64,000 nucleotides of DNA from contig CP136062.1 of the NCBI GenBank assembly GCA_032622095.1, forward strand, positions 6,324,001 to 6,388,000, written 5' to 3'. Origin of the DNA: Siphonodentalium dalli. Its lineage: Eukaryota; Mollusca; Scaphopoda; Gadilida; Siphonodentaliidae. Positions 1 to 64,000 of the stretch are shown here, one piece after another; position 1 is the stretch's first letter; each line of letters opens with the position of its first letter. A model generated the notes under the pieces. The model was not told the DNA's origin. It did no database searches and saw only the letters and a program-made list of their open reading frames with translations. A program made the translations under genes and the position numbers.

Positions 1-1660
1 CGGGCGATGATGGGGGTTGGGTGTGTGCAGTGTGTGTTTGTGGCAGGCCACCCACTCATACCGCCAAATCGGTCGAAATCCGTAACGTTCTCGAAAATGG
101 TCCATACCACCTGCTCATCACCTTGGGGTGTACCCCCGTGGTGAAGGATGGGGGGTCTGGGTGTTTCTACGGTGTATTTGGGGCGGGTAACCGACCCATG
201 CCGTCAAATTGGTCGAAATCTTTTCCGTTATCGAAAATATTCCATACCCCATTTTTACCCCCCCCCCCCTCGAGTGGGTACCACCGGGGTGATTGGTGGG
301 GTCGGGGGTTTCATAGGGTGTATTTGTGGCTGGCCACCGACCCATGCCGTCAAATCGGTCGAAATCCTTACCGTTCTCGAAAATGTTCCATACCCCATTT
401 TCACCCCATCGGGCTGGTACCTCCGGGCTGATTGGTGGGTGTCGGGGTGTTTCTATGGTGTATTCGGGGTGGGCCACCCACCCATGCCATCAAATCGGTT
501 GATGTCCTTACCTTTCTCGATAATGGTCCATACCCCATTTTCATCTCGGGGTGGCCACCGATCCATGCCGTCAAATCGGTCGAAATCCTTACAATTCTCG
601 AAAATGGTCCATATCCCATTTTCACCCCCTCGGGCTGGTACCTCTGGTGGTGATTGGTGGTGTCGGGGTGTTTCGAGTGTGTGGTTTTGGAGGGCCACCC
701 TCCCATCTAGTCAAATCGGTCGAAATCCTTCCTTTTCGAAAATGGTCGATACCTCATTTTCAGCCACTTGCATGGTACCCCCAGCTGACAGGTTGGTGTG
801 TTTTTTCTGTGATGTATTTGATACGGGCCACCCACATTAAAATGCCGTCAAATCGGTCGAAATACTTACCGTTCTCGAAAATGGTCCATACCCAATGTTC
901 ACCCCTTTGTAGTGTTATCCCCCCCCCCCCGTGTGATGGGTGGGGTTCGGGTGTTTCTAGGTTGTATTTTGGGCGGGCCACCCACCCATGACGTCAAATC
1001 GGTCGAAATCCTTACCGTTCTCGAAAATGGTCCATACCCCATTTTCACCCCTCGGGTGGTACTCCCCGGGGATAGGTCGCCTCGCATATATAAGAGAATG
1101 CATTGGCCTAACTGTGGAGTGTTTCTATTGCGCATTGGGTGTGCCACTCGCCCATAACGTCAAATCGGTTGAAATCCTTACCGTTCTCGAATATTGTCCA
1201 TACTCCATTTTTACCCCCTCGTGGAGGTACCCCAGGGGATGATGGTTCGGATAGGTGTGTTTCTAGTTTGTATTTGTGGCTGGCCACCCACCCACGCCGT
1301 CAAATCAGTTGAAATTCTTACCGTTCTCGAAAATGGTCCATACCCCATGTTCACCCCTCGGGTGGTACCCACGTTGGTGATGGGTGTGCGATCGTGTGTT
1401 TACAAATGGCATTTTACAATCAAATTATAACATAATAATATCTATCCCCCCCCCCACCGAGTATGATGGTTGTGGGTAAGTGTGTTTCTAGTTTATATTT
1501 GTGGCTGGCCACCCACCCATGCCGTCAAATCGGTTGTAATCCTCACCGTTATCGAAAATAGTCCTTACCCCATTTTCACCCCCTCGTTGTGGTATCCCCA
1601 GTGTGATGGGTGGGGATCGGTGTGTTTACAAATGGCATTTTACAATCAAAAGGGAGGCCT
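1..1660. repeat. Minisatellite, ~140 bp unit, 11-12 diverged copies
   Basis: The block 'tcaaatcggtcgaaatcc' followed by 'ccgttctcgaaaatggtcca' recurs near 66, 205, 350, 570, 712, 848, 996, 1,158, 1,302 and 1,526, giving a period near 140-145 bp. One copy around 480-560 is shortened to about 80 bp. Units are joined by C- and G-rich linkers. The last copies near 1,380 and 1,620 share a 'gtgtttacaaatggcatttt' tail. Long ORFs here occur on both strands and follow the repeat, so they are not genes. The array runs off the left edge of the window. Confidence 0.9.
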
Positions 1661-2552
1661 TGGTGGTGGGTATGCTGGTAAAATACTCACCTCCGTTGAA
1701 AACCGCCATAAACAGAAAGAATATTCAAATATAGACATGTTAGTGTATTCCTGATATGGAAATAATAAAGAGCGTTTATATACTTTTTTGTGTGATTATC
1801 CGATAGAATTGCGCTGTCCTCTGTAACGCAGTCAGGTTCTTGTTTAGATAATACATAGTAGATCTTGATGGTAGCATACTATTTACGCGATGATTGTGGT
1901 ATATACAAAACTATGTGCATTGTAATAGTCTCTCTGTTTGTGTGTTGGAACAAATATGAATATTTCGACAACGAAGGCTTCCCATGCTATTAATCTAAAG
2001 ACATATGGCAGTTTGAATCTCAAAATACATGCTTCCCCTTTTAAGTTTTCCCGGTATCGAAATAGGTCTATAAATGCTTGAACTACATTCCTGTATGCAT
2101 TGCCTGTGCCTGCATGTCGCATTGAAGTAAACAAAATATACAATTTTAAACAGGGGGGGGGGGGGTCGGAAAAAATTACAGGATACAAGGACCGGATGGG
2201 TGGGTATCCCAGAGTCCGGAATGCAGATTTGTTCTGATGTCATGCAATTTTTTTCCAAAGTCATTTCTAAGACAAATTACAGCTTCAAACTGAATTGAAT
2301 CATTGAAACAACCAGATGCATGTAGTAGTGCATGCTATAGCCTTATACAAGTGAGGGGGCTCTATATTTATTTATTTGTCCACAATTTCTCCCTTTAACA
2401 GTTGAAATCATGGGTTGGTTCCGGTTTTGGTCGAGGAAAAAAATTGCAATGGAAAAAATCCATTCTCATCTTTTCTCATAGTTTATCATGGCTTTTTTTA
2501 AATGTATTATACATGGAGGATACCTGCGTGTTTTGAGTGAATATTGGAAGTA
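1661..2552. other. Intergenic, no gene seen; contains a G-run element end
   Basis: AT-rich non-coding sequence. At about 2,150-2,180 a run of about 14 G is followed by 'tcggaaaaaa', a signature that recurs at 20,390, 20,510 and 30,850-30,960 in this window and probably marks the end of a small repeat family. ORFs here are short and low-complexity. Confidence 0.6.
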
Positions 2553-2646
2553 TCTCATTCGTGGCCACAGTGATATACTGGAATCATCACGAGTGGCTAA
2601 AGGCCACGAGTGATGATCCAGTATCTCACTGTGACCACGAATGAGG
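2553..2646. mobile_element. Hairpin MITE-like element (~95 bp, near-perfect palindrome)
   Basis: Left arm 'ctcattcgtggccacagtga' and right arm 'tcactgtgaccacgaatgag' are near-perfect reverse complements. The match continues inward through 'tcatcacgagtggc' and 'ggccacgagtgatga' to a loop of only a few bases. Almost the entire element would fold into one stem of about 45 bp. It encodes nothing. Confidence 0.8.
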
Positions 2647-3929
2647 TAATTCTGGTGTTTTGTTTATTATATGCGCCATTTAATAAAATAGATCGAGGAA
2701 TCAATTCAAAATCGAACTGATTCCGATTCACATCGGCAATACAATTTCTGCACAACAGATAACTCAGAATACACATGCTTCAAATGTGCGTAATATATCA
2801 GATACCTTTATTTCAAATATACCGACTTACTTGCTTGTGTACTATTAGCAATGTGGCATTGCATTTTTGTCTCTTATTGACACAAAATCGTTATTTGAAC
2901 AGTGATTGGAGAATTAAAAGGCTCCAGATCCAATCTCAGAGCATCTAATTTTCAAAATGTTCCGGGGAGGCCCCCTGACCCCCTCCCCTGACCCCATCCC
3001 GTACTCCCCCTCATGCGTTCGTGAGATACTACTCGCCTTGACATTTTGAATGAGAGCTACTCGCCACTCGCCTATAATGATTTTAAGGGGAGCTCATCAT
3101 TGCTCACCAGTGATTTTCCACATGGAGAGGACTGGAACTGTGTTTATTTAATCAAATTGATGGTGTTTTTACTTTACACATGCACATATTTTAACCGATT
3201 GCTAATAAGGGACAGATTAATCCTGTTAAAGTGGGTAATTTGACATTTATAACCATAAATATTTGAGTTTTTAAAGGTTTTGTTGGCATATTTTTCAGGC
3301 ATTTGCTTTGTTTGTTTATTTGTTGTGGGTGTACTTGATCAGCGTTCTCTCAGTTCCGGTGCAGACACAATGAGAGACCCTTACCCTGCCAACAACACAT
3401 TATTTAGTAGAATTTACAAGGTTTTCATCAATTGTGGGGGTGGGTGTCCCAGACCTGGTTGGAAAGAACGTACGGTCCCGGGTTGGTGTCCCAGACCTGG
3501 GTGATAATGAACATTATTTTTTAAAGATCATATGAAGCCAGCATAACATTAATTCGTGCTCGCCAATTTACCCTTTTGAAGATTTAATAAAGTATGTATA
3601 GTTACAACTATTCGCCCGATTCTGGACATTCTTCCTAATAAGTGGGTTTCATAATACTCGGGTACACAGGCGCTGGTGAAATTTCCCAAAAAGGCAGTAT
3701 TACAATTTTATTTTCAAAATGTGTTAAGGTATTGACCCCATGTTACATTTCCGAGTTTTAATTACAACTAGAGGTGTGATTGTCCCAATGGGACTACGGA
3801 TAACCCCCTGTTTGTTTTTAAAATACTAAGATGTTTCACATGTCAGTAAACATTTAGTTAAAATAATAAAATAACAGTTCCCATTGGAAGTGTACAAACA
3901 TAACCCTAATCTTAAACCTATTGACCTAA
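2647..3929. other. Intergenic, no gene seen
   Basis: AT-rich non-coding DNA. The only pattern I see is a short C-rich tract around 2,968-3,010 and a doubled 'gtcccagacctgg' near 3,447 and 3,490. No convincing coding frame. Confidence 0.5.
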
Positions 3930-4515
3930 AAATGTAGGAATAAAAGCTTGGAAAAAATTTCTAAGTCGAAAAAGGGGAATAACTCCACACAAAAAATGTC
4001 AGACAGACGTCATAATCGCAGGTGCACAGGTTTCCATGGTACTAAATATCAGTGCCAAGATTAAAAAACATTGACCGAAAAATGTAGGAATAAACGCTCG
4101 GACAAAATTATGCATGTTGCAAAAAAAGTTCTAAGTCGAAAAAGGGGGATAACTCCACCAAAAAATGTCGGACAGACGTCATAATCGCAGGTGCACAAGT
4201 TCCCATGGTACTAAATATCTGTGCCACGTTTTTTAAAAATTGACCTAAAAATGTAGGAATAAAAGATCGGACAAAAGTATACATGTTGCGAAAAAGGGTG
4301 GATAACTCCATCAAAAAATCATAATCGCAGGTGCACAGGTTCCCATGGTGTTTGATGTCTTTGCCAAGTTTCACGGAAATTGATCAAAAAAGGACTGAGA
4401 AAAACTCCGGACAAATTTGTGTCCACGGACGGACGGACGATGGACGGACGTACGGACGGACAAGCTGACTCCAGTATACCCCCATAACTTCGTTGCGGGG
4501 GGGGGGGTATAATAA
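3930..4515. repeat. Dispersed invertebrate repeat with ~165 bp internal tandem units
   Basis: Three tandem units share 'cgaaaaagggg', 'gataactcca', 'cagacgtcataatcgcaggt' and 'aaaaatgtaggaataaa', spaced about 157-170 bp apart. The block ends with a 'ggacggacgg' tract and 'tatacccccataacttcg' followed by a run of about 11 G and 'tataataaa'. This kind of terminus is abundant in mollusc and other lophotrochozoan genomes (from memory, not checked). Non-coding. Confidence 0.75.
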
Positions 4516-6179
4516 AGTTGTCTTGTCCGATTTGACACTATACAACCGTAATGGGTATGTCCTACATTGACCAGAAAATAATTAGATTGGTCCATGTGCT
4601 CATTGGTGAGAGGTTGTCGTGCATGGCCAGATGTCGACATTCGAAATAAGTTTAACACGCTTTGATTTGTTTCCAGCCTAGTATATATAACAGTATGTTA
4701 TAATCTGTGTTATTTTCGGTTACCAAACAGTAAGTGTTATCATGCATGCAGCTAATCTATGTGTAGAGAGTGTCTTTCTCATATCCCAAATGAACTATAT
4801 AAATATGTATAAATATGTAATGTGGATTGCCAAGCTGCACATTTTGACTTATTTCAGCCAACATGACTATCTCAAATGGGTCACTAATTAAATTTTCACT
4901 AATCATGCTCTTAAATAGTCATTAATGTGCAACTAAACCACAAACACTGTATACCATAAGTGTTATTGGAGTGCCAGTCAACAATGTCGGATGGGGCACA
5001 CTTAAGCATGTGGTCGAATCGTTGAATTATGCAATCTTATCAGCAACGAGATTATATATTGGCTCACGTTACCACATCTGTTGATAGAGTTGGGGTTCTT
5101 TTCTCGATCTAGCAAGACAGCGCCTATATCTGTTGGGAGAGTTAGATTCTTTTCTCGATCTGGAGAGATCTAGCTCCATCTCTTGTAACAATAGTATCCC
5201 GCTTTATTTGTAAAGCACATCCATTGTCAAGAGTGTTCAAGGTCGTACAGCGCACGGGTTGTGTTTCTTGGTCAACACACGCCCAACTCTGGATCAACAT
5301 ACATCAAATGAAAGATAAATACAGAAAGAATTATGAAGTTTCCTTTCGTTTATTTTTTATACGAAGCTATTGTTTGTTCAAAACATCGTTTTTTTACGAA
5401 TTTACAACAGATTACGTCGTACGTTGGAAGTGCCTAATAGGGGGCATACCGCCAGTCAATAAATGCTTCCCTCCATGGCTAACTTTGTTCGCGTCCCCTC
5501 CCCCAATTCACTGATTATGGGACCAGCTAGGGGTCATATATGTGTTATGTTAACGTTCCAATCTCCCGTGATCAGATGTAATATCCGTTGATAAAAACAA
5601 ATTTGAACCAAATTTCCAATTGCCATGATTGTCATTCACTCATTGACCGCAAATTCGCAATGTTATGAAGGTCAATGTATTGTACGATAAAATCGGTTTC
5701 TTTTGAACGTAAACTAGTTTATCCGCTTGTCGCCAAATTCGATCAAATGTCAAAAACACAAAAGCAATTAGAACAATAAAAATACATTTTCAGATTCAAG
5801 TTAGCTGATATCCTAAATAATACATACCATGCGCGGCAGACGAAGATTTTCAGACTCTCGAGACGTCAAAAATGGCAGATTTTCAGAAGACGTCGAAAAT
5901 GGCGGCACGAAAACTTTTACGCATGCGCGAAGCTACTAACGCACTTTTCCAGTCACGTCAAAAAGCGTAATGTGTGCATCGAGTGGAAGTGATGACACAC
6001 TTCTGGGGAGAGGGATCAAGATACACTACATTTTGAGGACCAAGTGAAAATACATTATTTTGCCTTCTGCGTTCATCACTTGACCAATTTATGAGGAACA
6101 TTCCGAGGACCCGTGTGTAAGTCCTCACAATGACACAAGGTCATCAGGACGTTGGTGTGAAAACAGGTCGAAGTCCTCC
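4516..6179. other. Intergenic; CpG-containing block near 5,830-5,960
   Basis: No gene seen. A short tandem pair at about 5,080-5,175 repeats 'tcttttctcgatct' about 66 bp apart. Around 5,830-5,960 the sequence becomes CpG-richer and carries 'aaaatggcggcacg' and two 'cgtcaaaaatggc'-like words. That resembles a TATA-less promoter or a transposon 5' end, but no coding exon follows that I can recognise. Confidence 0.45.
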
Positions 6180-6199
6180 CAAGGTCATATAAACAAACA

Positions 6200-6560
6200 C
6201 ACACACAGATAGAAGGGTGACTCGACTTCGTCCGGGCTGTTTCCCCTCTGCTTTCATCCGTCGAAAGGCGGACAAAAGTACCCCTAGGTTTCAAATTTCG
6301 TCGAAATCCGTCGATTCGAAGGTCAAGGTCAGGTCGGGGTCACAATTTGACCCGTCCAAAACACTCCCCGTACAAAATTACCATTAGGTATAAAATAAGT
6401 ACCCGGCAAAAGTACCCGTCGAAATCCATCCGGTTTTACCCGATTTGACCTCGAATTGATCATTTTGAAGGTCAATGTCAGGTTGGGGTCACGATTCGAC
6501 CCGTCGAAAACACTCAGTGACCCGATTTGTTGTTGGAATTCAGGGAATGGGGGCACAGAC
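6200..6560. repeat. Copy of the 'GGTGACCCGACTTCGTCC' dispersed repeat family
   Basis: It begins with 'gggtgactcgacttcgtccg' and contains repeated modules 'aaggtcaaggtcaggtcggg', 'cccgtccaaaacactc' and 'tttcgtcgaaatcc'. Related copies lie at 21,812, 25,492, 26,283-27,118 and in part at 7,040-7,250. Copies vary in the number of internal modules. ORFs over it come from repeat composition. Confidence 0.75.
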
Positions 6561-7039
6561 AATTCTCACATTGCCGTAACGATAAATTAGCATTGTGTGT
6601 ATATAGTAAATTTGAACTAATTACATGTATAACTAATTATTTTCTCGTCGTCAAAGTTGAACAATGTCGATGTTGTTGGCATTGACGGCTTGTTGGCACC
6701 GGTAGATTCCATTTCGCAACAGCGAAACAGCATTTCAGATAAATGGATTCTTGGATGAGATTCCAGACCCGCGGGGTAACTGTAAACGACTTGAGCCTAT
6801 GCGTGGTGTGAATATACAAAACAAAAATCTATCGACAATAGACCTACGAATATCATATAAACAAAATAAATATATCGAAAATAGACCTACGAATAGCCTG
6901 CAAATTGACAATATATAATGTAAATGTTATAATTTTGGGATAAATATACGATGCGTAATTGTCTGCAAATTGCTTACGTTCGTCGACGTATGCATATAGA
7001 GTTATCCTCACTGCATCGGGTGACTTTAGCACTGCGGAT
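6561..7039. other. Intergenic, no gene seen
   Basis: AT-rich sequence between two dispersed repeat copies. It holds a doubled 'atagacctacgaata' motif near 6,838 and 6,880 and nothing else I can support. Confidence 0.5.
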
Positions 7040-7199
7040 CCCGAGATATGATTTGAAGGTCAAGGTCACGTCGCACGGGTAAATTAGTATGCCTATGCCA
7101 GTTCCCGGCCGAAAGTACCCCCATATACCAAGTTTCATCGAAATCGGGTCGGCCGTTTTCGAGTTCATCGCGATCACACACACACACACACACACACAC

Positions 7200-7235
<36 letters not shown>

Positions 7236-7310
7236 ACATATCTTCCAAAATATATAATAAGCCCACGTACGCTCCGCCCCGCAGGGGCGGAGCGGTGGGC
7301 TTTAGTTGGT
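7040..7310. repeat. Dispersed repeat tail, (CA)n microsatellite and GC hairpin
   Basis: The 'aaggtcaaggtcacgtcgca' and 'ccaagtttcatcgaaatcgg' modules lead into a (CA)n tract at about 7,175-7,236, then 'cttccaaaatatataata', which ends other copies of this family at 26,269 and 27,103. Directly after, 7,261-7,300 forms a strong hairpin: gcccac, then gctccgcccc / ggggcggagc around a 3-base loop, then gtgggc. Non-coding. Confidence 0.75.
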
Positions 7311-8109
7311 ACTGGGCGTACGCACTCGACGCTGGGAGAGCATTGGATCTGCAATACTGTTAAACGAAAAATAAGTTTCTAAAAATATATCATGACCCCG
7401 ACACACACTTTGAACTTTGAACTCGTCTTCCCAAGCCACATATGCACGATTGGATAATTGCGTTTGTCTTAACCAATCAGAATCAACGTTGCTCACAGAC
7501 GGTTGTTAGGCAAGTGATGCTATTCAAACAAAGTTGAAAATCGCCACCTCGGATTATTATTTCCACGAATTACCAACTACAACACACGCGTTGGGCGAGA
7601 AAAAACTGCTTACATTATGATAATTATACAAGGTGAGTACATGTACATGATCATTATCGGGTGTATGATGTACCATGGTACGCCTTGTTTGGCCGCGAAT
7701 GTAACAAATTCACCAATTCCAGCCAATTCCCAGGCGATGGCAGACTGACTCTTGAAGTTGACCGTTGACTCCAACTTCCAAGTTTAGTGACTGGGGTTCA
7801 AAGTCATAATTCCACGATTCACTCTTGCAACAAATTTAGAAATTACAATTTGAACGAATCAAGCATCTACTTCATTTGTGATTATACTTGCGAGTACTAT
7901 GTCTTGTCTGTTGTTATGTTCCCTCGTTGGTTTTTCGAGGCACCTCAGTGAATGAGTAATCATAATAACTGTTCTCCAGAATCGCGTAATATACAGGTGT
8001 TGGTTTGCAGCTGCAAAGCGTATCGGTTATTGGCATATATACATGTAGTCTTCGTTTTCCTGTAGCTGTGTACTTGAAGTTAGATTAAAAATATTGAGGG
8101 CACTGACGG
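7311..8109. other. 3' flank of LINE-1, no gene seen
   Basis: Non-coding sequence downstream (minus-strand sense) of the LINE-1 zinc-knuckle ORF. It may contain the 3' UTR of that element. I cannot place its 3' end, because I see no poly(A) tract or clear duplication. Confidence 0.4.
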
Positions 8110-10944
8110 TCAGGTTCTCACAGTCTGTTCCACGAGCAGCCGATTTCTTCTCCTGTGTATGTCTGCTAGAAGTTCCCGGCTGTGTAATTCTATCAGCTCT
8201 ATATCTCTGTCATTGAAGTCGGTGATGTTTGATATGGATTGGTGAGTGCAGTCAAGCATAAGATGTGTGAATAGCAGCTGGTCTGACATCAGTGTCAGAT
8301 TTTCTTGTATGATTTCCAGATGCTGTAATTTTTCTTTTACTCTTCTGCGGATGGTATCATAGAGTGAGCAGTTGGCAATAACATGCTGGCGGTCTTCAGT
8401 CTCTGCTCCACAGAGCGGACAGGATTTCTTGATACTGTGCTTGTTGAATGTTGCCCTATTAGACTGCAGTATGTATGTTTCGGTGATAAACCTCGCCTTT
8501 ATTTCAGCCCGGTGTACATCATGGCGATTGTTTCTTATGTGACGAAATATATGATGGATCTTGTTGACTTCTAATGACTTTGCATTTATATAGCTCAAGG
8601 TAGACTTTGTAGCGATCTCAAAGGACCAGTCTTTCTGAGTCTTGTCGGTGATTGCTTTACACAGTCGGTTCTTTCACTCCTCAGGTGTTGGTGGATTTTC
8701 CAGCAGATTATAGGCATTCGGTAGGTCATAAAGTAGAAGGAGTCGTCTGATCATGGAGAACCATATGTTTGCTTCTTTACCGTGAACAGCGAGTTGTCTG
8801 TAGGCGACCTCCCATTCTATGGTGTTCTTGTCAGAGATTATACGATGGAACAAGTTCAAGGCATTTCGGTGGATGACAGTCATGATCGGTAGGGTTCCGA
8901 CAAGCGCAGTTATGGCTACCGACGCAGTCCTTGTAGGTAGATGGAGTATCTGTCGGAGGATTTTGTTCTGGTGCGCCTCTAATTTTTTGCTCTCTGTGTC
9001 GTGGATGTTAAGAATCTCTAGGCCGTAATTGAGGCGAGGTGTAACATAGAGATTCCAGAGTTTTATTTTCACTCTTTGTGTGGCACCTGTTTTCCCATGT
9101 AGTCCGGCACCCATCAGAGAGTATGCTGTCTTCCTGGATAACGCAAGTTTTTTCTCGATGTCTGGCTTGTTGTTATTCTGTCGTATAATCCCGAGATGTT
9201 CTACTGCAGATGGTGTGATTATTTTATTGTCATATATGATGAAATCTTTGCTAATCGAGGAGTCATTGTAGACTAGTAAGTTACTTTTGGTTGGGTTGAT
9301 GGTGTATCTCTCCATCCTTGAGTACTGGTCAACTTCTTTGATCATCAGCGTCATATTTGTTTCCGAGTGTGCCAGGAGGGCAATGTCATCCGCGCAGGTG
9401 ACATGCGGTATCGTAACAGTACCAATTTCAGCACCTCGGTAGCTGGCCTCTAATGTCCTCAAGAGGGGGTTATTGAAGCATTTTTAGTGTCCTGTTGAGA
9501 GAATTCTACCTTGCCGTACTCCCTGGAGTATCTTAAATGTTTGTGACAGAGAGCCTTGCCATTTGACTTTACTTGTCATGCTGGTGTATATTTCCTTTAG
9601 TATGAGCCAGTCGTGTCCAGTTATGCCATCTAAAAACAGCTTATGTAGGAGGATATCATGGTCGACTACATCGAAGGCCTTTTGTGCATCAAGGGTGGTG
9701 AAAAGTAGCTTCTTTTTTCCTATCTTCGCCTCGTTAATACATTCTGATACTAGAAGTGCAGCATTAAGGGATGAGGTTCCTTTTGTGAAGCCTTTTTGAA
9801 GTTTTGACTGCGTTGGTAGTAGGAGTTTTTCATGCCTAGTATTCAGTATATGTTCCAAAATTTTGAGGATAGTTGACGTGACGGTTATTCCTCTGTAATT
9901 CGCTGGATTGTGAGGGCAACCTTTTTTGTACACGGGTGTCAAGTGGCCTTCCTTCATTACTTCAGGAATACAGCGTGTGTGTACAATCGCATTCAGCAGT
10001 TTCGTCAGGTATGGTAAGATAACTGTTTGACAGAGTTTTAGATGCTCACTGGTGATGCCTAGGGAGTCAGCTGCTTTGTTGTTACTGAGCTTCTTCATTG
10101 CATGCCGTACCTCTTCGTCTGTTATGTTATTCATACTAGTAATGCTGGCCTGCTTGTGACATGTATATTCTATCGTTTGTAGGTCATTCCTGACACGATC
10201 AATATGTGGGTCATCGAATAGTTCATTTTCGGTCGGAGTGGCGAGAGTTTGAAAGTGCTCCTTCCATCCACTCATTATACCTTCTGTAGTTGTGAGTGTT
10301 TCTCCATTCACGTTGAGTTCAGATATTGCATGTGAGGAAGTAGATCGTTGTTGTTTGACTAGTTGAGAGAAGGTCTTTGGATTCGGTTGAGCTTCCACAA
10401 GTTTCTCAATGGCCTCTGATCGTCTTCTGGCACTCTCTTGTCGTTGTAATTTCTGCAGAGTGAATTTCGCTTGTTTCATTTCTTTGTATTCACTACTCGT
10501 TCTGTCAGGTGTTCCTGCGGTTTTCCACTTCCACCAGACTGCCTTCTCATGCTTAATAGCTGCCTTAATGCCTTCATTCCAGACTTTTGGTTTAGTTTTT
10601 AGCTTTATCTGCTCTTTATGTCCTGGAATGCTGGTCTGAGTTGCTTCGATCAGTACTGTTGTCAGATGTTTTACAGAGAGATGTAGTTGGTACTCGGTGG
10701 TAGGTTCCTCTAGAAAGTGGTGTAACTTTGAGGATACATTCTCGTTGTATAAAGCTTTGTTACAGCGATCCCATTTAGGTTTAGGTGTGATTTTGATGTC
10801 GTTTTCAACCTTCTTCGTGGATATTTGGATAGACGCACGAACTGGGATATGATCAGACGTATTCAGTGGTTCCTTGTTGTCCACTAGCCAGGCGAAAGTC
10901 AGCTTTCTGGCAGAGGGATTGCAGAATATGTAGTCAATTTCTGC
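8110..10944 (-). pseudogene. LINE-1 ORF2: endonuclease tail, reverse transcriptase, zinc knuckle (broken)
   Basis: This minus-strand frame encodes the apurinic-type endonuclease C-terminus (EIDYIF, then TSDHIPV near 10,850) and a reverse transcriptase. RT landmarks are PVYKKGCPHNPANYRGI, motif A LDAQKAFDVVD, motif B GVRQGRILSTG and motif C CADDIALLA. The C-terminal knuckle is CPLCGAETEDRQHVIANC (about 8,410-8,480). In known elements this protein nicks the target and copies its own RNA there. The frame is continuous except for a TAA just after ILSTGH (about 9,484) and a TGA after PPTPEE (about 8,671), both replacing single codons, so decay is light. The N-terminal side is cut at 10,944 by the 24 kb foldback element and resumes at 35,384. 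Motif B has R where most families have G. It is a non-LTR element of APE type; I cannot fix its clade. Confidence 0.9.
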
Positions 10945-10952
10945 TGTATCTC
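10945..10952. repeat. Left 8 bp target-site duplication TGTATCTC
   Basis: TGTATCTC lies immediately left of the terminus GGGAGTGACTAAAACGCAG. The same octamer lies immediately right of the inverted terminus at 35,376-35,383, and again at 45,274-45,281 in the duplicated right flank. Confidence 0.9.
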
Positions 10953-11669
10953 GGGAGTGACTAAAACGCAGAATGGGACGATGGGACGGTACGGTATGGG
11001 ACGGTATTGGGACGGTATGGGACGGTATTTGGGACGGCGCGGGACGGTATTGGGACGGTATTAGAAAACCGGCTGTTTATCAATAATACAGCGTGTAGCG
11101 GCATCAAAATGGTTATATATAGTCGGCATTAACATTGCGTACATGGAGCAACAATTTAATAGTCTCATTCGCCAACACAAAGCTCATATTACCGGCTAAA
11201 AATAGACACGACGGAAATAGGCGATTACGGTCAAACGCAGAAAGAAAATGTAAACACCAAATCACCCCATACATTCATATTTCCCTGTCCCACGGTGATA
11301 TTTTTGCATAAAATGTTAGATTAACATCTTATCGACATCACTGTAGCATTTTATTGACCATAATCAAGATGAAAACAACTTTTGTCGTCGATGGGACGGA
11401 AGCGAAATTGCAGAACGAAAATGTAAACAAACACCAAATCATCCCATGCATTCACATTTCCCCGTCCCGCGGCGATATTTTTACATAAAATGTTAGATTA
11501 ACATCTTCTCGACATCATTGTAGCATTTTAATGACCACAATCAAGATTAAAACATGTTTTTATTCGCTGATGGAACTGAACGGAAGCGGTATTAAAGCGC
11601 AGAACAACCGTAGGAAATTGCAGAACGAAAATGTAAACAAACACCAAATCACCCCATGCATTCATATTT

Positions 11670-14600
11670 CCCCGTCCCGCGGCGATATTTTTGCATAAAA
11701 TGTTAGATTAACATCTTTTCGACATCACTGTAGCATTTTATTGACCATAATCAAGATGAAAACAACCTTTTTCGTCAATGGGACGGAAGCGAAATTGCAG
11801 AACGAAAATGTAAACAAACACCAAATCACCCCATGCATTCACATTTCCCCGTCCCGCGGCGATATTTTTACATAAAATGTTAGATTAATATCTTCTCGAC
11901 ATCATTGTAACATTTTATTGACCATAATCAAGATGAAAACATGTTTTTTTTTCGCTGATGGGACGGAAGCAAAATTGCAGAACGGGATGGGACGGTATTA
12001 GATAGGATGGGACGGTATTAGAAAACGCAGAACAGCTAAGATAGACCCCTAAACTTGCTGTTTAGCAATAATACAGCATGTAGCAGCACCAAAATGGCTC
12101 TATATGGTCATCAGTGCAGCATTTTATTGGTGATCCCATTTTATTGACCATAATCAAGATGAAAACAACTTTTTTCGTCGATGGGACGGAAGCGAAATTG
12201 CAGAACGAAAATGTAAACAAACACCAAATCACCCCATGCATTCACATTTCCCGGTCCCGCGGCGATATTTTTACATAAAATGTTAGATTAATATCTTCTC
12301 GACATCATTGTAACATTTTATTGACCATAATCAAGATGAAAACATGTTTTTTTTCGCTGATGGGACGGAAGCGAAATTGCAGAACGAAAATGTAAACAAA
12401 CACCAAATCACCCCATGCATTCACATTTCCCCGTCCCGCGGCGATATTTTTACATAAAATGTTAGATTAATATCTTCTCGACATCATTGTAACATTTTAT
12501 TGACCATAATCAAGATGAAAACATGTTTTTTTTTCGCTGATGGGACGGAAGCAAAATTGCAGAACGGGATGGGACGGTATTAGATAGGATGGGACGGTAT
12601 TAGAAAACGCAGAACAGCTAAGATAGACCCCTAAACTTGCTGTTTAGCAATAATACAGCATGTAGCAGCACCAAAATGGCTCTATATGGTCATCAGTGCA
12701 GCATTTTATTGGTGATCCCATTTTATTGACCATAATCAAGATGAAAACAACTTTTTTCGTCGATGGGACGGAAGCGAAATTGCAGAACGAAAATGTAAAC
12801 AAACACCAAATCACCCCATGCATTCACATTTCCCGGTCCCGCGGCGATATTTTTACATAAAATGTTAGATTAATATCTTCTCGACATCATTGTAACATTT
12901 TATTGACCATAATCAAGATGAAAACATGTTTTTTTTCGCTGATGGGACGGAAGCGAAATTGCAGAACGAAAATGTAAACAAACACCAAATCACCCCATGC
13001 ATTCACATTTCCCCGTCCCGCGGCGATATTTTTACATAAAATGTTAGATTAATATCTTCTCGACATCATTGTAACATTTTATTGACCATAATCAAGATCA
13101 AAACATGTTTTTTTTTCGCTGATGGGACGGAAGCAAAATTGCAGAACGGGATGGGACGGTATTAGATAGGATGGGACGGTATTAGAAAACGCAGAACAGC
13201 TAAGATAGACCCCTAAACTTGCTGTTTAGCAATAATACAGCATGTAGCAGCACCAAAATGGCTCTATATGGTCATCAGTGCAGCATTTTATTGGTGATCC
13301 CATTTTATTGACCATAATCAAGATGAAAACAACTTTTTTCGTCGATGGGACGGAAGCGAAATTGCAGAACGAAAATGTAAACAAACACCAAATCACCCCA
13401 TGCATTCACATTTCCCCGTCCCGCGGCGATATTTTTACATAAAATGTTAGATTAATATCTTCTCGACATCATTGTAACATTTTATTGACCATAATCAAGA
13501 TGAAAACATGTTTTTTTTCGCTGATGGGACGGAAGCGAAATTGCAGAACGAAAATGTAAACAAACACCAAATCACCCCATGCATTCACATTTCCCCGTCC
13601 CGCGGCGATATTTTTACATAAAATGTTAGATTAATATCTTCTCGACATCATTGTAACATTTTATTGACCATAATCAAGATCAAAACATGTTTTTTTTTCG
13701 CTGATGGGACGGAAGCAAAATTGCAGAACGGGATGGGACGGTATTAGATAGGATGGGACGGTATTAGAAAACGCAGAACAGCTAAGATAGACCCCTAAAC
13801 TTGCTGTTTAGCAATAATACAGCATGTAGCAGCACCAAAATGGCTCTATATGGTCATCAGTGCAGCATTTTATTGGTGATCCCATTTTATTGACCATAAT
13901 CAAGATGAAAACAACTTTTTTCGTCGATGGGACGGAAGCGAAATTGCAGAACGAAAATGTAAACAAACACCAAATCACCCCATGCATTCACATTTCCCGG
14001 TCCCGCGGCGATATTTTTACATAAAATGTTAGATTAATATCTTCTCGACATCATTGTAACATTTTATTGACCATAATCAAGATGAAAACATGTTTTTTTT
14101 CGCTGATGGGACGGAAGCGAAATTGCAGAACGAAAATGTAAACAAACACCAAATCACCCCATGCATTCACATTTCCCCGTCCCGCGGCGATATTTTTACA
14201 TAAAATGTTAGATTAACATCTTCTTGACATCATTGTAACATTTTAATGACCATAATCAAGATGAAAACATGTTTGTTTTCGCTGATGGGACGGAAGGGAA
14301 ATTGCAGAACGGGATGGGACGGTATTAGATAGGATGGGACGGTATTAGAAAACGCAGAACATCTAAGATAGACCCCTAAACTTGCTGTTTAGCAATAATA
14401 CAGCATGTAGCAGCACCAAAATGGCTCTATATGGTCATCAGTGCAGCATTTTATTGGTGATCCCATTTTATTGACCATAATCAAGATGAAAACAACTTTT
14501 TTCGTCAATGGGACGGAAGCGAAATTGCAGAACGAAAATGTAAACAAACACAAAATCACCCCATGCATTCACATTTCACCATCCCGCGGCGATATTTTTA

Positions 14601-17600
14601 CATAAAATGTTAGATTAACATCTTCTCGACATCATTGTAACATTTTAATGACCATAATCAAGATGAAAACATGTTTTTTTTCGCTGATGGGACGGAAGCG
14701 AAATTGCAGAACGGGATGGGACGGTATTAGATAGGATGGGACGGTATTAGAAAACGCAGAACAGCTAAGATAGACCCATAAACTTGCTGTTTAGCAATAA
14801 TACAGCATGTAGCAGCACCAAAATGGCTCTATATGGTCATCAGTGCAGCATTTTATTGGTGATCCCATTTTATTGACCATAATCAAGATGAAAACATGTT
14901 TTTTTTCGCTGATGGGACGGAAGCGAAATTGCAGAACGAAAATGTAAACAAACACCAAATCACCCCATGCATTCACATTTCCCCGTCCCGCGGCGATATT
15001 CTTACATAAAGTGTTAGATTAATATCTTCTCGACATCATTGTAACATTTTATTGACCATAATCAAGATGAAAACATGTTTTTTTTCGCTGATGGGACGGA
15101 AGCAAAATTGCAGAACGGGATGGGACGGTATTAGATAGGATGGGACGGTATTAGAAAACGCAGAACAGCTAAGATAGACCCCTAAACTTGCTGTTTAGCA
15201 ATAATACAGCATGTAGCAGCACCAAAATGGCTCTATATGGTCATCAGTGCAGCATTTTATTGGTGATCCCATTTTATTGACCATAATCAAGATGAAAACA
15301 ACTTTTTTCGTCGATGGGACGGAAGCGAAATTGCAGAACGAAAATGTAAACAAACACCAAATCACCCCATGCATTCACATTTCCCCGTCCCGCGGCGATA
15401 TTTTTACATAAAATGTTAGATTAATATCTTCTCGACATCATTGTAACATTTTATTGACCATAATCAAGATGAAAACATGTTTTTTTTTCGCTGATGGGAC
15501 GGAAGCAAAATTGCAGAACGGGATGGGACGGTATTAGATAGGATGGGACGGTATTAGAAAACGCAGAACAGCTAAGATAGACCCCTAAACTTGCTGTTTA
15601 GCAATAATACAGCATGTAGCAGCACCAAAATGGCTCTATATGGTCATCAGTGCAGCATTTTATTGGTGATCCCATTTTATTGACCATAATCAAGATGAAA
15701 ACAACTTTTTTCGTCGATGGGACGGAAGCGAAATTGCAGAACGAAAATGTAAACAAACACCAAATCACCCCATGCATTCACATTTCCCGGTCCCGCGGCG
15801 ATATTTTTACATAAAATGTTAGATTAATATCTTCTCGACATCATTGTAACATTTTATTGACCATAATCAAGATGAAAACATGTTTTTTTTCGCTGATGGG
15901 ACGGAAGCGAAATTGCAGAACGAAAATGTAAACAAACACCAAATCACCCCATGCATTCACATTTCCCCGTCCCGCGGCGATATTTTTACATAAAATGTTA
16001 GATTAATATCTTCTCGACATCATTGTAACATTTTATTGACCATAATCAAGATGAAAACATGTTTTTTTTTCGCTGATGGGACGGAAGCAAAATTGCAGAA
16101 CGGGATGGGATGGTATTAGATAGGATGGGACGGTATTAGAAAACGCAGAACAGCTAAGATAGACCCCTAAACTTGCTGTTTAGCAATAATACAGCATGTA
16201 GCAGCACCAAAATGGCTCTATATGGTCATCAGTGCAGCATTTTATTGGTGATCCCATTTTATTGACCATAATCAAGATGAAAACAACTTTTTTCGTCGAT
16301 GGGACGGAAGCGAAATTGCAGAACGAAAATGTAAACAAACACCAAATCACCCCATGCATTCACATTTCCCGGTCCCGCGGCGATATTTTTACATAAAATG
16401 TTAGATTAATATCTTCTCGACATCATTGTAACATTTTATTGACCATAATCAAGATGAAAACATGTTTTTTTTCGCTGATGGGACGGAAGCGAAATTGCAG
16501 AACGAAAATGTAAACAAACACCAAATCACCCCATGCATTCACATTTCCCCGTCCCGCGGCGATATTTTTACATAAAATGTTAGATTAACATCTTCTTGAC
16601 ATCATTGTAACATTTTAATGACCATAATCAAGATGAAAACATGTTTGTTTTCGCTGATGGGACGGAAGGGAAATTGCAGAACGGGATGGGACGGTATTAG
16701 ATAGGATGGGACGGTATTAGAAAACGCAGAACATCTAAGATAGACCCCTAAACTTGCTGTTTAGCAATAATACAGCATGTAGCAGCACCAAAATGGCTCT
16801 ATATGGTCATCAGTGCAGCATTTTATTGGTGATCCCATTTTATTGACCATAATCAAGATGAAAACAACTTTTTTCGTCAATGGGACGGAAGCGAAATTGC
16901 AGAACGAAAATGTAAACAAACACAAAATCACCCCATGCATTCACATTTCACCATCCCGCGGCGATATTTTTACATAAAATGTTAGATTAACATCTTCTCG
17001 ACATCATTGTAACATTTTAATGACCATAATCAAGATGAAAACATGTTTTTTTTCGCTGATGGGACGGAAGCGAAATTGCAGAACGGGATGGGACGGTATT
17101 AGATAGGATGGGACGGTATTAGAAAACGCAGAACAGCTAAGATAGACCCATAAACTTGCTGTTTAGCAATAATACAGCATGTAGCAGCACCAAAATGGCT
17201 CTATATGGTCATCAGTGCAGCATTTTATTGGTGATCCCATTTTATTGACCATAATCAAGATGAAAACATGTTTTTTTTCGCTGATGGGACGGAAGCGAAA
17301 TTGCAGAACGAAAATGTAAACAAACACCAAATCACCCCATGCATTCACATTTCCCCGTCCCGCGGCGATATTCTTACATAAAGTGTTAGATTAATATCTT
17401 CTCGACATCATTGTAACATTTTATTGACCATAATCAAGATGAAAACATGTTTTTTTTCGCTGATGGGACGGAAGCAAAATTGCAGAACGGGATGGGACGG
17501 TATTAGATAGGATGGGACGGTATTAGAAAACGCAGAACAGCTAAGATAGACCCCTAAACTTGCTGTTTAGCAATAATACAGCATGTAGCAGCACCAAAAT

Positions 17601-19433
17601 GGCTCTATATGGTCATCAGTGCAGCATTTTATTGGTGATCCCATTTTATTGACCATAATCAAGATGAAAACAACTTTTTTCGTCGATGGGACGGAAGCGA
17701 AATTGCAGAACGAAAATGTAAACAAACACCAAATCACCCAATGCATTCACATTTCCCCGTCCCGCGGCGATATTTTTACATAAAATGTTAGATTAATATC
17801 TTCTGGACATCATTGTAACATTTTATTGACCATAATCAATATGAAAACATGTTTTTTTTCGCTGATGGGACGGAAGCGAAATTGCAGAACGAAAATGTAA
17901 ACAAACACCAAATCACCCCATGCATTCACATTTCCCCGTCCCGCGGCGATATTTTTACATAAAATGTTAGATTAACATCTTCTTGACATCATTGTAACAT
18001 TTTAATGACCATAATCAAGATGAAAACATGTTTGTTTTCGCTGATGGGACGGAAGCGAAATTGCAGAACGGGATGGGACGGTATTAGATAGGATGGGACG
18101 GTATTAGAAAACGCAGAACAGCTAAGATAGACCCCTAAACTTGCTGTTTAGCAATAATACAGCATGTAGCAGCACCAAAATGGCTCTATATGGTCATCAG
18201 TGCTGCATTTTATTGGTGATCCCATGTTATTGACCATAATCAAGATGAAAACAACTCTTTTCGTCGATGGGACGGAAGCGAAATTGCAGAACGAAAATGT
18301 AAACAAACACCAAATCACCCCATGCATTCACATTTCCCCGTCCCGCGGCGATATTTTTACATAAAATGTTAGATTAATATCTTCTCGACATCATTGTAAC
18401 ATTTTATTGACCATAATCAAGATGAAAACATGTTTTTTTTCGCTGATGGGACGGAAGCGAAATTGCAGAACGGGATGGGACGGTATTAGATAGGATGGGA
18501 CGATATTAGAAAACGCAGAACAGCTAAGATAGACCCCTAAACTTGCTGTTTAGCAATAATACAGCATGTAGCAGCACCAAAATGGCTCTATATGGTCATC
18601 AGTGCAGCATTTTATTGGTGATCCCATTTTATTGACCATAATCAAGATGAAAACATGTTTTTTTTCGCTGATGGGACGGAAGCGAAATTGCAGAACGAAA
18701 ATGTAAACAAACACCAAATCACCCCATGCATTCACATTTCCCCGTCCCGCGGCGATATTTTTGCATAAACTGTTAGATTAACATCTTTTGACAACACTGA
18801 AGCATTTTAATGACCATAATCAAGGTTAAAACAATTTTTTTTTGGTCGATGGGACGGCACCTTTGGATATTGCAGAACGGGATGGGACGTTATTATATAG
18901 GATGGGACGGTATTAGAAACCGCAGGACAGCTAAGATAGACCCCTAAACTTGCTGTTTAGCAATAATACAGCATGTATAGCAGCACCAAAATGGCTCTAT
19001 ATGGTCATCTGTGCAGCATTTTACTTGTGATCCCATTTTATTGACCATAATCAAGATGAAAACAACTTTTTTCGTCGATGGGACGGAAGCGAAATTGCAG
19101 AACGAAAATGTAAACAAACACCAAATCACCCCATGCATTCACATTTCCCCGTCCCGCGGCGATATTTTTACATAAAATGTTAGATTAACATCTTCTCGAC
19201 ATCATTGTAACATTTTAATGACCATAATCAAGATTAAAACATGTTTTTTTTCGCTGATGGGACGAAACCTTTGGAAATTGCAGAACGGGATGGGACGGTA
19301 TTAGATAGGATGGGACGGTATTAGAAAACGCAGAACAGCTAAGATAGACCCCTAAACTTGCTGTTTATCAATAATACAGCATGTAGCAGCACCAATATGG
19401 CTCTGTATGGTCATCAGTGCAGCATTTTATTGG
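11670..19433. repeat. Expanded satellite array in the left arm (B+A and B+A+A higher-order units)
   Basis: Two modules alternate. Module A is about 179 bp and runs from 'gggacggaagcgaaattgca' through 'ccccgtcccgcggcgat' to 'gcattttattgaccataatc'-type ends. Module B is about 225 bp, with 'gggatgggacggtattaga', 'tagacccctaaacttgctg' and 'ggtgatcccattttattg'. The last motif recurs near 12,133, 12,713, 13,296, 13,879, 14,457, 14,862, 15,263, 15,668, 16,248, 16,830, 17,233, 17,637, 18,220, 18,617 and 19,030, spaced either about 580 bp (B+A+A) or about 404 bp (B+A). A larger 2.37 kb block repeats (13,880-15,700 with 16,250-18,050). The 61-residue minus-strand ORFs at 14,791, 17,163 and 18,550 are the same repeat, not genes. 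Confidence 0.92.
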
Positions 19434-20390
19434 TGATCCCATTTTATTGACCATAATTGGGATGGGACGGTATTTGAAAACGCAGAACAGCTAACATCTT
19501 TTCGACGTCATGACCATTAAAGATTAAAACAACTTTTTTCGCTGACGGGATAGCAGCGGCAAAACGCAGAACAACCTTTGGAAATTGCAGAACTAGATGG
19601 GACGGTATTAGATGGGATGGGACGGTATTACATGGGTTGAGACGGTGTTAAAGAACTCGGTACCGTATATATAGCATGCTATGCAAACAAACTGTATGAC
19701 ACTTGATGCTCGAGTACATCGTGTCACCGTAGTTAGCATCACACCTGTCGAAACAATATTCGAATACAATGTAAAATAATTGAGGTGTTGTCCCAGGATT
19801 TTACAGCTTTTTTAATATACCGACACAGAAGAATGTCAGTAGATGATGAGATGAATGTATGGATATCCCGCCATATGTCAGTTTTTATTAGAGAATGCAT
19901 TAAAACAATAGCACAAGCTTCGGACAACACAGCAGCTACACAATATATATATATATTTCAACCGTTGTTTGAACGGGTGATTGTTGCCGACAAAGGTTAA
20001 TGTAATTAAAGACATATGAACAATAAAATGTTGAATAAAATCCTACAATGTTATCGAGAATATATTTATGTAACATTAATTTTTGTACAGTAATATCGTC
20101 ATGTGACGGCGAAATATTAATGCATTTGTTGTATACATGTTCGTTCTGCAATGTTGTCACGGCTGTTCTGCGTTTTACCGTGTCTGTCCCATCGACGAAA
20201 CAATTTGTTTCAAACTTGATTATGGATGAATAAAATGTTGCACGGATGTCGAGAATATATTATCTAACATTGTGTTTTGCCACTGCTGTCCCATCAGCGA
20301 ATAAAAACATGTTTTAATCTTGATTATGGTCATTAAAATGTTACAATGATGTCGAGAATATATTAATCTAACAATTTATGCCGAAATATC
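19434..20390. repeat. Inner end of the left arm, including an orientation flip
   Basis: About 19,434-19,655 is the reverse complement of about 32,573-32,793 in the right arm (shared words 'ggttgagacggtgttaaaga' and 'cctttggaaattgcagaac'). About 19,660-20,000 is unique AT-rich sequence. From about 20,020 to 20,375 satellite A-like modules reappear in the opposite orientation ('tcttgattatggtcattaaa'), so the left arm contains its own small inversion. Confidence 0.7.
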
Positions 20391-20540
20391 CAGGGGGGGG
20401 GCGGAAAAAAACTGCGGGACACAACGTACCGGGGGGGGTACATAGGCGTAAACAAATTACACATAAATTTTGTCCTTATTCATTTACGGGGGGGGGGGGG
20501 GGGGGGGGGGGGGTTGTCGGAAAAAATTTGCATGTAATTT
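20391..20540. repeat. G-run / CGGAAAAAA repeat at the arm-interior border
   Basis: 'ccaggggggggcggaaaaaa' is followed by a second G run, a third run of about 24 G and 'tgtcggaaaaaa'. The reverse complement of the first motif ('ttttttccgccccccc') lies at the matching border of the right arm, near 30,945-30,960. It marks the symmetric edge of the interior and may be the end of a nested short element. Confidence 0.6.
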
Positions 20541-21499
20541 TTTCCAAATATGTATTTTCAGACTCACAACTTAAATTTTCTCTAATTTGATAGAATATGG
20601 ATTAACCTTAATATCAAAATCATATATACATGAGTAGTACAATCCACATAAAATAATTTTGGATAAACACTGTCTTGGTTTACATGTGATATTGACCCCA
20701 TTAACCTTCTTAATAATGCCGACTATGTCAGTGTCTACCAGTCGAATCCAGAATTCTACCCTGCGATCGCTCATCTGGCAAATTTTTACTGCAGAACTAT
20801 CCCATGTATTAAACAATTTCTCCTCCAATGGTATCAGAAAACATAACTAGAGGTCAGATTCCATGGAATCAGATATACTTCCATGGTATCCCATCCAATC
20901 CCATGTGAGTGTTATGCGTATATGTGTGTTCCTCTTCATGCGAATGCATATTGGAGCTTAATGATCCGATGGTGGACTTGCATTGACATTTCTAAATAAG
21001 AAATATACTCCAAAGGTTTATGTCATGATGATTAATGACTGTCTAATGCATCATGGCCCTGACCAACTGAGTCACCATTCACCCAGCCAATCAGTTCATT
21101 TGTATTCGTAGGGATACATTTTATGGCTAATTATAGCCGCTCCCCTGGACGCCCAAATCCTGTTCAACGGTCACGAAATTTGGTGTGTCTGATTGTAGAG
21201 TAATAGGCATGTATATATATCAAAAGGGTGCAAATCATATTAATGTAAAATGACTCCGTTATATCGCATTTAGTGGATAGTACTTTCAGTTTCGGATTCA
21301 GAATTGTTCGTTTTAATGGAAGAGGAAAGACCGCTTATTAATTAATTCAGAGCGTCATCGCCACACTATACTCATTAACGTCGTTGTAATATAGTTAACA
21401 GTAATCAAGAGATAACTATATCACAATCGATAATGTCATCTGAGTGCCTACCCGTCCGTTTTAAAACTAATGGTGTCCGTATATATACTACCAAACACA
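20541..21499. other. Element interior, no gene seen
   Basis: AT-rich non-coding DNA. 'cagattccatggaatcagat' near 20,853 followed by 'acttccatggtatcccatcc' gives a small inverted motif that recalls the 'accatggaagtata' ends at 28,980 and 30,715. No coding frame stands out. Confidence 0.5.
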
Positions 21500-21559
21500 T
21501 GCATTGTTCAAAATATAAAACACTGGATTGAGTAGATTCGCGATTTTCCATTGTTTCGC

Positions 21560-21735
21560 GCTCCCCTCGGGCAGGTTAATTTCTTGGTAGAGCAGTAAAT
21601 CTTTGGGGGCGTATCTATGGTATATCGTTGTACCTGCTCGTGCATTAGCTTGCTCCTTGATAAACCCGTAAAATCTTGGAGGCGTACCTACAGTATACCG
21701 ACGTACATGCTCCTGCATTAAACTAGCTCCTTTAT
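21560..21735. repeat. Two-copy tandem repeat, ~85 bp
   Basis: 'aaatctttgggggcgtatct' and 'aaaatcttggaggcgtacct' head two adjacent units, each ending in a 'tgcattagcttgctcctt' or 'tgcattaaactagctccttt' motif. The minus-strand ORF over it is 76 residues and has no recognised domain. Confidence 0.65.
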
Positions 21736-21804
21736 TAGCACGTTTGGATTTGGGGCTAAAATTAGGTTAGTGATAGACTACTCAAGTATAAATATTTATA
21801 TTAT

Positions 21805-22215
21805 ACTAGCAGGGTGACCCGACTTCGTCCGGACTGTTTTCGCTATTGACCATTTTGAAGGTCAAGGTCAGGTCGGGGTCTCAATTTGACCCGTGTAAAA
21901 CATTCCCACGACAAAATTACCCTTGGTATCAATTTCATCAAAATCCCGTCGAAAGGCGCGATTTGACCTTGAATTGACCATTTTAAAACAAACGTACCCA
22001 TAGGTATCAAATTTCGTGGAAATCCATCCATTTTACACGATTTAACATTGAATTTACCATTTTTAAAGTCATGGCCAGGTCGGAGTCAAAAACACTCCCC
22101 GGACAAAAGTAACCCTTGATATAAAATTTTGTCGAAATCCGTCCGGCAGTTTTCCCGGCCATACCTAACAGACAAACAAACAAACAGACAGAAGTCCCAA
22201 AATATATAGTAGATA
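21805..22215. repeat. Dispersed 'GGTGACCCGACTTCGTCC' repeat, nested in the interior
   Basis: It starts with 'agggtgacccgacttcgtcc', carries 'aaggtcaaggtcaggtcggg' and 'tttcgtcgaaatccgtccgg', and ends with 'cccaaaatatatagta'. It is flanked by 'tatactagc' on the left and 'tagtagataac' on the right. It belongs to the same family as 6,200 and 25,492. Confidence 0.75.
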
Positions 22216-22652
22216 ACGTTGTCACGAGTGAACCGATCCATCCGGTCGGCGGGTGTTAATTTCGGCGTTTTAGCGTACATTCATAGCGAATTCGGCAGCA
22301 GCGTATGGGGTAATTTATTCACTGCCGCTGCAGCTAGCGACTAGTCCGATCGCCCATGGATGCATATGGGTATTCACTTCATGATATAATGTCCATTTCC
22401 GTTAGGGCCCGACGAAGCTTCGAGATTCGATTCGATTTCGAATCTTACGTTTCGATTCGATTCGATTCGAAAGCGGTCGGGTGATTCAGGATATTTCGAA
22501 TCGTTATATACAAGTCTTTTATCACCGGATATAGACTGCATTATCTATAAAAATGTGTTCATTATATCCCTAATACTTAACCCGAGTGTGTTTCCGCGAC
22601 CATCTCACGGGGAATCACGTCGTTTCGAGTTGATGAGTACTACGCATTTAAC
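22216..22652. other. Region upstream of the relic zinc-finger gene
   Basis: Non-coding. It includes an imperfect ATTCG-rich microsatellite at about 22,420-22,475 ('ttcgattcgattcgattcga'). The last 80 bases before the ATG at 22,653 may be promoter and 5' leader, but I see no TATA box or other decisive element. Confidence 0.45.
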
Positions 22653-24080
22653 ATGGCGGAGGCGACAGAAAACACATCGAGAAACGAAGAAAAAGGTAAT
22701 AAACTAGGATATGACGTATTTCAAAGTATTTTGGCAGCTACGAGCATATTTTACACCATTTTTAAAACAAGCTCATACCTCATGTGTGTCCAAATTCACA
22801 TGTGTTTGCTCTAAAATTCTGACCAAAAGTCGTCAGTCGGAGGATTTTCCACGACGTGTTTAATGGTGTATTCCACGAACATTTTCTATTTTCATGCTTT
22901 TAATCTGCTTGGACCAAAAATATTGTTACTAAATTATGTTTATTGAAAGAAAGCACATTTAGTCGTCAATATATTGAACCCTGTTTAAAAAAAAATGTAT
23001 TTTTCCTTGTGAATCGTAGCTTTTTCATTAGTGATGAGTGTCCACACACCACAATTCAGTGATGAGTTACCATGAACTTGTTCAGAATAGATTGAATAAA
23101 TAGAGGATACAAAACGAGTCAAAGGGCTTACAGCGAAATTTACAAAAGAAGATCAGCAAATTGGGTCTGAAACGTTCATATAGGCAAGGTGCAGGTCTAA
23201 TTTACTGGAATTTCGCTCTAAACTGAGTCGACTTGAAGATTATAATTATATTGCTGTATGGCCAAGGCAAACCGCCAAAGTACGGTAGTGTTCATTTGGG
23301 GTAATAAATTAAATTGTGTACCCTAGATGTAAAACATGTGGTTTAAAAAGTTATATATATATGCTACTGGTGCTATATACTGGTAACTCTCTCTTTTGTT
23401 TTGGTGATAACGGTACCCAGGTTCTGAAAATTGTGATAAAGGCACCCAGGCTGTGAAAAATCGTAATAAGCTACCCAGGTTCATCGAATCTCAAATTAAA
23501 CGAGATTTAAATATCTTTGCTTGAAATTCGTTTGATTTTATGCTGTCGCTTTCAGTTTTAAATTGTTTGAACTGCTATAAATCTAAAGAATTTAGTCAAC
23601 TAATGTATCCTTTGATATGTTTTCCTGCAGTGTAACACAAAATTGCCCCGTCGAACGCAGATGAACCTGGGTACCTTTATCACAAAAACCGATACTTTAC
23701 TTTAAACATATTTTATTTGTATATCGAATAATACAAAAGAGATTGGGGACAAGTTACAAAACTTACTAACAAAAACCGACGAGACTGACCAATTCGGCGC
23801 TAGTAATGGTCGTTGATCACCATTTTGTAATGAGTGTAATGACCGTAATAAATGTTTGACCATAAAATAACACGAAATAATGTCACCAAAATATTCTTAC
23901 GCAGGATTTGTGATTTTATTTTTCAGATGAAATGCCCGAGAACAAGTCAGTTGTGTTGTGTAGCACCTGTGGCAAGTAGTTTGGTTCGAAGTCAGGCCTC
24001 GGTGCCCATACACGTGGCTACAGGAAAGAGGATTTAAAGTTTCTGGTTGTTTTTATATTTAATAAAAAGAGAATCTTGTA
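22653..24080 (+). pseudogene. Relic two-exon gene with a C2H2 zinc-finger exon
   Basis: Exon 1 (22,653-22,695) opens with MAEATENTSRNEEK and ends in phase 1 at aaaag|gtaat. A pyrimidine-rich tract and cag acceptor (ttatttttcag) precede exon 2 at 23,927. Spliced, the frame continues DEMPENKSVVLCSTCGK, then a TAG stop at 23,976-23,978, then FGSKSGLGAHTRGYRKED. CSTCGK...H is a classical C2H2 finger with the second histidine replaced by Y, in a nucleic-acid-binding family. AATAAA lies near 24,060, so the transcript would be short. The stop and lost histidine indicate decay. It sits inside the foldback element and could be captured host sequence or a remnant of an element gene. An inverted copy of exon 1 is at about 25,130-25,173. 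Splicing is inferred. Confidence 0.5.
23385..23695. mobile_element. Foldback/MITE-like insertion in the relic gene intron
   Basis: 'ggtgataacggtacccaggt' on the left is mirrored by 'acctgggtacctttatcac' on the right, about 290 bp apart, with further partial direct copies ('gataaaggcacccaggct', 'taataagctacccaggttca') next to the left arm. It encodes nothing. It lies wholly within the presumed intron between 22,696 and 23,926. Confidence 0.6.
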
Positions 24081-25105
24081 ACATTTTTTTATTGTTTTGT
24101 TAATTGGTCACACCATCATAGTTTGTTTTACACGAATAATAATATACTGGGTACTATATCTGCAGGAAGTAATCCGTGTTGTTGGAGTCATATCCTGCAA
24201 TAATCATTACCCGACCCCGCGTCTTCTGAATCTATGGCTTCCTCGACCAAATTGTAGACAGTTCCGCGCTTGGTGCAGTACGAAAAGCTCCTATATATAA
24301 AAGGGATTAACTTGGGGACAAATTGCCAAAAAATTTGAAAATAAGAGTAACTCAAACACTAATTATGCGAATATGCAGCTTAGATGTAAATTGAAAACGG
24401 GCTAATAATTAAGATATTATTGTTACACGGACTAGGTATCTATCAGAGAAATGTTTACTGGTTTGTTGAGGTATAATTATGATAGTGCATGGGGTAGGTG
24501 TCATGCATTTAGTGAAACCCGAAAGGTATGATACTTACCTCGCTGGCAGTTAGGCCTACCTCAATAACGAAGTCCACGACACCACATGTCAAATAATCCT
24601 CAAATTTAGAAACGTGTAGACGCTTATACATGCAGTGTATTGTGAATAAACTGATCTGACCACAAATTAGCCCGAGGAAACTTTAAAGCAGCCCCTATGA
24701 TTTTAGCTATCTTGGGAATGCCGTTTCGACGAGATGTGATTGATAGGACCATAGTCCCAAAATTATGACATTACAAGACAGAATAACGCCCTATCGGTGC
24801 CAATGCAGCGAAATTTTTGAACTGCTGCCATTGTGTTCTATATATTACACGTTTTGGGAAATTTGATAACATAATTGACAATGGCTAGTATTATTTTGTT
24901 GCCATTAATCGATTCTGATAACTAAAGCGTATTTTGAAGAAATGTTGTTATTATTGTATCTTGATGATATGGGGACCCCTTGATCGGATTAATCACCTTT
25001 AAATGCGTTAATCAAGTGTGCGTTTTGACACACACGAGGTATCTGATCTGCGTGTTTGAATACTATTGTAGCATATGTCCGTAGCTGCCAAAATGCTCTG
25101 TAATA
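24081..25105. other. Element interior, no gene seen
   Basis: AT-rich sequence. A minus-strand 'gaggtaagtatcat' near 24,530-24,545 looks like a splice donor but has no supporting exon. I see no recognisable protein. Confidence 0.45.
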
Positions 25106-25375
25106 TGTCATATCCTATTTGATAGCATTTTTGTTCGTTTCGCGTTGTGTTTTCTGTCGCCTCCGCCATTATTTCGTGTTATTAATTTGTCCAACATTTC
25201 ATATACGGTCAATGCACTCATTGCAAAATGGTGATCAACGACCATTATTGGCACAAGTAGCACAATTATATGTAATTTAACCACATGTTTACATCTGGGG
25301 TACACAGTTTAATTTATTACCCCAATTGAACAGTACCGTAGTTCTGCGGTTTGCTTGGCCAATACAGCAATCTAT
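25106..25375 (-). pseudogene. Inverted partial copy of the relic gene 5' region
   Basis: On the minus strand, ATGGCGGAGGCGACAGAAAA recurs (start near 25,173) and reads MAEATENTTRNEQK before diverging without the splice donor. Upstream of it, 'cattttgcaatgagtgcatt' and 'gtaccccagatgtaaacatg' mirror plus-strand sequence at about 23,820-23,840 and 23,318-23,337. So 23,240-23,340 plus 23,780-23,880 form an inverted pair with 25,150-25,370, a palindrome nested inside the larger one. The Thr/Ser and Gln/Glu differences from the first copy show independent divergence. Confidence 0.55.
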
Positions 25376-25489
25376 GCATTGCGTTCGAAACGGAGCTAGG
25401 TTCCATCCGCGGGGAGATGGGGAACCCGGAGGAAGGGGAAGGTGGAGAGACAATTTTTTGGCGTATAAATAGATAATATATATTATACT

Positions 25490-25730
25490 AGAAGGTGACC
25501 CGTCTTCGTCCGGGCTTTGACCTTGAATTGACCATTTTGAAGGTCAAGGTCAGGTGGGGTCAAACACCAACACCCCAAAAATGGTGGAAATCGGCCCAGC
25601 GGATACCAGGAAATCGGCCCAGCGGATACCGAGATATCCTATGCATCAAATTTCGTCCGTAAAAATCCGCCAGTTTAACCCGATTTGATTTCCACTCAAG
25701 TATATAAACGCGCCTCATATACACACGCTC
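25490..25730. repeat. Short dispersed 'GGTGACCCG' repeat copy
   Basis: It begins 'aaggtgacccgtcttcgtcc' and has one 'aaggtcaaggtcaggtgggg' module and a doubled 'aaatcggcccagcggatacc'. It is probably truncated compared with the copy at 26,283. Confidence 0.65.
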
Positions 25731-26099
25731 ATTAATTATCAAGTTTCAACGTAAAGATAAATTACCATCGGTGCCCGAGATATCGCCAAGACGTCTGAAA
25801 CAGTCAAATGCATCGGCCGGTTAAGCGTTAACGTGATCTAACGTTATGACCTCTAACGACGTCATAGAAGTTACGCATTGTTTTTATCCTGATGGAAGAT
25901 AGTACCACTTCTTCTTGATAATTGAGGCAGATAACTAAAACGGATACATAGGCATTATATATCGTTGGAAAGAGGACACACGAAAGATTCTCACAGTGTC
26001 ATTATTATGACTGGCATTTTATTATTCGCGCTGTTTCGAATCGATTTGTAAGCACCGAACTCAAATGAAAGTCTCGTAACACAGCGTAAAAACAGATTT
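25731..26099. other. Element interior, no gene seen
   Basis: No gene or clear repeat recognised. Short tandem words such as 'gacctctaacgacgtcatag' occur singly. Confidence 0.45.
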
Positions 26100-27125
26100 G
26101 ACCTCGGCACGTGAAAAGGTGACCTCGGATCTGAAAATCAATAGGCCTATGTCACCCCCCGGCCGAAATTACCCCCAAATACCAAGTTTCATCGAAATCG
26201 GGTCGGCCGTTTTCGAGTTCATCGATTACACACACACACACACACCCTAACACACACACAAACAGATCTTCCAAAATATATAAGGTGACCCGACTTCGTC
26301 CGGACTTTGACCTTGAATTGTCCATTTTGAAGGTCAAGGTCAGGTGGGGTCACGATTTGACCCGTCCAAAACACTGCCCGGACAAAAGTACCCGACAAAC
26401 GTGCCCGTCGAAATCCATCCGGTTTTACCCGATTTGACCTCGAATTGATAATTTTGAAGGTCGAGGTTAGTTCAGGGTCACGACTCGACCCGTCCAAAAC
26501 ACTCAGTGGACAATATTAACCCCACGTATCAAATTTCGTCGAAATCCCATCAAAATTCGCGATTTGATCTTGAATTGACCCGATTCCAAGGTCAAGGTCA
26601 CGTCGCACGGCAAACGAATAGGCTTATGAGAATCCCCATACGAAAGTATCCATAGTCACTAAGTTTCATCGAAATCCCGTGATATTCGGGCGTTTGACAT
26701 TGAAATGACCCGATTTCAAGGTCAAGGTCAAGTCGCACGTGCAGATTAATAGCCTATGCCACTCCCCGGCCGAAAGTACCCTCACATACCAAGTTTCATC
26801 GAAATCCCGTGATATTCGGGCATTTGACCTTGAAATCACCCTATTTCAAGGTCAAGGTCACGTCGCACGTGCAAATCAATAGGCCCGTGCCCGGCCCCGG
26901 CCGAACGTACCCCCACATACGAAGTTTCATCGAAATCGAAATGACCCGATTTCAAGGTCAAGGTCACGTTGCACGGACAAATTAATAGGCACATGCCACC
27001 CCCCGGCCGAAAATACCCCCACATGCCAAGTTTCATCGAAATCGGCTCGGCTCGGCTAATCGCGAACACACAGACAGACACACACACACACACAGACAGA
27101 TCTTCCAAAATATATAATAGACTAG
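26100..27125. repeat. Composite of dispersed repeat copies with (CA)n tails
   Basis: One copy ends at 26,265-26,282 with a (CA)n tract and 'cttccaaaatatataa'. The next starts at once with 'aaggtgacccgacttcgtcc'. It then holds several ~125 bp modules ('aaggtcaaggtcacgtcgca', 'aagtttcatcgaaatcccgt', 'gatattcgggc') and ends at 27,118 with another CA tract and the same 'cttccaaaatatataata'. The head-to-tail join suggests insertion of one copy next to another or slippage-based growth. Confidence 0.75.
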
Positions 27126-28030
27126 CCGATGAGCCCGACGTTGTCCGGGCTATTCAAAAACCAAATTTCAAGTCGATAGCTCTACCCGTTTCCGAGATCT
27201 GGTCTGCGCATGCGCGAAGCTGGCGTCACACGGGCTCGGCGACCCGATAAAATTCGTATCCGGGGCAAGATACATTCACATAGCAAATTTCAAGTCGATA
27301 GCTCCACCCGTTTCCGAGATCTGGTCTGTGCATGCGCGAAGCTGGCGTCGCACGGGCTCGGCGACCCGATAAAATTCGTATCCGGAGCAAGATACATTCA
27401 CATACCAAATTTCAAGTCGATAGCTCTACCCGTTTCCGAGATCTGGTCTGCGCATGCGCGAAGCTGGCGTCACACGGGCTCGGCGACCCGATAAAATTCG
27501 TATCCGGGGCAAGATACATTCACATAGCAAATTTCAAGTCGATAGCTCCACCCGTTTCCGAGATCTGGTCTGTGCATGCGCGAAGCTGGCGTCGCACGGG
27601 CTCGGCGACCCGATAAAATTCGTATCCGGGGCAAGATACATTCACATAGCAAATTTCAAGTCGATAGCTCCACCCGTTTTATGAGATCTCGTCTGCGCAT
27701 GCGTGAAGCGGGCGCCACACGGGCTCGCCAATACGACAAGGTCGACCGCCTGGTCAAAAACGCATGCGCGAAGCTGGCGTCGCACGGGCTCGGCGACCCG
27801 ATACAATTCGTATCAGGGGCAAGATACATTCACATAGCAAATTTCAAGTCGATAGCTCCACCCGTTTCCGAGATCTGGTCTGCGCATGCGCGAAGCTGGC
27901 GTCGCACGGGCTCGGCGACCCGATAAAATTCGTATCAGGGGCAAGATACATTCACATACCAAATTTCAAGTCGATAGCTCCACCTGTTTCCGAGATCTGG
28001 TCTGCGCATGCGCGAATCTGGCGTCCAAAG
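27126..28030. repeat. Minisatellite, 122 bp unit, ~7 copies
   Basis: Units contain 'tttcaagtcgatagctccac', 'gcgcatgcgcgaagctggcg' and 'aaattcgtatccggggcaag'. Successive ORF starts at 27,210, 27,332, 27,454 and 27,576 are 122 bp apart. Because 122 is not a multiple of three, the same open frame recurs in all three phases, giving several long overlapping ORFs that are not genes. One unit near 27,680-27,770 is rearranged. The unit is CpG-rich relative to its surroundings. Confidence 0.9.
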
Positions 28031-30740
28031 GTTTAGGTTGAAATAATGGAGCCTTTTTCAAAAAGTGAAAACAAATTGAACGACTTTTCTGGAACAGATC
28101 GATTTGGATCCGTTTTGGACTCTGGATTCCACAAAAGTCATCTCCGTTTCGCGTGTAGCATAATATGAATCTTCGTCGGAGATATGATGTAAAGCACATG
28201 GGCCCAACTTGCAAAATTTGAGGGCCCGTAACTTTTGCATTTCTTCTCTGATTTCAAAAATATTTTCTGGTGTAGGTTCTTTTCGTTCAGGGAATCCATC
28301 TACTTAAATACTTAAATAGATGAATGTCAATCAACATTTTTTTTTATTTTGCCCCCACCCCAGCGTCAATAAAACTGACAACGGTCAACACGACTATGAT
28401 ACCCAAATGCAATTATCTGGAATGATACGAGAGGACAGCATAGTAAATCAAATAGAGGTTTGCCTATATATAGGCGGTAACTCCGCAGGGAAAGCGCGGA
28501 CACAAGTGTTGATGCCCGTGGGCAGTGGTGCATATCGAGGTGTCCATATGGTCCAAATTTGGATGCCCTGCTCCTCATAATTTCCGAGATAGTAAAATGA
28601 CATTTTTTCAGATAAAGGAAGATAAGTCTGCGAGGAAAGCGCGGACAATATTCGTTATGCGACTTAGGCATACAACTCAATTTCCTCAACATATTTACCA
28701 ACTTTTAGTTTTCTACTGCTCATACTTTCCGAAATAAAGTGATTATAAAAGTGTGCAGTATTTTAATAATAATAATAATAATAATAATAGTGAAAAATAT
28801 TTTTTTTTTAAATTTCATTCCGTGGCGAAGCGTTGGGCCGAACTCATGATATCTTCATTTTCTGTATCCCTTTGCCTACATTCCCTCGATTTCACGGTCC
28901 TCCTCACATTAGTTTCTGAGTATTTTCAATTAAACAGAAAACGGCCCCAATAGAAAAACAATATACTTCCTTGGTTACACCATGGAAGTATAATAATAGG
29001 ATCAATCATGAGTGGAAAGAATAGCAGTTTATGGACGGAAAATATGAAGTATGGTAATTATATGTTGTCCTAATATGTGTAGGTTGATCTCAAGTGTTTG
29101 GACGTGACCCCACCCCTGCCTCGAAATTGGGTGACGGGATTGGGAAAACATCAACCCCTGGCACAAAATGCTAAGCTTGAGGCCCCGTAACTTCGTTAGT
29201 TTCCATCGGATTTAAAAGTTGTTTCCAGTTTTGTGATTTGCGGCTGACATGGATTGCATAGTATAAATTTCATCTGATTTGGAGACGGATAACACTTTGA
29301 TTATTGGAAAGCATATGGGCCCAAATTCAAACTTGGACGGCCAAAATCTCCGCCATTTCCCAACATATTTACGATCTGTTTTCAGCTTCGAGATCGGCTG
29401 ATGTTGCAGATGTTATATTCTAAGTTTCATCTGATTCGGAAAAGAATTAAAAATTGGTACCACTGACCACCCCTCCCCAGACACACAATACCGAACCGAC
29501 ACTGGCAAAATTTGGCCCACCGCGTGCCGTCTTCAGTCCGTACGCATTTTCGTATCAGATGACATCCTATGTTCGATATCTTCGGAGGAGATGTGTTATC
29601 AAGCACATGGGCCCAAAATTGCAAAGTTTGAGGGCCCGCGATTCTTTTAGTTTTCGATGGATTTTCGAAATTCTTCCAGTTTCTAGATCGGCTGATGTTG
29701 CAGATGTTATATTCCAAGTTTCATCTGATTCCGAGAATAATTAAAATTTGGTACCACGGACCACCCCTCCCCAGACCCACAATAATGAACCGACACTGGC
29801 AAAATTTGGCCAGCCGCGTGCCCTCTTCCGTCCGCACACGTTGGCGTATCAGTTGACATCCAAACTTCGACATCTTCGGAGGAGATGTGGTCACAAGCAC
29901 ATGGGCCCAAATTGCAAACTTTGAGGGCCCGTAACTCTTGCATTTCTTCTCGGATTTCAAAAATCCTTTCCAGTATGGGTTTGTTTTCGTTCAGGGAATC
30001 AACATACTTAAATAGAGGAATGTCAATCAAAACATTTTTTTTTTCGAAAATTTTGCCCCCACCCCAGCGTCAAAATATATGGCCGACCCTGTTCAATTTT
30101 CTTTTTCAGACTAAACTGACAATGGTCAACACGACTATGAAATCCAAATGCAGTTATCTCTAATGATACGAGAGTACAGCATAGTAAATGAAATAGAGGT
30201 TTGCCTATTTATGGGCGGTAACTCCTCAGGAAAAGCGCGGACACAAGTTTTGATGCCCGTGGGCAGTAGGGCATATCGAGGTGTGCATACGGTCCAATTT
30301 TCGATGCTCTGCTCCTTATAATTTCCGAGATAATAAAATGAAATGTTTTCAGATAAAGGGAGATAACTCCTCGGGAAAAATGCGGACACTATGCTTTATG
30401 CGACCTGGGCATACAACTATTTGACCCCAACATACGTACCAAGTTTTAGTGTGCTACTCCTTATACTTTTCGAGTAATAAGGGTTGCAAAAGTGTCAAGT
30501 ATAATAATAATAATAATGAAAAATAATCAAAAAAGGGCCATAACTCCGTCAAGAAACATTGGACCGACATGCGGATACCTTTATTTTTAGTAGACCTCAG
30601 ATGCCTACATATTCGCTACAGGTTTTGTGTTTCTACTGCAATTACTTTCTGAATATTTCCAAATAAACGGAAAACGGCGCCAGTACAAAAACAATATACT
30701 TCCTTGGTTACACCATGGAAGTATAATAATAATAATAATC
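28031..30740. repeat. Two diverged ~0.8 kb repeat copies plus ~298 bp tandem units
   Basis: About 28,140-28,998 and about 29,870-30,733 align in the same order: 'cacatgggcccaa', 'agggcccgtaact', 'ttttcgttcagggaatc', 'ggcggtaactcc', an (AAT)n tract, and 'ggttacaccatggaagtata'. Between them, 'cacatgggccc' plus 'cgtgcc.tcttc.gtccg' modules recur about 298 bp apart (29,510 and 29,808). Both copies end in (TAA)n after the palindromic 'ccatgg'. Composition suggests a non-autonomous dispersed family that was tandemly duplicated. No coding capacity recognised. Confidence 0.75.
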
Positions 30741-30970
30741 TAAACTAAGTTACCAAGCACCTTCTCGTGAATTGTATGCTCCGGTGTTTTTTTCGGTTTC
30801 CGGTAAAACCGAGTTGTTGTCCGGCTGGGGTAGATTCGATTTTTCTGGGGGGGGGGGGGGGGCAATGGTCAGTGAAAAAAAAACTGCAGGGGGGTACCCA
30901 AACCGAAGAGAACAGTTTTGTTCCACCCTGCAATGTGTCTGCAGTTTTTTCCGCCCCCCCTTGAAATATC
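30741..30970. repeat. G-run repeat at the right arm-interior border
   Basis: A run of about 17 G is followed by 'aaaaaaaaactgcagggggg', and 'ctgcagttttttccgccccc' lies about 60 bp further on, so this is an inverted G-run/C-run pair. The C-run side is the reverse complement of the left border motif at 20,391. Confidence 0.6.
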
Positions 30971-33347
30971 GTAAGGTAAAGTCGAAATATATATGAATTT
31001 GTTGTTTACATGTTCATTCGGCTTTCTACCACGGCTAGTACCGTCCCATGTATACCGTCTTATCCCATCTAATAACGTCCCAAACCGTTCTGCAATATCC
31101 TAAGGTTGTTCTGTGTTTTGCCGCTTCTGTCCCATCGATGAAAAAAGTTGATTTAATCTGAGTATGGTCATTAAAATTCTACAATGATGTCGAAAATTTT
31201 TTTTCATTTATTGGAGATTTGGGAATGACCCGGGATGATTTGGAAGTGGCGAAACCCCTCCCCTACAACCCAATTTTAGGTGAGGGTGTCGAGTTTGATG
31301 CAAAAATATCACCGTGGGACGGGGAAATACGAATGCGGTGAACGATGTTTGTGTTTACCATCTAATACCGTCCCATCCCGTTTTTCTGCGTTTTACGAAA
31401 ACAGTTTTGATCTTGATTATGGTCAATAAAATGCTAAAATGATGCCGAGAAGATGTTGATCTAACATTTTATGCAAAAATATCACCGTGGGACGGGGAAA
31501 TATGAATGTGATGAATGATGTTTTGGAGTAAGCAATATTTGATTACGAACAGAACATGTAATACAAGCCTAAAATCCTTTTATCAAATGAGGTTGTTGTT
31601 TACCATTTCGTTCTGCAATTTCCTAAGCTGTTTCAACTTCCGTCCCATTGGCGAAACAAATTGTTTTAATCTTGATTATGGTCAATAAAATGCTACACAG
31701 ATGTCGAGAAGATATTATTCTAATATTATGTACAGAAATATCGTCATGGGACGGCGGCAAAATATGAATGCATTTATGGTCTACATGTTCGTTCTGCCAT
31801 TACCGCGGCCGTTCTGCGTTTTACCCATCGACGAAACAAGTTATTTTAAACTAGATTAAAATGCTACACTGATGTCGTGAATATATCAATCTAACATATG
31901 TCAAGAATAGTCGTCATAGGACGGCGAAATATGAATGAATTTGTTGTTTTGTAATTATAATAAAGAGCGTTTCTTAGTTTACATTATATAACCCATGAGA
32001 GATGTGTTTGCCATTAACCACATGTTGCTGGTTCGAACAGCGTTCAAATACATGAATAGTAGAATACTCTACACCATTCGTAAGTGCATAACACAAACAG
32101 CGAGTAATTCTCACTGAGACGATATCATCACCCTAAAGAGTCTGTGTCATCTGCCACCAGTTATGCAAACACAAGCTTAGTGCCAACGTAAACTCAAGCT
32201 CAGTGCCGACGTGAACAGAGTGTGAACAACTGAACGCCGTGTCAAACATTTTTGATATTGGTTTCTCCTTGTACGTTCATTAATAGTGAATTCTTATAGT
32301 ACTCGCATGTGATATTTGGATTTACCACACAATTTGTAAGTAAAAACTGATTTTGTTATGTTCGTTCTGCGTTTTACATAGCTCTTCTGTCCCATATCGA
32401 TGACGTAAGCTGTCCCGTCGGCGCGACGAGTTGTTTTGTGCCACACAAATGTCGAGAAAATGTAACATTTTAACATGTCACAATGGGACGGGGAAATGTA
32501 AATGCATTGAATGATTTTGTTGTTTCCAAAGGTTGTTCTGCGTTTTTGTCCCGTCCCATCTTTCTGTTCTGAGTTCTTTAACACCGTCTCAACCCATCTA
32601 ATACCGTCCCATCCCATCTAATACCGTCCCATCTAGTTCTGCAATTTCCAAAGGTTGTTCTGCGTTTTGCAGCTGCTATCCCATCAGCGAAAATAGTTGT
32701 TTTAATCTTTAATGGTCATGACGTCGAAAAGATGTTAGCTGTTCTGCGTTTTCTAATACCGTCCCATCCCAATTATGGTCAATAAAAAGGGATCACCGAT
32801 CTAATACCGTCCCATCCCGTTCTGCAATTTCGCTTCCGTCCCATCAGCGAAAAAAAACATGTTTTCATCTTGATTATGGTCATTAAAATGTTACAATGAA
32901 CGAAATATGAATGCATGGGGTGATTTGGTGTTTGTTTACATTTTCGTTCTGCAATTTCATACGGTTGTTCTGCGCTTTAATACCGCTTCCGTTCCGTCCC
33001 ATCAGCGAATAAAAACATGTTTTAATCTTGATTGTGGTCATTAAAATGCTACAATGATGTCGAGAAGATGTTAATCTAACATTTTATGTAAAAATATCGC
33101 CGCGGGACGGGGAAATGTGAATGCATGGGATGATTTGGTGTTTGTTTACATTTTCGTTCTGCAATTTCGCTTCCGTCCCATCGACGAAAAAAGTTGTTTT
33201 CATCTTGATTATGGTCAATAAAATGCTACAGTGATGTCGAAAAGATGTTAATCTAACATTTTATGCAAAAATATCACCGTGGGACAGGGAAATATGAATG
33301 TATGGGGTGATTTGGTGTTTACATTTTCGTTCTGCGTTTGACCGTAA
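30971..33347. repeat. Right arm of the foldback element (outer satellite, inverted)
   Basis: Satellite modules A and B appear in the opposite orientation to the left arm ('tctaataccgtcccatccc', 'ttcgcttccgtcccatcg', 'gaagatgttaatctaacatt'). Only one or two copies of each are present, so the large left-arm expansion is absent here. From about 32,899 to 33,347 the match to the left terminus is continuous. About 31,960-32,330 is non-repetitive. Confidence 0.85.
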
Positions 33348-35164
33348 ACGTAATCCGACGTTTGTTTGTCACAATTGTGAAACCATATTTTCGAGGCTTA
33401 TTACCTTGTGGAAACAACGCTCTTTATTGTTGTTGTTTTCCCAAACAGTAAATAATTCATGTTCAAATGCGTCTGTGTACGTATTCTTGCCCTGTGTTTC
33501 ATACACGACCGATTATACTGAAGAGTCTGACTAACTCAAATAAACACGACGCTCTGAATTATATCATGGTCCATTAATGCTGATAGATAACTGGTTATCT
33601 GAGAGTGTTGTCCTCTTGCTTTGACCGATGTTTATAGAGTTTTCACTGCCTGAGAGTGTAAGGAATAGATACATCCTTTTTGGATTAGATTAAGGGGTAA
33701 TTGATATAATGAAAATAATTTGCTTTTGAGTAAGCATTGAATTTGATTAAGGTGGTAGCTATTATAATATAATATTTTGCTTATGGTTATACATTGGATT
33801 TGATTAAGGGGTAATTGATATAATGACAATAATTTGCTTTTGAGCATGCATTGGACTTGATTAAGGTGGTAGTTAGTATAATAGAATATTGTGCTTAGGG
33901 ATTAAGGGGTAATTGATATAATGGAAATAATTTGCTTTTGAGTATGCATTTAATTTGATTAAGGTGGTAGCTATTATAATATAATATTTTGCTTATGGTT
34001 ATACACTGGATTTGATTAAGGGGTAATTGATATAATGGAAATAATTTGCTTTTGAGTAGGCATTGGATTTGATTAAGGTGGTATTTATTATAATATAATA
34101 TTTTACTTATGGTTATATATTGGATTTGATTAAGGGGTAATTGATATAATGAAAATAATTTGCTTTCGAGTATGCATTGGATTTGATTAAGCTGGTAGTT
34201 ATGCTTTATTATTATTAAGGGGGTGGACTTTGATAAATGTATTTGTTATTATTGGGGTGGGTAGATGAAAAGTTTTAGTTTTTTTGTTATGCCGTGATCA
34301 TATTTTGACGCCCAGAGGTGAATCAGTTATGTCCCGTTATATAAATAACGTAATGAGTTGCTCCCACGATTTTCATGGGGTCGGCTGAGTTTGGATTTCC
34401 GGGAGACTGCCGAGCTGGGATTTCTTAGGGATCCTTACTCAGTTAGCCCTTTATACCACTGGATAACACTTAATAATTTAATATGTATTGAATGATTTCA
34501 TTTATTAATATTTAGACTCCACCTCACTATATTGTCACGGCATATCAAAATAGAAATAATCATCAAATATATATAGACAATAAATCGCATCAATTTTTTA
34601 GTTTTGTTTGTGTTATCTCCCTTTTTCATCAGCCTGGGTATATCCTTGTTAGGTTCCATCAGTGGTAGTCGTCTCTATCTTGCCATGTGAGCAAGACCCT
34701 TTGCTTTAGCTGCTCGTTTCTCTGTTATTAATGGATTGAACCTACATTTCTAAATCCGCTAATTATATTTATAAAATAATCTTAACTTATTCCGAGTGGG
34801 GTCATAGTACAAGTTTCGACTTGGACTTGTGACACTACTGGGGAATAGGTCACAATTTGACTGCATTTTTTTTGTTTTATCTAAAGTTAAGGTATAAGTT
34901 GATCTATATTAAATGACACGTAGTTCCCTTTTTTATTTTTCATTCTTGCACAACAAGTATAATTAGTCTTGACTACATTTTGTTCACCACACATAACAAG
35001 TTTTGAGCTTATAACTGACTCCAAGTTATTCACAATTATGGAGTTCCATCGCTTAGCGCGTCAATGGTAACAATGAACCCCATTCCATTCTTGATTAACG
35101 GTCCTCCCATTAAAAGAGAAATAAAACTGTAGTTTCTATATAACCCTAGAGTACAATTCGCTAC
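33348..35164. other. 1.8 kb substitution inside the right arm, with a 114 bp minisatellite
   Basis: Both the left terminus and the duplicated copy at 44,794-46,094 have 61 bp at this place (45,002-45,062). Here those 61 bp are replaced by 1,817 bp. About 33,687-34,205 is a five-copy AT-rich minisatellite ('gattaaggggtaattgatat') with units of about 98-115 bp. The rest carries no recognised gene and no clear terminal repeats. Confidence 0.75.
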
Positions 35165-35375
35165 ACTATTAAATTGTTGCTCCATGTACGCAATGTTAAT
35201 GCCGACTATATATAACCATTTTGATGCCGCTACACGCTGTATTATTGATAAACAGTCGGTTTTCTAATACCGTCCCAATACCGTCCCGCGCCGTCGCAAA
35301 TACCGTCCCATACCGTCCCAATACCGTCCCATACCGTCCCGTCCCATCGTCCCATTCTGCGTTTTAGTCACTCCC

Positions 35376-35383
35376 TGTATCTC
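35376..35383. repeat. Right 8 bp target-site duplication TGTATCTC
   Basis: It directly follows the inverted terminus CTGCGTTTTAGTCACTCCC and matches 10,945-10,952 exactly. LINE-1 coding sequence resumes at the next base. Confidence 0.9.
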
Positions 35384-35433
35384 TTTCATTTGTGTGAAAA
35401 AATGTGGGCGTTCCTCCGTGTTGTGTAAACAGG
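35384..35433 (-). pseudogene. Detached endonuclease segment of LINE-1
   Basis: Read on the minus strand and joined through one copy of the 8 bp target duplication to 10,944, this piece translates as LFTQHGGTPTFFHTNE, then RDTA, running straight into EIDYIF of the LINE-1 frame. That is the expected C-terminal endonuclease context. Beyond about 35,433 the frame meets AT-rich sequence with stops, so LINE-1 is probably 5'-truncated here. An identical second copy lies at 45,282-45,331 because this flank was duplicated with LINE-2. Confidence 0.85.
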
Positions 35434-35860
35434 TCCTTTTTATTATAGAACTTTATTAAGTTTACTTTATTAAGTACTATGTTACGTACACGGCTACAAA
35501 ATTAATTTATGAACACAGTTTTGTCAAAGGTGTCATTACCTGCGACCAGAAATTATTTAGACAGTACGGAAGCGATCGAATTCTCGCATTGTTGACTTTT
35601 CGAATGATAGAACACTGACACACGGCGATGGTAAAATGGTTTTCACGGTGATAATCCTGATGAGAAAGTATGGAATAATACAATAAGTCTGCCGTACACA
35701 ACACTGACTACAGTACAGTACCGTTTATTAAATATAATTAATATAAGTTATAACAGTTTGTAACTTTGTTTTCAGTTTTGAAATGAAACTTGTCAGAGTA
35801 AACTAAAACTGGTATTATTATTAACCATTCTGCAATACCAAATGGCCTCACCTTCACACT
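35434..35860. other. Flank of LINE-1, no gene seen
   Basis: AT-rich sequence duplicated almost exactly at 45,332-45,758. The minus-strand 65-residue ORF here has no recognised domain. Confidence 0.5.
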
Positions 35861-35869
35861 ACTAGTATG

Positions 35870-36196
35870 GCTGAAGGGGTCACTCTCACCAAAAAAGTGC
35901 TGTTCAAAGGGTACACAGGGTTTGAAAATGTGCTGAAGGGTACACAGGGTTTGTGATCGATCGGCACGAACACCACTACTTAAATTGTGTTTATGAAAGT
36001 CTGGCGCCCATTAGCAGTTTGTTTTCAGTACATTTTAATATTCATTGGAACGTAAACAATTATTCTCTAACAGAAATAATGGCAGATACGAAAACTGAAT
36101 GTCCTTTAGAACGACATTTCAAACCATGTGTACCCTTCAGCACATTTTGAAAATCCTGTGTACCCTTCAGCACTTTTTTTGGTGAGAGTGCCCTTT
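35870..36196. mobile_element. Mutator-like MITE, right end cut off by LINE-2
   Basis: This is the left-hand copy of the intact MITE at 45,768-46,098. It has the left 9 bp duplication ACTAGTATG (35,861-35,869), the left inverted repeat 'gctgaaggggtcactctcac' and most of the right repeat. It stops after 'gtgcccttt' and lacks the final 'caac' and the second ACTAGTATG. LINE-2 3' sequence begins at once. Confidence 0.8.
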
Positions 36197-36845
36197 AGTG
36201 TAAACATATTTTTATTTCCAAATCCAAACATAATACACATAATACACAAATGACATAAATATACAACATATAAGAGATAATGTATGGAAATGAGGATCAG
36301 ACAACAAGCCCGATGGCTTATATGAAGTCTTCTCCTCTTTGGCGACATGCCCCTTCCCCAATAAGTGAGGGAGGGGTATCGATCAGACGGGAAATAATAG
36401 AAATAATATTTTTTAAAGGAGAAGTAACTAAGTTTAAGTTGGGATGGACACAGCGGAAGATAGTGTTAGGGATAGCAGGAGGCAGAGAGAGAGAGAAGAG
36501 AGAGAGAGAGAGAATGAGAGGGAGAGTGAGAAAGTAGAGGGGACAGAGTTTTCAATAATTTAGTTGCTGCGTGATGAAAATTATGCACGTAGTAATATGC
36601 ATGCGTCAGGCTCCATGGGAGGGGGGTCAATCGCAATGGCCAATTCCTATTTCAATGGGGTTCACTGTGAATATCGCTGCATTCTTCATGTAGAATCATT
36701 TCACGTATTATACAGGATAGTGACAAGTAAAGTAACTTACAAAATAATCGTTATCGGAAGACAGTTAGTACTACATATATAATGGAGAACATCGTGCTGC
36801 CGCATAACGCGGCCGGAATCCAAAGCAATTTGTTACCCATACAGA

Positions 36846-39800
36846 TCATGGAAATCTTTTTGTTCTCATAATATATGTCTGTACTGCATTAAATATTTGT
36901 TTGTTTTCGCGAAGACTAAGCTCTCTTGACCCCCGCATTAGTGTATTCTCAGATAAGGCAACATTTGGTAGGGAGTCATATAGTTCTCTTCTTGGCTCTT
37001 GATAAAATGTACATTCAAAGAGATAGTGGTAAGTTGTCTCAAATTCCCCACATAGACAGAAGGGGGAAATTTGTACATGGTTATCTGTCAGGTCACCACT
37101 TAGGTGGCTGCAGTTCAATCTTAACCGGGTATGGAGGATATGAGATTTACGACATTTACTATGATAAAAATAGGCAGGTGGACGTATATTGGCACTGTTC
37201 AGTTCCTTTTTGAAGTCTTCGATTGTACTGCTGCTCTTTGTAGTTTCTGACAGTTTGTAATTGCAGATGGTAAGAAAGAATCCATATAATAGTCATAATT
37301 AATATTCGAGGGTAGTCTTATATGTTCAAATCTTAAGTTATATCTGGAATTATTTGCCTGAATTGGTCGTATATAATTTCTTAAAATTGATGGAGCAGTT
37401 CCTCGTATCATTTAAAAAAATTGGCATAGCTTGTGTTTTCTACGGCGTGAAGAGAGGAGTTCCCAGCCAGTCTCTGACAAAAGGCACGCGTTACTCGTAC
37501 TGATGGTTGCACCTGTTACTATTCGGGCCATTTCATACTGAACCTTTTCAATGTCATCACTAAGATAATCAGGGCAGTTATCCCAAACAGGGGAGGCATA
37601 TTCCAGTATTGGTCGGATAAATGTATAATGTATTTTTTCAAGCGTTACTCTGCTTAGCTTGTATCTGTGTTTACGTACTCGATTTACTCGACTCCATGCT
37701 TTGTCAAGCATAGATCTGATGTGGATACCCCAAGAGCCCATGTTGTCGAAAGTAAGTCCCAGATGTTTATGGCTGTCAACCTCAACAATTGTCGCGGTTC
37801 CCATATTCAAATGTGGATGATATACTGGTGTTTCTTTCCTGGAGATTAAGAGAGATTCCGTTTTCAGGGGATTGAATTTTACAAGCCATTCTGATGCCCA
37901 ACACATGAGAGTTTCGAGGTCATCGTTGATTAGTTTTGCGGCCATGGTGGGGTCTTCGATAGTAAGAAATAGAGAAGTGTCATCAGCAAATAGACGAATG
38001 TTGCACCGTATATTTTCGGTTATATCATTAATATAAATTAAAAACAGAAGTGGGCCTAATACCGAGCCTTGCGGCACACCTGCTGTTACATCTTGTAGTT
38101 CCGAACGTGTGCCGTCTATGACAACCTGTTGTTGTCTACATTCTAGATACGATTTCATCAAGTTATACAAGTTTCCTCTTATACCAATTTTTGTCAGTTT
38201 GTTCAAGAGGCCACGGTGCCAGACTTTATCGAATGCTTTACTTATGTCACAGCATATACACCGGACCTCTTTTCCGTCGTCTAATGATCGACATATATTG
38301 TCATATATTTCGGTAAGTTGAAAAACTGTTGAATCGTTGCGCATGAAACCAGCTTGATAAAATGATAGGAGTTTGTTTTCATCAAGAAATTCCCATAGAT
38401 ATTTATAAATACATTTTTCATAGACCTTTGAGACGCAACTTAGTAGAGAAATTGGTCGGTAATTTGATATAAGACCGGGATCACCACTCTTAAATATAGG
38501 TGTAACATGTGAACGCTTCCACTGGTGTGGGTAGTAATTGTTTTCGGTAAATGTTCTAAAATAGAATTCAAGAGGTTCACAGAGCGAGGAGGCACAACTT
38601 TTCAAAACTCTCGGACTTATTCCGTCGGGCCCACTTGACTTAGATATTTTAAGACTGTTTAACGCTTTGTAAATGTCAGGGGCTGTGATTTTTATATCGC
38701 TTAATGTGGATATGGAGTTATCCGGTTCAAGGACTGGTAGGCGTGTCCCGATGTCATCAACTGATGAAATTTTACAAAAATACGAATTGAAAGCATTTGC
38801 TTTTTCAGTTGGTGAGATCAGGAAGTCGCCGTTGGTGTTCAAGGGGGGTATTGATCTATCACTGGTAGCAAATACTATTTTTTGGAGGGTTTTCCACCAG
38901 GAAGACTGGTCGTGTGATGGGCTATTCAATGTGTTCTCATTCTTGGTGTCATAATCACGTTTGCTTTTTCTAATAGCCGATGTAGTTTCATTACGTTTAG
39001 ATCTGAAGTTTGCCCATGTTTGTGGTGTGTTTTTCCTTTTAGCTATCTTATGTAATCGATTTCGTTGCCTCATCAGTTTCCGTACATTATACGTAAGCCA
39101 TTGGGGACTACCTTTCCGGATAATAACTATCTTATTGGGGATATTGTCACTGCATACCTTTTGAATTTTTGCAGTCAAGTTATCTGCATGAGCTGAAAGT
39201 TCAAATGGTATATTATCATCATAGTTCCAGCTCAAGAAGTCTTCGTTCATGGTATCGAAGTCAGCCAGATTATAATTCCAGATACGTCTAGTGAGAGTTG
39301 TAGCCGATTTATTTTTCAAAAGTTTTATCTGAGCAACGACCGGACAGTGATACCTAATTTTGTTGTCGAATATGTTGCCAAGAACACAAGGGGAATCAAC
39401 AAGGTCAGGGTTGCTAGTCATGAGCAAGTCGAGAATGGATGAGGAATTTTCAGTAAAATGCGTTTTATCAGTGACCAGTTGGGTCAGACCTCGTTCGCTA
39501 CATATGCCGTTTATTTTACCATTAGTTTTCATTGAAATCTCCACCTATTATGACATCCAGGTCGCTATCGCGCGCAAGAGAAATGTTATCATTAATTTTT
39601 GTCCACAGGCTTGCGGGGGAGTTGGGAGGGCGATAAAAACATCCTACAAGACAACGTTTTGTGTTAATTGTAACCTCTATCCAGATATTTTCTACTTCGT
39701 CACTGTCAAGTTCATCGCATATTTTGAATGGTATAGTGTCACGAACGTAAATACACACACCCCCTCCTGTTCTGCCATCTATCCTGTCTTTGCGGGCAGG

Positions 39801-40226
39801 ATCATGGTAGCCAGGAAGATGGATTTCTGAATCCGGGATAGAATGATCGAGCCATGATTCGGTTAATAGACATATGTCGTATTCCCCACTTGATGTTTCT
39901 GCTGCAAGTATATCTACTTTATTTCTGATACTCTGTGTATTCAGTACAAGTACCGAGTGATTGTGTTGTTCGGTTGAGGGGCCTGGGTTAGTCTCCACGT
40001 CTCCTGCCAGGATCAAAAGAGCCTTTGCTAAAGATACCGCTAATACTGTTAGAAATGTCACGCATGTGAAGAGGAATACAGTTGTGTGTGCCATCGCAAA
40101 TTTAGTGTTCAACTTCGTCTTTTTATCATCGGAATTTGGAGAATTAGATAGTTTCTGGCCTGCCAAGATATGTTTGAGAGCGCAGAATTGTTCCATCGGG
40201 AAGAAAATGAAAACCAACAGTGTCAA
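36846..40226 (-). pseudogene. LINE-2 ORF2: 2A-like leader, endonuclease, reverse transcriptase
   Basis: The first segment (40,226-39,522) has a hydrophobic stretch at residues 48-75, a 2A-like DVETNPGP at 76-83, then the APE endonuclease (LNTQSIRNK, TESW, CFYRPP, GGDFN). A one-base-type frameshift just after GGDFNEN leads to 39,544-37,412, which holds the endonuclease end (SSILDLLMTS) and the RT: TPIFKSGDPGLISNYRPIS, motif A CCDISKAFDKVW (D433), motif B GVPQGSVLGPLL (489-500), motif C FADDTSL (D521, D522). A TAA follows LCQFF at 37,412. The frame resumes MIRGTAPSILRNY, then shifts near 37,240. The tail has a zinc knuckle CLCGEFETTYHYLFEC (about 37,010-37,060). All catalytic residues of the RT are present, so only two frameshifts and one stop silence it; some could be assembly errors. 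Confidence 0.92.
39978..40001 (-). other. 2A-like translational recoding motif DVETNPGP
   Basis: These codons encode DVETNPGP, matching the 2A consensus D-(V/I)-E-x-N-P-G-P, at which ribosomes skip the glycine-proline bond. It lies 29 residues after an internal methionine (MAHTTVFLF) and directly after a hydrophobic segment (VLAVSLAKALLILAG), so the leader would be released as a signal-like peptide and the endonuclease-RT would start at proline. 2A-like peptides near the endonuclease start are known in some APE-type retrotransposons of marine invertebrates. Activity here is inferred. Confidence 0.85.
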
Positions 40227-43200
40227 TGTTCAGGCAGTTATAAGATCCAGTCCACGTAAGCGTAACATGATATAAAACAAGCATGTTTTTGATTGTTTCA
40301 CACAGAGACGCCCCCTCCCTGACAGCCTGACAGCAAGATTGTGAAATGCACCGATTCTTGCCCTGTGTAACATTATGTCACTCATTATCAAAAGCCATAT
40401 CAAAATCCTGAGAGCAGTTCTGTTTTGGGCATCCTCGGTGCACAGTAACAAACATATTAATAGAGCATACTCTGGTAATACATGTAAATGTATACATATC
40501 AGTGGTGTGTTTTAAATTTGTTTTCAACCCAGTCTGTTTGCCAGGTAGGTGTGAGTAGGTAGGAGAAAGAGAACAGAGTAGAACAGAAGGGCAGTTGAGT
40601 ATAGTGAATGAGAGTATGAGATAGCAATAGTGAGTGGCAATAGAATGTATACCAATCGTGGTTGTGCAGGCCGGTGGGTTTTTTGAGTCAACCAAACAGG
40701 GGTTCATCTTAAGTTTGATAATCTTAGGGTGTGTTTTGAGCTCGGAGCTCTTCATCACGAAAATGTATATGCAGCCGAAATGACTATAGGAGTTATGTTT
40801 CTAAAGTGAGGGATAGAGATATTCATGTCGTGAACGGTTTTAAGGGGAGCGTGGATCGACGAGGTAAGTCAGGAGTAGATGGGTGTGTGGAATTATAGAA
40901 TGCAATAGGATTGCCTGCATACTTGAGAGAGCCTATCACATACATATGCTACAAATTATTTACAAAACTCAGCAAGGGATACAATTATAAATATAAGCAT
41001 TATAATAATATAATTATTATATAATACATAATTAACTATTTTTAACTACGGTGCCTGGGCAGTTTGAATCATTCATGCTAGTGACCAGAGTCTTAGCGCT
41101 GCAATTATGTGGACACACAGTTAGATTTAAGTGCGATCGATTCATAAGACTAACAGGAAGACAGACCACTACACTTACATATAATTACATAAACACACAC
41201 AGACATATATATGCACATACGCATGCACAAAGACATACGTACATACATATACGTGTGTGTTCCCAGATAACTAAATGTAGTTTTTGATACGCACGATTAT
41301 GTTTTCACAAGAGGTGAGCAGCGTGATTTGAAATATCTGAGAAACGGCGTTTCGAAAATTATAGATGCTACCCATTGGAGAAGACGATTCTGAATTTGTG
41401 GTGACATGCCAGTCCTTCATATCAATGCATGTGCACATGCAATTTGATGATGAACACACATTATATGCCTCTATATACCGGTACACGATCCGTGTGTGCT
41501 CCCTTTTGTTATCAGAGATCAGGGCGACCATACCGGTCGGTTATAAGGCAATCCTTAATACCGCGATATGTGTGTTGCCGCCCCAACCTGCCAATGTGTA
41601 CGGTTTGTGGATAAACACAAGCGCGATTATATACCGGTACATGAGTAATGTGTGATCGCTTCAATTGGTGAATGGGTGCGGATTTAAGGTATATTCCGTG
41701 TGTTTACCATTGTACACAAGGTATATACATGATTATCTAGATGGACATTTAAGAAAAGTGGAGCATGCGCATGCATGTATAAATATCGGAGTCTATGTAA
41801 ACCAACACGCGGGTATGTTTGCTATGAAACGGTCAGAAAGGGTTGAGATATCTCAAATGGAATTAAATAGTTCATAGCCAGTACGGAACGGACAGACGGA
41901 CGGACGGTGTGATGGTATAAGTATGTGCCATACATATCATGTTATGGGGGTATAAATACTGTCGATGAATAATATATGTATACAATGGCTACCATGCATA
42001 ACGATATGACCAGGATAAACAAAACGAATGCACACTCAAATAATAAGACAATATATGCATAGATGCTGGTTGAGTATATATACCTGTATAAAAGTGCGCG
42101 CATATATACGCCCTTCAGTGAATGCCAAATGTTATCGCATATGGGCATGTATTCGTGTCACATAACCTCGGTCTACCAACGCCGTTGTTGGTTTAACATA
42201 ATTACCCAGTCGGACTGACCGCTTGACATGGAAATGATTGTCTCGTGTGAGTTTGACCTGAAAAAGTCGTGATTATACGTCCAATCTACTGGTTGCGTGC
42301 TGGTCGGTTTCATTTCATAATGGTGATGGCAAATTGTGCTTCGTGGTATGAGAATTGTTGTATGTATGCTGAACAAACTGATGTAGTAGACTTTGTGCAT
42401 ACATACTAGTGGATTGAGCACATTCATGTGTGTAATTATGAACGTGATTAATCATTATGCAGTCGTCTCATGTGCATGTACAAGTCAGCTAACATCCGTG
42501 ATACACTCGTTTGTCTGGGTATTTGTGCAAAATTGGATTATTCCATAAGATTTCACCATACAGAGGTCATATTGTAGATTGTCTGGACATTTGTGCAAGA
42601 TTGGATTACTTCATGAGACCATGGATGTCCGTGTGTGTGATATTGTTCATATATGGAGAGTTGACAAGCCTGTTTTCCATAAATGCGTCAAGTCGGAAAA
42701 CTGGACATATTATTAAAAAGAGATGTCCGTTTATCGAATTTAGAGGAAGTAATATGAAGTACACAAAGATTATTTCATGAGATTTCGGCATATATACACA
42801 AGATTCGGTGATAGGTGAGTTTATATGTGCGAATTTCGTGTTTGCTTATGTCCCGCCATGTATAGGATTATATACACATATTAATATATAATTATAATAC
42901 TTAATAGATTGTTTTAAGTCTGGGGGTGTGTCAGATGTTCCAGTTACGGATGGATGTACACTTAAAAGAATAACCGAGCAATAGCTTAGTATGGAAAATA
43001 TTTGAAAATGCTTGCATTCGGCGTATATATAGTTGGGTTTGCTTGGCGGATCTATTGGCTAAAGTAGAAAACATTGAGAGCCGGTGCATTGTACACCTAT
43101 TAAACCATCGCTCATAATAAATGCTGATTATATTCTGTATTTTGAAAAGCAGATTTGCGGTGAGTCCATTCAAAACGGACACCTGACCCCTTCCCCATTG

Positions 43201-43274
43201 ACGTTGTCACTATGTACATTCAGATCGTAAGTTGCATTGATCTGACAGTCCTGTATACTATATGAATACATCAT
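40227..43274. other. 3.0 kb spacer between LINE-2 ORF1 and ORF2, no gene seen
   Basis: Related elements usually have a much shorter gap. The spacer is AT-rich with short CA, TATG and 'acatacgtacatac' tracts (41,190-41,260). A 'ggacagacggacggacgg' tract with 'tatgggggtataaa' at 41,890-41,955 resembles the terminus at 4,420-4,510, and there is a doubled 'tttgtgcaa.attggatta' at 42,525 and 42,592. At least one nested insertion is likely, but I cannot define its ends. Confidence 0.5.
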
Positions 43275-44374
43275 CTAGCCACGTAGTTTATTGTCAAGTT
43301 CGTCCATTGCATGTGGCGTGGTTATTCTGATCGGCTTCTCATTTTCTTTAAGTCTGATGAGAATGGCTCCATCAATAGTCCACGTTTCATGGATCAGCTC
43401 GTCTTTACGGAGCTGCCGTGCCCTTTTGTAGATTGCGGCGCGGGTTCTAGTGAGATCCTCATTTATGAAAACCCTTTGGTTGAGGTAGGGTAACTTCAGA
43501 TTTTTACTATCAGTGCGTCTCCCATATAGTTCTCGCCTGATTTTATAGGAGGGAAGCCTGAAGATTATTTGGCGTGGTTGGTTGGGTTTTGGAGCATTGT
43601 TTATCCCTACAGTTTTTGGTTCAGTTGAATCAGAATTGGGTTTTCCTTGTTTCGGGCCAACCCTGTGACTTCGGTAAACATCATAATTACCGAGCGGTAT
43701 ACCTAACTCGTTTGCAACGTCAAGGACAATGTTATCAGTGTTTTCGCCTGATTTTTCTGGAACACCTGATATTCTAAGATTCGTTCTGCGGCCATATTGT
43801 TGTAGGTCGTCGAGTTCGACCTTCACTCCGCGAATGTCGTATTGACGCGCTTCCCTCTCCGCTTTCAGTTCAAGTTTGAGTTCGGATAATTCATGCCTAA
43901 TGTCAGCTATGTCGCTTTCATACTTGTCTCTGGGCACGAAGGCATCTTTAGTTATTTTTGCGACTTCTGACCGCGCCATTTTTGTGATAACGCGCTCAAG
44001 CATGCCTTCCATCATTAAACTAAAGGAACTCTGGACACGATCACTCCCGAGAGCCTTTATTAGGCTTGATTCAAAGTATATGTCTGGCGCATAATTGTCA
44101 TTTTCCATTTCTGATGAGTTTGAATGGTTTAGGCTTTCGTCAACCAGGGAGTCCTGATAGACAGGTCTGGGCTTTTTGTTGTCATTAGATTCGGAGGGTG
44201 AGAACGGAGATTGTCGGTTCCGCTTTAAGTCGGCTGGCTTTTGTCGAATATCAGGAATGAATGTTATTGGTTACTCGCGCCCACTGAGTCAGGTTGTTCT
44301 GCTTCGTTCGGTGTGGAGCTGTCTAAGGGGGCGATAGTTGCTTCGTCGAGTCCCTGTAATTGCAACTCACTCAT
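43275..44374 (-). pseudogene. LINE-2 ORF1: coiled-coil / RRM-type RNA-binding protein (one frameshift)
   Basis: The frame opens MSELQLQGLDEATIAPLDSS at 44,374 and shifts near 44,265. It continues through a basic, serine-rich stretch (KRNRQSPFSPSESNDNKK) into the long segment from 44,108. That segment has a heptad-rich helix (HELSELKLELKAEREAR, about residues 71-87 of the 277-residue part), then DDLQQYGRRTNLRISGVPE, the typical start of the RRM-like domain of L1-type ORF1 proteins, and a C-terminal domain (RAAIYKRARQLRKDEL). Such proteins trimerise and coat element RNA as a chaperone. There is no CCHC knuckle. The start at 44,374 is chosen because it is the first methionine and the frames join without other stops. 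Confidence 0.82.
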
Positions 44375-44780
44375 ATTGAGTAGAGTACAGATTTACGAAC
44401 AATTGTCAATAAAGCGATTTGTATGCACGCGCTAAATGCGTAATCGGTTAAATAGTTTTGCGAGGAATGTCAACAGTCGAGATCCACGTATTGTAATATA
44501 TAGTCGAAATTAGAATGGTCTCACCGGATTGTCTTTGTTTGGGTGTTGTCTCTATGGAAATCAAAATGGCCGTTCTTCTTGAAACAAAGAAAACACAAAG
44601 TCGAGAATACAGCATCAAGAAATCAGTTGTACACTTAGATGACACATTGAGAGCGATTTATATTGACACACGAATCCAACTGCACATATAATTATCCCTC
44701 GTAAGGCCTTTTAAATTGGTATTTTATCAATTTTCCCCATCGGTCGACTCCGCGTAAAAATATTTATCTTCCCGTCATCG

Positions 44781-44788
44781 TGACGTCA
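44781..44788. promoter_or_regulatory. CRE-like palindrome TGACGTCA at the LINE-2 5' end
   Basis: TGACGTCA lies within the first 13 bases of the minus-strand element, in GGAAGTGACGTCAC, which also offers an ETS-type GGAAGT. Autonomous LINEs carry internal promoters at their 5' ends, and CREB/ATF plus ETS sites are common in TATA-less promoters. Use as a promoter is inferred. Confidence 0.4.
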
Positions 44789-44793
44789 CTTCC

Positions 44794-46094
44794 GTTTGTT
44801 TACATTTTCGTTCTGCAATTTCGCTTCCGTCCCATCGACGAAAAAAGTTGTTTTCATCTTGATTATGGTCAATAAAATGCTACAGTGATGTCGAAAAGAT
44901 GTTAATCTAACATTTTATGCAAAAATATCACCGTGGGACAGGGAAATATGAATGTATGGGGTGATTTGGTGTTTACATTTTCGTTCTGCGTTTGACCGTA
45001 ATCGCCTATTTCCGTCGTGTCTATTTTTAGCCGATAATATGAGCTTTGTGTTGGCGAATGAGACTATTAAATTGTTGCTCCATGTACGCAATGTTAATGC
45101 CGACTATATATAACCATTTTGATGCCGCTACACGCTGTATTATTGATAAACAGTCGGTTTTCTAATACCGTCCCAATACCGTCCCGCGCCGTGTCAAATA
45201 CCGTCCCATACCGTCCCAATACCGTCCCATACCGTCCCGTCCCATCGTCCCATTCTGCGTTTTAGTCACTCCCTGTATCTCTTTCATTTGTGTGAAAAAA
45301 TGTGGGCGTTCCTCCGTGTTGTGTAAACAGGTCCTTTTTATTATAGAACTTTATTAAGTTTACTTTATTAAGTACTATGTTACGTACACAGCTACAAAAT
45401 TAATTTATGAACACAGTTTTGTCAAAGGTGTCATTACCTGCGACCAGAAATTATTTAGACAGTACGAAAGCGATCGAATTCTCGCATTGTTGACTTTTCG
45501 AATGATAGAACACTGACACACGGCGATGGTAAAATGGTTTTCACGGTGATAATCCTGATGAGAAAGTATGGAATAATACAATAAGTCTGCCGTACACAAC
45601 ACTGACTACAGTACAGTACCGTTTATTAAATATAATTAATATAAGTTATAACAGTTTGTAACTTTGTTTTCAGTTTTGAAATGAAACTTGTCAGAGTAAA
45701 CTAAAACTGGTATTATTATTAACCATTCTGCAATACCAAATGGCCTCACCTTCACACTACTAGTATGGCTGAAGGGGTCACTCTCACCAAAAAAGTGCTG
45801 TTCAAAGGGTACACAGGGTTTGAAAATGTGCTGAAGGGTACACAGGGTTTGTGATCGATCGGCACGAACACCACTACTTAAATTGTGTTTATGAAAGTCT
45901 GGCGCCCATTAGCAGTTTGTTTTCAGTACATTTTAATATTCATTGGAACGTAAACAATTATTCTCTAACAGAAATCATGGCAGATACGAAAACTGAATGT
46001 CCTTTAGAACGACATTTCAAACCATGTGTACCCTTCAGCACATTTTGAAAATCCTGTGTACCCTTCAGCACTTTTTTTGGTGAGAGTGCCCTTT
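44794..46094. repeat. Right copy of the 1.3 kb duplicated target segment
   Basis: It is almost identical to 33,140-36,196 once the 1.8 kb substitution is set aside. It carries about 480 bp of the foldback right terminus (to 45,273), TGTATCTC (45,274-45,281), the LINE-1 endonuclease piece, flank, and the MITE up to its last bases. The few differences include G/A in the 'cgtacac.gctac' word and 'aataatgg' against 'aatcatgg'. It is contiguous with true right flank, so this copy shows the pre-insertion structure. Confidence 0.88.
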
Positions 46095-46098
46095 CAAC
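45768..46098. mobile_element. Intact 331 bp Mutator-like MITE
   Basis: The 9 bp duplication ACTAGTATG is found at 45,759-45,767 and 46,099-46,107. Inverted ends are 'gctgaaggggtcactctcac' and 'gtgagagtgccctttcaac'. Inside, 'gggtacacagggttt' modules face 'ctgtgtacccttcagcac', extending the foldback. A 9 bp duplication and G-initial ends fit Mutator-type elements (inference). It encodes no transposase. Confidence 0.8.
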
Positions 46099-46107
46099 AC
46101 TAGTATG

Positions 46108-48189
46108 TTTATACACTTCATCTTCAAGTTAATCATGATACCAAGGAAATACCGTACGTAGCGGGAATTGTCTTGGATCCAGTTATTATTTTTTTAAACT
46201 TTCATCCTAATAGTTGTAATATTATAATAGTCTCTCTGACACTCTTGAGTCATGTATGAACATTATTATTTTTCGCTCAGTTTTAAATTTACGCAGCTAC
46301 AGATACAGTTCTTAATCGATGTTGAATATATATTTGAGAACCGCCATGCACAACATACATGTAAATGTACTGTGCACATGCACCAGTACCGGTACATATA
46401 AAAAGGCCAAAAAAAATTCCACGTTTTGACTGACAAAAATCCATGTTTAGGACCTCAAGCCTAATTTTGTTTTCCTCGACAGCGATAATTTTTTTGCCGA
46501 ACTTTACCGTTACACACTTTTGCCTCTTCCTGTTTAAATACAAAACAAAATTTCTAACACAAGTCCAAGTGAAAACACTATACATTAAACCGAAACAACT
46601 ATCATGCAAGCCTTCCATCATGATCAGTTAACCATGCATTTTTTCGCTTTCCCCATGTACATGTAGGCCTATCCATGTGTAAGCTGAGATATAAAAATGG
46701 ATTAAAGGGATGGTAAAGTTTGGTCAAGATGGCCACCGCGGATTGCACCCTACCTCCAGATGATCAATAATTACTCACCGGCCATAGAATGGATAAACTT
46801 CATATTTTTCACACATAATAATCAATAATAAACAAAGATCTTGTCATTAGTAGAGAAATTTTAGCTGTTAGAATTTACTCGCGGTAGAGTGACAAAAAAT
46901 CATGTTCCCAAACGGCGTTTCTCCAGTTCCAATGGTTAACTTTTTGTACAAACTGAACAGTCAAAATGGTCCTATAAGAATCTGGCTAGAGACAAGGAGA
47001 CATCATTTTGAGGAAAAACAAGAACTTTCCCAAATACCCTGCCTGTGAAAATAGTACTGTCATCCTGAATAATGGCAAAATGTCCTCCATTTGCATTGTT
47101 TACATTCTTAGGAACTATTTTTCTTGGTATGGGAGACCATAATATCCTAACATTATTTTGCGATAGCCGATACACAAGCCATGGGGGCGGGGCGGCCATG
47201 GTTATGGTTATGGTTATGGTTTATTGGAAATTCCGCCGTTTATTTAACAGCGCACCCCCATATATATGGGGTAAAATACATGTAAAAGACTGTCTAATAA
47301 AAACAAAGCAATGACAGTTCACATGTAGTTCCTAACAGGTTTTTTTGGAACACAGCTGGTACAACAGCGCAGAAGGTGAGGCCGAAAGTTCCGAAACAAT
47401 TTGAGTTGAGTCCAGGATGTTATTGGAGAGCCTGGAACTGCCCTGAATGTCAAGTCCATCCACCGATCCCTCCAGAGAACATATCACATCGCCCGAACTC
47501 TGTACACCAGTGCAAGCTCTTTCATGATGAAGTCAATGTATAGACGCATATTCAGATCAATCATGTGAACCGCGAAACTCTGTATACCCAGTTCGAAATA
47601 ACGCATATTCAGATCAACGATCCGCGAAACTCTGTTATACAGAAAAGTACATATAATATAAATAGGCCTATAAATATCACAACAACAAAATACTAGGGTC
47701 TCTGTATAAACGCATTTCAGACCGGAGCGCTGCGAAACTCTGTATCCGAAGCAAAGTATCACGCATATTCAGATCGGCAACATGACTGTGAAACTCTGTA
47801 TATATAAAATCCATTCTGATAGAGTTGGTGCATCGCATATCAATGACAAAAGGTCAAAGTTCACGGAAGAAACAGCAGACCAACGATGACACTGCAACGC
47901 ATAGTTCACACTCCTCAACTGCACCAGCAGGATAATAGCAACCACCCAGGTGGGTGTTTATACCTAAGGCGTGTGTGAATGATGACGTCATATAATTTTT
48001 CTATATATATTTCTATACGATGGAACGATTTTCAGGAAAGAGTGTATGCTATTTAGCGAAATTGACACGTGACTTCCGATTAGCAACTGTTTAAAATTGC
48101 GGAATCGGAAGTGGAACAACGAGATGAAATGCCGCGGCCCATGACGTCATTTACGTCATGTTGGCTTCGTAGGTGCAAAATTAACCCTT
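46108..48189. other. Intergenic; small tandem motifs only
   Basis: No gene seen. Four tandem ATGGTT hexamers lie at about 47,199-47,222. At 47,500-47,790 the pair 'acgcatattcagatc' and 'gcgaaactctgtat' recurs four times at irregular 55-110 bp spacing. ORFs up to 110 residues lack recognisable domains. Confidence 0.55.
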
Positions 48190-50996
48190 TCACGATGGGA
48201 GACGCGCTAGTGCAGCATTATGTTTTGATTACGGGTGCTGTGCTGGTGCAGCATGAACCATGTCACGACGGGAGCTCTGCTGGGCAGCATTAACCCTTTC
48301 ATGACGGGCAGCTGTGCTGGAGCAGCATTAACCCTTCCATGACGGTAGTTGAGTTGGTGCAGGATTAGTTATTTCATGAAGGGAGCTGCGTTGGTGCGGC
48401 ATTAAATATTTGATGATGGGAGCTGCGTTGGTGCAGCATTAACTCTTTCATGACGGGAGCTGCGCTGGTGCAGCATTAATTATTTCATGAAGGGAGCTGC
48501 GTTGGTGCAGCATTAATTATTTGATGATGGGAGCCCGAGTTGGTGCATCATTAACTATTTGATGGCGGGAGCTGCGCTGGTGCAGCATTAATTATTTCAT
48601 GACGGGAGCTGCGTTGGTGCTACATTAACTCTTTCATGACGGGAGCTGAGCTGGTACAGCATTAATTATTTGATGACGGGAGCTGCGTTGGTGCAGCATT
48701 AATTATTTGCTGATGGGAGCTGCGCTGGTGCAGCATTAGTTATTTCATGACGGGAGATGCGTTGGTGCAGCATTAGTTATTTGATGATGGGAGCTGCGTT
48801 GGGGCAGCATTAATTATTTCATGACTGGAGCTGCGTTGGGCAGCATTAATTCTTTCATTATGGGAGCTGTGCTGGTGCAGCATTAACCTTTTTGTGACGG
48901 GAGCTGTGTTGGTGCAGTATTAACCCTTTCATGACGGGAGCTGCGCTGATGCAGCATTAATTCTTTCGTGACGAGATCTGTGCTGGTGCAGCATTAATTA
49001 TTTAATGACGGGAGCTGCGTTGGTGCAGCATTAACTAATTCATGACGGGAGCGGCGCTGGTGCAGCATTAATTATTTCATGACGGGAGCTGCGTTGGTGC
49101 AGCATTAACTATTTTATGATGGGATATGTGCTGGTGCAGCATTAACCCTTTCATGACGGGTAGCTGTGCTGGTCCAGCATTAACCCTTCCATGGTGGGAC
49201 CATGACGACAGTTGCGTTGTTGTAGCATTAGTTATTTCATGAAGGGAGCTGCGTTGGTGCAGCATTAAATATTTGACGATGGGAGCTGCGTTGGTGCAGC
49301 ATTAACATTTTTATGACGGGAGCTGCGCTGGTGCAGCATTAATTATTTCATGAAGGGAGCTGCGTTGGTGCAGCATTAATTATTTGATGATTGGAGCCAG
49401 CGTTGGTGCAGCATTAACTATTTCATGGCGGGAGCTGCGCTGGTGCAGCATTAATTATTTCATGACGGGAGCTGTGTTGGTGCAGCATTAACCCATTCAT
49501 GACGGGAGCTGCGTTGGTGCAGCATTAACTCTTTCATGACGGGAGCTGCGTGGTGCAGCATTAATTATTTGATGATGGGAGCTGCGTTGAAGCAGCATTA
49601 GCTCTTTAATGACGGGAGCTGCGTTGCTGCAGCATTAATTATTTGATGATGGGAGCTACGTTGGTGCAGCATTAACTCTCTCATGACGGGAGCTGCGCTG
49701 GTGCAGCATTAATTATTTGATGACGGGAGCTGCGTTGGTGCAGCATTAACTCTTTAGTGACGGGATCTGAGCTGGTGCAGCATTAATTATTTCATGACGG
49801 GAGCTGCGTTGGTGCATCATTAATTATTTGATGACGGGAGCTGCGTTGGTGCAGCATTAACTATTTCATGACGGGAGCTGCGCTGGTGCAGCATTAATTA
49901 TTTCACGACGGGAGCTGCGTTGGTGCAACATTAATTATTTGATGATGGGAGCTGCATTGGTGCAGCATTAACTCTTTCATGACGGGAGCTGCGCTGGTGC
50001 AGTTTAATACATTTCATGACGGGAGCTGCGTTGGTGCAGCGTTAATTATTTGATAATGGGAGCTGCGTTGGTGCAGCATTAACTATTTCAGGACGGGAGC
50101 TGCGTTAGTGCAGCATTAATTATTTGATTTTGGGAGCTGCGTTGGTGCAGCATTAACTCTTCCGTGACGGGAGCTGCGTTAGTGCAGCATTAATTGTTTG
50201 ATTATGGGAGCTGCGTTGGTGCAGCATTACTCTATCATGACGGGAGCTGCGCTGGTGCAGCAATAATTTCATGACGGGAGCTGCGTTGGTGCAGCATTAA
50301 TTATTTGATGATGGGAGCTGCGCTGGTGCAGCATTAATTATTTCATGACGGGAGCTGCGTTGCTGCAGCATTAGTTATTTGATGAAGGGAGCTGCGGTGG
50401 TGCAGCATTAACCCTTTCATGACGGGAGCTGCGTTGGTGCATCGTTAACCCTATGGTGACGGGAGTTGTGCTGGTGCAGCATTAATTCTTTCATGACGGG
50501 AGCTGCGTTGGGGCAGCATTAATTCTTTCATGACGGGAGCTGCGTTGGAAAACATTAATTCTTTCATGATGAGAACTGTGCTGGTGCAGCATTAACCTTT
50601 TTATGACGGGAGCTGTGTTGGTGCAGTATTAACCCTTTCATGACGGGAGCTGCGCTGGTGCAGCATTAATTATTTCATGACGGGAGCTGTGCTGCTACAG
50701 CATTAATTATTTAATGACGGGAGCTACGTTGGTGCATCATTAAATCATTCATGACGGGAGTTGCGCTGGTGCAGCATTAATTATTTCATGACGGGAGCTG
50801 CGTTGGTGCAGCATTAACTATTTTATGATGGGATCTGTGCTGGTGCAGCATTAACCCTTTCATACCGGGTAGCTGTGCTGGTCCAACATTAACCCTTCCA
50901 TGGTGGAAGCTGCATTGGTGCAGCATTAACCATTTCATGACGGCAGCTGTGCTGGTGCAGCATTAATTATTTTATGACGGGACCTGCGTTGGTGAT
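48190..50996. repeat. 37 bp minisatellite, ~75 copies
   Basis: The consensus is 'gggagctgcgttggtgcagc' followed by 'attaattatttcatgac', 37 bp in all (for example 49,021 to 49,058). Copies vary at a few favoured positions: cgtt/cgct, tattt/ccttt, catgac/gatgat. The alternation of c-gac and g-gat types suggests a partial two-unit higher-order pattern. It is not a CRISPR array: there are no unique spacers and the genome is eukaryotic. Confidence 0.95.
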
Positions 50997-53090
50997 GAAA
51001 AGCAAATTCGGGATACAGCATGTGTGGTTGCTCCACTACGTGTCACGTATGATTCATATTATAATGATTGTTCAGTAAAACATAGTTTAAAACAGTTAAA
51101 ACGCAAAGTTGGAGTAAAACAGTCCGAAGGAACGGCTGGGTAAGAAATGGCGGTCTCCCCTATCTTCGTGGCAATGTGCTGTCGGAGAGAATCGTCGAGA
51201 CACAAAACACGAGTCGGATCGACAGAGTTCAGGATCGAACACGCTGGAAACACTTAGGTCCATGCTTGTCATCATCACAAATGAAATTTACAACATTAAA
51301 ATACATTCCGCCACGAAACATCCGAGCAGGCCAGCTCCCGCGTGCCTCCTTCCTCGAACGCTACTTCGTGATTTACAAACAAACCCATCCGTCAATACTA
51401 CAATACGATTACGAATGGAAATCGATCAGTATAGACAATCGCGCATGGGATCAAGCTTTTGATTATGCCCATCAATATATATGGGTTATAAGCTATATGA
51501 TTGTACCTGATAACCGACAATTTCTCTATTAATTTACATTCAAATGTTATTAAACGTATTTTTCTCCACAATGTTTTTATCTCAGTGCACCAAAATAGAA
51601 TTGACCGGAAGTGAACTCGCACAAGGAGTCCGTCGTAAAATATGACATATTTCGTCGGAATACGGTACTTTCCTATTCATAAATATGTTTTTATATACCG
51701 GTAGGCTATTTGATTTTAGAATAATACAATATTCTGAAACATGTAAGTTTTCTATTTATGTGATTTGCGTAATAATACGACATCTTGTAATCTCGCTTTC
51801 GACTATAGACTGGTAATTCTAAAAATAAAATATCAACATTTCCATCTGTAAACAGCACAAAACTACATAAATCGTGGGTAATCAAGCAACTAAATTAATT
51901 CCAACAACTTAAATAAACTGAAAGCATCGATTTCATATCATAAACTTGCCCGATTACAGGATCGAATTGCTTTTCTGGTCGATTTTCATGTACCTGCCGC
52001 GAATTGAAAAATGACAACAACATCATGAACATGTGTTTACAATAGAAATATGGCGACTGGCTCCCAAGAAAAACTGACACGTTTTAGCGGACGTTTTTCA
52101 AACGATACAGTGAACATTAATCTAAAGCATAGCTCCTTGGTTCTTAACGGTATGTCAATTATCATAATGGGCTGCCTAATGATACTGTTGAAGTTATAGT
52201 TTTTCACATTTGAATGCAAAAACAATGCTATAATATTGCAGATATACTCTGTTTCAAAGTCATTTTTCTGGTACAAAAAGCTCTTTAGCTCACATCTATT
52301 CGTGGCACCTCCTTTAACGATATATGCTCTATATATTATCTCTATGTTATATCTATTTCTGTCTGCTTTTATGTGAAAAATACCAATTTTGTCAGCCCGT
52401 TTCCAGACATTTTTTATGAAACAGACTTTGCCATCCCCTTAACTTACTGAATGCGAAATCGCTACCATACATGATTTGTGGTTATGTTAAAACCCAATTG
52501 GTCTGTCTTTCAATTCTTTTATTGTTTAGTCAGCTAACGATCAGTGAGAGCAAGTACAATTACATTGTTCTCCTTTCGTTTCACACAAGCTGACACCAGT
52601 AGAACTTTTCTCAAAGTAAATTTATTTTCTCATGTGCATGGTCAGTGGCTCAGTGGACACTGATCCCCAGTGACAAGCCACTGTTCATCGCAGTTACTAG
52701 TACCATGGAAACGTACATGTTAAAACTCAACCATTTTAAGTTACTTGTACCGCTGCAAACTTAGCTTGAAAGATATATGTCTTATTAGCATCATAGTAGC
52801 AACTGTTTAAGTAATGGTTCCCATCACAGAACACATGGCCAACGCTGATAACCCTCAAGCATATTTGGCAAAAAATAATAATACCTGTGGAAATGTGGGA
52901 TAGACATATGTCCAGTTTAACTTTTCACATGCCCATAATTTAACTGATGGGAAAGGTTATAAATATACCTTCGATCAACCTATATACCTTAATCAACTAT
53001 TACAGTGACCGTGAACATTTTGACAAGTGCAAATTTTGGCACCTGCGAACAAAATATTGCCAGTAATTATAGGTGTGGGAGCAATAGCTC
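50997..53090. other. Intergenic, no gene recognised
   Basis: A 118-residue plus-strand frame at 51,176-51,532 is the longest here. It has no motif I recognise, no family-like composition and no splice context, so I do not call it. A small inverted pair 'cagtggctcagtgg' / 'agccactg' lies near 52,645-52,685. Confidence 0.5.
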
Positions 53091-53195
53091 CCTTTTCCTG
53101 GGAAAGACTTGGCCAATGCATTCTCTTTTATATTAGTAGGTGAGGTGCCATATTGGCGACTCGCATATATAAGAGAATGCATTGGCACAGGGATT
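53091..53195. repeat. Short inverted element built on 'aagagaatgcattgg'
   Basis: 'ggccaatgcattctctt' (about 53,111) and 'aagagaatgcattggcac' (about 53,170) are inverted across about 60 bp. A related inverted pair is at 57,025-57,075 and a half copy at 1,082-1,108 inside the first minisatellite. Probably a tiny dispersed foldback family. Confidence 0.6.
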
Positions 53196-54767
53196 TTGCC
53201 AAATTTCAGGAAGCTCCAGTCAGGAAAGGGTTAATAAATAGCATCAGCTATGAAGTAGTATCAGCTTAGAAAATAATATATGTAGGAAAATTAATACACA
53301 GGGGTACTGTAACGTGACCCATGGATTGTCATGGGATAGGTGCTGTGTTTCTCAGATGATTTTAAAGTGGCACTAATAATTAGCAATAAATACCGGTAGT
53401 GTTTGTCATCAGCTTAGAATATATGTAGGGGGAACTGTCTCATGTGTCTCATGGAATAGGTGCGGCAAATCAAAGAGACACTAATAATTAGCTTGGATGA
53501 CTTGTGAGCACAATAATTATTTAACCCTCATTAAAGCAAACTCATGGTATCCCAGCTACAGTAGTAGTTACTACTGTTTATTTTTAATGTTGACAACAAT
53601 GCTTTTAGATGTCAGCAAAAATTTACATGGTTGTACTCGGTAGTTCAAACTGCTTGGCATAAACAGGACTGTTAGTCGTTCCTTTTATTTAACTGTTCAA
53701 GCTCCATGAAAAGAAGTGAGTACTTACTTACAATGCAGCATACACTTGATCAATTGATTAGTTGTGCAACCACACTTGTTAAAATTATGTCTGTATTGTG
53801 TATGTATTATTGTATACTTAAAGTGTTTTATTTTCTATTTTCAGGGATATTTTGGATCTACATCCTGCTTATCACACATATAACTATATAACTATATCAA
53901 CTATCAGAAGTTCAACTCTGTGATCACTGATCTGACATTTACTGGTTCTGAATACATTTTGAAAAGGCATCAGACAATTTTTTTGAACAGGTGTAAAATT
54001 AAAATTCACAATCAGAGATTAAATGGAACTGTTGTGTCCTGACTATGATGACACAAATGTCAAATCCACTATTTTCTGTGGGCTCTCTTCTTGGAATGTT
54101 ATTCACACACAAAGACAATATCAACACCAAGGACACAAACTTTTAATAACTTGCAACTTCAGCTTTCTTATAATACTACTAGAAAAGGAAATGATGAGAA
54201 AACAGGATAACAGAAAATACATCATCTATTCTAAATTATATTGGAGGTAGTCATGTGTGCAATGGATACTTTTGGGGTGGAGGCATACATGTGTAAAAGT
54301 GATTCTTGACCTGAGGTAACAAGGAATTCACTCCAGGAAGCTGATGTGTAGTTATTTATTCAGTGCAAAACATCTTATGAAAGTACAGGGTATTGATCCA
54401 CTTGTTCTAAGGAAAATATACACTGCTTCAATTCTGGAGAATGTAAATCTTGTTCTATTACGTTTGGAAAGTGTCATAATTTACACTTGAATGTGGCTGC
54501 ACAATGAACATATTTTGTCTAACAGAAAGTGTAATGAAAAGACATGAAGATTCCTGGGTGATGTGATTGCCTTCTGATTAATAAAATATTGGGCCAACAG
54601 TATGATCTTATTATTTTGAACTAAATCCAAATTCACCAATAAGAAATATATTGTTATTAGAATGAGATACTGCCATCATACGATTCATACCGGTTGGTAT
54701 TTTTTCATTCTTGCCACATTTGTCATGTTCCAGGGATCAGGGTGTGCAATAAAGAGAGGATCTACAA
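53196..54767. other. Intergenic; one imperfect tandem pair
   Basis: About 53,270-53,395 and 53,410-53,495 share 'atatgtagg', 'tcatgggataggtgc'-like and 'cactaataattagc' words in order, an imperfect ~150 bp tandem pair. The rest is AT-rich, with no gene seen. Confidence 0.5.
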
Positions 54768-54900
54768 TGAGTCCCCAGTTTATAGCTGAATTTACAAAAC
54801 GAGTCCAGAATATTAGAACTGGACGAGCCTTTGTTGAGGTCCTGACCTAATGTAGTGGACGAGTTTTGTAAATTCCGCTATAGCCTATACTCTGGGGACG
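54768..54900. mobile_element. Hairpin MITE-like element (~130 bp)
   Basis: 'gagtccccagtttatagctg' with 'aatttacaaaacgagtcc' on the left is mirrored by 'ggacgagttttgtaaatt' and 'tatactctggggac' on the right, around a ~45 bp centre. Non-coding. Confidence 0.7.
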
Positions 54901-55719
54901 TGTTATAGGTTATATTTATTACATGATCTAAAGCCTCGACAAAACCTACTTAAATCAACAAATGGTACGCTAAACTAACATCGGCTTATATAAGACATGG
55001 GATAACTTTTCATGTAACTGTTCATTGTTTGCGTGTGTAAAGAAATAGTCCCAGATAAATAAAGACACTTTGATGTATTTAATGGTGTATATATAATGAC
55101 ATAACTTTTCAAACTCTTCATGATTATAGCTGGTTGGAAAAATATTGGAAGGCATAATATATGGAGTGTAAATAGAAGACAGACCGGAAGTCAAGGGTCA
55201 CCTGGCACTATTTCCTGTTGTTCGTTTAATATCACAAATTATCACATAATTAACTCACAAAACCAGGATCATAATTATTGGTAAGACACACATGTAATAT
55301 TAGCGCGTGCGATGACGTCACGCCATTATTTAAACGACTTGCGATTGCTGACGTTTATGATAGTTTTATTCGATGAATACTTCACGTTGCTTCGCGTTTA
55401 TTTGATCATGTGATAAAATGTATATCAAACTCATTCTACTTTATACGTAATGTATCAACTTTATCCACTAAATTCTATTTGAGTCTCGGTGAACCTCGGC
55501 TCAAATCGAATTTAGTTATCTCGATTGATAGATTCCGTACAAAATATAAACTCATGTGAGATCCTCTACATACAAATATTTACTATAATTTTGCCTTACA
55601 TACATCAGGGTACATGTACTACTATAGCTATATAAGTTCGTGAAACATGACTGCAAACAGCAATTATTATGTTCAATTAGACACTCAAAGAAAGAACATA
55701 CATCGGTGCTATGGCCCCA
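54901..55719. other. Intergenic, no gene seen
   Basis: AT-rich sequence without a recognisable gene or repeat, leading into the diverged higher-order repeat units. Confidence 0.5.
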
Positions 55720-57321
55720 AGTTTATGAAACTCCTGCGATCCCATAACAATAACGTATGAGGTATTTCACTGTTCGTGCAGAAAATTGTGCTATCTTTGC
55801 GCATTTGCACTCATATGGTAAACTGACGACAGGAACACACATAATCAGTTGTGTGTATATATTGCATACCAACGTTTCATATTGATATACCGGTAGTGGC
55901 ACATGCGTCCATGTGCTTGCGATATACACGATGGCAAGAGTCTGTTAATTAGGTCATTTCTATTCTTAACAATGTGTTCCAGACTCGTGATGTTTCAATA
56001 TTTTGGGAGGTGTGTCCACACGGTTGTGACGTTGATGAACACGTCCTGGCATATGGACTGAAAGATCCTTTATTGATGCAGTAGTGCTGTGGAAAATGAT
56101 TGACGTATTTACTCAGTATAACCAAAATAAAACTACAGCTTTAGCATCGTGGCAGTCTAGTAATAACTAGACCAAGGTTTCCTTACAGTCAACTCTCAAC
56201 GTAAGTTGAAAGTAATGAAATTTAGGTCTAATTTTAATAAGACTGGCATCGTGGTATAGCAGTAATGGATAGCAGTGTTCTCAGCTCTACTTGGTATGAT
56301 TGTGATTTAATATTGACGGTTTGTGGTGTCAGTTATATTTAAGCAGGTACCTGTAGCTACAAGCAATTGCATTAAAATCCGAAAAAAATTCAGTTTCAAA
56401 CTGGCAATTTCACGATTCCATTGCACATGCAGGAACAGACACATTGCAAAGATGTTAAGATGCGGCGTGGACTTCCGGAATGTTTATGAAATTCTGTGCG
56501 ATTGTGGAAGTGTATTTGACAGGTCAAGCTATCATTTCGTTATTGCACTTGTCAGATAAACTGACGACACGAGCACACACATGCGGTTTTGTTTATTTCA
56601 TACCAAGCGAGTGATATTGATATGGTGGCAAGTTCTTTCATATGCTTGCGACATACAATATGGAAATAGTCTGCCTACCCATTAGTGGTAGGAAGTTCAA
56701 TGGTGGCTATTTTTAATTTCACAATGCGCTCCATAGTTGGGTATGTCGATATTCCAGAAGGGACGCCCAATCGCCCATATGGTTGCGACATTGATCAACT
56801 CAGACTGAAAATCCTTTATTGGTGTACCAGCGCAGTCTGAAAATGGGTGATGTGAGAGCGCATTAAAATATATAATACGGCCTTAGACTTGTGACATAAC
56901 CAGCAATTGTGTACAGTGTTCTCAACGCTACCTGCTATTAGAGTTTTGATGCTGATAGTGCATGGTGTCTATTAAATTTAACAAGTTCATGACTTGAGTT
57001 TCCGGAAATATTACGAAAAACCCTGTGCCAACGCATTCTCTTACATATACGAGGCTTCATATATAAGGGAAGGCACTGGAACATGGTCTTTAATACCAAA
57101 ACAGTGCAGCACCCAGCATTAAAAGGATAAACAAATATTGCAGGAAAAATACAAACAGTCACTAAAATACTTAAAATTTCCAGGTTGTGTGATTAAATCT
57201 ATGAGTTATAATCGTTATATGTATTTGACACTTTCGTGGAAGAAACCGTGTTGAGCAACATCCATAATGCAGGGATGTAGAGACACTTGTGGGGAAGGGT
57301 CAGTTAGAATATGCCGTTCCA
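55720..57321. repeat. Diverged flanking units of the 1,816 bp repeat family
   Basis: The signature 'cttgcgacatac' followed by 'gtctg..aa.c.gttagt' and 'ttaatttcacattgcg' is found in diverged form near 55,915 and 56,645, about 730 bp apart, before the homogeneous array begins. They look like older, unhomogenised monomers at the array edge. Confidence 0.65.
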
Positions 57322-60300
57322 ATGTGTGATTAACAGCCGCATATGTGTTATTTCCCCCTGGTATATGACATACTTGCATACGTCGCGTAAGGATAACAAT
57401 TTGTATTTGACTGATCGTGCGATCATTACGCCACTGCACTCGTCCGATATACGACAACAGTATCTCGCGCATGCGATTTTGTGTATATATTCCGTACCAA
57501 GCGTGCGATATTGATGTCGTGTCAAGTGCGTCCATATGCGTGCGACATACAGTATATGGCAATAGTTTGACAATCCGTTAGTGGTATACTATGTTCAATT
57601 GTGGTTAATTCTTAATTTCACATTGCATGCGTTCTAGAGTTGGGATACGTCGATATTCCGGTAGGGGCGTTCACATGGTTGCGGCATCGATTAATGGATC
57701 CTGGCATATGGACTGAACATTGCTTTATTGCCGTAGTAGCGCAGTGTACACAAAATGAAGCCTTAAATTGTTTACACAACCAGTAATTGGGTACAGTATT
57801 CTCGACTACGTCTATGACTGAATGCTGGTGCTGATGGTGTTTGGTGTCCGTAATATTTTGAAGCAGATATGACAATTATCGCAAGAAAAATACAAATTAA
57901 GTTACTAAAATGCAGGTTTTATGGTTAAATCTATACGTGTTTTTTTTACCTGAAATTGAGCATTTTCACTCAAGAAACAGTGTTAGGCAACATCTATCTT
58001 GCAGGGATATAGAGACATCGGTGGGGAAGAGTCAGTTAGAATATATCGATCGAGCGTGTGGTAAACAGACCCAGTTGCATGTTTGTTACTGGCCGATAGT
58101 GTATGATAATCATGCATGCATGCGTCTTTTAATGAGAACAATAATGTTTTTGGCAGATTGTGCTATCCTACGCCATTGAACTCGTCCGATATACTGACAA
58201 CAGTAAGACACACGCGTAGTTTTATTCCATACCAAGCATGCGACATTGATATCGTGTCATAAGTGCATCCACATGCTTGCGACATATACTAGTTATGCCA
58301 ATAGTCTGTCCAACCGGTAGTGGGAAATTGTATTTAATCGTGGATACTTCTTAATTTCACATTGCGTTCCGAAGTTGATCAACATATCCTGGTATATATT
58401 GACTGAAAATTGCTTTATTGACGTAGTAGCAGTGTACACATTATTTATGTAGGAACGCTTTACGTACAAACAAATAACGATTATATAACGGTGTGAGTCG
58501 TGTGACATAACCTGTATGACTGAATTTTGGGAATTATGTGCATGCCTGCGTCGCGTAAGGATGACACTTAGGGTTGCACTCGTTCGATATACTGATACCA
58601 GTAACATACGCGTTCGGTTTTGTGTATGTATCCCACATATTGATATAGTGTCAAATGCATGCGTTCATATGCTTGCGACATATACTGTGACATGGGTCTG
58701 TCAATCCGTTAATGTCACTATGTTCAATCGTGCCGGTTAGTTCTTAATGTCACACCTGTGTTCTTTAGTTGGGATATGGGACGAGCACCCATATGCTTGC
58801 GACATGACTGTAACAGGACTTGTCTCTTCGGATTGTGAACTGTACTATACTGTATGACGTCACCATGTGCTCACACAATTCCCTCCAACTTATGCAAATA
58901 AGCATTTCTATCTCAGATTTGAATAGACGTTGGATATTTTCGGACTACATGACTTAGCTGTGTAGCAACACACCATGAGCTATACAGCACACCCTGTCAT
59001 CACTCCACATGTAGTGCAGAATTTCAACACACAACTTGGAGTATTTTGTAATGTAATTTTATTATATTTCCACGTTGTCAAGCAGACCAGATCTTCGGTG
59101 TTAACAGTAAACGAATCGAGTAAAAAATGTTGTGAAAATGTGTGATTAACAGCCGCATATGTGTTATTTCCCCCTGGTATATGACATACTTGCATACGTC
59201 GCGTAAGGATAACAATTTGTATTTGACTGATCGTGCGATCATTACGCCACTGCACTCGTCCGATATACGACAACAGTATCTCGCGCATGCGATTTTGTGT
59301 ATATATTCCGTACCAAGCGTGCGATATTGATGTCGTGTCAAGTGCGTCCATATGCGTGCGACATACAGTATATGGCAATAGTTTGACAATCCGTTAGTGG
59401 TATACTATGTTCAATTGTGGTTAATTCTTAATTTCACATTGCATGCGTTCTAGAGTTGGGATACGTCGATATTCCGGTAGGGGCGTTCACATGGTTGCGG
59501 CATCGATTAATGGATCCTGGCATATGGACTGAACATTGCTTTATTGCCGTAGTAGCGCAGTGTACACAAAATGAAGCCTTAAATTGTTTACACAACCAGT
59601 AATTGGGTACAGTATTCTCGACTACGTCTATGACTGAATGCTGGTGCTGATGGTGTTTGGTGTCCGTAATATTTTGAAGCAGATATGACAATTATCGCAA
59701 GAAAAATACAAATTAAGTTACTAAAATGCAGGTTTTATGGTTAAATCTATACGTGTTTTTTTTACCTGAAATTGAGCATTTTCACTCAAGAAACAGTGTT
59801 AGGCAACATCTATCTTGCAGGGATATAGAGACATCGGTGGGGAAGAGTCAGTTAGAATATATCGATCGAGCGTGTGGTAAACAGAGCCAGTTGCATGTTT
59901 GTTACTGGCCGATAGTGTATGATAATCATGCATGCATGCGTCTTTTAATGAGAACAATAATGTTTTTGGCAGATTGTGCTATCCTACGCCATTGAACTCG
60001 TCCGATATACTGACAACAGTAAGACACACGCGTAGTTTTATTCCATACCAAGCATGCGACATTGATATCGTGTCATAAGTGCATCCACATGCTTGCGACA
60101 TATACTAGTTATGCCAATAGTCTGTCCAACCGGTAGTGGGAAATTGTATTTAATCGTGGATACTTCTTAATTTCACATTGCGTTCCGAAGTTGATCAACA
60201 TATCCTGGTATATATTGACTGAAAATTGCTTTATTGACGTAGTAGCAGTGTACACATTATTTATGTAGGAACGCTTTACGTACAAACAAATAACGATTAT

Positions 60301-62774
60301 ATAACGGTGTGAGTCGTGTGACATAACCTGTATGACTGAATTTTGGGAATTATGTGCATGCCTGCGTCGCGTAAGGATGACACTTAGGGTTGCACTCGTT
60401 CGATATACTGATACCAGTAACATACGCGTTCGGTTTTGTGTATGTATCCCACATATTGATATAGTGTCAAATGCATGCGTTCATATGCTTGCGACATATA
60501 CTGTGACATGGGTCTGTCAATCCGTTAATGTCACTATGTTCAATCGTGCCGGTTAGTTCTTAATGTCACACCTGTGTTCTTTAGTTGGGATATGGGACGA
60601 GCACCCATATGCTTGCGACATGACTGTAACAGGACTTGTCTCTTCGGATTGTGAACTGTACTATACTGTATGACGTCACCATGTGCTCACACAATTCCCT
60701 CCAACTTATGCAAATAAGCATTTCTATCTCAGATTTGAATAGACGTTGGATATTTTCGGACTACATGACTTAGCTGTGTAGCAACACACCATGAGCTATA
60801 CAGCACACCCTGTCATCACTCCACATGTAGTGCAGAATTTCAACACACAACTTGGAGTATTTTGTAATGTAATTTTATTATATTTCCACGTTGTCAAGCA
60901 GACCAGATCTTCGGTGTTAACAGTAAACGAATCGAGTAAAAAATGTTGTGAAAATGTGTGATTAACAGCCGCATATGTGTTATTTCCCCCTGGTATATGA
61001 CATACTTGCATACGTCGCGTAAGGATAACAATTTGTATTTGACTGATCGTGCGATCATTACGCCACTGCACTCGTCCGATATACGACAACAGTATCTCGC
61101 GCATGCGATTTTGTGTATATATTCCGTACCAAGCGTGCGATATTGATGTCGTGTCAAGTGCGTCCATATGCGTGCGACATACAGTATATGGCAATAGTTT
61201 GACAATCCGTTAGTGGTATACTATGTTCAATTGTGGTTAATTCTTAATTTCACATTGCATGCGTTCTAGAGTTGGGATACGTCGATATTCCGGTAGGGGC
61301 GTTCACATGGTTGCGGCATCGATTAATGGATCCTGGCATATGGACTGAACATTGCTTTATTGCCGTAGTAGCGCAGTGTACACAAAATGAAGCCTTAAAT
61401 TGTTTACACAACCAGTAATTGGGTACAGTATTCTCGACTACGTCTATGACTGAATGCTGGTGCTGATGGTGTTTGGTGTCCGTAATATTTTGAAGCAGAT
61501 ATGACAATTATCGCAAGAAAAATACAAATTAAGTTACTAAAATGCAGGTTTTATGGTTAAATCTATACGTGTTTTTTTTACCTGAAATTGAGCATTTTCA
61601 CTCAAGAAACAGTGTTAGGCAACATCTATCTTGCAGGGATATAGAGACATCGGTGGGGAAGAGTCAGTTAGAATATATCGATCGAGCGTGTGGTAAACAG
61701 ACCCAGTTGCATGTTTGTTACTGGCCGATAGTGTATGATAATCATGCATGCATGCGTCTTTTAATGAGAACAATAATGTTTTTGGCAGATTGTGCTATCC
61801 TACGCCATTGAACTCGTCCGATATACTGACAACAGTAAGACACACGCGTAGTTTTATTCCATACCAAGCATGCGACATTGCTATCGTGTCATAAGTGCAT
61901 CCACATGCTTGCGACATATACTAGTTATGCCAATAGTCTGTCCAACCGGTAGTGGGAAATTGTATTTAATCGTGGATACTTCTTAATTTCACATTGCGTT
62001 CCGAAGTTGATCAACATATCCTGGTATATATTGACTGAAAATTGCTTTATTGACGTAGTAGCAGTGTACACATTATTTATGTAGGAACGCTTTACACACA
62101 AACAAATAACGATTATATAACGGTGTGAGTCGTGTGACATAACCTGTATGACTGAATTTTGGGAATTATGTGCATGCCTGCTTCGCGTAAGGATGACACT
62201 TAAGGTTGCAATCGTTCGATATACTGATACCAGTAACATACGCGTGCGGTTTTGTGTATGTATCCCACATATTGATATAGTGTCAAATGCATGCGTTCAT
62301 ATGCTTGCGACACATACTGTGACATGGGTCTGTCAATCCGTTAATGTCACTATGTTCAATCGTGCCGGTTAGTTCTTAATGTCACACCTGTGTTCTTTAG
62401 TTGGGATATGGGACGAGCACCCATATGCTTGCGACATGACTGTAACAGGACTTGTCTCTTCGGGTTGTGAACTGTACTATACTGTATGACGTCACCATGT
62501 GCTCACACAATTCCCTCCAACTTATGCAAATAAGCATTTCTATCTCAGATTTGAATAGACGTTGGATATTTTCGGACTACATGACTTAGCTGTGTAGCAA
62601 CACACCATGAGCTATACAGCACACCCTGTCATCACTCCACATGTAGTGCAGAATTTCAACACACAACTTGGAGTATTTTGTAATGTAATTTTATTATATT
62701 TCCACGCTGTCAAGCAGACCAGATCTTCGGTGTTAACAGTAAACGAATCGAGTAAAAAATGTTGTGAAAATGTG
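57322..62774. repeat. Higher-order tandem array: three 1,816 bp units
   Basis: Units start at 57,322, 59,138 and 60,954 ('aatgtgtgattaacagccgc') and the array ends at 62,774 in 'gaaaatgtg', so the copy number is almost exactly three. Each unit contains three related submonomers: the 'gcttgcgacatatac' block recurs at spacings of about 735, 405 and 675 bp. Units 1 and 2 are nearly identical; unit 3 differs mainly in its last ~600 bp. All ORFs (up to 132 residues) repeat with the unit and resemble no known protein. Confidence 0.92.
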
Positions 62775-63000
62775 AACAGTGTCGCACAATAGAACACCTC
62801 TTCGAAAGTTCTATTTGAGCACAGGAAGAAATGTCATTATTTCCCTTTATCTTTGTCACATCAATTTCGTCGACTAATTTCGATACCGGTATAATTCAAA
62901 AGCGGTAATTATTATAAATGTATTTCGTATCGCAAACTGCCAGATTTAATCTACGTGGGCTTTATTACGTTTACGTATGGTCATATTAGAATGTATATAT
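62775..63000. other. Intergenic, no gene seen
   Basis: Short AT-rich spacer between the 1,816 bp array and the next tandem pair. Confidence 0.5.
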
Positions 63001-63520
63001 GTATATATGTATGTCCTTTATAGACTCGAAAACGGCTCCACCGATTGAGCCCAAACTTCCTATCTAAGGGTAAAAAACCACGGGAAGTGTCATCGCACCA
63101 TTCGAGCCAGTGCGACCACTCCTTCACCCGTCAACTGCCACCGCAATGGGGAGTGATGGGTTAATCGTGTGATAATTAATGAGCGTTTGTATATGACGCG
63201 TCGCTATTCAAGAGCGTTTATCTACTTTAGGGAAAATATACGGCATTTGACCGTCTCGGAATCAGGGGATATCGAGACGAAAACTGCTGGGCCGATTGAA
63301 CCCAAACTTGCTGTGTAAGGGTAACAAATCCAGAGGCAGTGCACGCGGACCATTCGCGAGCCCGTGCGATCACTCCTTCACTCTTCAACTGCCACCGTAA
63401 TTGGGATTGATGGGTTAATCGCGTGATAATTAATGAGCGTTTGTATATAAGGCGTCGCTATTAAAGAGCGTTTATCTACTTTAGTGAAAATATACGGCAG
63501 GTCAAAACTGGGGGATATCG
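63001..63520. repeat. Two-copy tandem duplication, ~252 bp
   Basis: 'ccgattga.cccaaactt', 'actccttcac', 'tgataattaatgagcgtttg' and 'agagcgtttatctactttag' recur in order, offset by about 252 bp (63,041 and 63,292). The two copies are diverged. Non-coding. Confidence 0.75.
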
Positions 63521-63830
63521 AGACGAAATTTCCTACTTAGAGGTTCCAAGGGACGGGGGAGATTCCGTCGGGTCAGTTTGTCCACCCGAGGTGACATTGA
63601 CCTTGAAACGGGTACCCACAAATGACCTTGGGCGGTATCTCGGTAGTCAGCTGTGACATCGATGTGAAATGTGTTATGTATGGTCAACTCGGGACGGGAA
63701 ATATTTTTGTCCGGTTATTTTGTCCACCCAACATGATCTTGACACGGGTACCCGCAAATTACCTTGTGCGATATTTCGGGCATCAGCGGTGGCAGCGACA
63801 TACGGGGTTACCTTGAAAAACAAAAATTAA
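63521..63830. repeat. Two-copy tandem repeat, ~145 bp
   Basis: 'tttgtccaccc', 'ttgacacgggtacccgcaaa' or 'ttgaaacgggtacccacaaa', and 'accttg.gcg.tat.tcgg' recur with an offset near 145 bp. The style ('gacattgaccttgaaacggg') is close to the dispersed repeat family at 6,200 and 26,300. Confidence 0.65.
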
Positions 63831-64000
63831 TGGATCGACCAAAGCCATGGGACCAATCCCGCCAGTGGTGGGCTAATCTGCTAGTAGTCTTTATATGGTA
63901 TCGTTCTGTTGGCCTCTCTATATCATATAAATACTTTTTCTAGAAACCATTAAACCAACTCGACGTGCGATTTCCCTGCGCTCCTGTTGCACAAATTCTT
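63831..64000. other. Right edge of the window, no feature seen
   Basis: No gene or repeat recognised before the sequence ends. Confidence 0.4.

Follow-up and report, generated by a model that had tools for sequence, protein, structure and literature searches.

A dispersed family of foldback-type DNA transposons with 8-bp target-site duplications and a 24-kb copy lying within a dead LINE

The stretch of DNA analysed here (64,000 nucleotides, referred to as the window) contains, at positions 10953–35375, what is very probably a DNA transposon of the foldback type, moving by cut-and-paste without a transposase of its own and belonging to a dispersed family, with the history that we propose below. 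The insertion itself is confirmed by its inverted termini, an 8-bp target-site duplication (TSD) and a target that is in frame across the empty site. The element proper measures 24,423 bp and is bounded by 19-bp inverted termini: GGGAGTGACTAAAACGCAG starts at 10953 on the forward strand (10953–10971), and the last base of its reverse complement is 35375. The TSD, TGTATCTC, abuts these termini at 10945–10952 and 35376–35383 (forward strand). Both the inverted termini and the 8-bp duplication had been claimed in an earlier sequence-only reading and are borne out; its boundaries, 10945–35383, had the site right, but the span takes in both duplications. The outer 211 bp of the left end (10953–11163) form an inverted match of 98.6% identity with the right end at 35165–35375 (reverse strand), the first of two right ends in the window.

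The target is LINE coding sequence on the reverse strand (8110–10944), containing RVT_1 (9484–10884) and internal stops; its endonuclease codons continue in frame after the insertion at 35384–35431 (reverse strand), with similarity stopping near 35431, a 5' truncation. Joining the flanks with a single TGTATCTC gives an open frame, ...TPTFFHTNERDTAEIDYIF.... When the 30 best relatives were aligned to the joined target, 20 crossed the empty-site stretch without a gap, the continuous endonuclease sequence that had been predicted across this junction; seven stopped short of the junction and three aligned at 18–21% identity to another region of the protein. The target LINE ceases to resemble its relatives some 20 codons upstream of the junction, and its frame holds internal stops. 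Because this copy is dead, the in-frame join is a sign of precise insertion only, not of a restored working gene; the earlier statement that excision restores a LINE reading frame stands for the join and fails for the gene. Likewise, the target is a LINE, but the clade label "LINE-1" given to it was an overstatement.

The ends define a dispersed foldback-type family, with termini of the type GGGAGTGACTAAAACGC. The exact 19-bp terminus occurs 105 times in the 2.23-Gb genome (51 forward, 54 reverse), as against zero for the reversed control, and is absent from the prokaryotic and viral contigs; other copies with the same ends, for which the sequence-only reading had proposed a search, therefore exist. 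Facing ends mark 24 two-ended loci of 204 bp to 32 kb, which include the window and a near-identical second copy, leaving 23 independent loci. A perfect TSD (8/8) flanks 10 of these 23 and is exactly 8 bp long in all 10; two further loci match at 7/8 positions and one at 6/8, and the remaining 10 have no recognisable TSD. Other long copies with perfect TSDs measure 17.0, 18.3 and 24.5 kb. The continuous inverted match in other copies reaches about 1.2–1.3 kb and is merely 28–50 bp in several. Two candidates were set aside. Copies of 18,272 and 18,264 bp were rejected as an autonomous form, having only arm-type repeats in common at 80% identity (among 40 of 45 matches), and four loci flanked by aggtctct(g/t)tcg, first taken as longer family termini, are instead read as nested in an outer inverted-repeat element.

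The two arms are very unequal, 8.7 kb on the left and about 1.0 kb on the right. The left arm (10953–19658, forward strand) has a GGGACGG-rich outer part followed by tandem units of 179, 402 and about 582 bp. Tandem arrays of 10/21, 20, 179 and 402 bp were detected in it, and the right arm has short ones of 10/21 and 20 bp, in agreement with the proposal of satellite-built arms. The motif GCAGAA occurs in the left arm 62 times forward and never in reverse, where 2.1 are expected per strand, and in the right arm never forward and 15 times in reverse. The inner part of the right arm (32571–33343, reverse strand) corresponds to the left arm in two stretches: 32571–32800 equals 19658–19429 at 97%, and 32902–33350 equals 11670–11222 at 98.4%. 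Directly inside it lie diverged arm-like repeats (31041–32570, reverse strand), and inside the left arm an arm-related module (19661–20390), of which 20028–20390 is in right-arm orientation. With long inverted ends, arrays in the arms and a dispersed family all present, the foldback-like architecture with subrepeats envisaged from the sequence is upheld.

Within the right arm, and absent from the sequence-only reading, is a 1.8-kb solo LTR (33344–35165), at whose position about 58 bp of arm (the equivalent of 11164–11221) are missing. Also missed was a near-identical copy of the whole locus, with shared flanks, at C2:4.13 Mb, which is 98.9–99.8% identical to the window in four long colinear blocks. 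Compared with the window, it lacks about 3.6 kb of the left array, and it carries the 1.8-kb solo-LTR segment twice, bracketing about 8 kb with, by inspection, gypsy-like ORFs. A full LTR element there and a solo LTR in the window point to a gypsy-like element that was reduced to a solo LTR.

The cargo (20391–31040, about 10.6 kb) contains tandem arrays at 26519–28025, pieces of 22653–23882 repeated in inverted form at 25017–25374, and a C2H2-like exon remnant near 23930–24030 (E 0.019, below the cut-off). Stop-masked six-frame Pfam scans, run without a positive control of the same form, found no transposase domain in the cargo. The same scans found none in stretches of four other copies: C4:203.50 Mb, C3:239.96 Mb (7.5 kb) and C2:33.97 Mb (14 kb in two stretches), each in all frames, and C4:177.58 Mb (8 kb, three of six frames). 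Only short matches under the curated cut-offs were returned, namely zf-C2H2_6 in the window cargo, crAss_THB, Spt5-NGN and Cys_rich_VLP at C4:203.50 Mb, and crAss_THB at C3:239.96 Mb. The unmodified ORFs of other copies likewise yielded no transposase, and a 233-aa ORF of the C8 copy had no relative among 95 candidates. The earlier remark that no transposase is visible thus holds for the window cargo and the scanned parts of four other copies. Because no transposase-bearing relative with the same ends was found in the copies scanned, mobility in trans is something that we only infer.

We propose the following history. A transposase supplied from elsewhere would recognise the 19-bp ends, possibly helped by the many extra copies of an end-like motif in the arms, and would insert the element by an 8-bp staggered cut, of which the TSDs are the observed trace. 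The arms would lengthen and shorten by tandem duplication, a mechanism suggested by the array difference between the two locus copies and one that would leave the two arms of a single copy very unequal. Insertion into the already dead LINE would have come first; a gypsy-like LTR element would then have entered the right arm, later to be reduced to a solo LTR in the window copy; and a second LINE would have inserted across the right end, duplicating this end together with the TSD and 0.8 kb of adjoining host DNA, as the coinciding boundaries indicate. Much of the cargo probably represents later insertions rather than freight travelling with the ends.

One further reading we consider somewhat better than even: a small foldback element inserted and was then filled in place by other repeats, so that no 24-kb unit ever moved. 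It is a refinement of the foldback-transposon explanation and does not exclude it. Among the 40 longest of 556 matches, the interior has only limited stretches in common with other fetched copies, chiefly 19661–20335 (98.8% over 675 bp, C3:141.3 Mb) and 25478–25980 (97.0% over 503 bp, C4:238.06 Mb), and of the fetched loci only the C2:4.13 Mb copy, which shares the flanks, has the same interior. Interiors largely unrelated among copies suggest later filling, as do the 204-bp to 32-kb range of the two-ended copies and the LTR and second LINE as later additions. The close sharing of the two stretches just named argues the other way, although the second may be a dispersed repeat; the 17.0-, 18.3- and 24.5-kb copies with perfect TSDs fit either view. 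The earlier reading of one very large insertion is unsupported in so far as it implies that all 24 kb moved as a unit, given members of such different lengths and cargo sharing limited to short stretches.

As to the source of transposase, a MULE (Mutator superfamily) partner, as for most described foldback elements, is a tentative candidate, somewhat short of even. The authors who described Tm1 and Tetris place both in Mutator (PMC3169594, PMC4079207); Tm1 has mostly 9-bp TSDs (8–10) and Tetris 8–10 bp, against exactly 8 bp in 10 of 10 perfect cases here. MULE genes are common in the genome, with at least 150 matches (150 of 813 candidates scored). None of the listed matches was seen by eye inside the 24 two-ended loci, with 100 of the 105 termini listed. 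For the hAT, P, Merlin and KDZ superfamilies, the Pfam scans of the window cargo and of the stretches of four other copies likewise showed no transposase domain above the cut-offs.

The right end is present twice (ending at 35375 and 45273), and its two copies, each accompanied by 0.8 kb of host DNA, bracket another retrotransposon; the sequence-only reading had overlooked the second of them with its TGTATCTC and flank (44794–46094). The first copy of right end, TSD and flank (35165–36196, 1032 bp) is 99.5% identical to 45063–46094. Between the copies, on the reverse strand, lies the second LINE (36197–44793), with an ORF1-like region (43275–44108), endonuclease (39522–40226) and RT (37412–39544). 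It is followed by the second right end (44794–45273, reverse strand; 98.3% inverted identity to 10953–11432 over 480 bp) and by the second TGTATCTC with its 0.8-kb host flank (45274–46094). Reconstructed across the solo LTR and the roughly 58 missing bases, a 1,301-bp repeat directly adjoins the segment with the LINE on either side. This is most simply read as a 1.3-kb target-site duplication of the second LINE, whose ends are putative. If confirmed, its length would far exceed that of the LINE target duplications known to us; a literature search found no published report of long target-site duplications.

Of the 105 ends, 77 were seen together with their flank, and among these there are seven groups in which one end with its host flank occurs at least twice: the window, C4:148.04/148.05 Mb, C3:141.32/141.34/141.35, C5:135.065/135.067, C3:136.849/136.852, C3:53.15/53.24 and, inverted, C4:122.44/123.47. 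That the family ends promote local duplication and act as a motor of segmental duplication, through transposase-driven re-replication or alternative transposition, is an improbable extension; both processes are reportedly described for maize Ac/Ds, and local end duplication would fit them. Equally doubtful, or slightly more so, is the reading of the doubled right end as an assembly join of two haplotypes in place of real DNA: the flanked locus copy is found on the same contig at a distance of 2.2 Mb, a picture that misplaced haplotypes can give, but the doubled right end recurs in both locus copies at near-equal spacing (9,898 and 9,894 bp) and the sides of the second LINE fit the repeat boundaries. 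An original right end at 45273, making the element a 34-kb unit, is very unlikely: the match to the left end extends over 480 bp in the second right end and over 211 bp in the first, and TGTATCTC follows both, yet the match of the first resumes beyond the solo LTR, which therefore makes it part of a complete arm, and what separates the two ends is host flank plus a LINE with sides that coincide with those of the duplication.

Our preferred reading, a foldback-type transposon overlaid by later insertions, carries a warning: perfect ends and a perfect TSD around a 24-kb "giant transposon" do not imply that all of it moved together. Two copies that are otherwise nearly identical differ by about 3.6 kb in one arm array, which connects the ends of transposons with the origin of satellite-like DNA. 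The foldback elements described from animals also gain a family whose duplications are exactly 8 bp.

Among known systems, the sea urchin TU foldback elements have long inverted repeats, short outer tandem repeats and 8-bp duplications. Galileo, a foldback-like member of the P superfamily in Drosophila, has similarly long arms that are repetitive inside and vary in length; the tandem repeats of its arms hold additional binding sites for the transposase, and copies whose TSDs do not match are interpreted as chimeric (PMC3688188, PMC3573991). Its TSDs are 7 bp and its TIRs about 0.3–1.2 kb, in contrast to TSDs of 8 bp and an 8.7-kb arm here, and no THAP transposase like that of Galileo was seen in the stretches scanned. 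Tetris, a Drosophila virilis foldback element, is likewise non-autonomous, with tandem repeats in its TIRs and TSDs of 8–10 bp, and is a source of satellite arrays; by description, it differs in host and in having three structurally complete copies with TIRs up to 1.7 kb, as against 105 exact termini and exactly 8 bp here (PMC4079207). Tm1, a Mutator/Foldback element of root-knot nematodes, resembles our family in its composite, variable-length TIRs and in having MITE-like and larger members; by description, it differs in its mostly 9-bp TSDs and in a known member with a putative transposase, none having been found here (PMC3169594). The insertion adds a further example to a kind of mobile DNA that is already known.

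The element proper occupies 10953–35375 of the window (C2:6324001–6388000), and on re-reading the sequence its inverted termini and the flanking 8-bp target-site duplication (TSD) TGTATCTC (10945–10952 and 35376–35383) lie exactly where the sequence-only reading had placed them. Fusing the flanks with a single TGTATCTC yields an open frame across the endonuclease–reverse transcriptase (RT) part of the target LINE. When the first 90 residues of this joined frame were compared with the 30 best LINE relatives, 20 aligned without gaps across the junction stretch, seven ended short of it, and three aligned to another region only, at 18–21% identity. The element is a genuine insertion. Likeness to the relatives ends ~20 codons upstream of the junction, several of them extending at least 150 residues further, and internal stops are present; these features indicate that the target copy is itself dead. 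Thus, the proposal that excision restores a LINE reading frame holds for the in-frame join, which is evidence for precise insertion, and not for a functional switch. Among 120 of 146 relatives listed, animal names are mainly those of bivalves (Pinctada, Mytilus, Pecten), with sea urchin and caecilian far down; several strong matches bear bacterial-bin names, which we read as host contamination, and the majority are nameless. This range of relatives points to a probable molluscan host.

A search of the whole assembly (2.23 Gb, nine contigs) with the 19-bp terminus, as the same reading had suggested, returned 105 exact copies (51 forward and 54 reverse; none for the reversed control), and these form a family. 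Of the 105, 100 places were listed; from these we fetched the facing-end pairs that could be recognised, together with 20 of the 43 unpaired ends. Twenty-four two-ended loci were measured, including the window and its near-duplicate at C2:4.13 Mb (contig and Mb position), giving 23 independent loci. The TSD is perfect (8/8) at ten: the window, C2:14.96, C3:200.17, C3:235.55, C3:239.96, C4:148.05, C4:177.58, C4:203.50, C4:238.06, and C7:75.91 Mb. All ten are exactly 8 bp long; two further loci match at 7/8, one at 6/8, and ten have none. The shortest two-ended locus measures 204 bp; the longest, at 32,377 bp, has no TSD. Four of the ten TSD-less loci sit within an outer inverted repeat, with outer sequence traced at two of the four. 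A study of Galileo includes an interpretation of mismatched TSDs as recombination chimeras (PMC3573991). At C9:96.56 and C9:103.40 Mb (fetched stretches L035, L037, and L069–L072), the family core lies mid-way in a larger element with inverted repeats, the outer ends of which start near TATGGGCAGCCATTCGG; the latter has a possible 6-bp duplication, GATATC, and at the former the fetched sequence covers one of the two outer ends.

The near-duplicate (G000:C2:4132446–4178500, stretches L040–L044) lies 2.2 Mb off on the same contig and matches the window, flanks included, at 98.9–99.8% identity in four long colinear blocks. The left arrays differ by ~3.6 kb, and the copy carries ~3.2 kb extra between window positions 28989 and 30716; it is either a segmental duplication or a misplaced haplotype. 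A solo LTR (33344–35165) interrupts the right arm in the window. The copy has this segment twice, bracketing ~8 kb with ORFs that are gypsy-like by inspection, and so holds a full gypsy-like element at this position.

The segment 44794–46094 repeats the right end, the TSD, and 0.8 kb of flank. The right-end copies are separated by a second, minus-strand LINE, which contains an ORF1-like frame as well as endonuclease and RT; it adjoins the start of the second repeat copy on its 5' side and the end of the first on its 3' side. The simplest reading would be a single LINE insertion with a 1,301-bp target duplication; the 1.3-kb direct repeat of transposon end, TSD, and host flank that appears to bracket the LINE (35165–46094) is thus a candidate extreme target-site duplication. 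Further along are ~76 copies of a 37-bp unit in tandem (48188–50994) and about three head-to-tail copies of a 1,816-bp unit at 99.5–99.7% identity (57321–62774).

Elsewhere, end plus flank is duplicated in seven groups (77 of 105 ends viewed with flank), and such repeated duplications could prove more interesting in future. Those at C3:141.3 Mb, part of a 7-kb stretch doubled at 99%, and at C3:136.85 Mb, where the duplicated stretch is at least 2.1 kb long and 99.95% identical, look like ordinary tandem duplication. At C4:122.44 and C4:123.47 Mb (L066, L067), separated by 1.03 Mb, the same end and flank occur in opposite orientation, with 99.0% identity across 801 bp. C3:136.93 Mb (L062), ~85 kb from the C3:136.85 Mb element (L025), carries that element's left end and left flank inverted, with 97.4% identity across 505 bp. 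At C3:141.33 Mb (L045 7555–9842, L046 9024–9998), a family copy lies together with ORFs, among them the remnant of an A32-like packaging ATPase (Pox_A32, E 2.3e-05, passing the cut-off); this probable virus- or Polinton-like insert is part of a ~12-kb tandem duplication.

A six-frame Pfam search found no transposase in the ~10.6 kb of cargo (20.4–31.0 kb), as the sequence-only reading had stated; the only trace was a C2H2-like exon remnant below the cut-off (E 0.019). Among the 40 listed of 556 matches between the cargo and other fetched loci, the C2:4.13 Mb duplicate left out, the longest at high identity are an inner arm module also present at C3:141.3 Mb (675 bp at 98.8%) and 25478–25980, which matches C4:238.06 Mb (503 bp at 97.0%); the remainder are weaker or short repeats. 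Pfam scans of stretches of four other copies gave no transposase domain: three were scanned in every frame (C2:33.97 Mb, C4:203.50 Mb, and 7.5 kb of C3:239.96 Mb) and C4:177.58 Mb in three of six. Short sub-cut-off matches came up for C4:203.50 and C3:239.96 Mb. The genome has many MULE genes, and none was seen by eye between paired ends among the listed matches (150 of 813 candidates scored). Within 22653–25374, parts of a single sequence, one of them a possible gene start (ATGGCGGAGGCGACAGAAAACAC), recur inverted and in changed order at 25017–25374. The 32-kb copy at C8:39.93 Mb holds a 233-aa ORF (L018 2069–2767) twice in inverted orientation, for which a protein search found no relative.

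By structure, the family is a foldback-type, non-autonomous DNA transposon. Literature titles and abstract openings, with subscription journals thinly covered, yielded no foldback family from a mollusc; the family is apparently new to us, and the kind of element is already known. The observed TSDs suggest cut-and-paste with an 8-bp stagger, driven in trans by a presumed transposase; the observed array difference may reflect arms lengthening through tandem duplication, and interiors would be replaced or filled with time. The left arm (10953–19658) contains tandem units of 179, 402, and ~582 bp; leaving out the LTR, the right arm measures ~1.0 kb. At their inner edges the two arms remain alike (32571–32800 versus 19658–19429, 97%). 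The motif GCAGAA overlaps the 19-bp terminus at its inner edge. The left arm has 62 forward copies of it and no reverse one (~2.1 expected per strand), and the right arm (31001–33350) has 15, all of them reverse (~0.6 expected per strand). By analogy, these arm motifs may be bound by transposase: their convergent layout resembles the additional transposase sites described for the arms of Galileo (PMC3688188).
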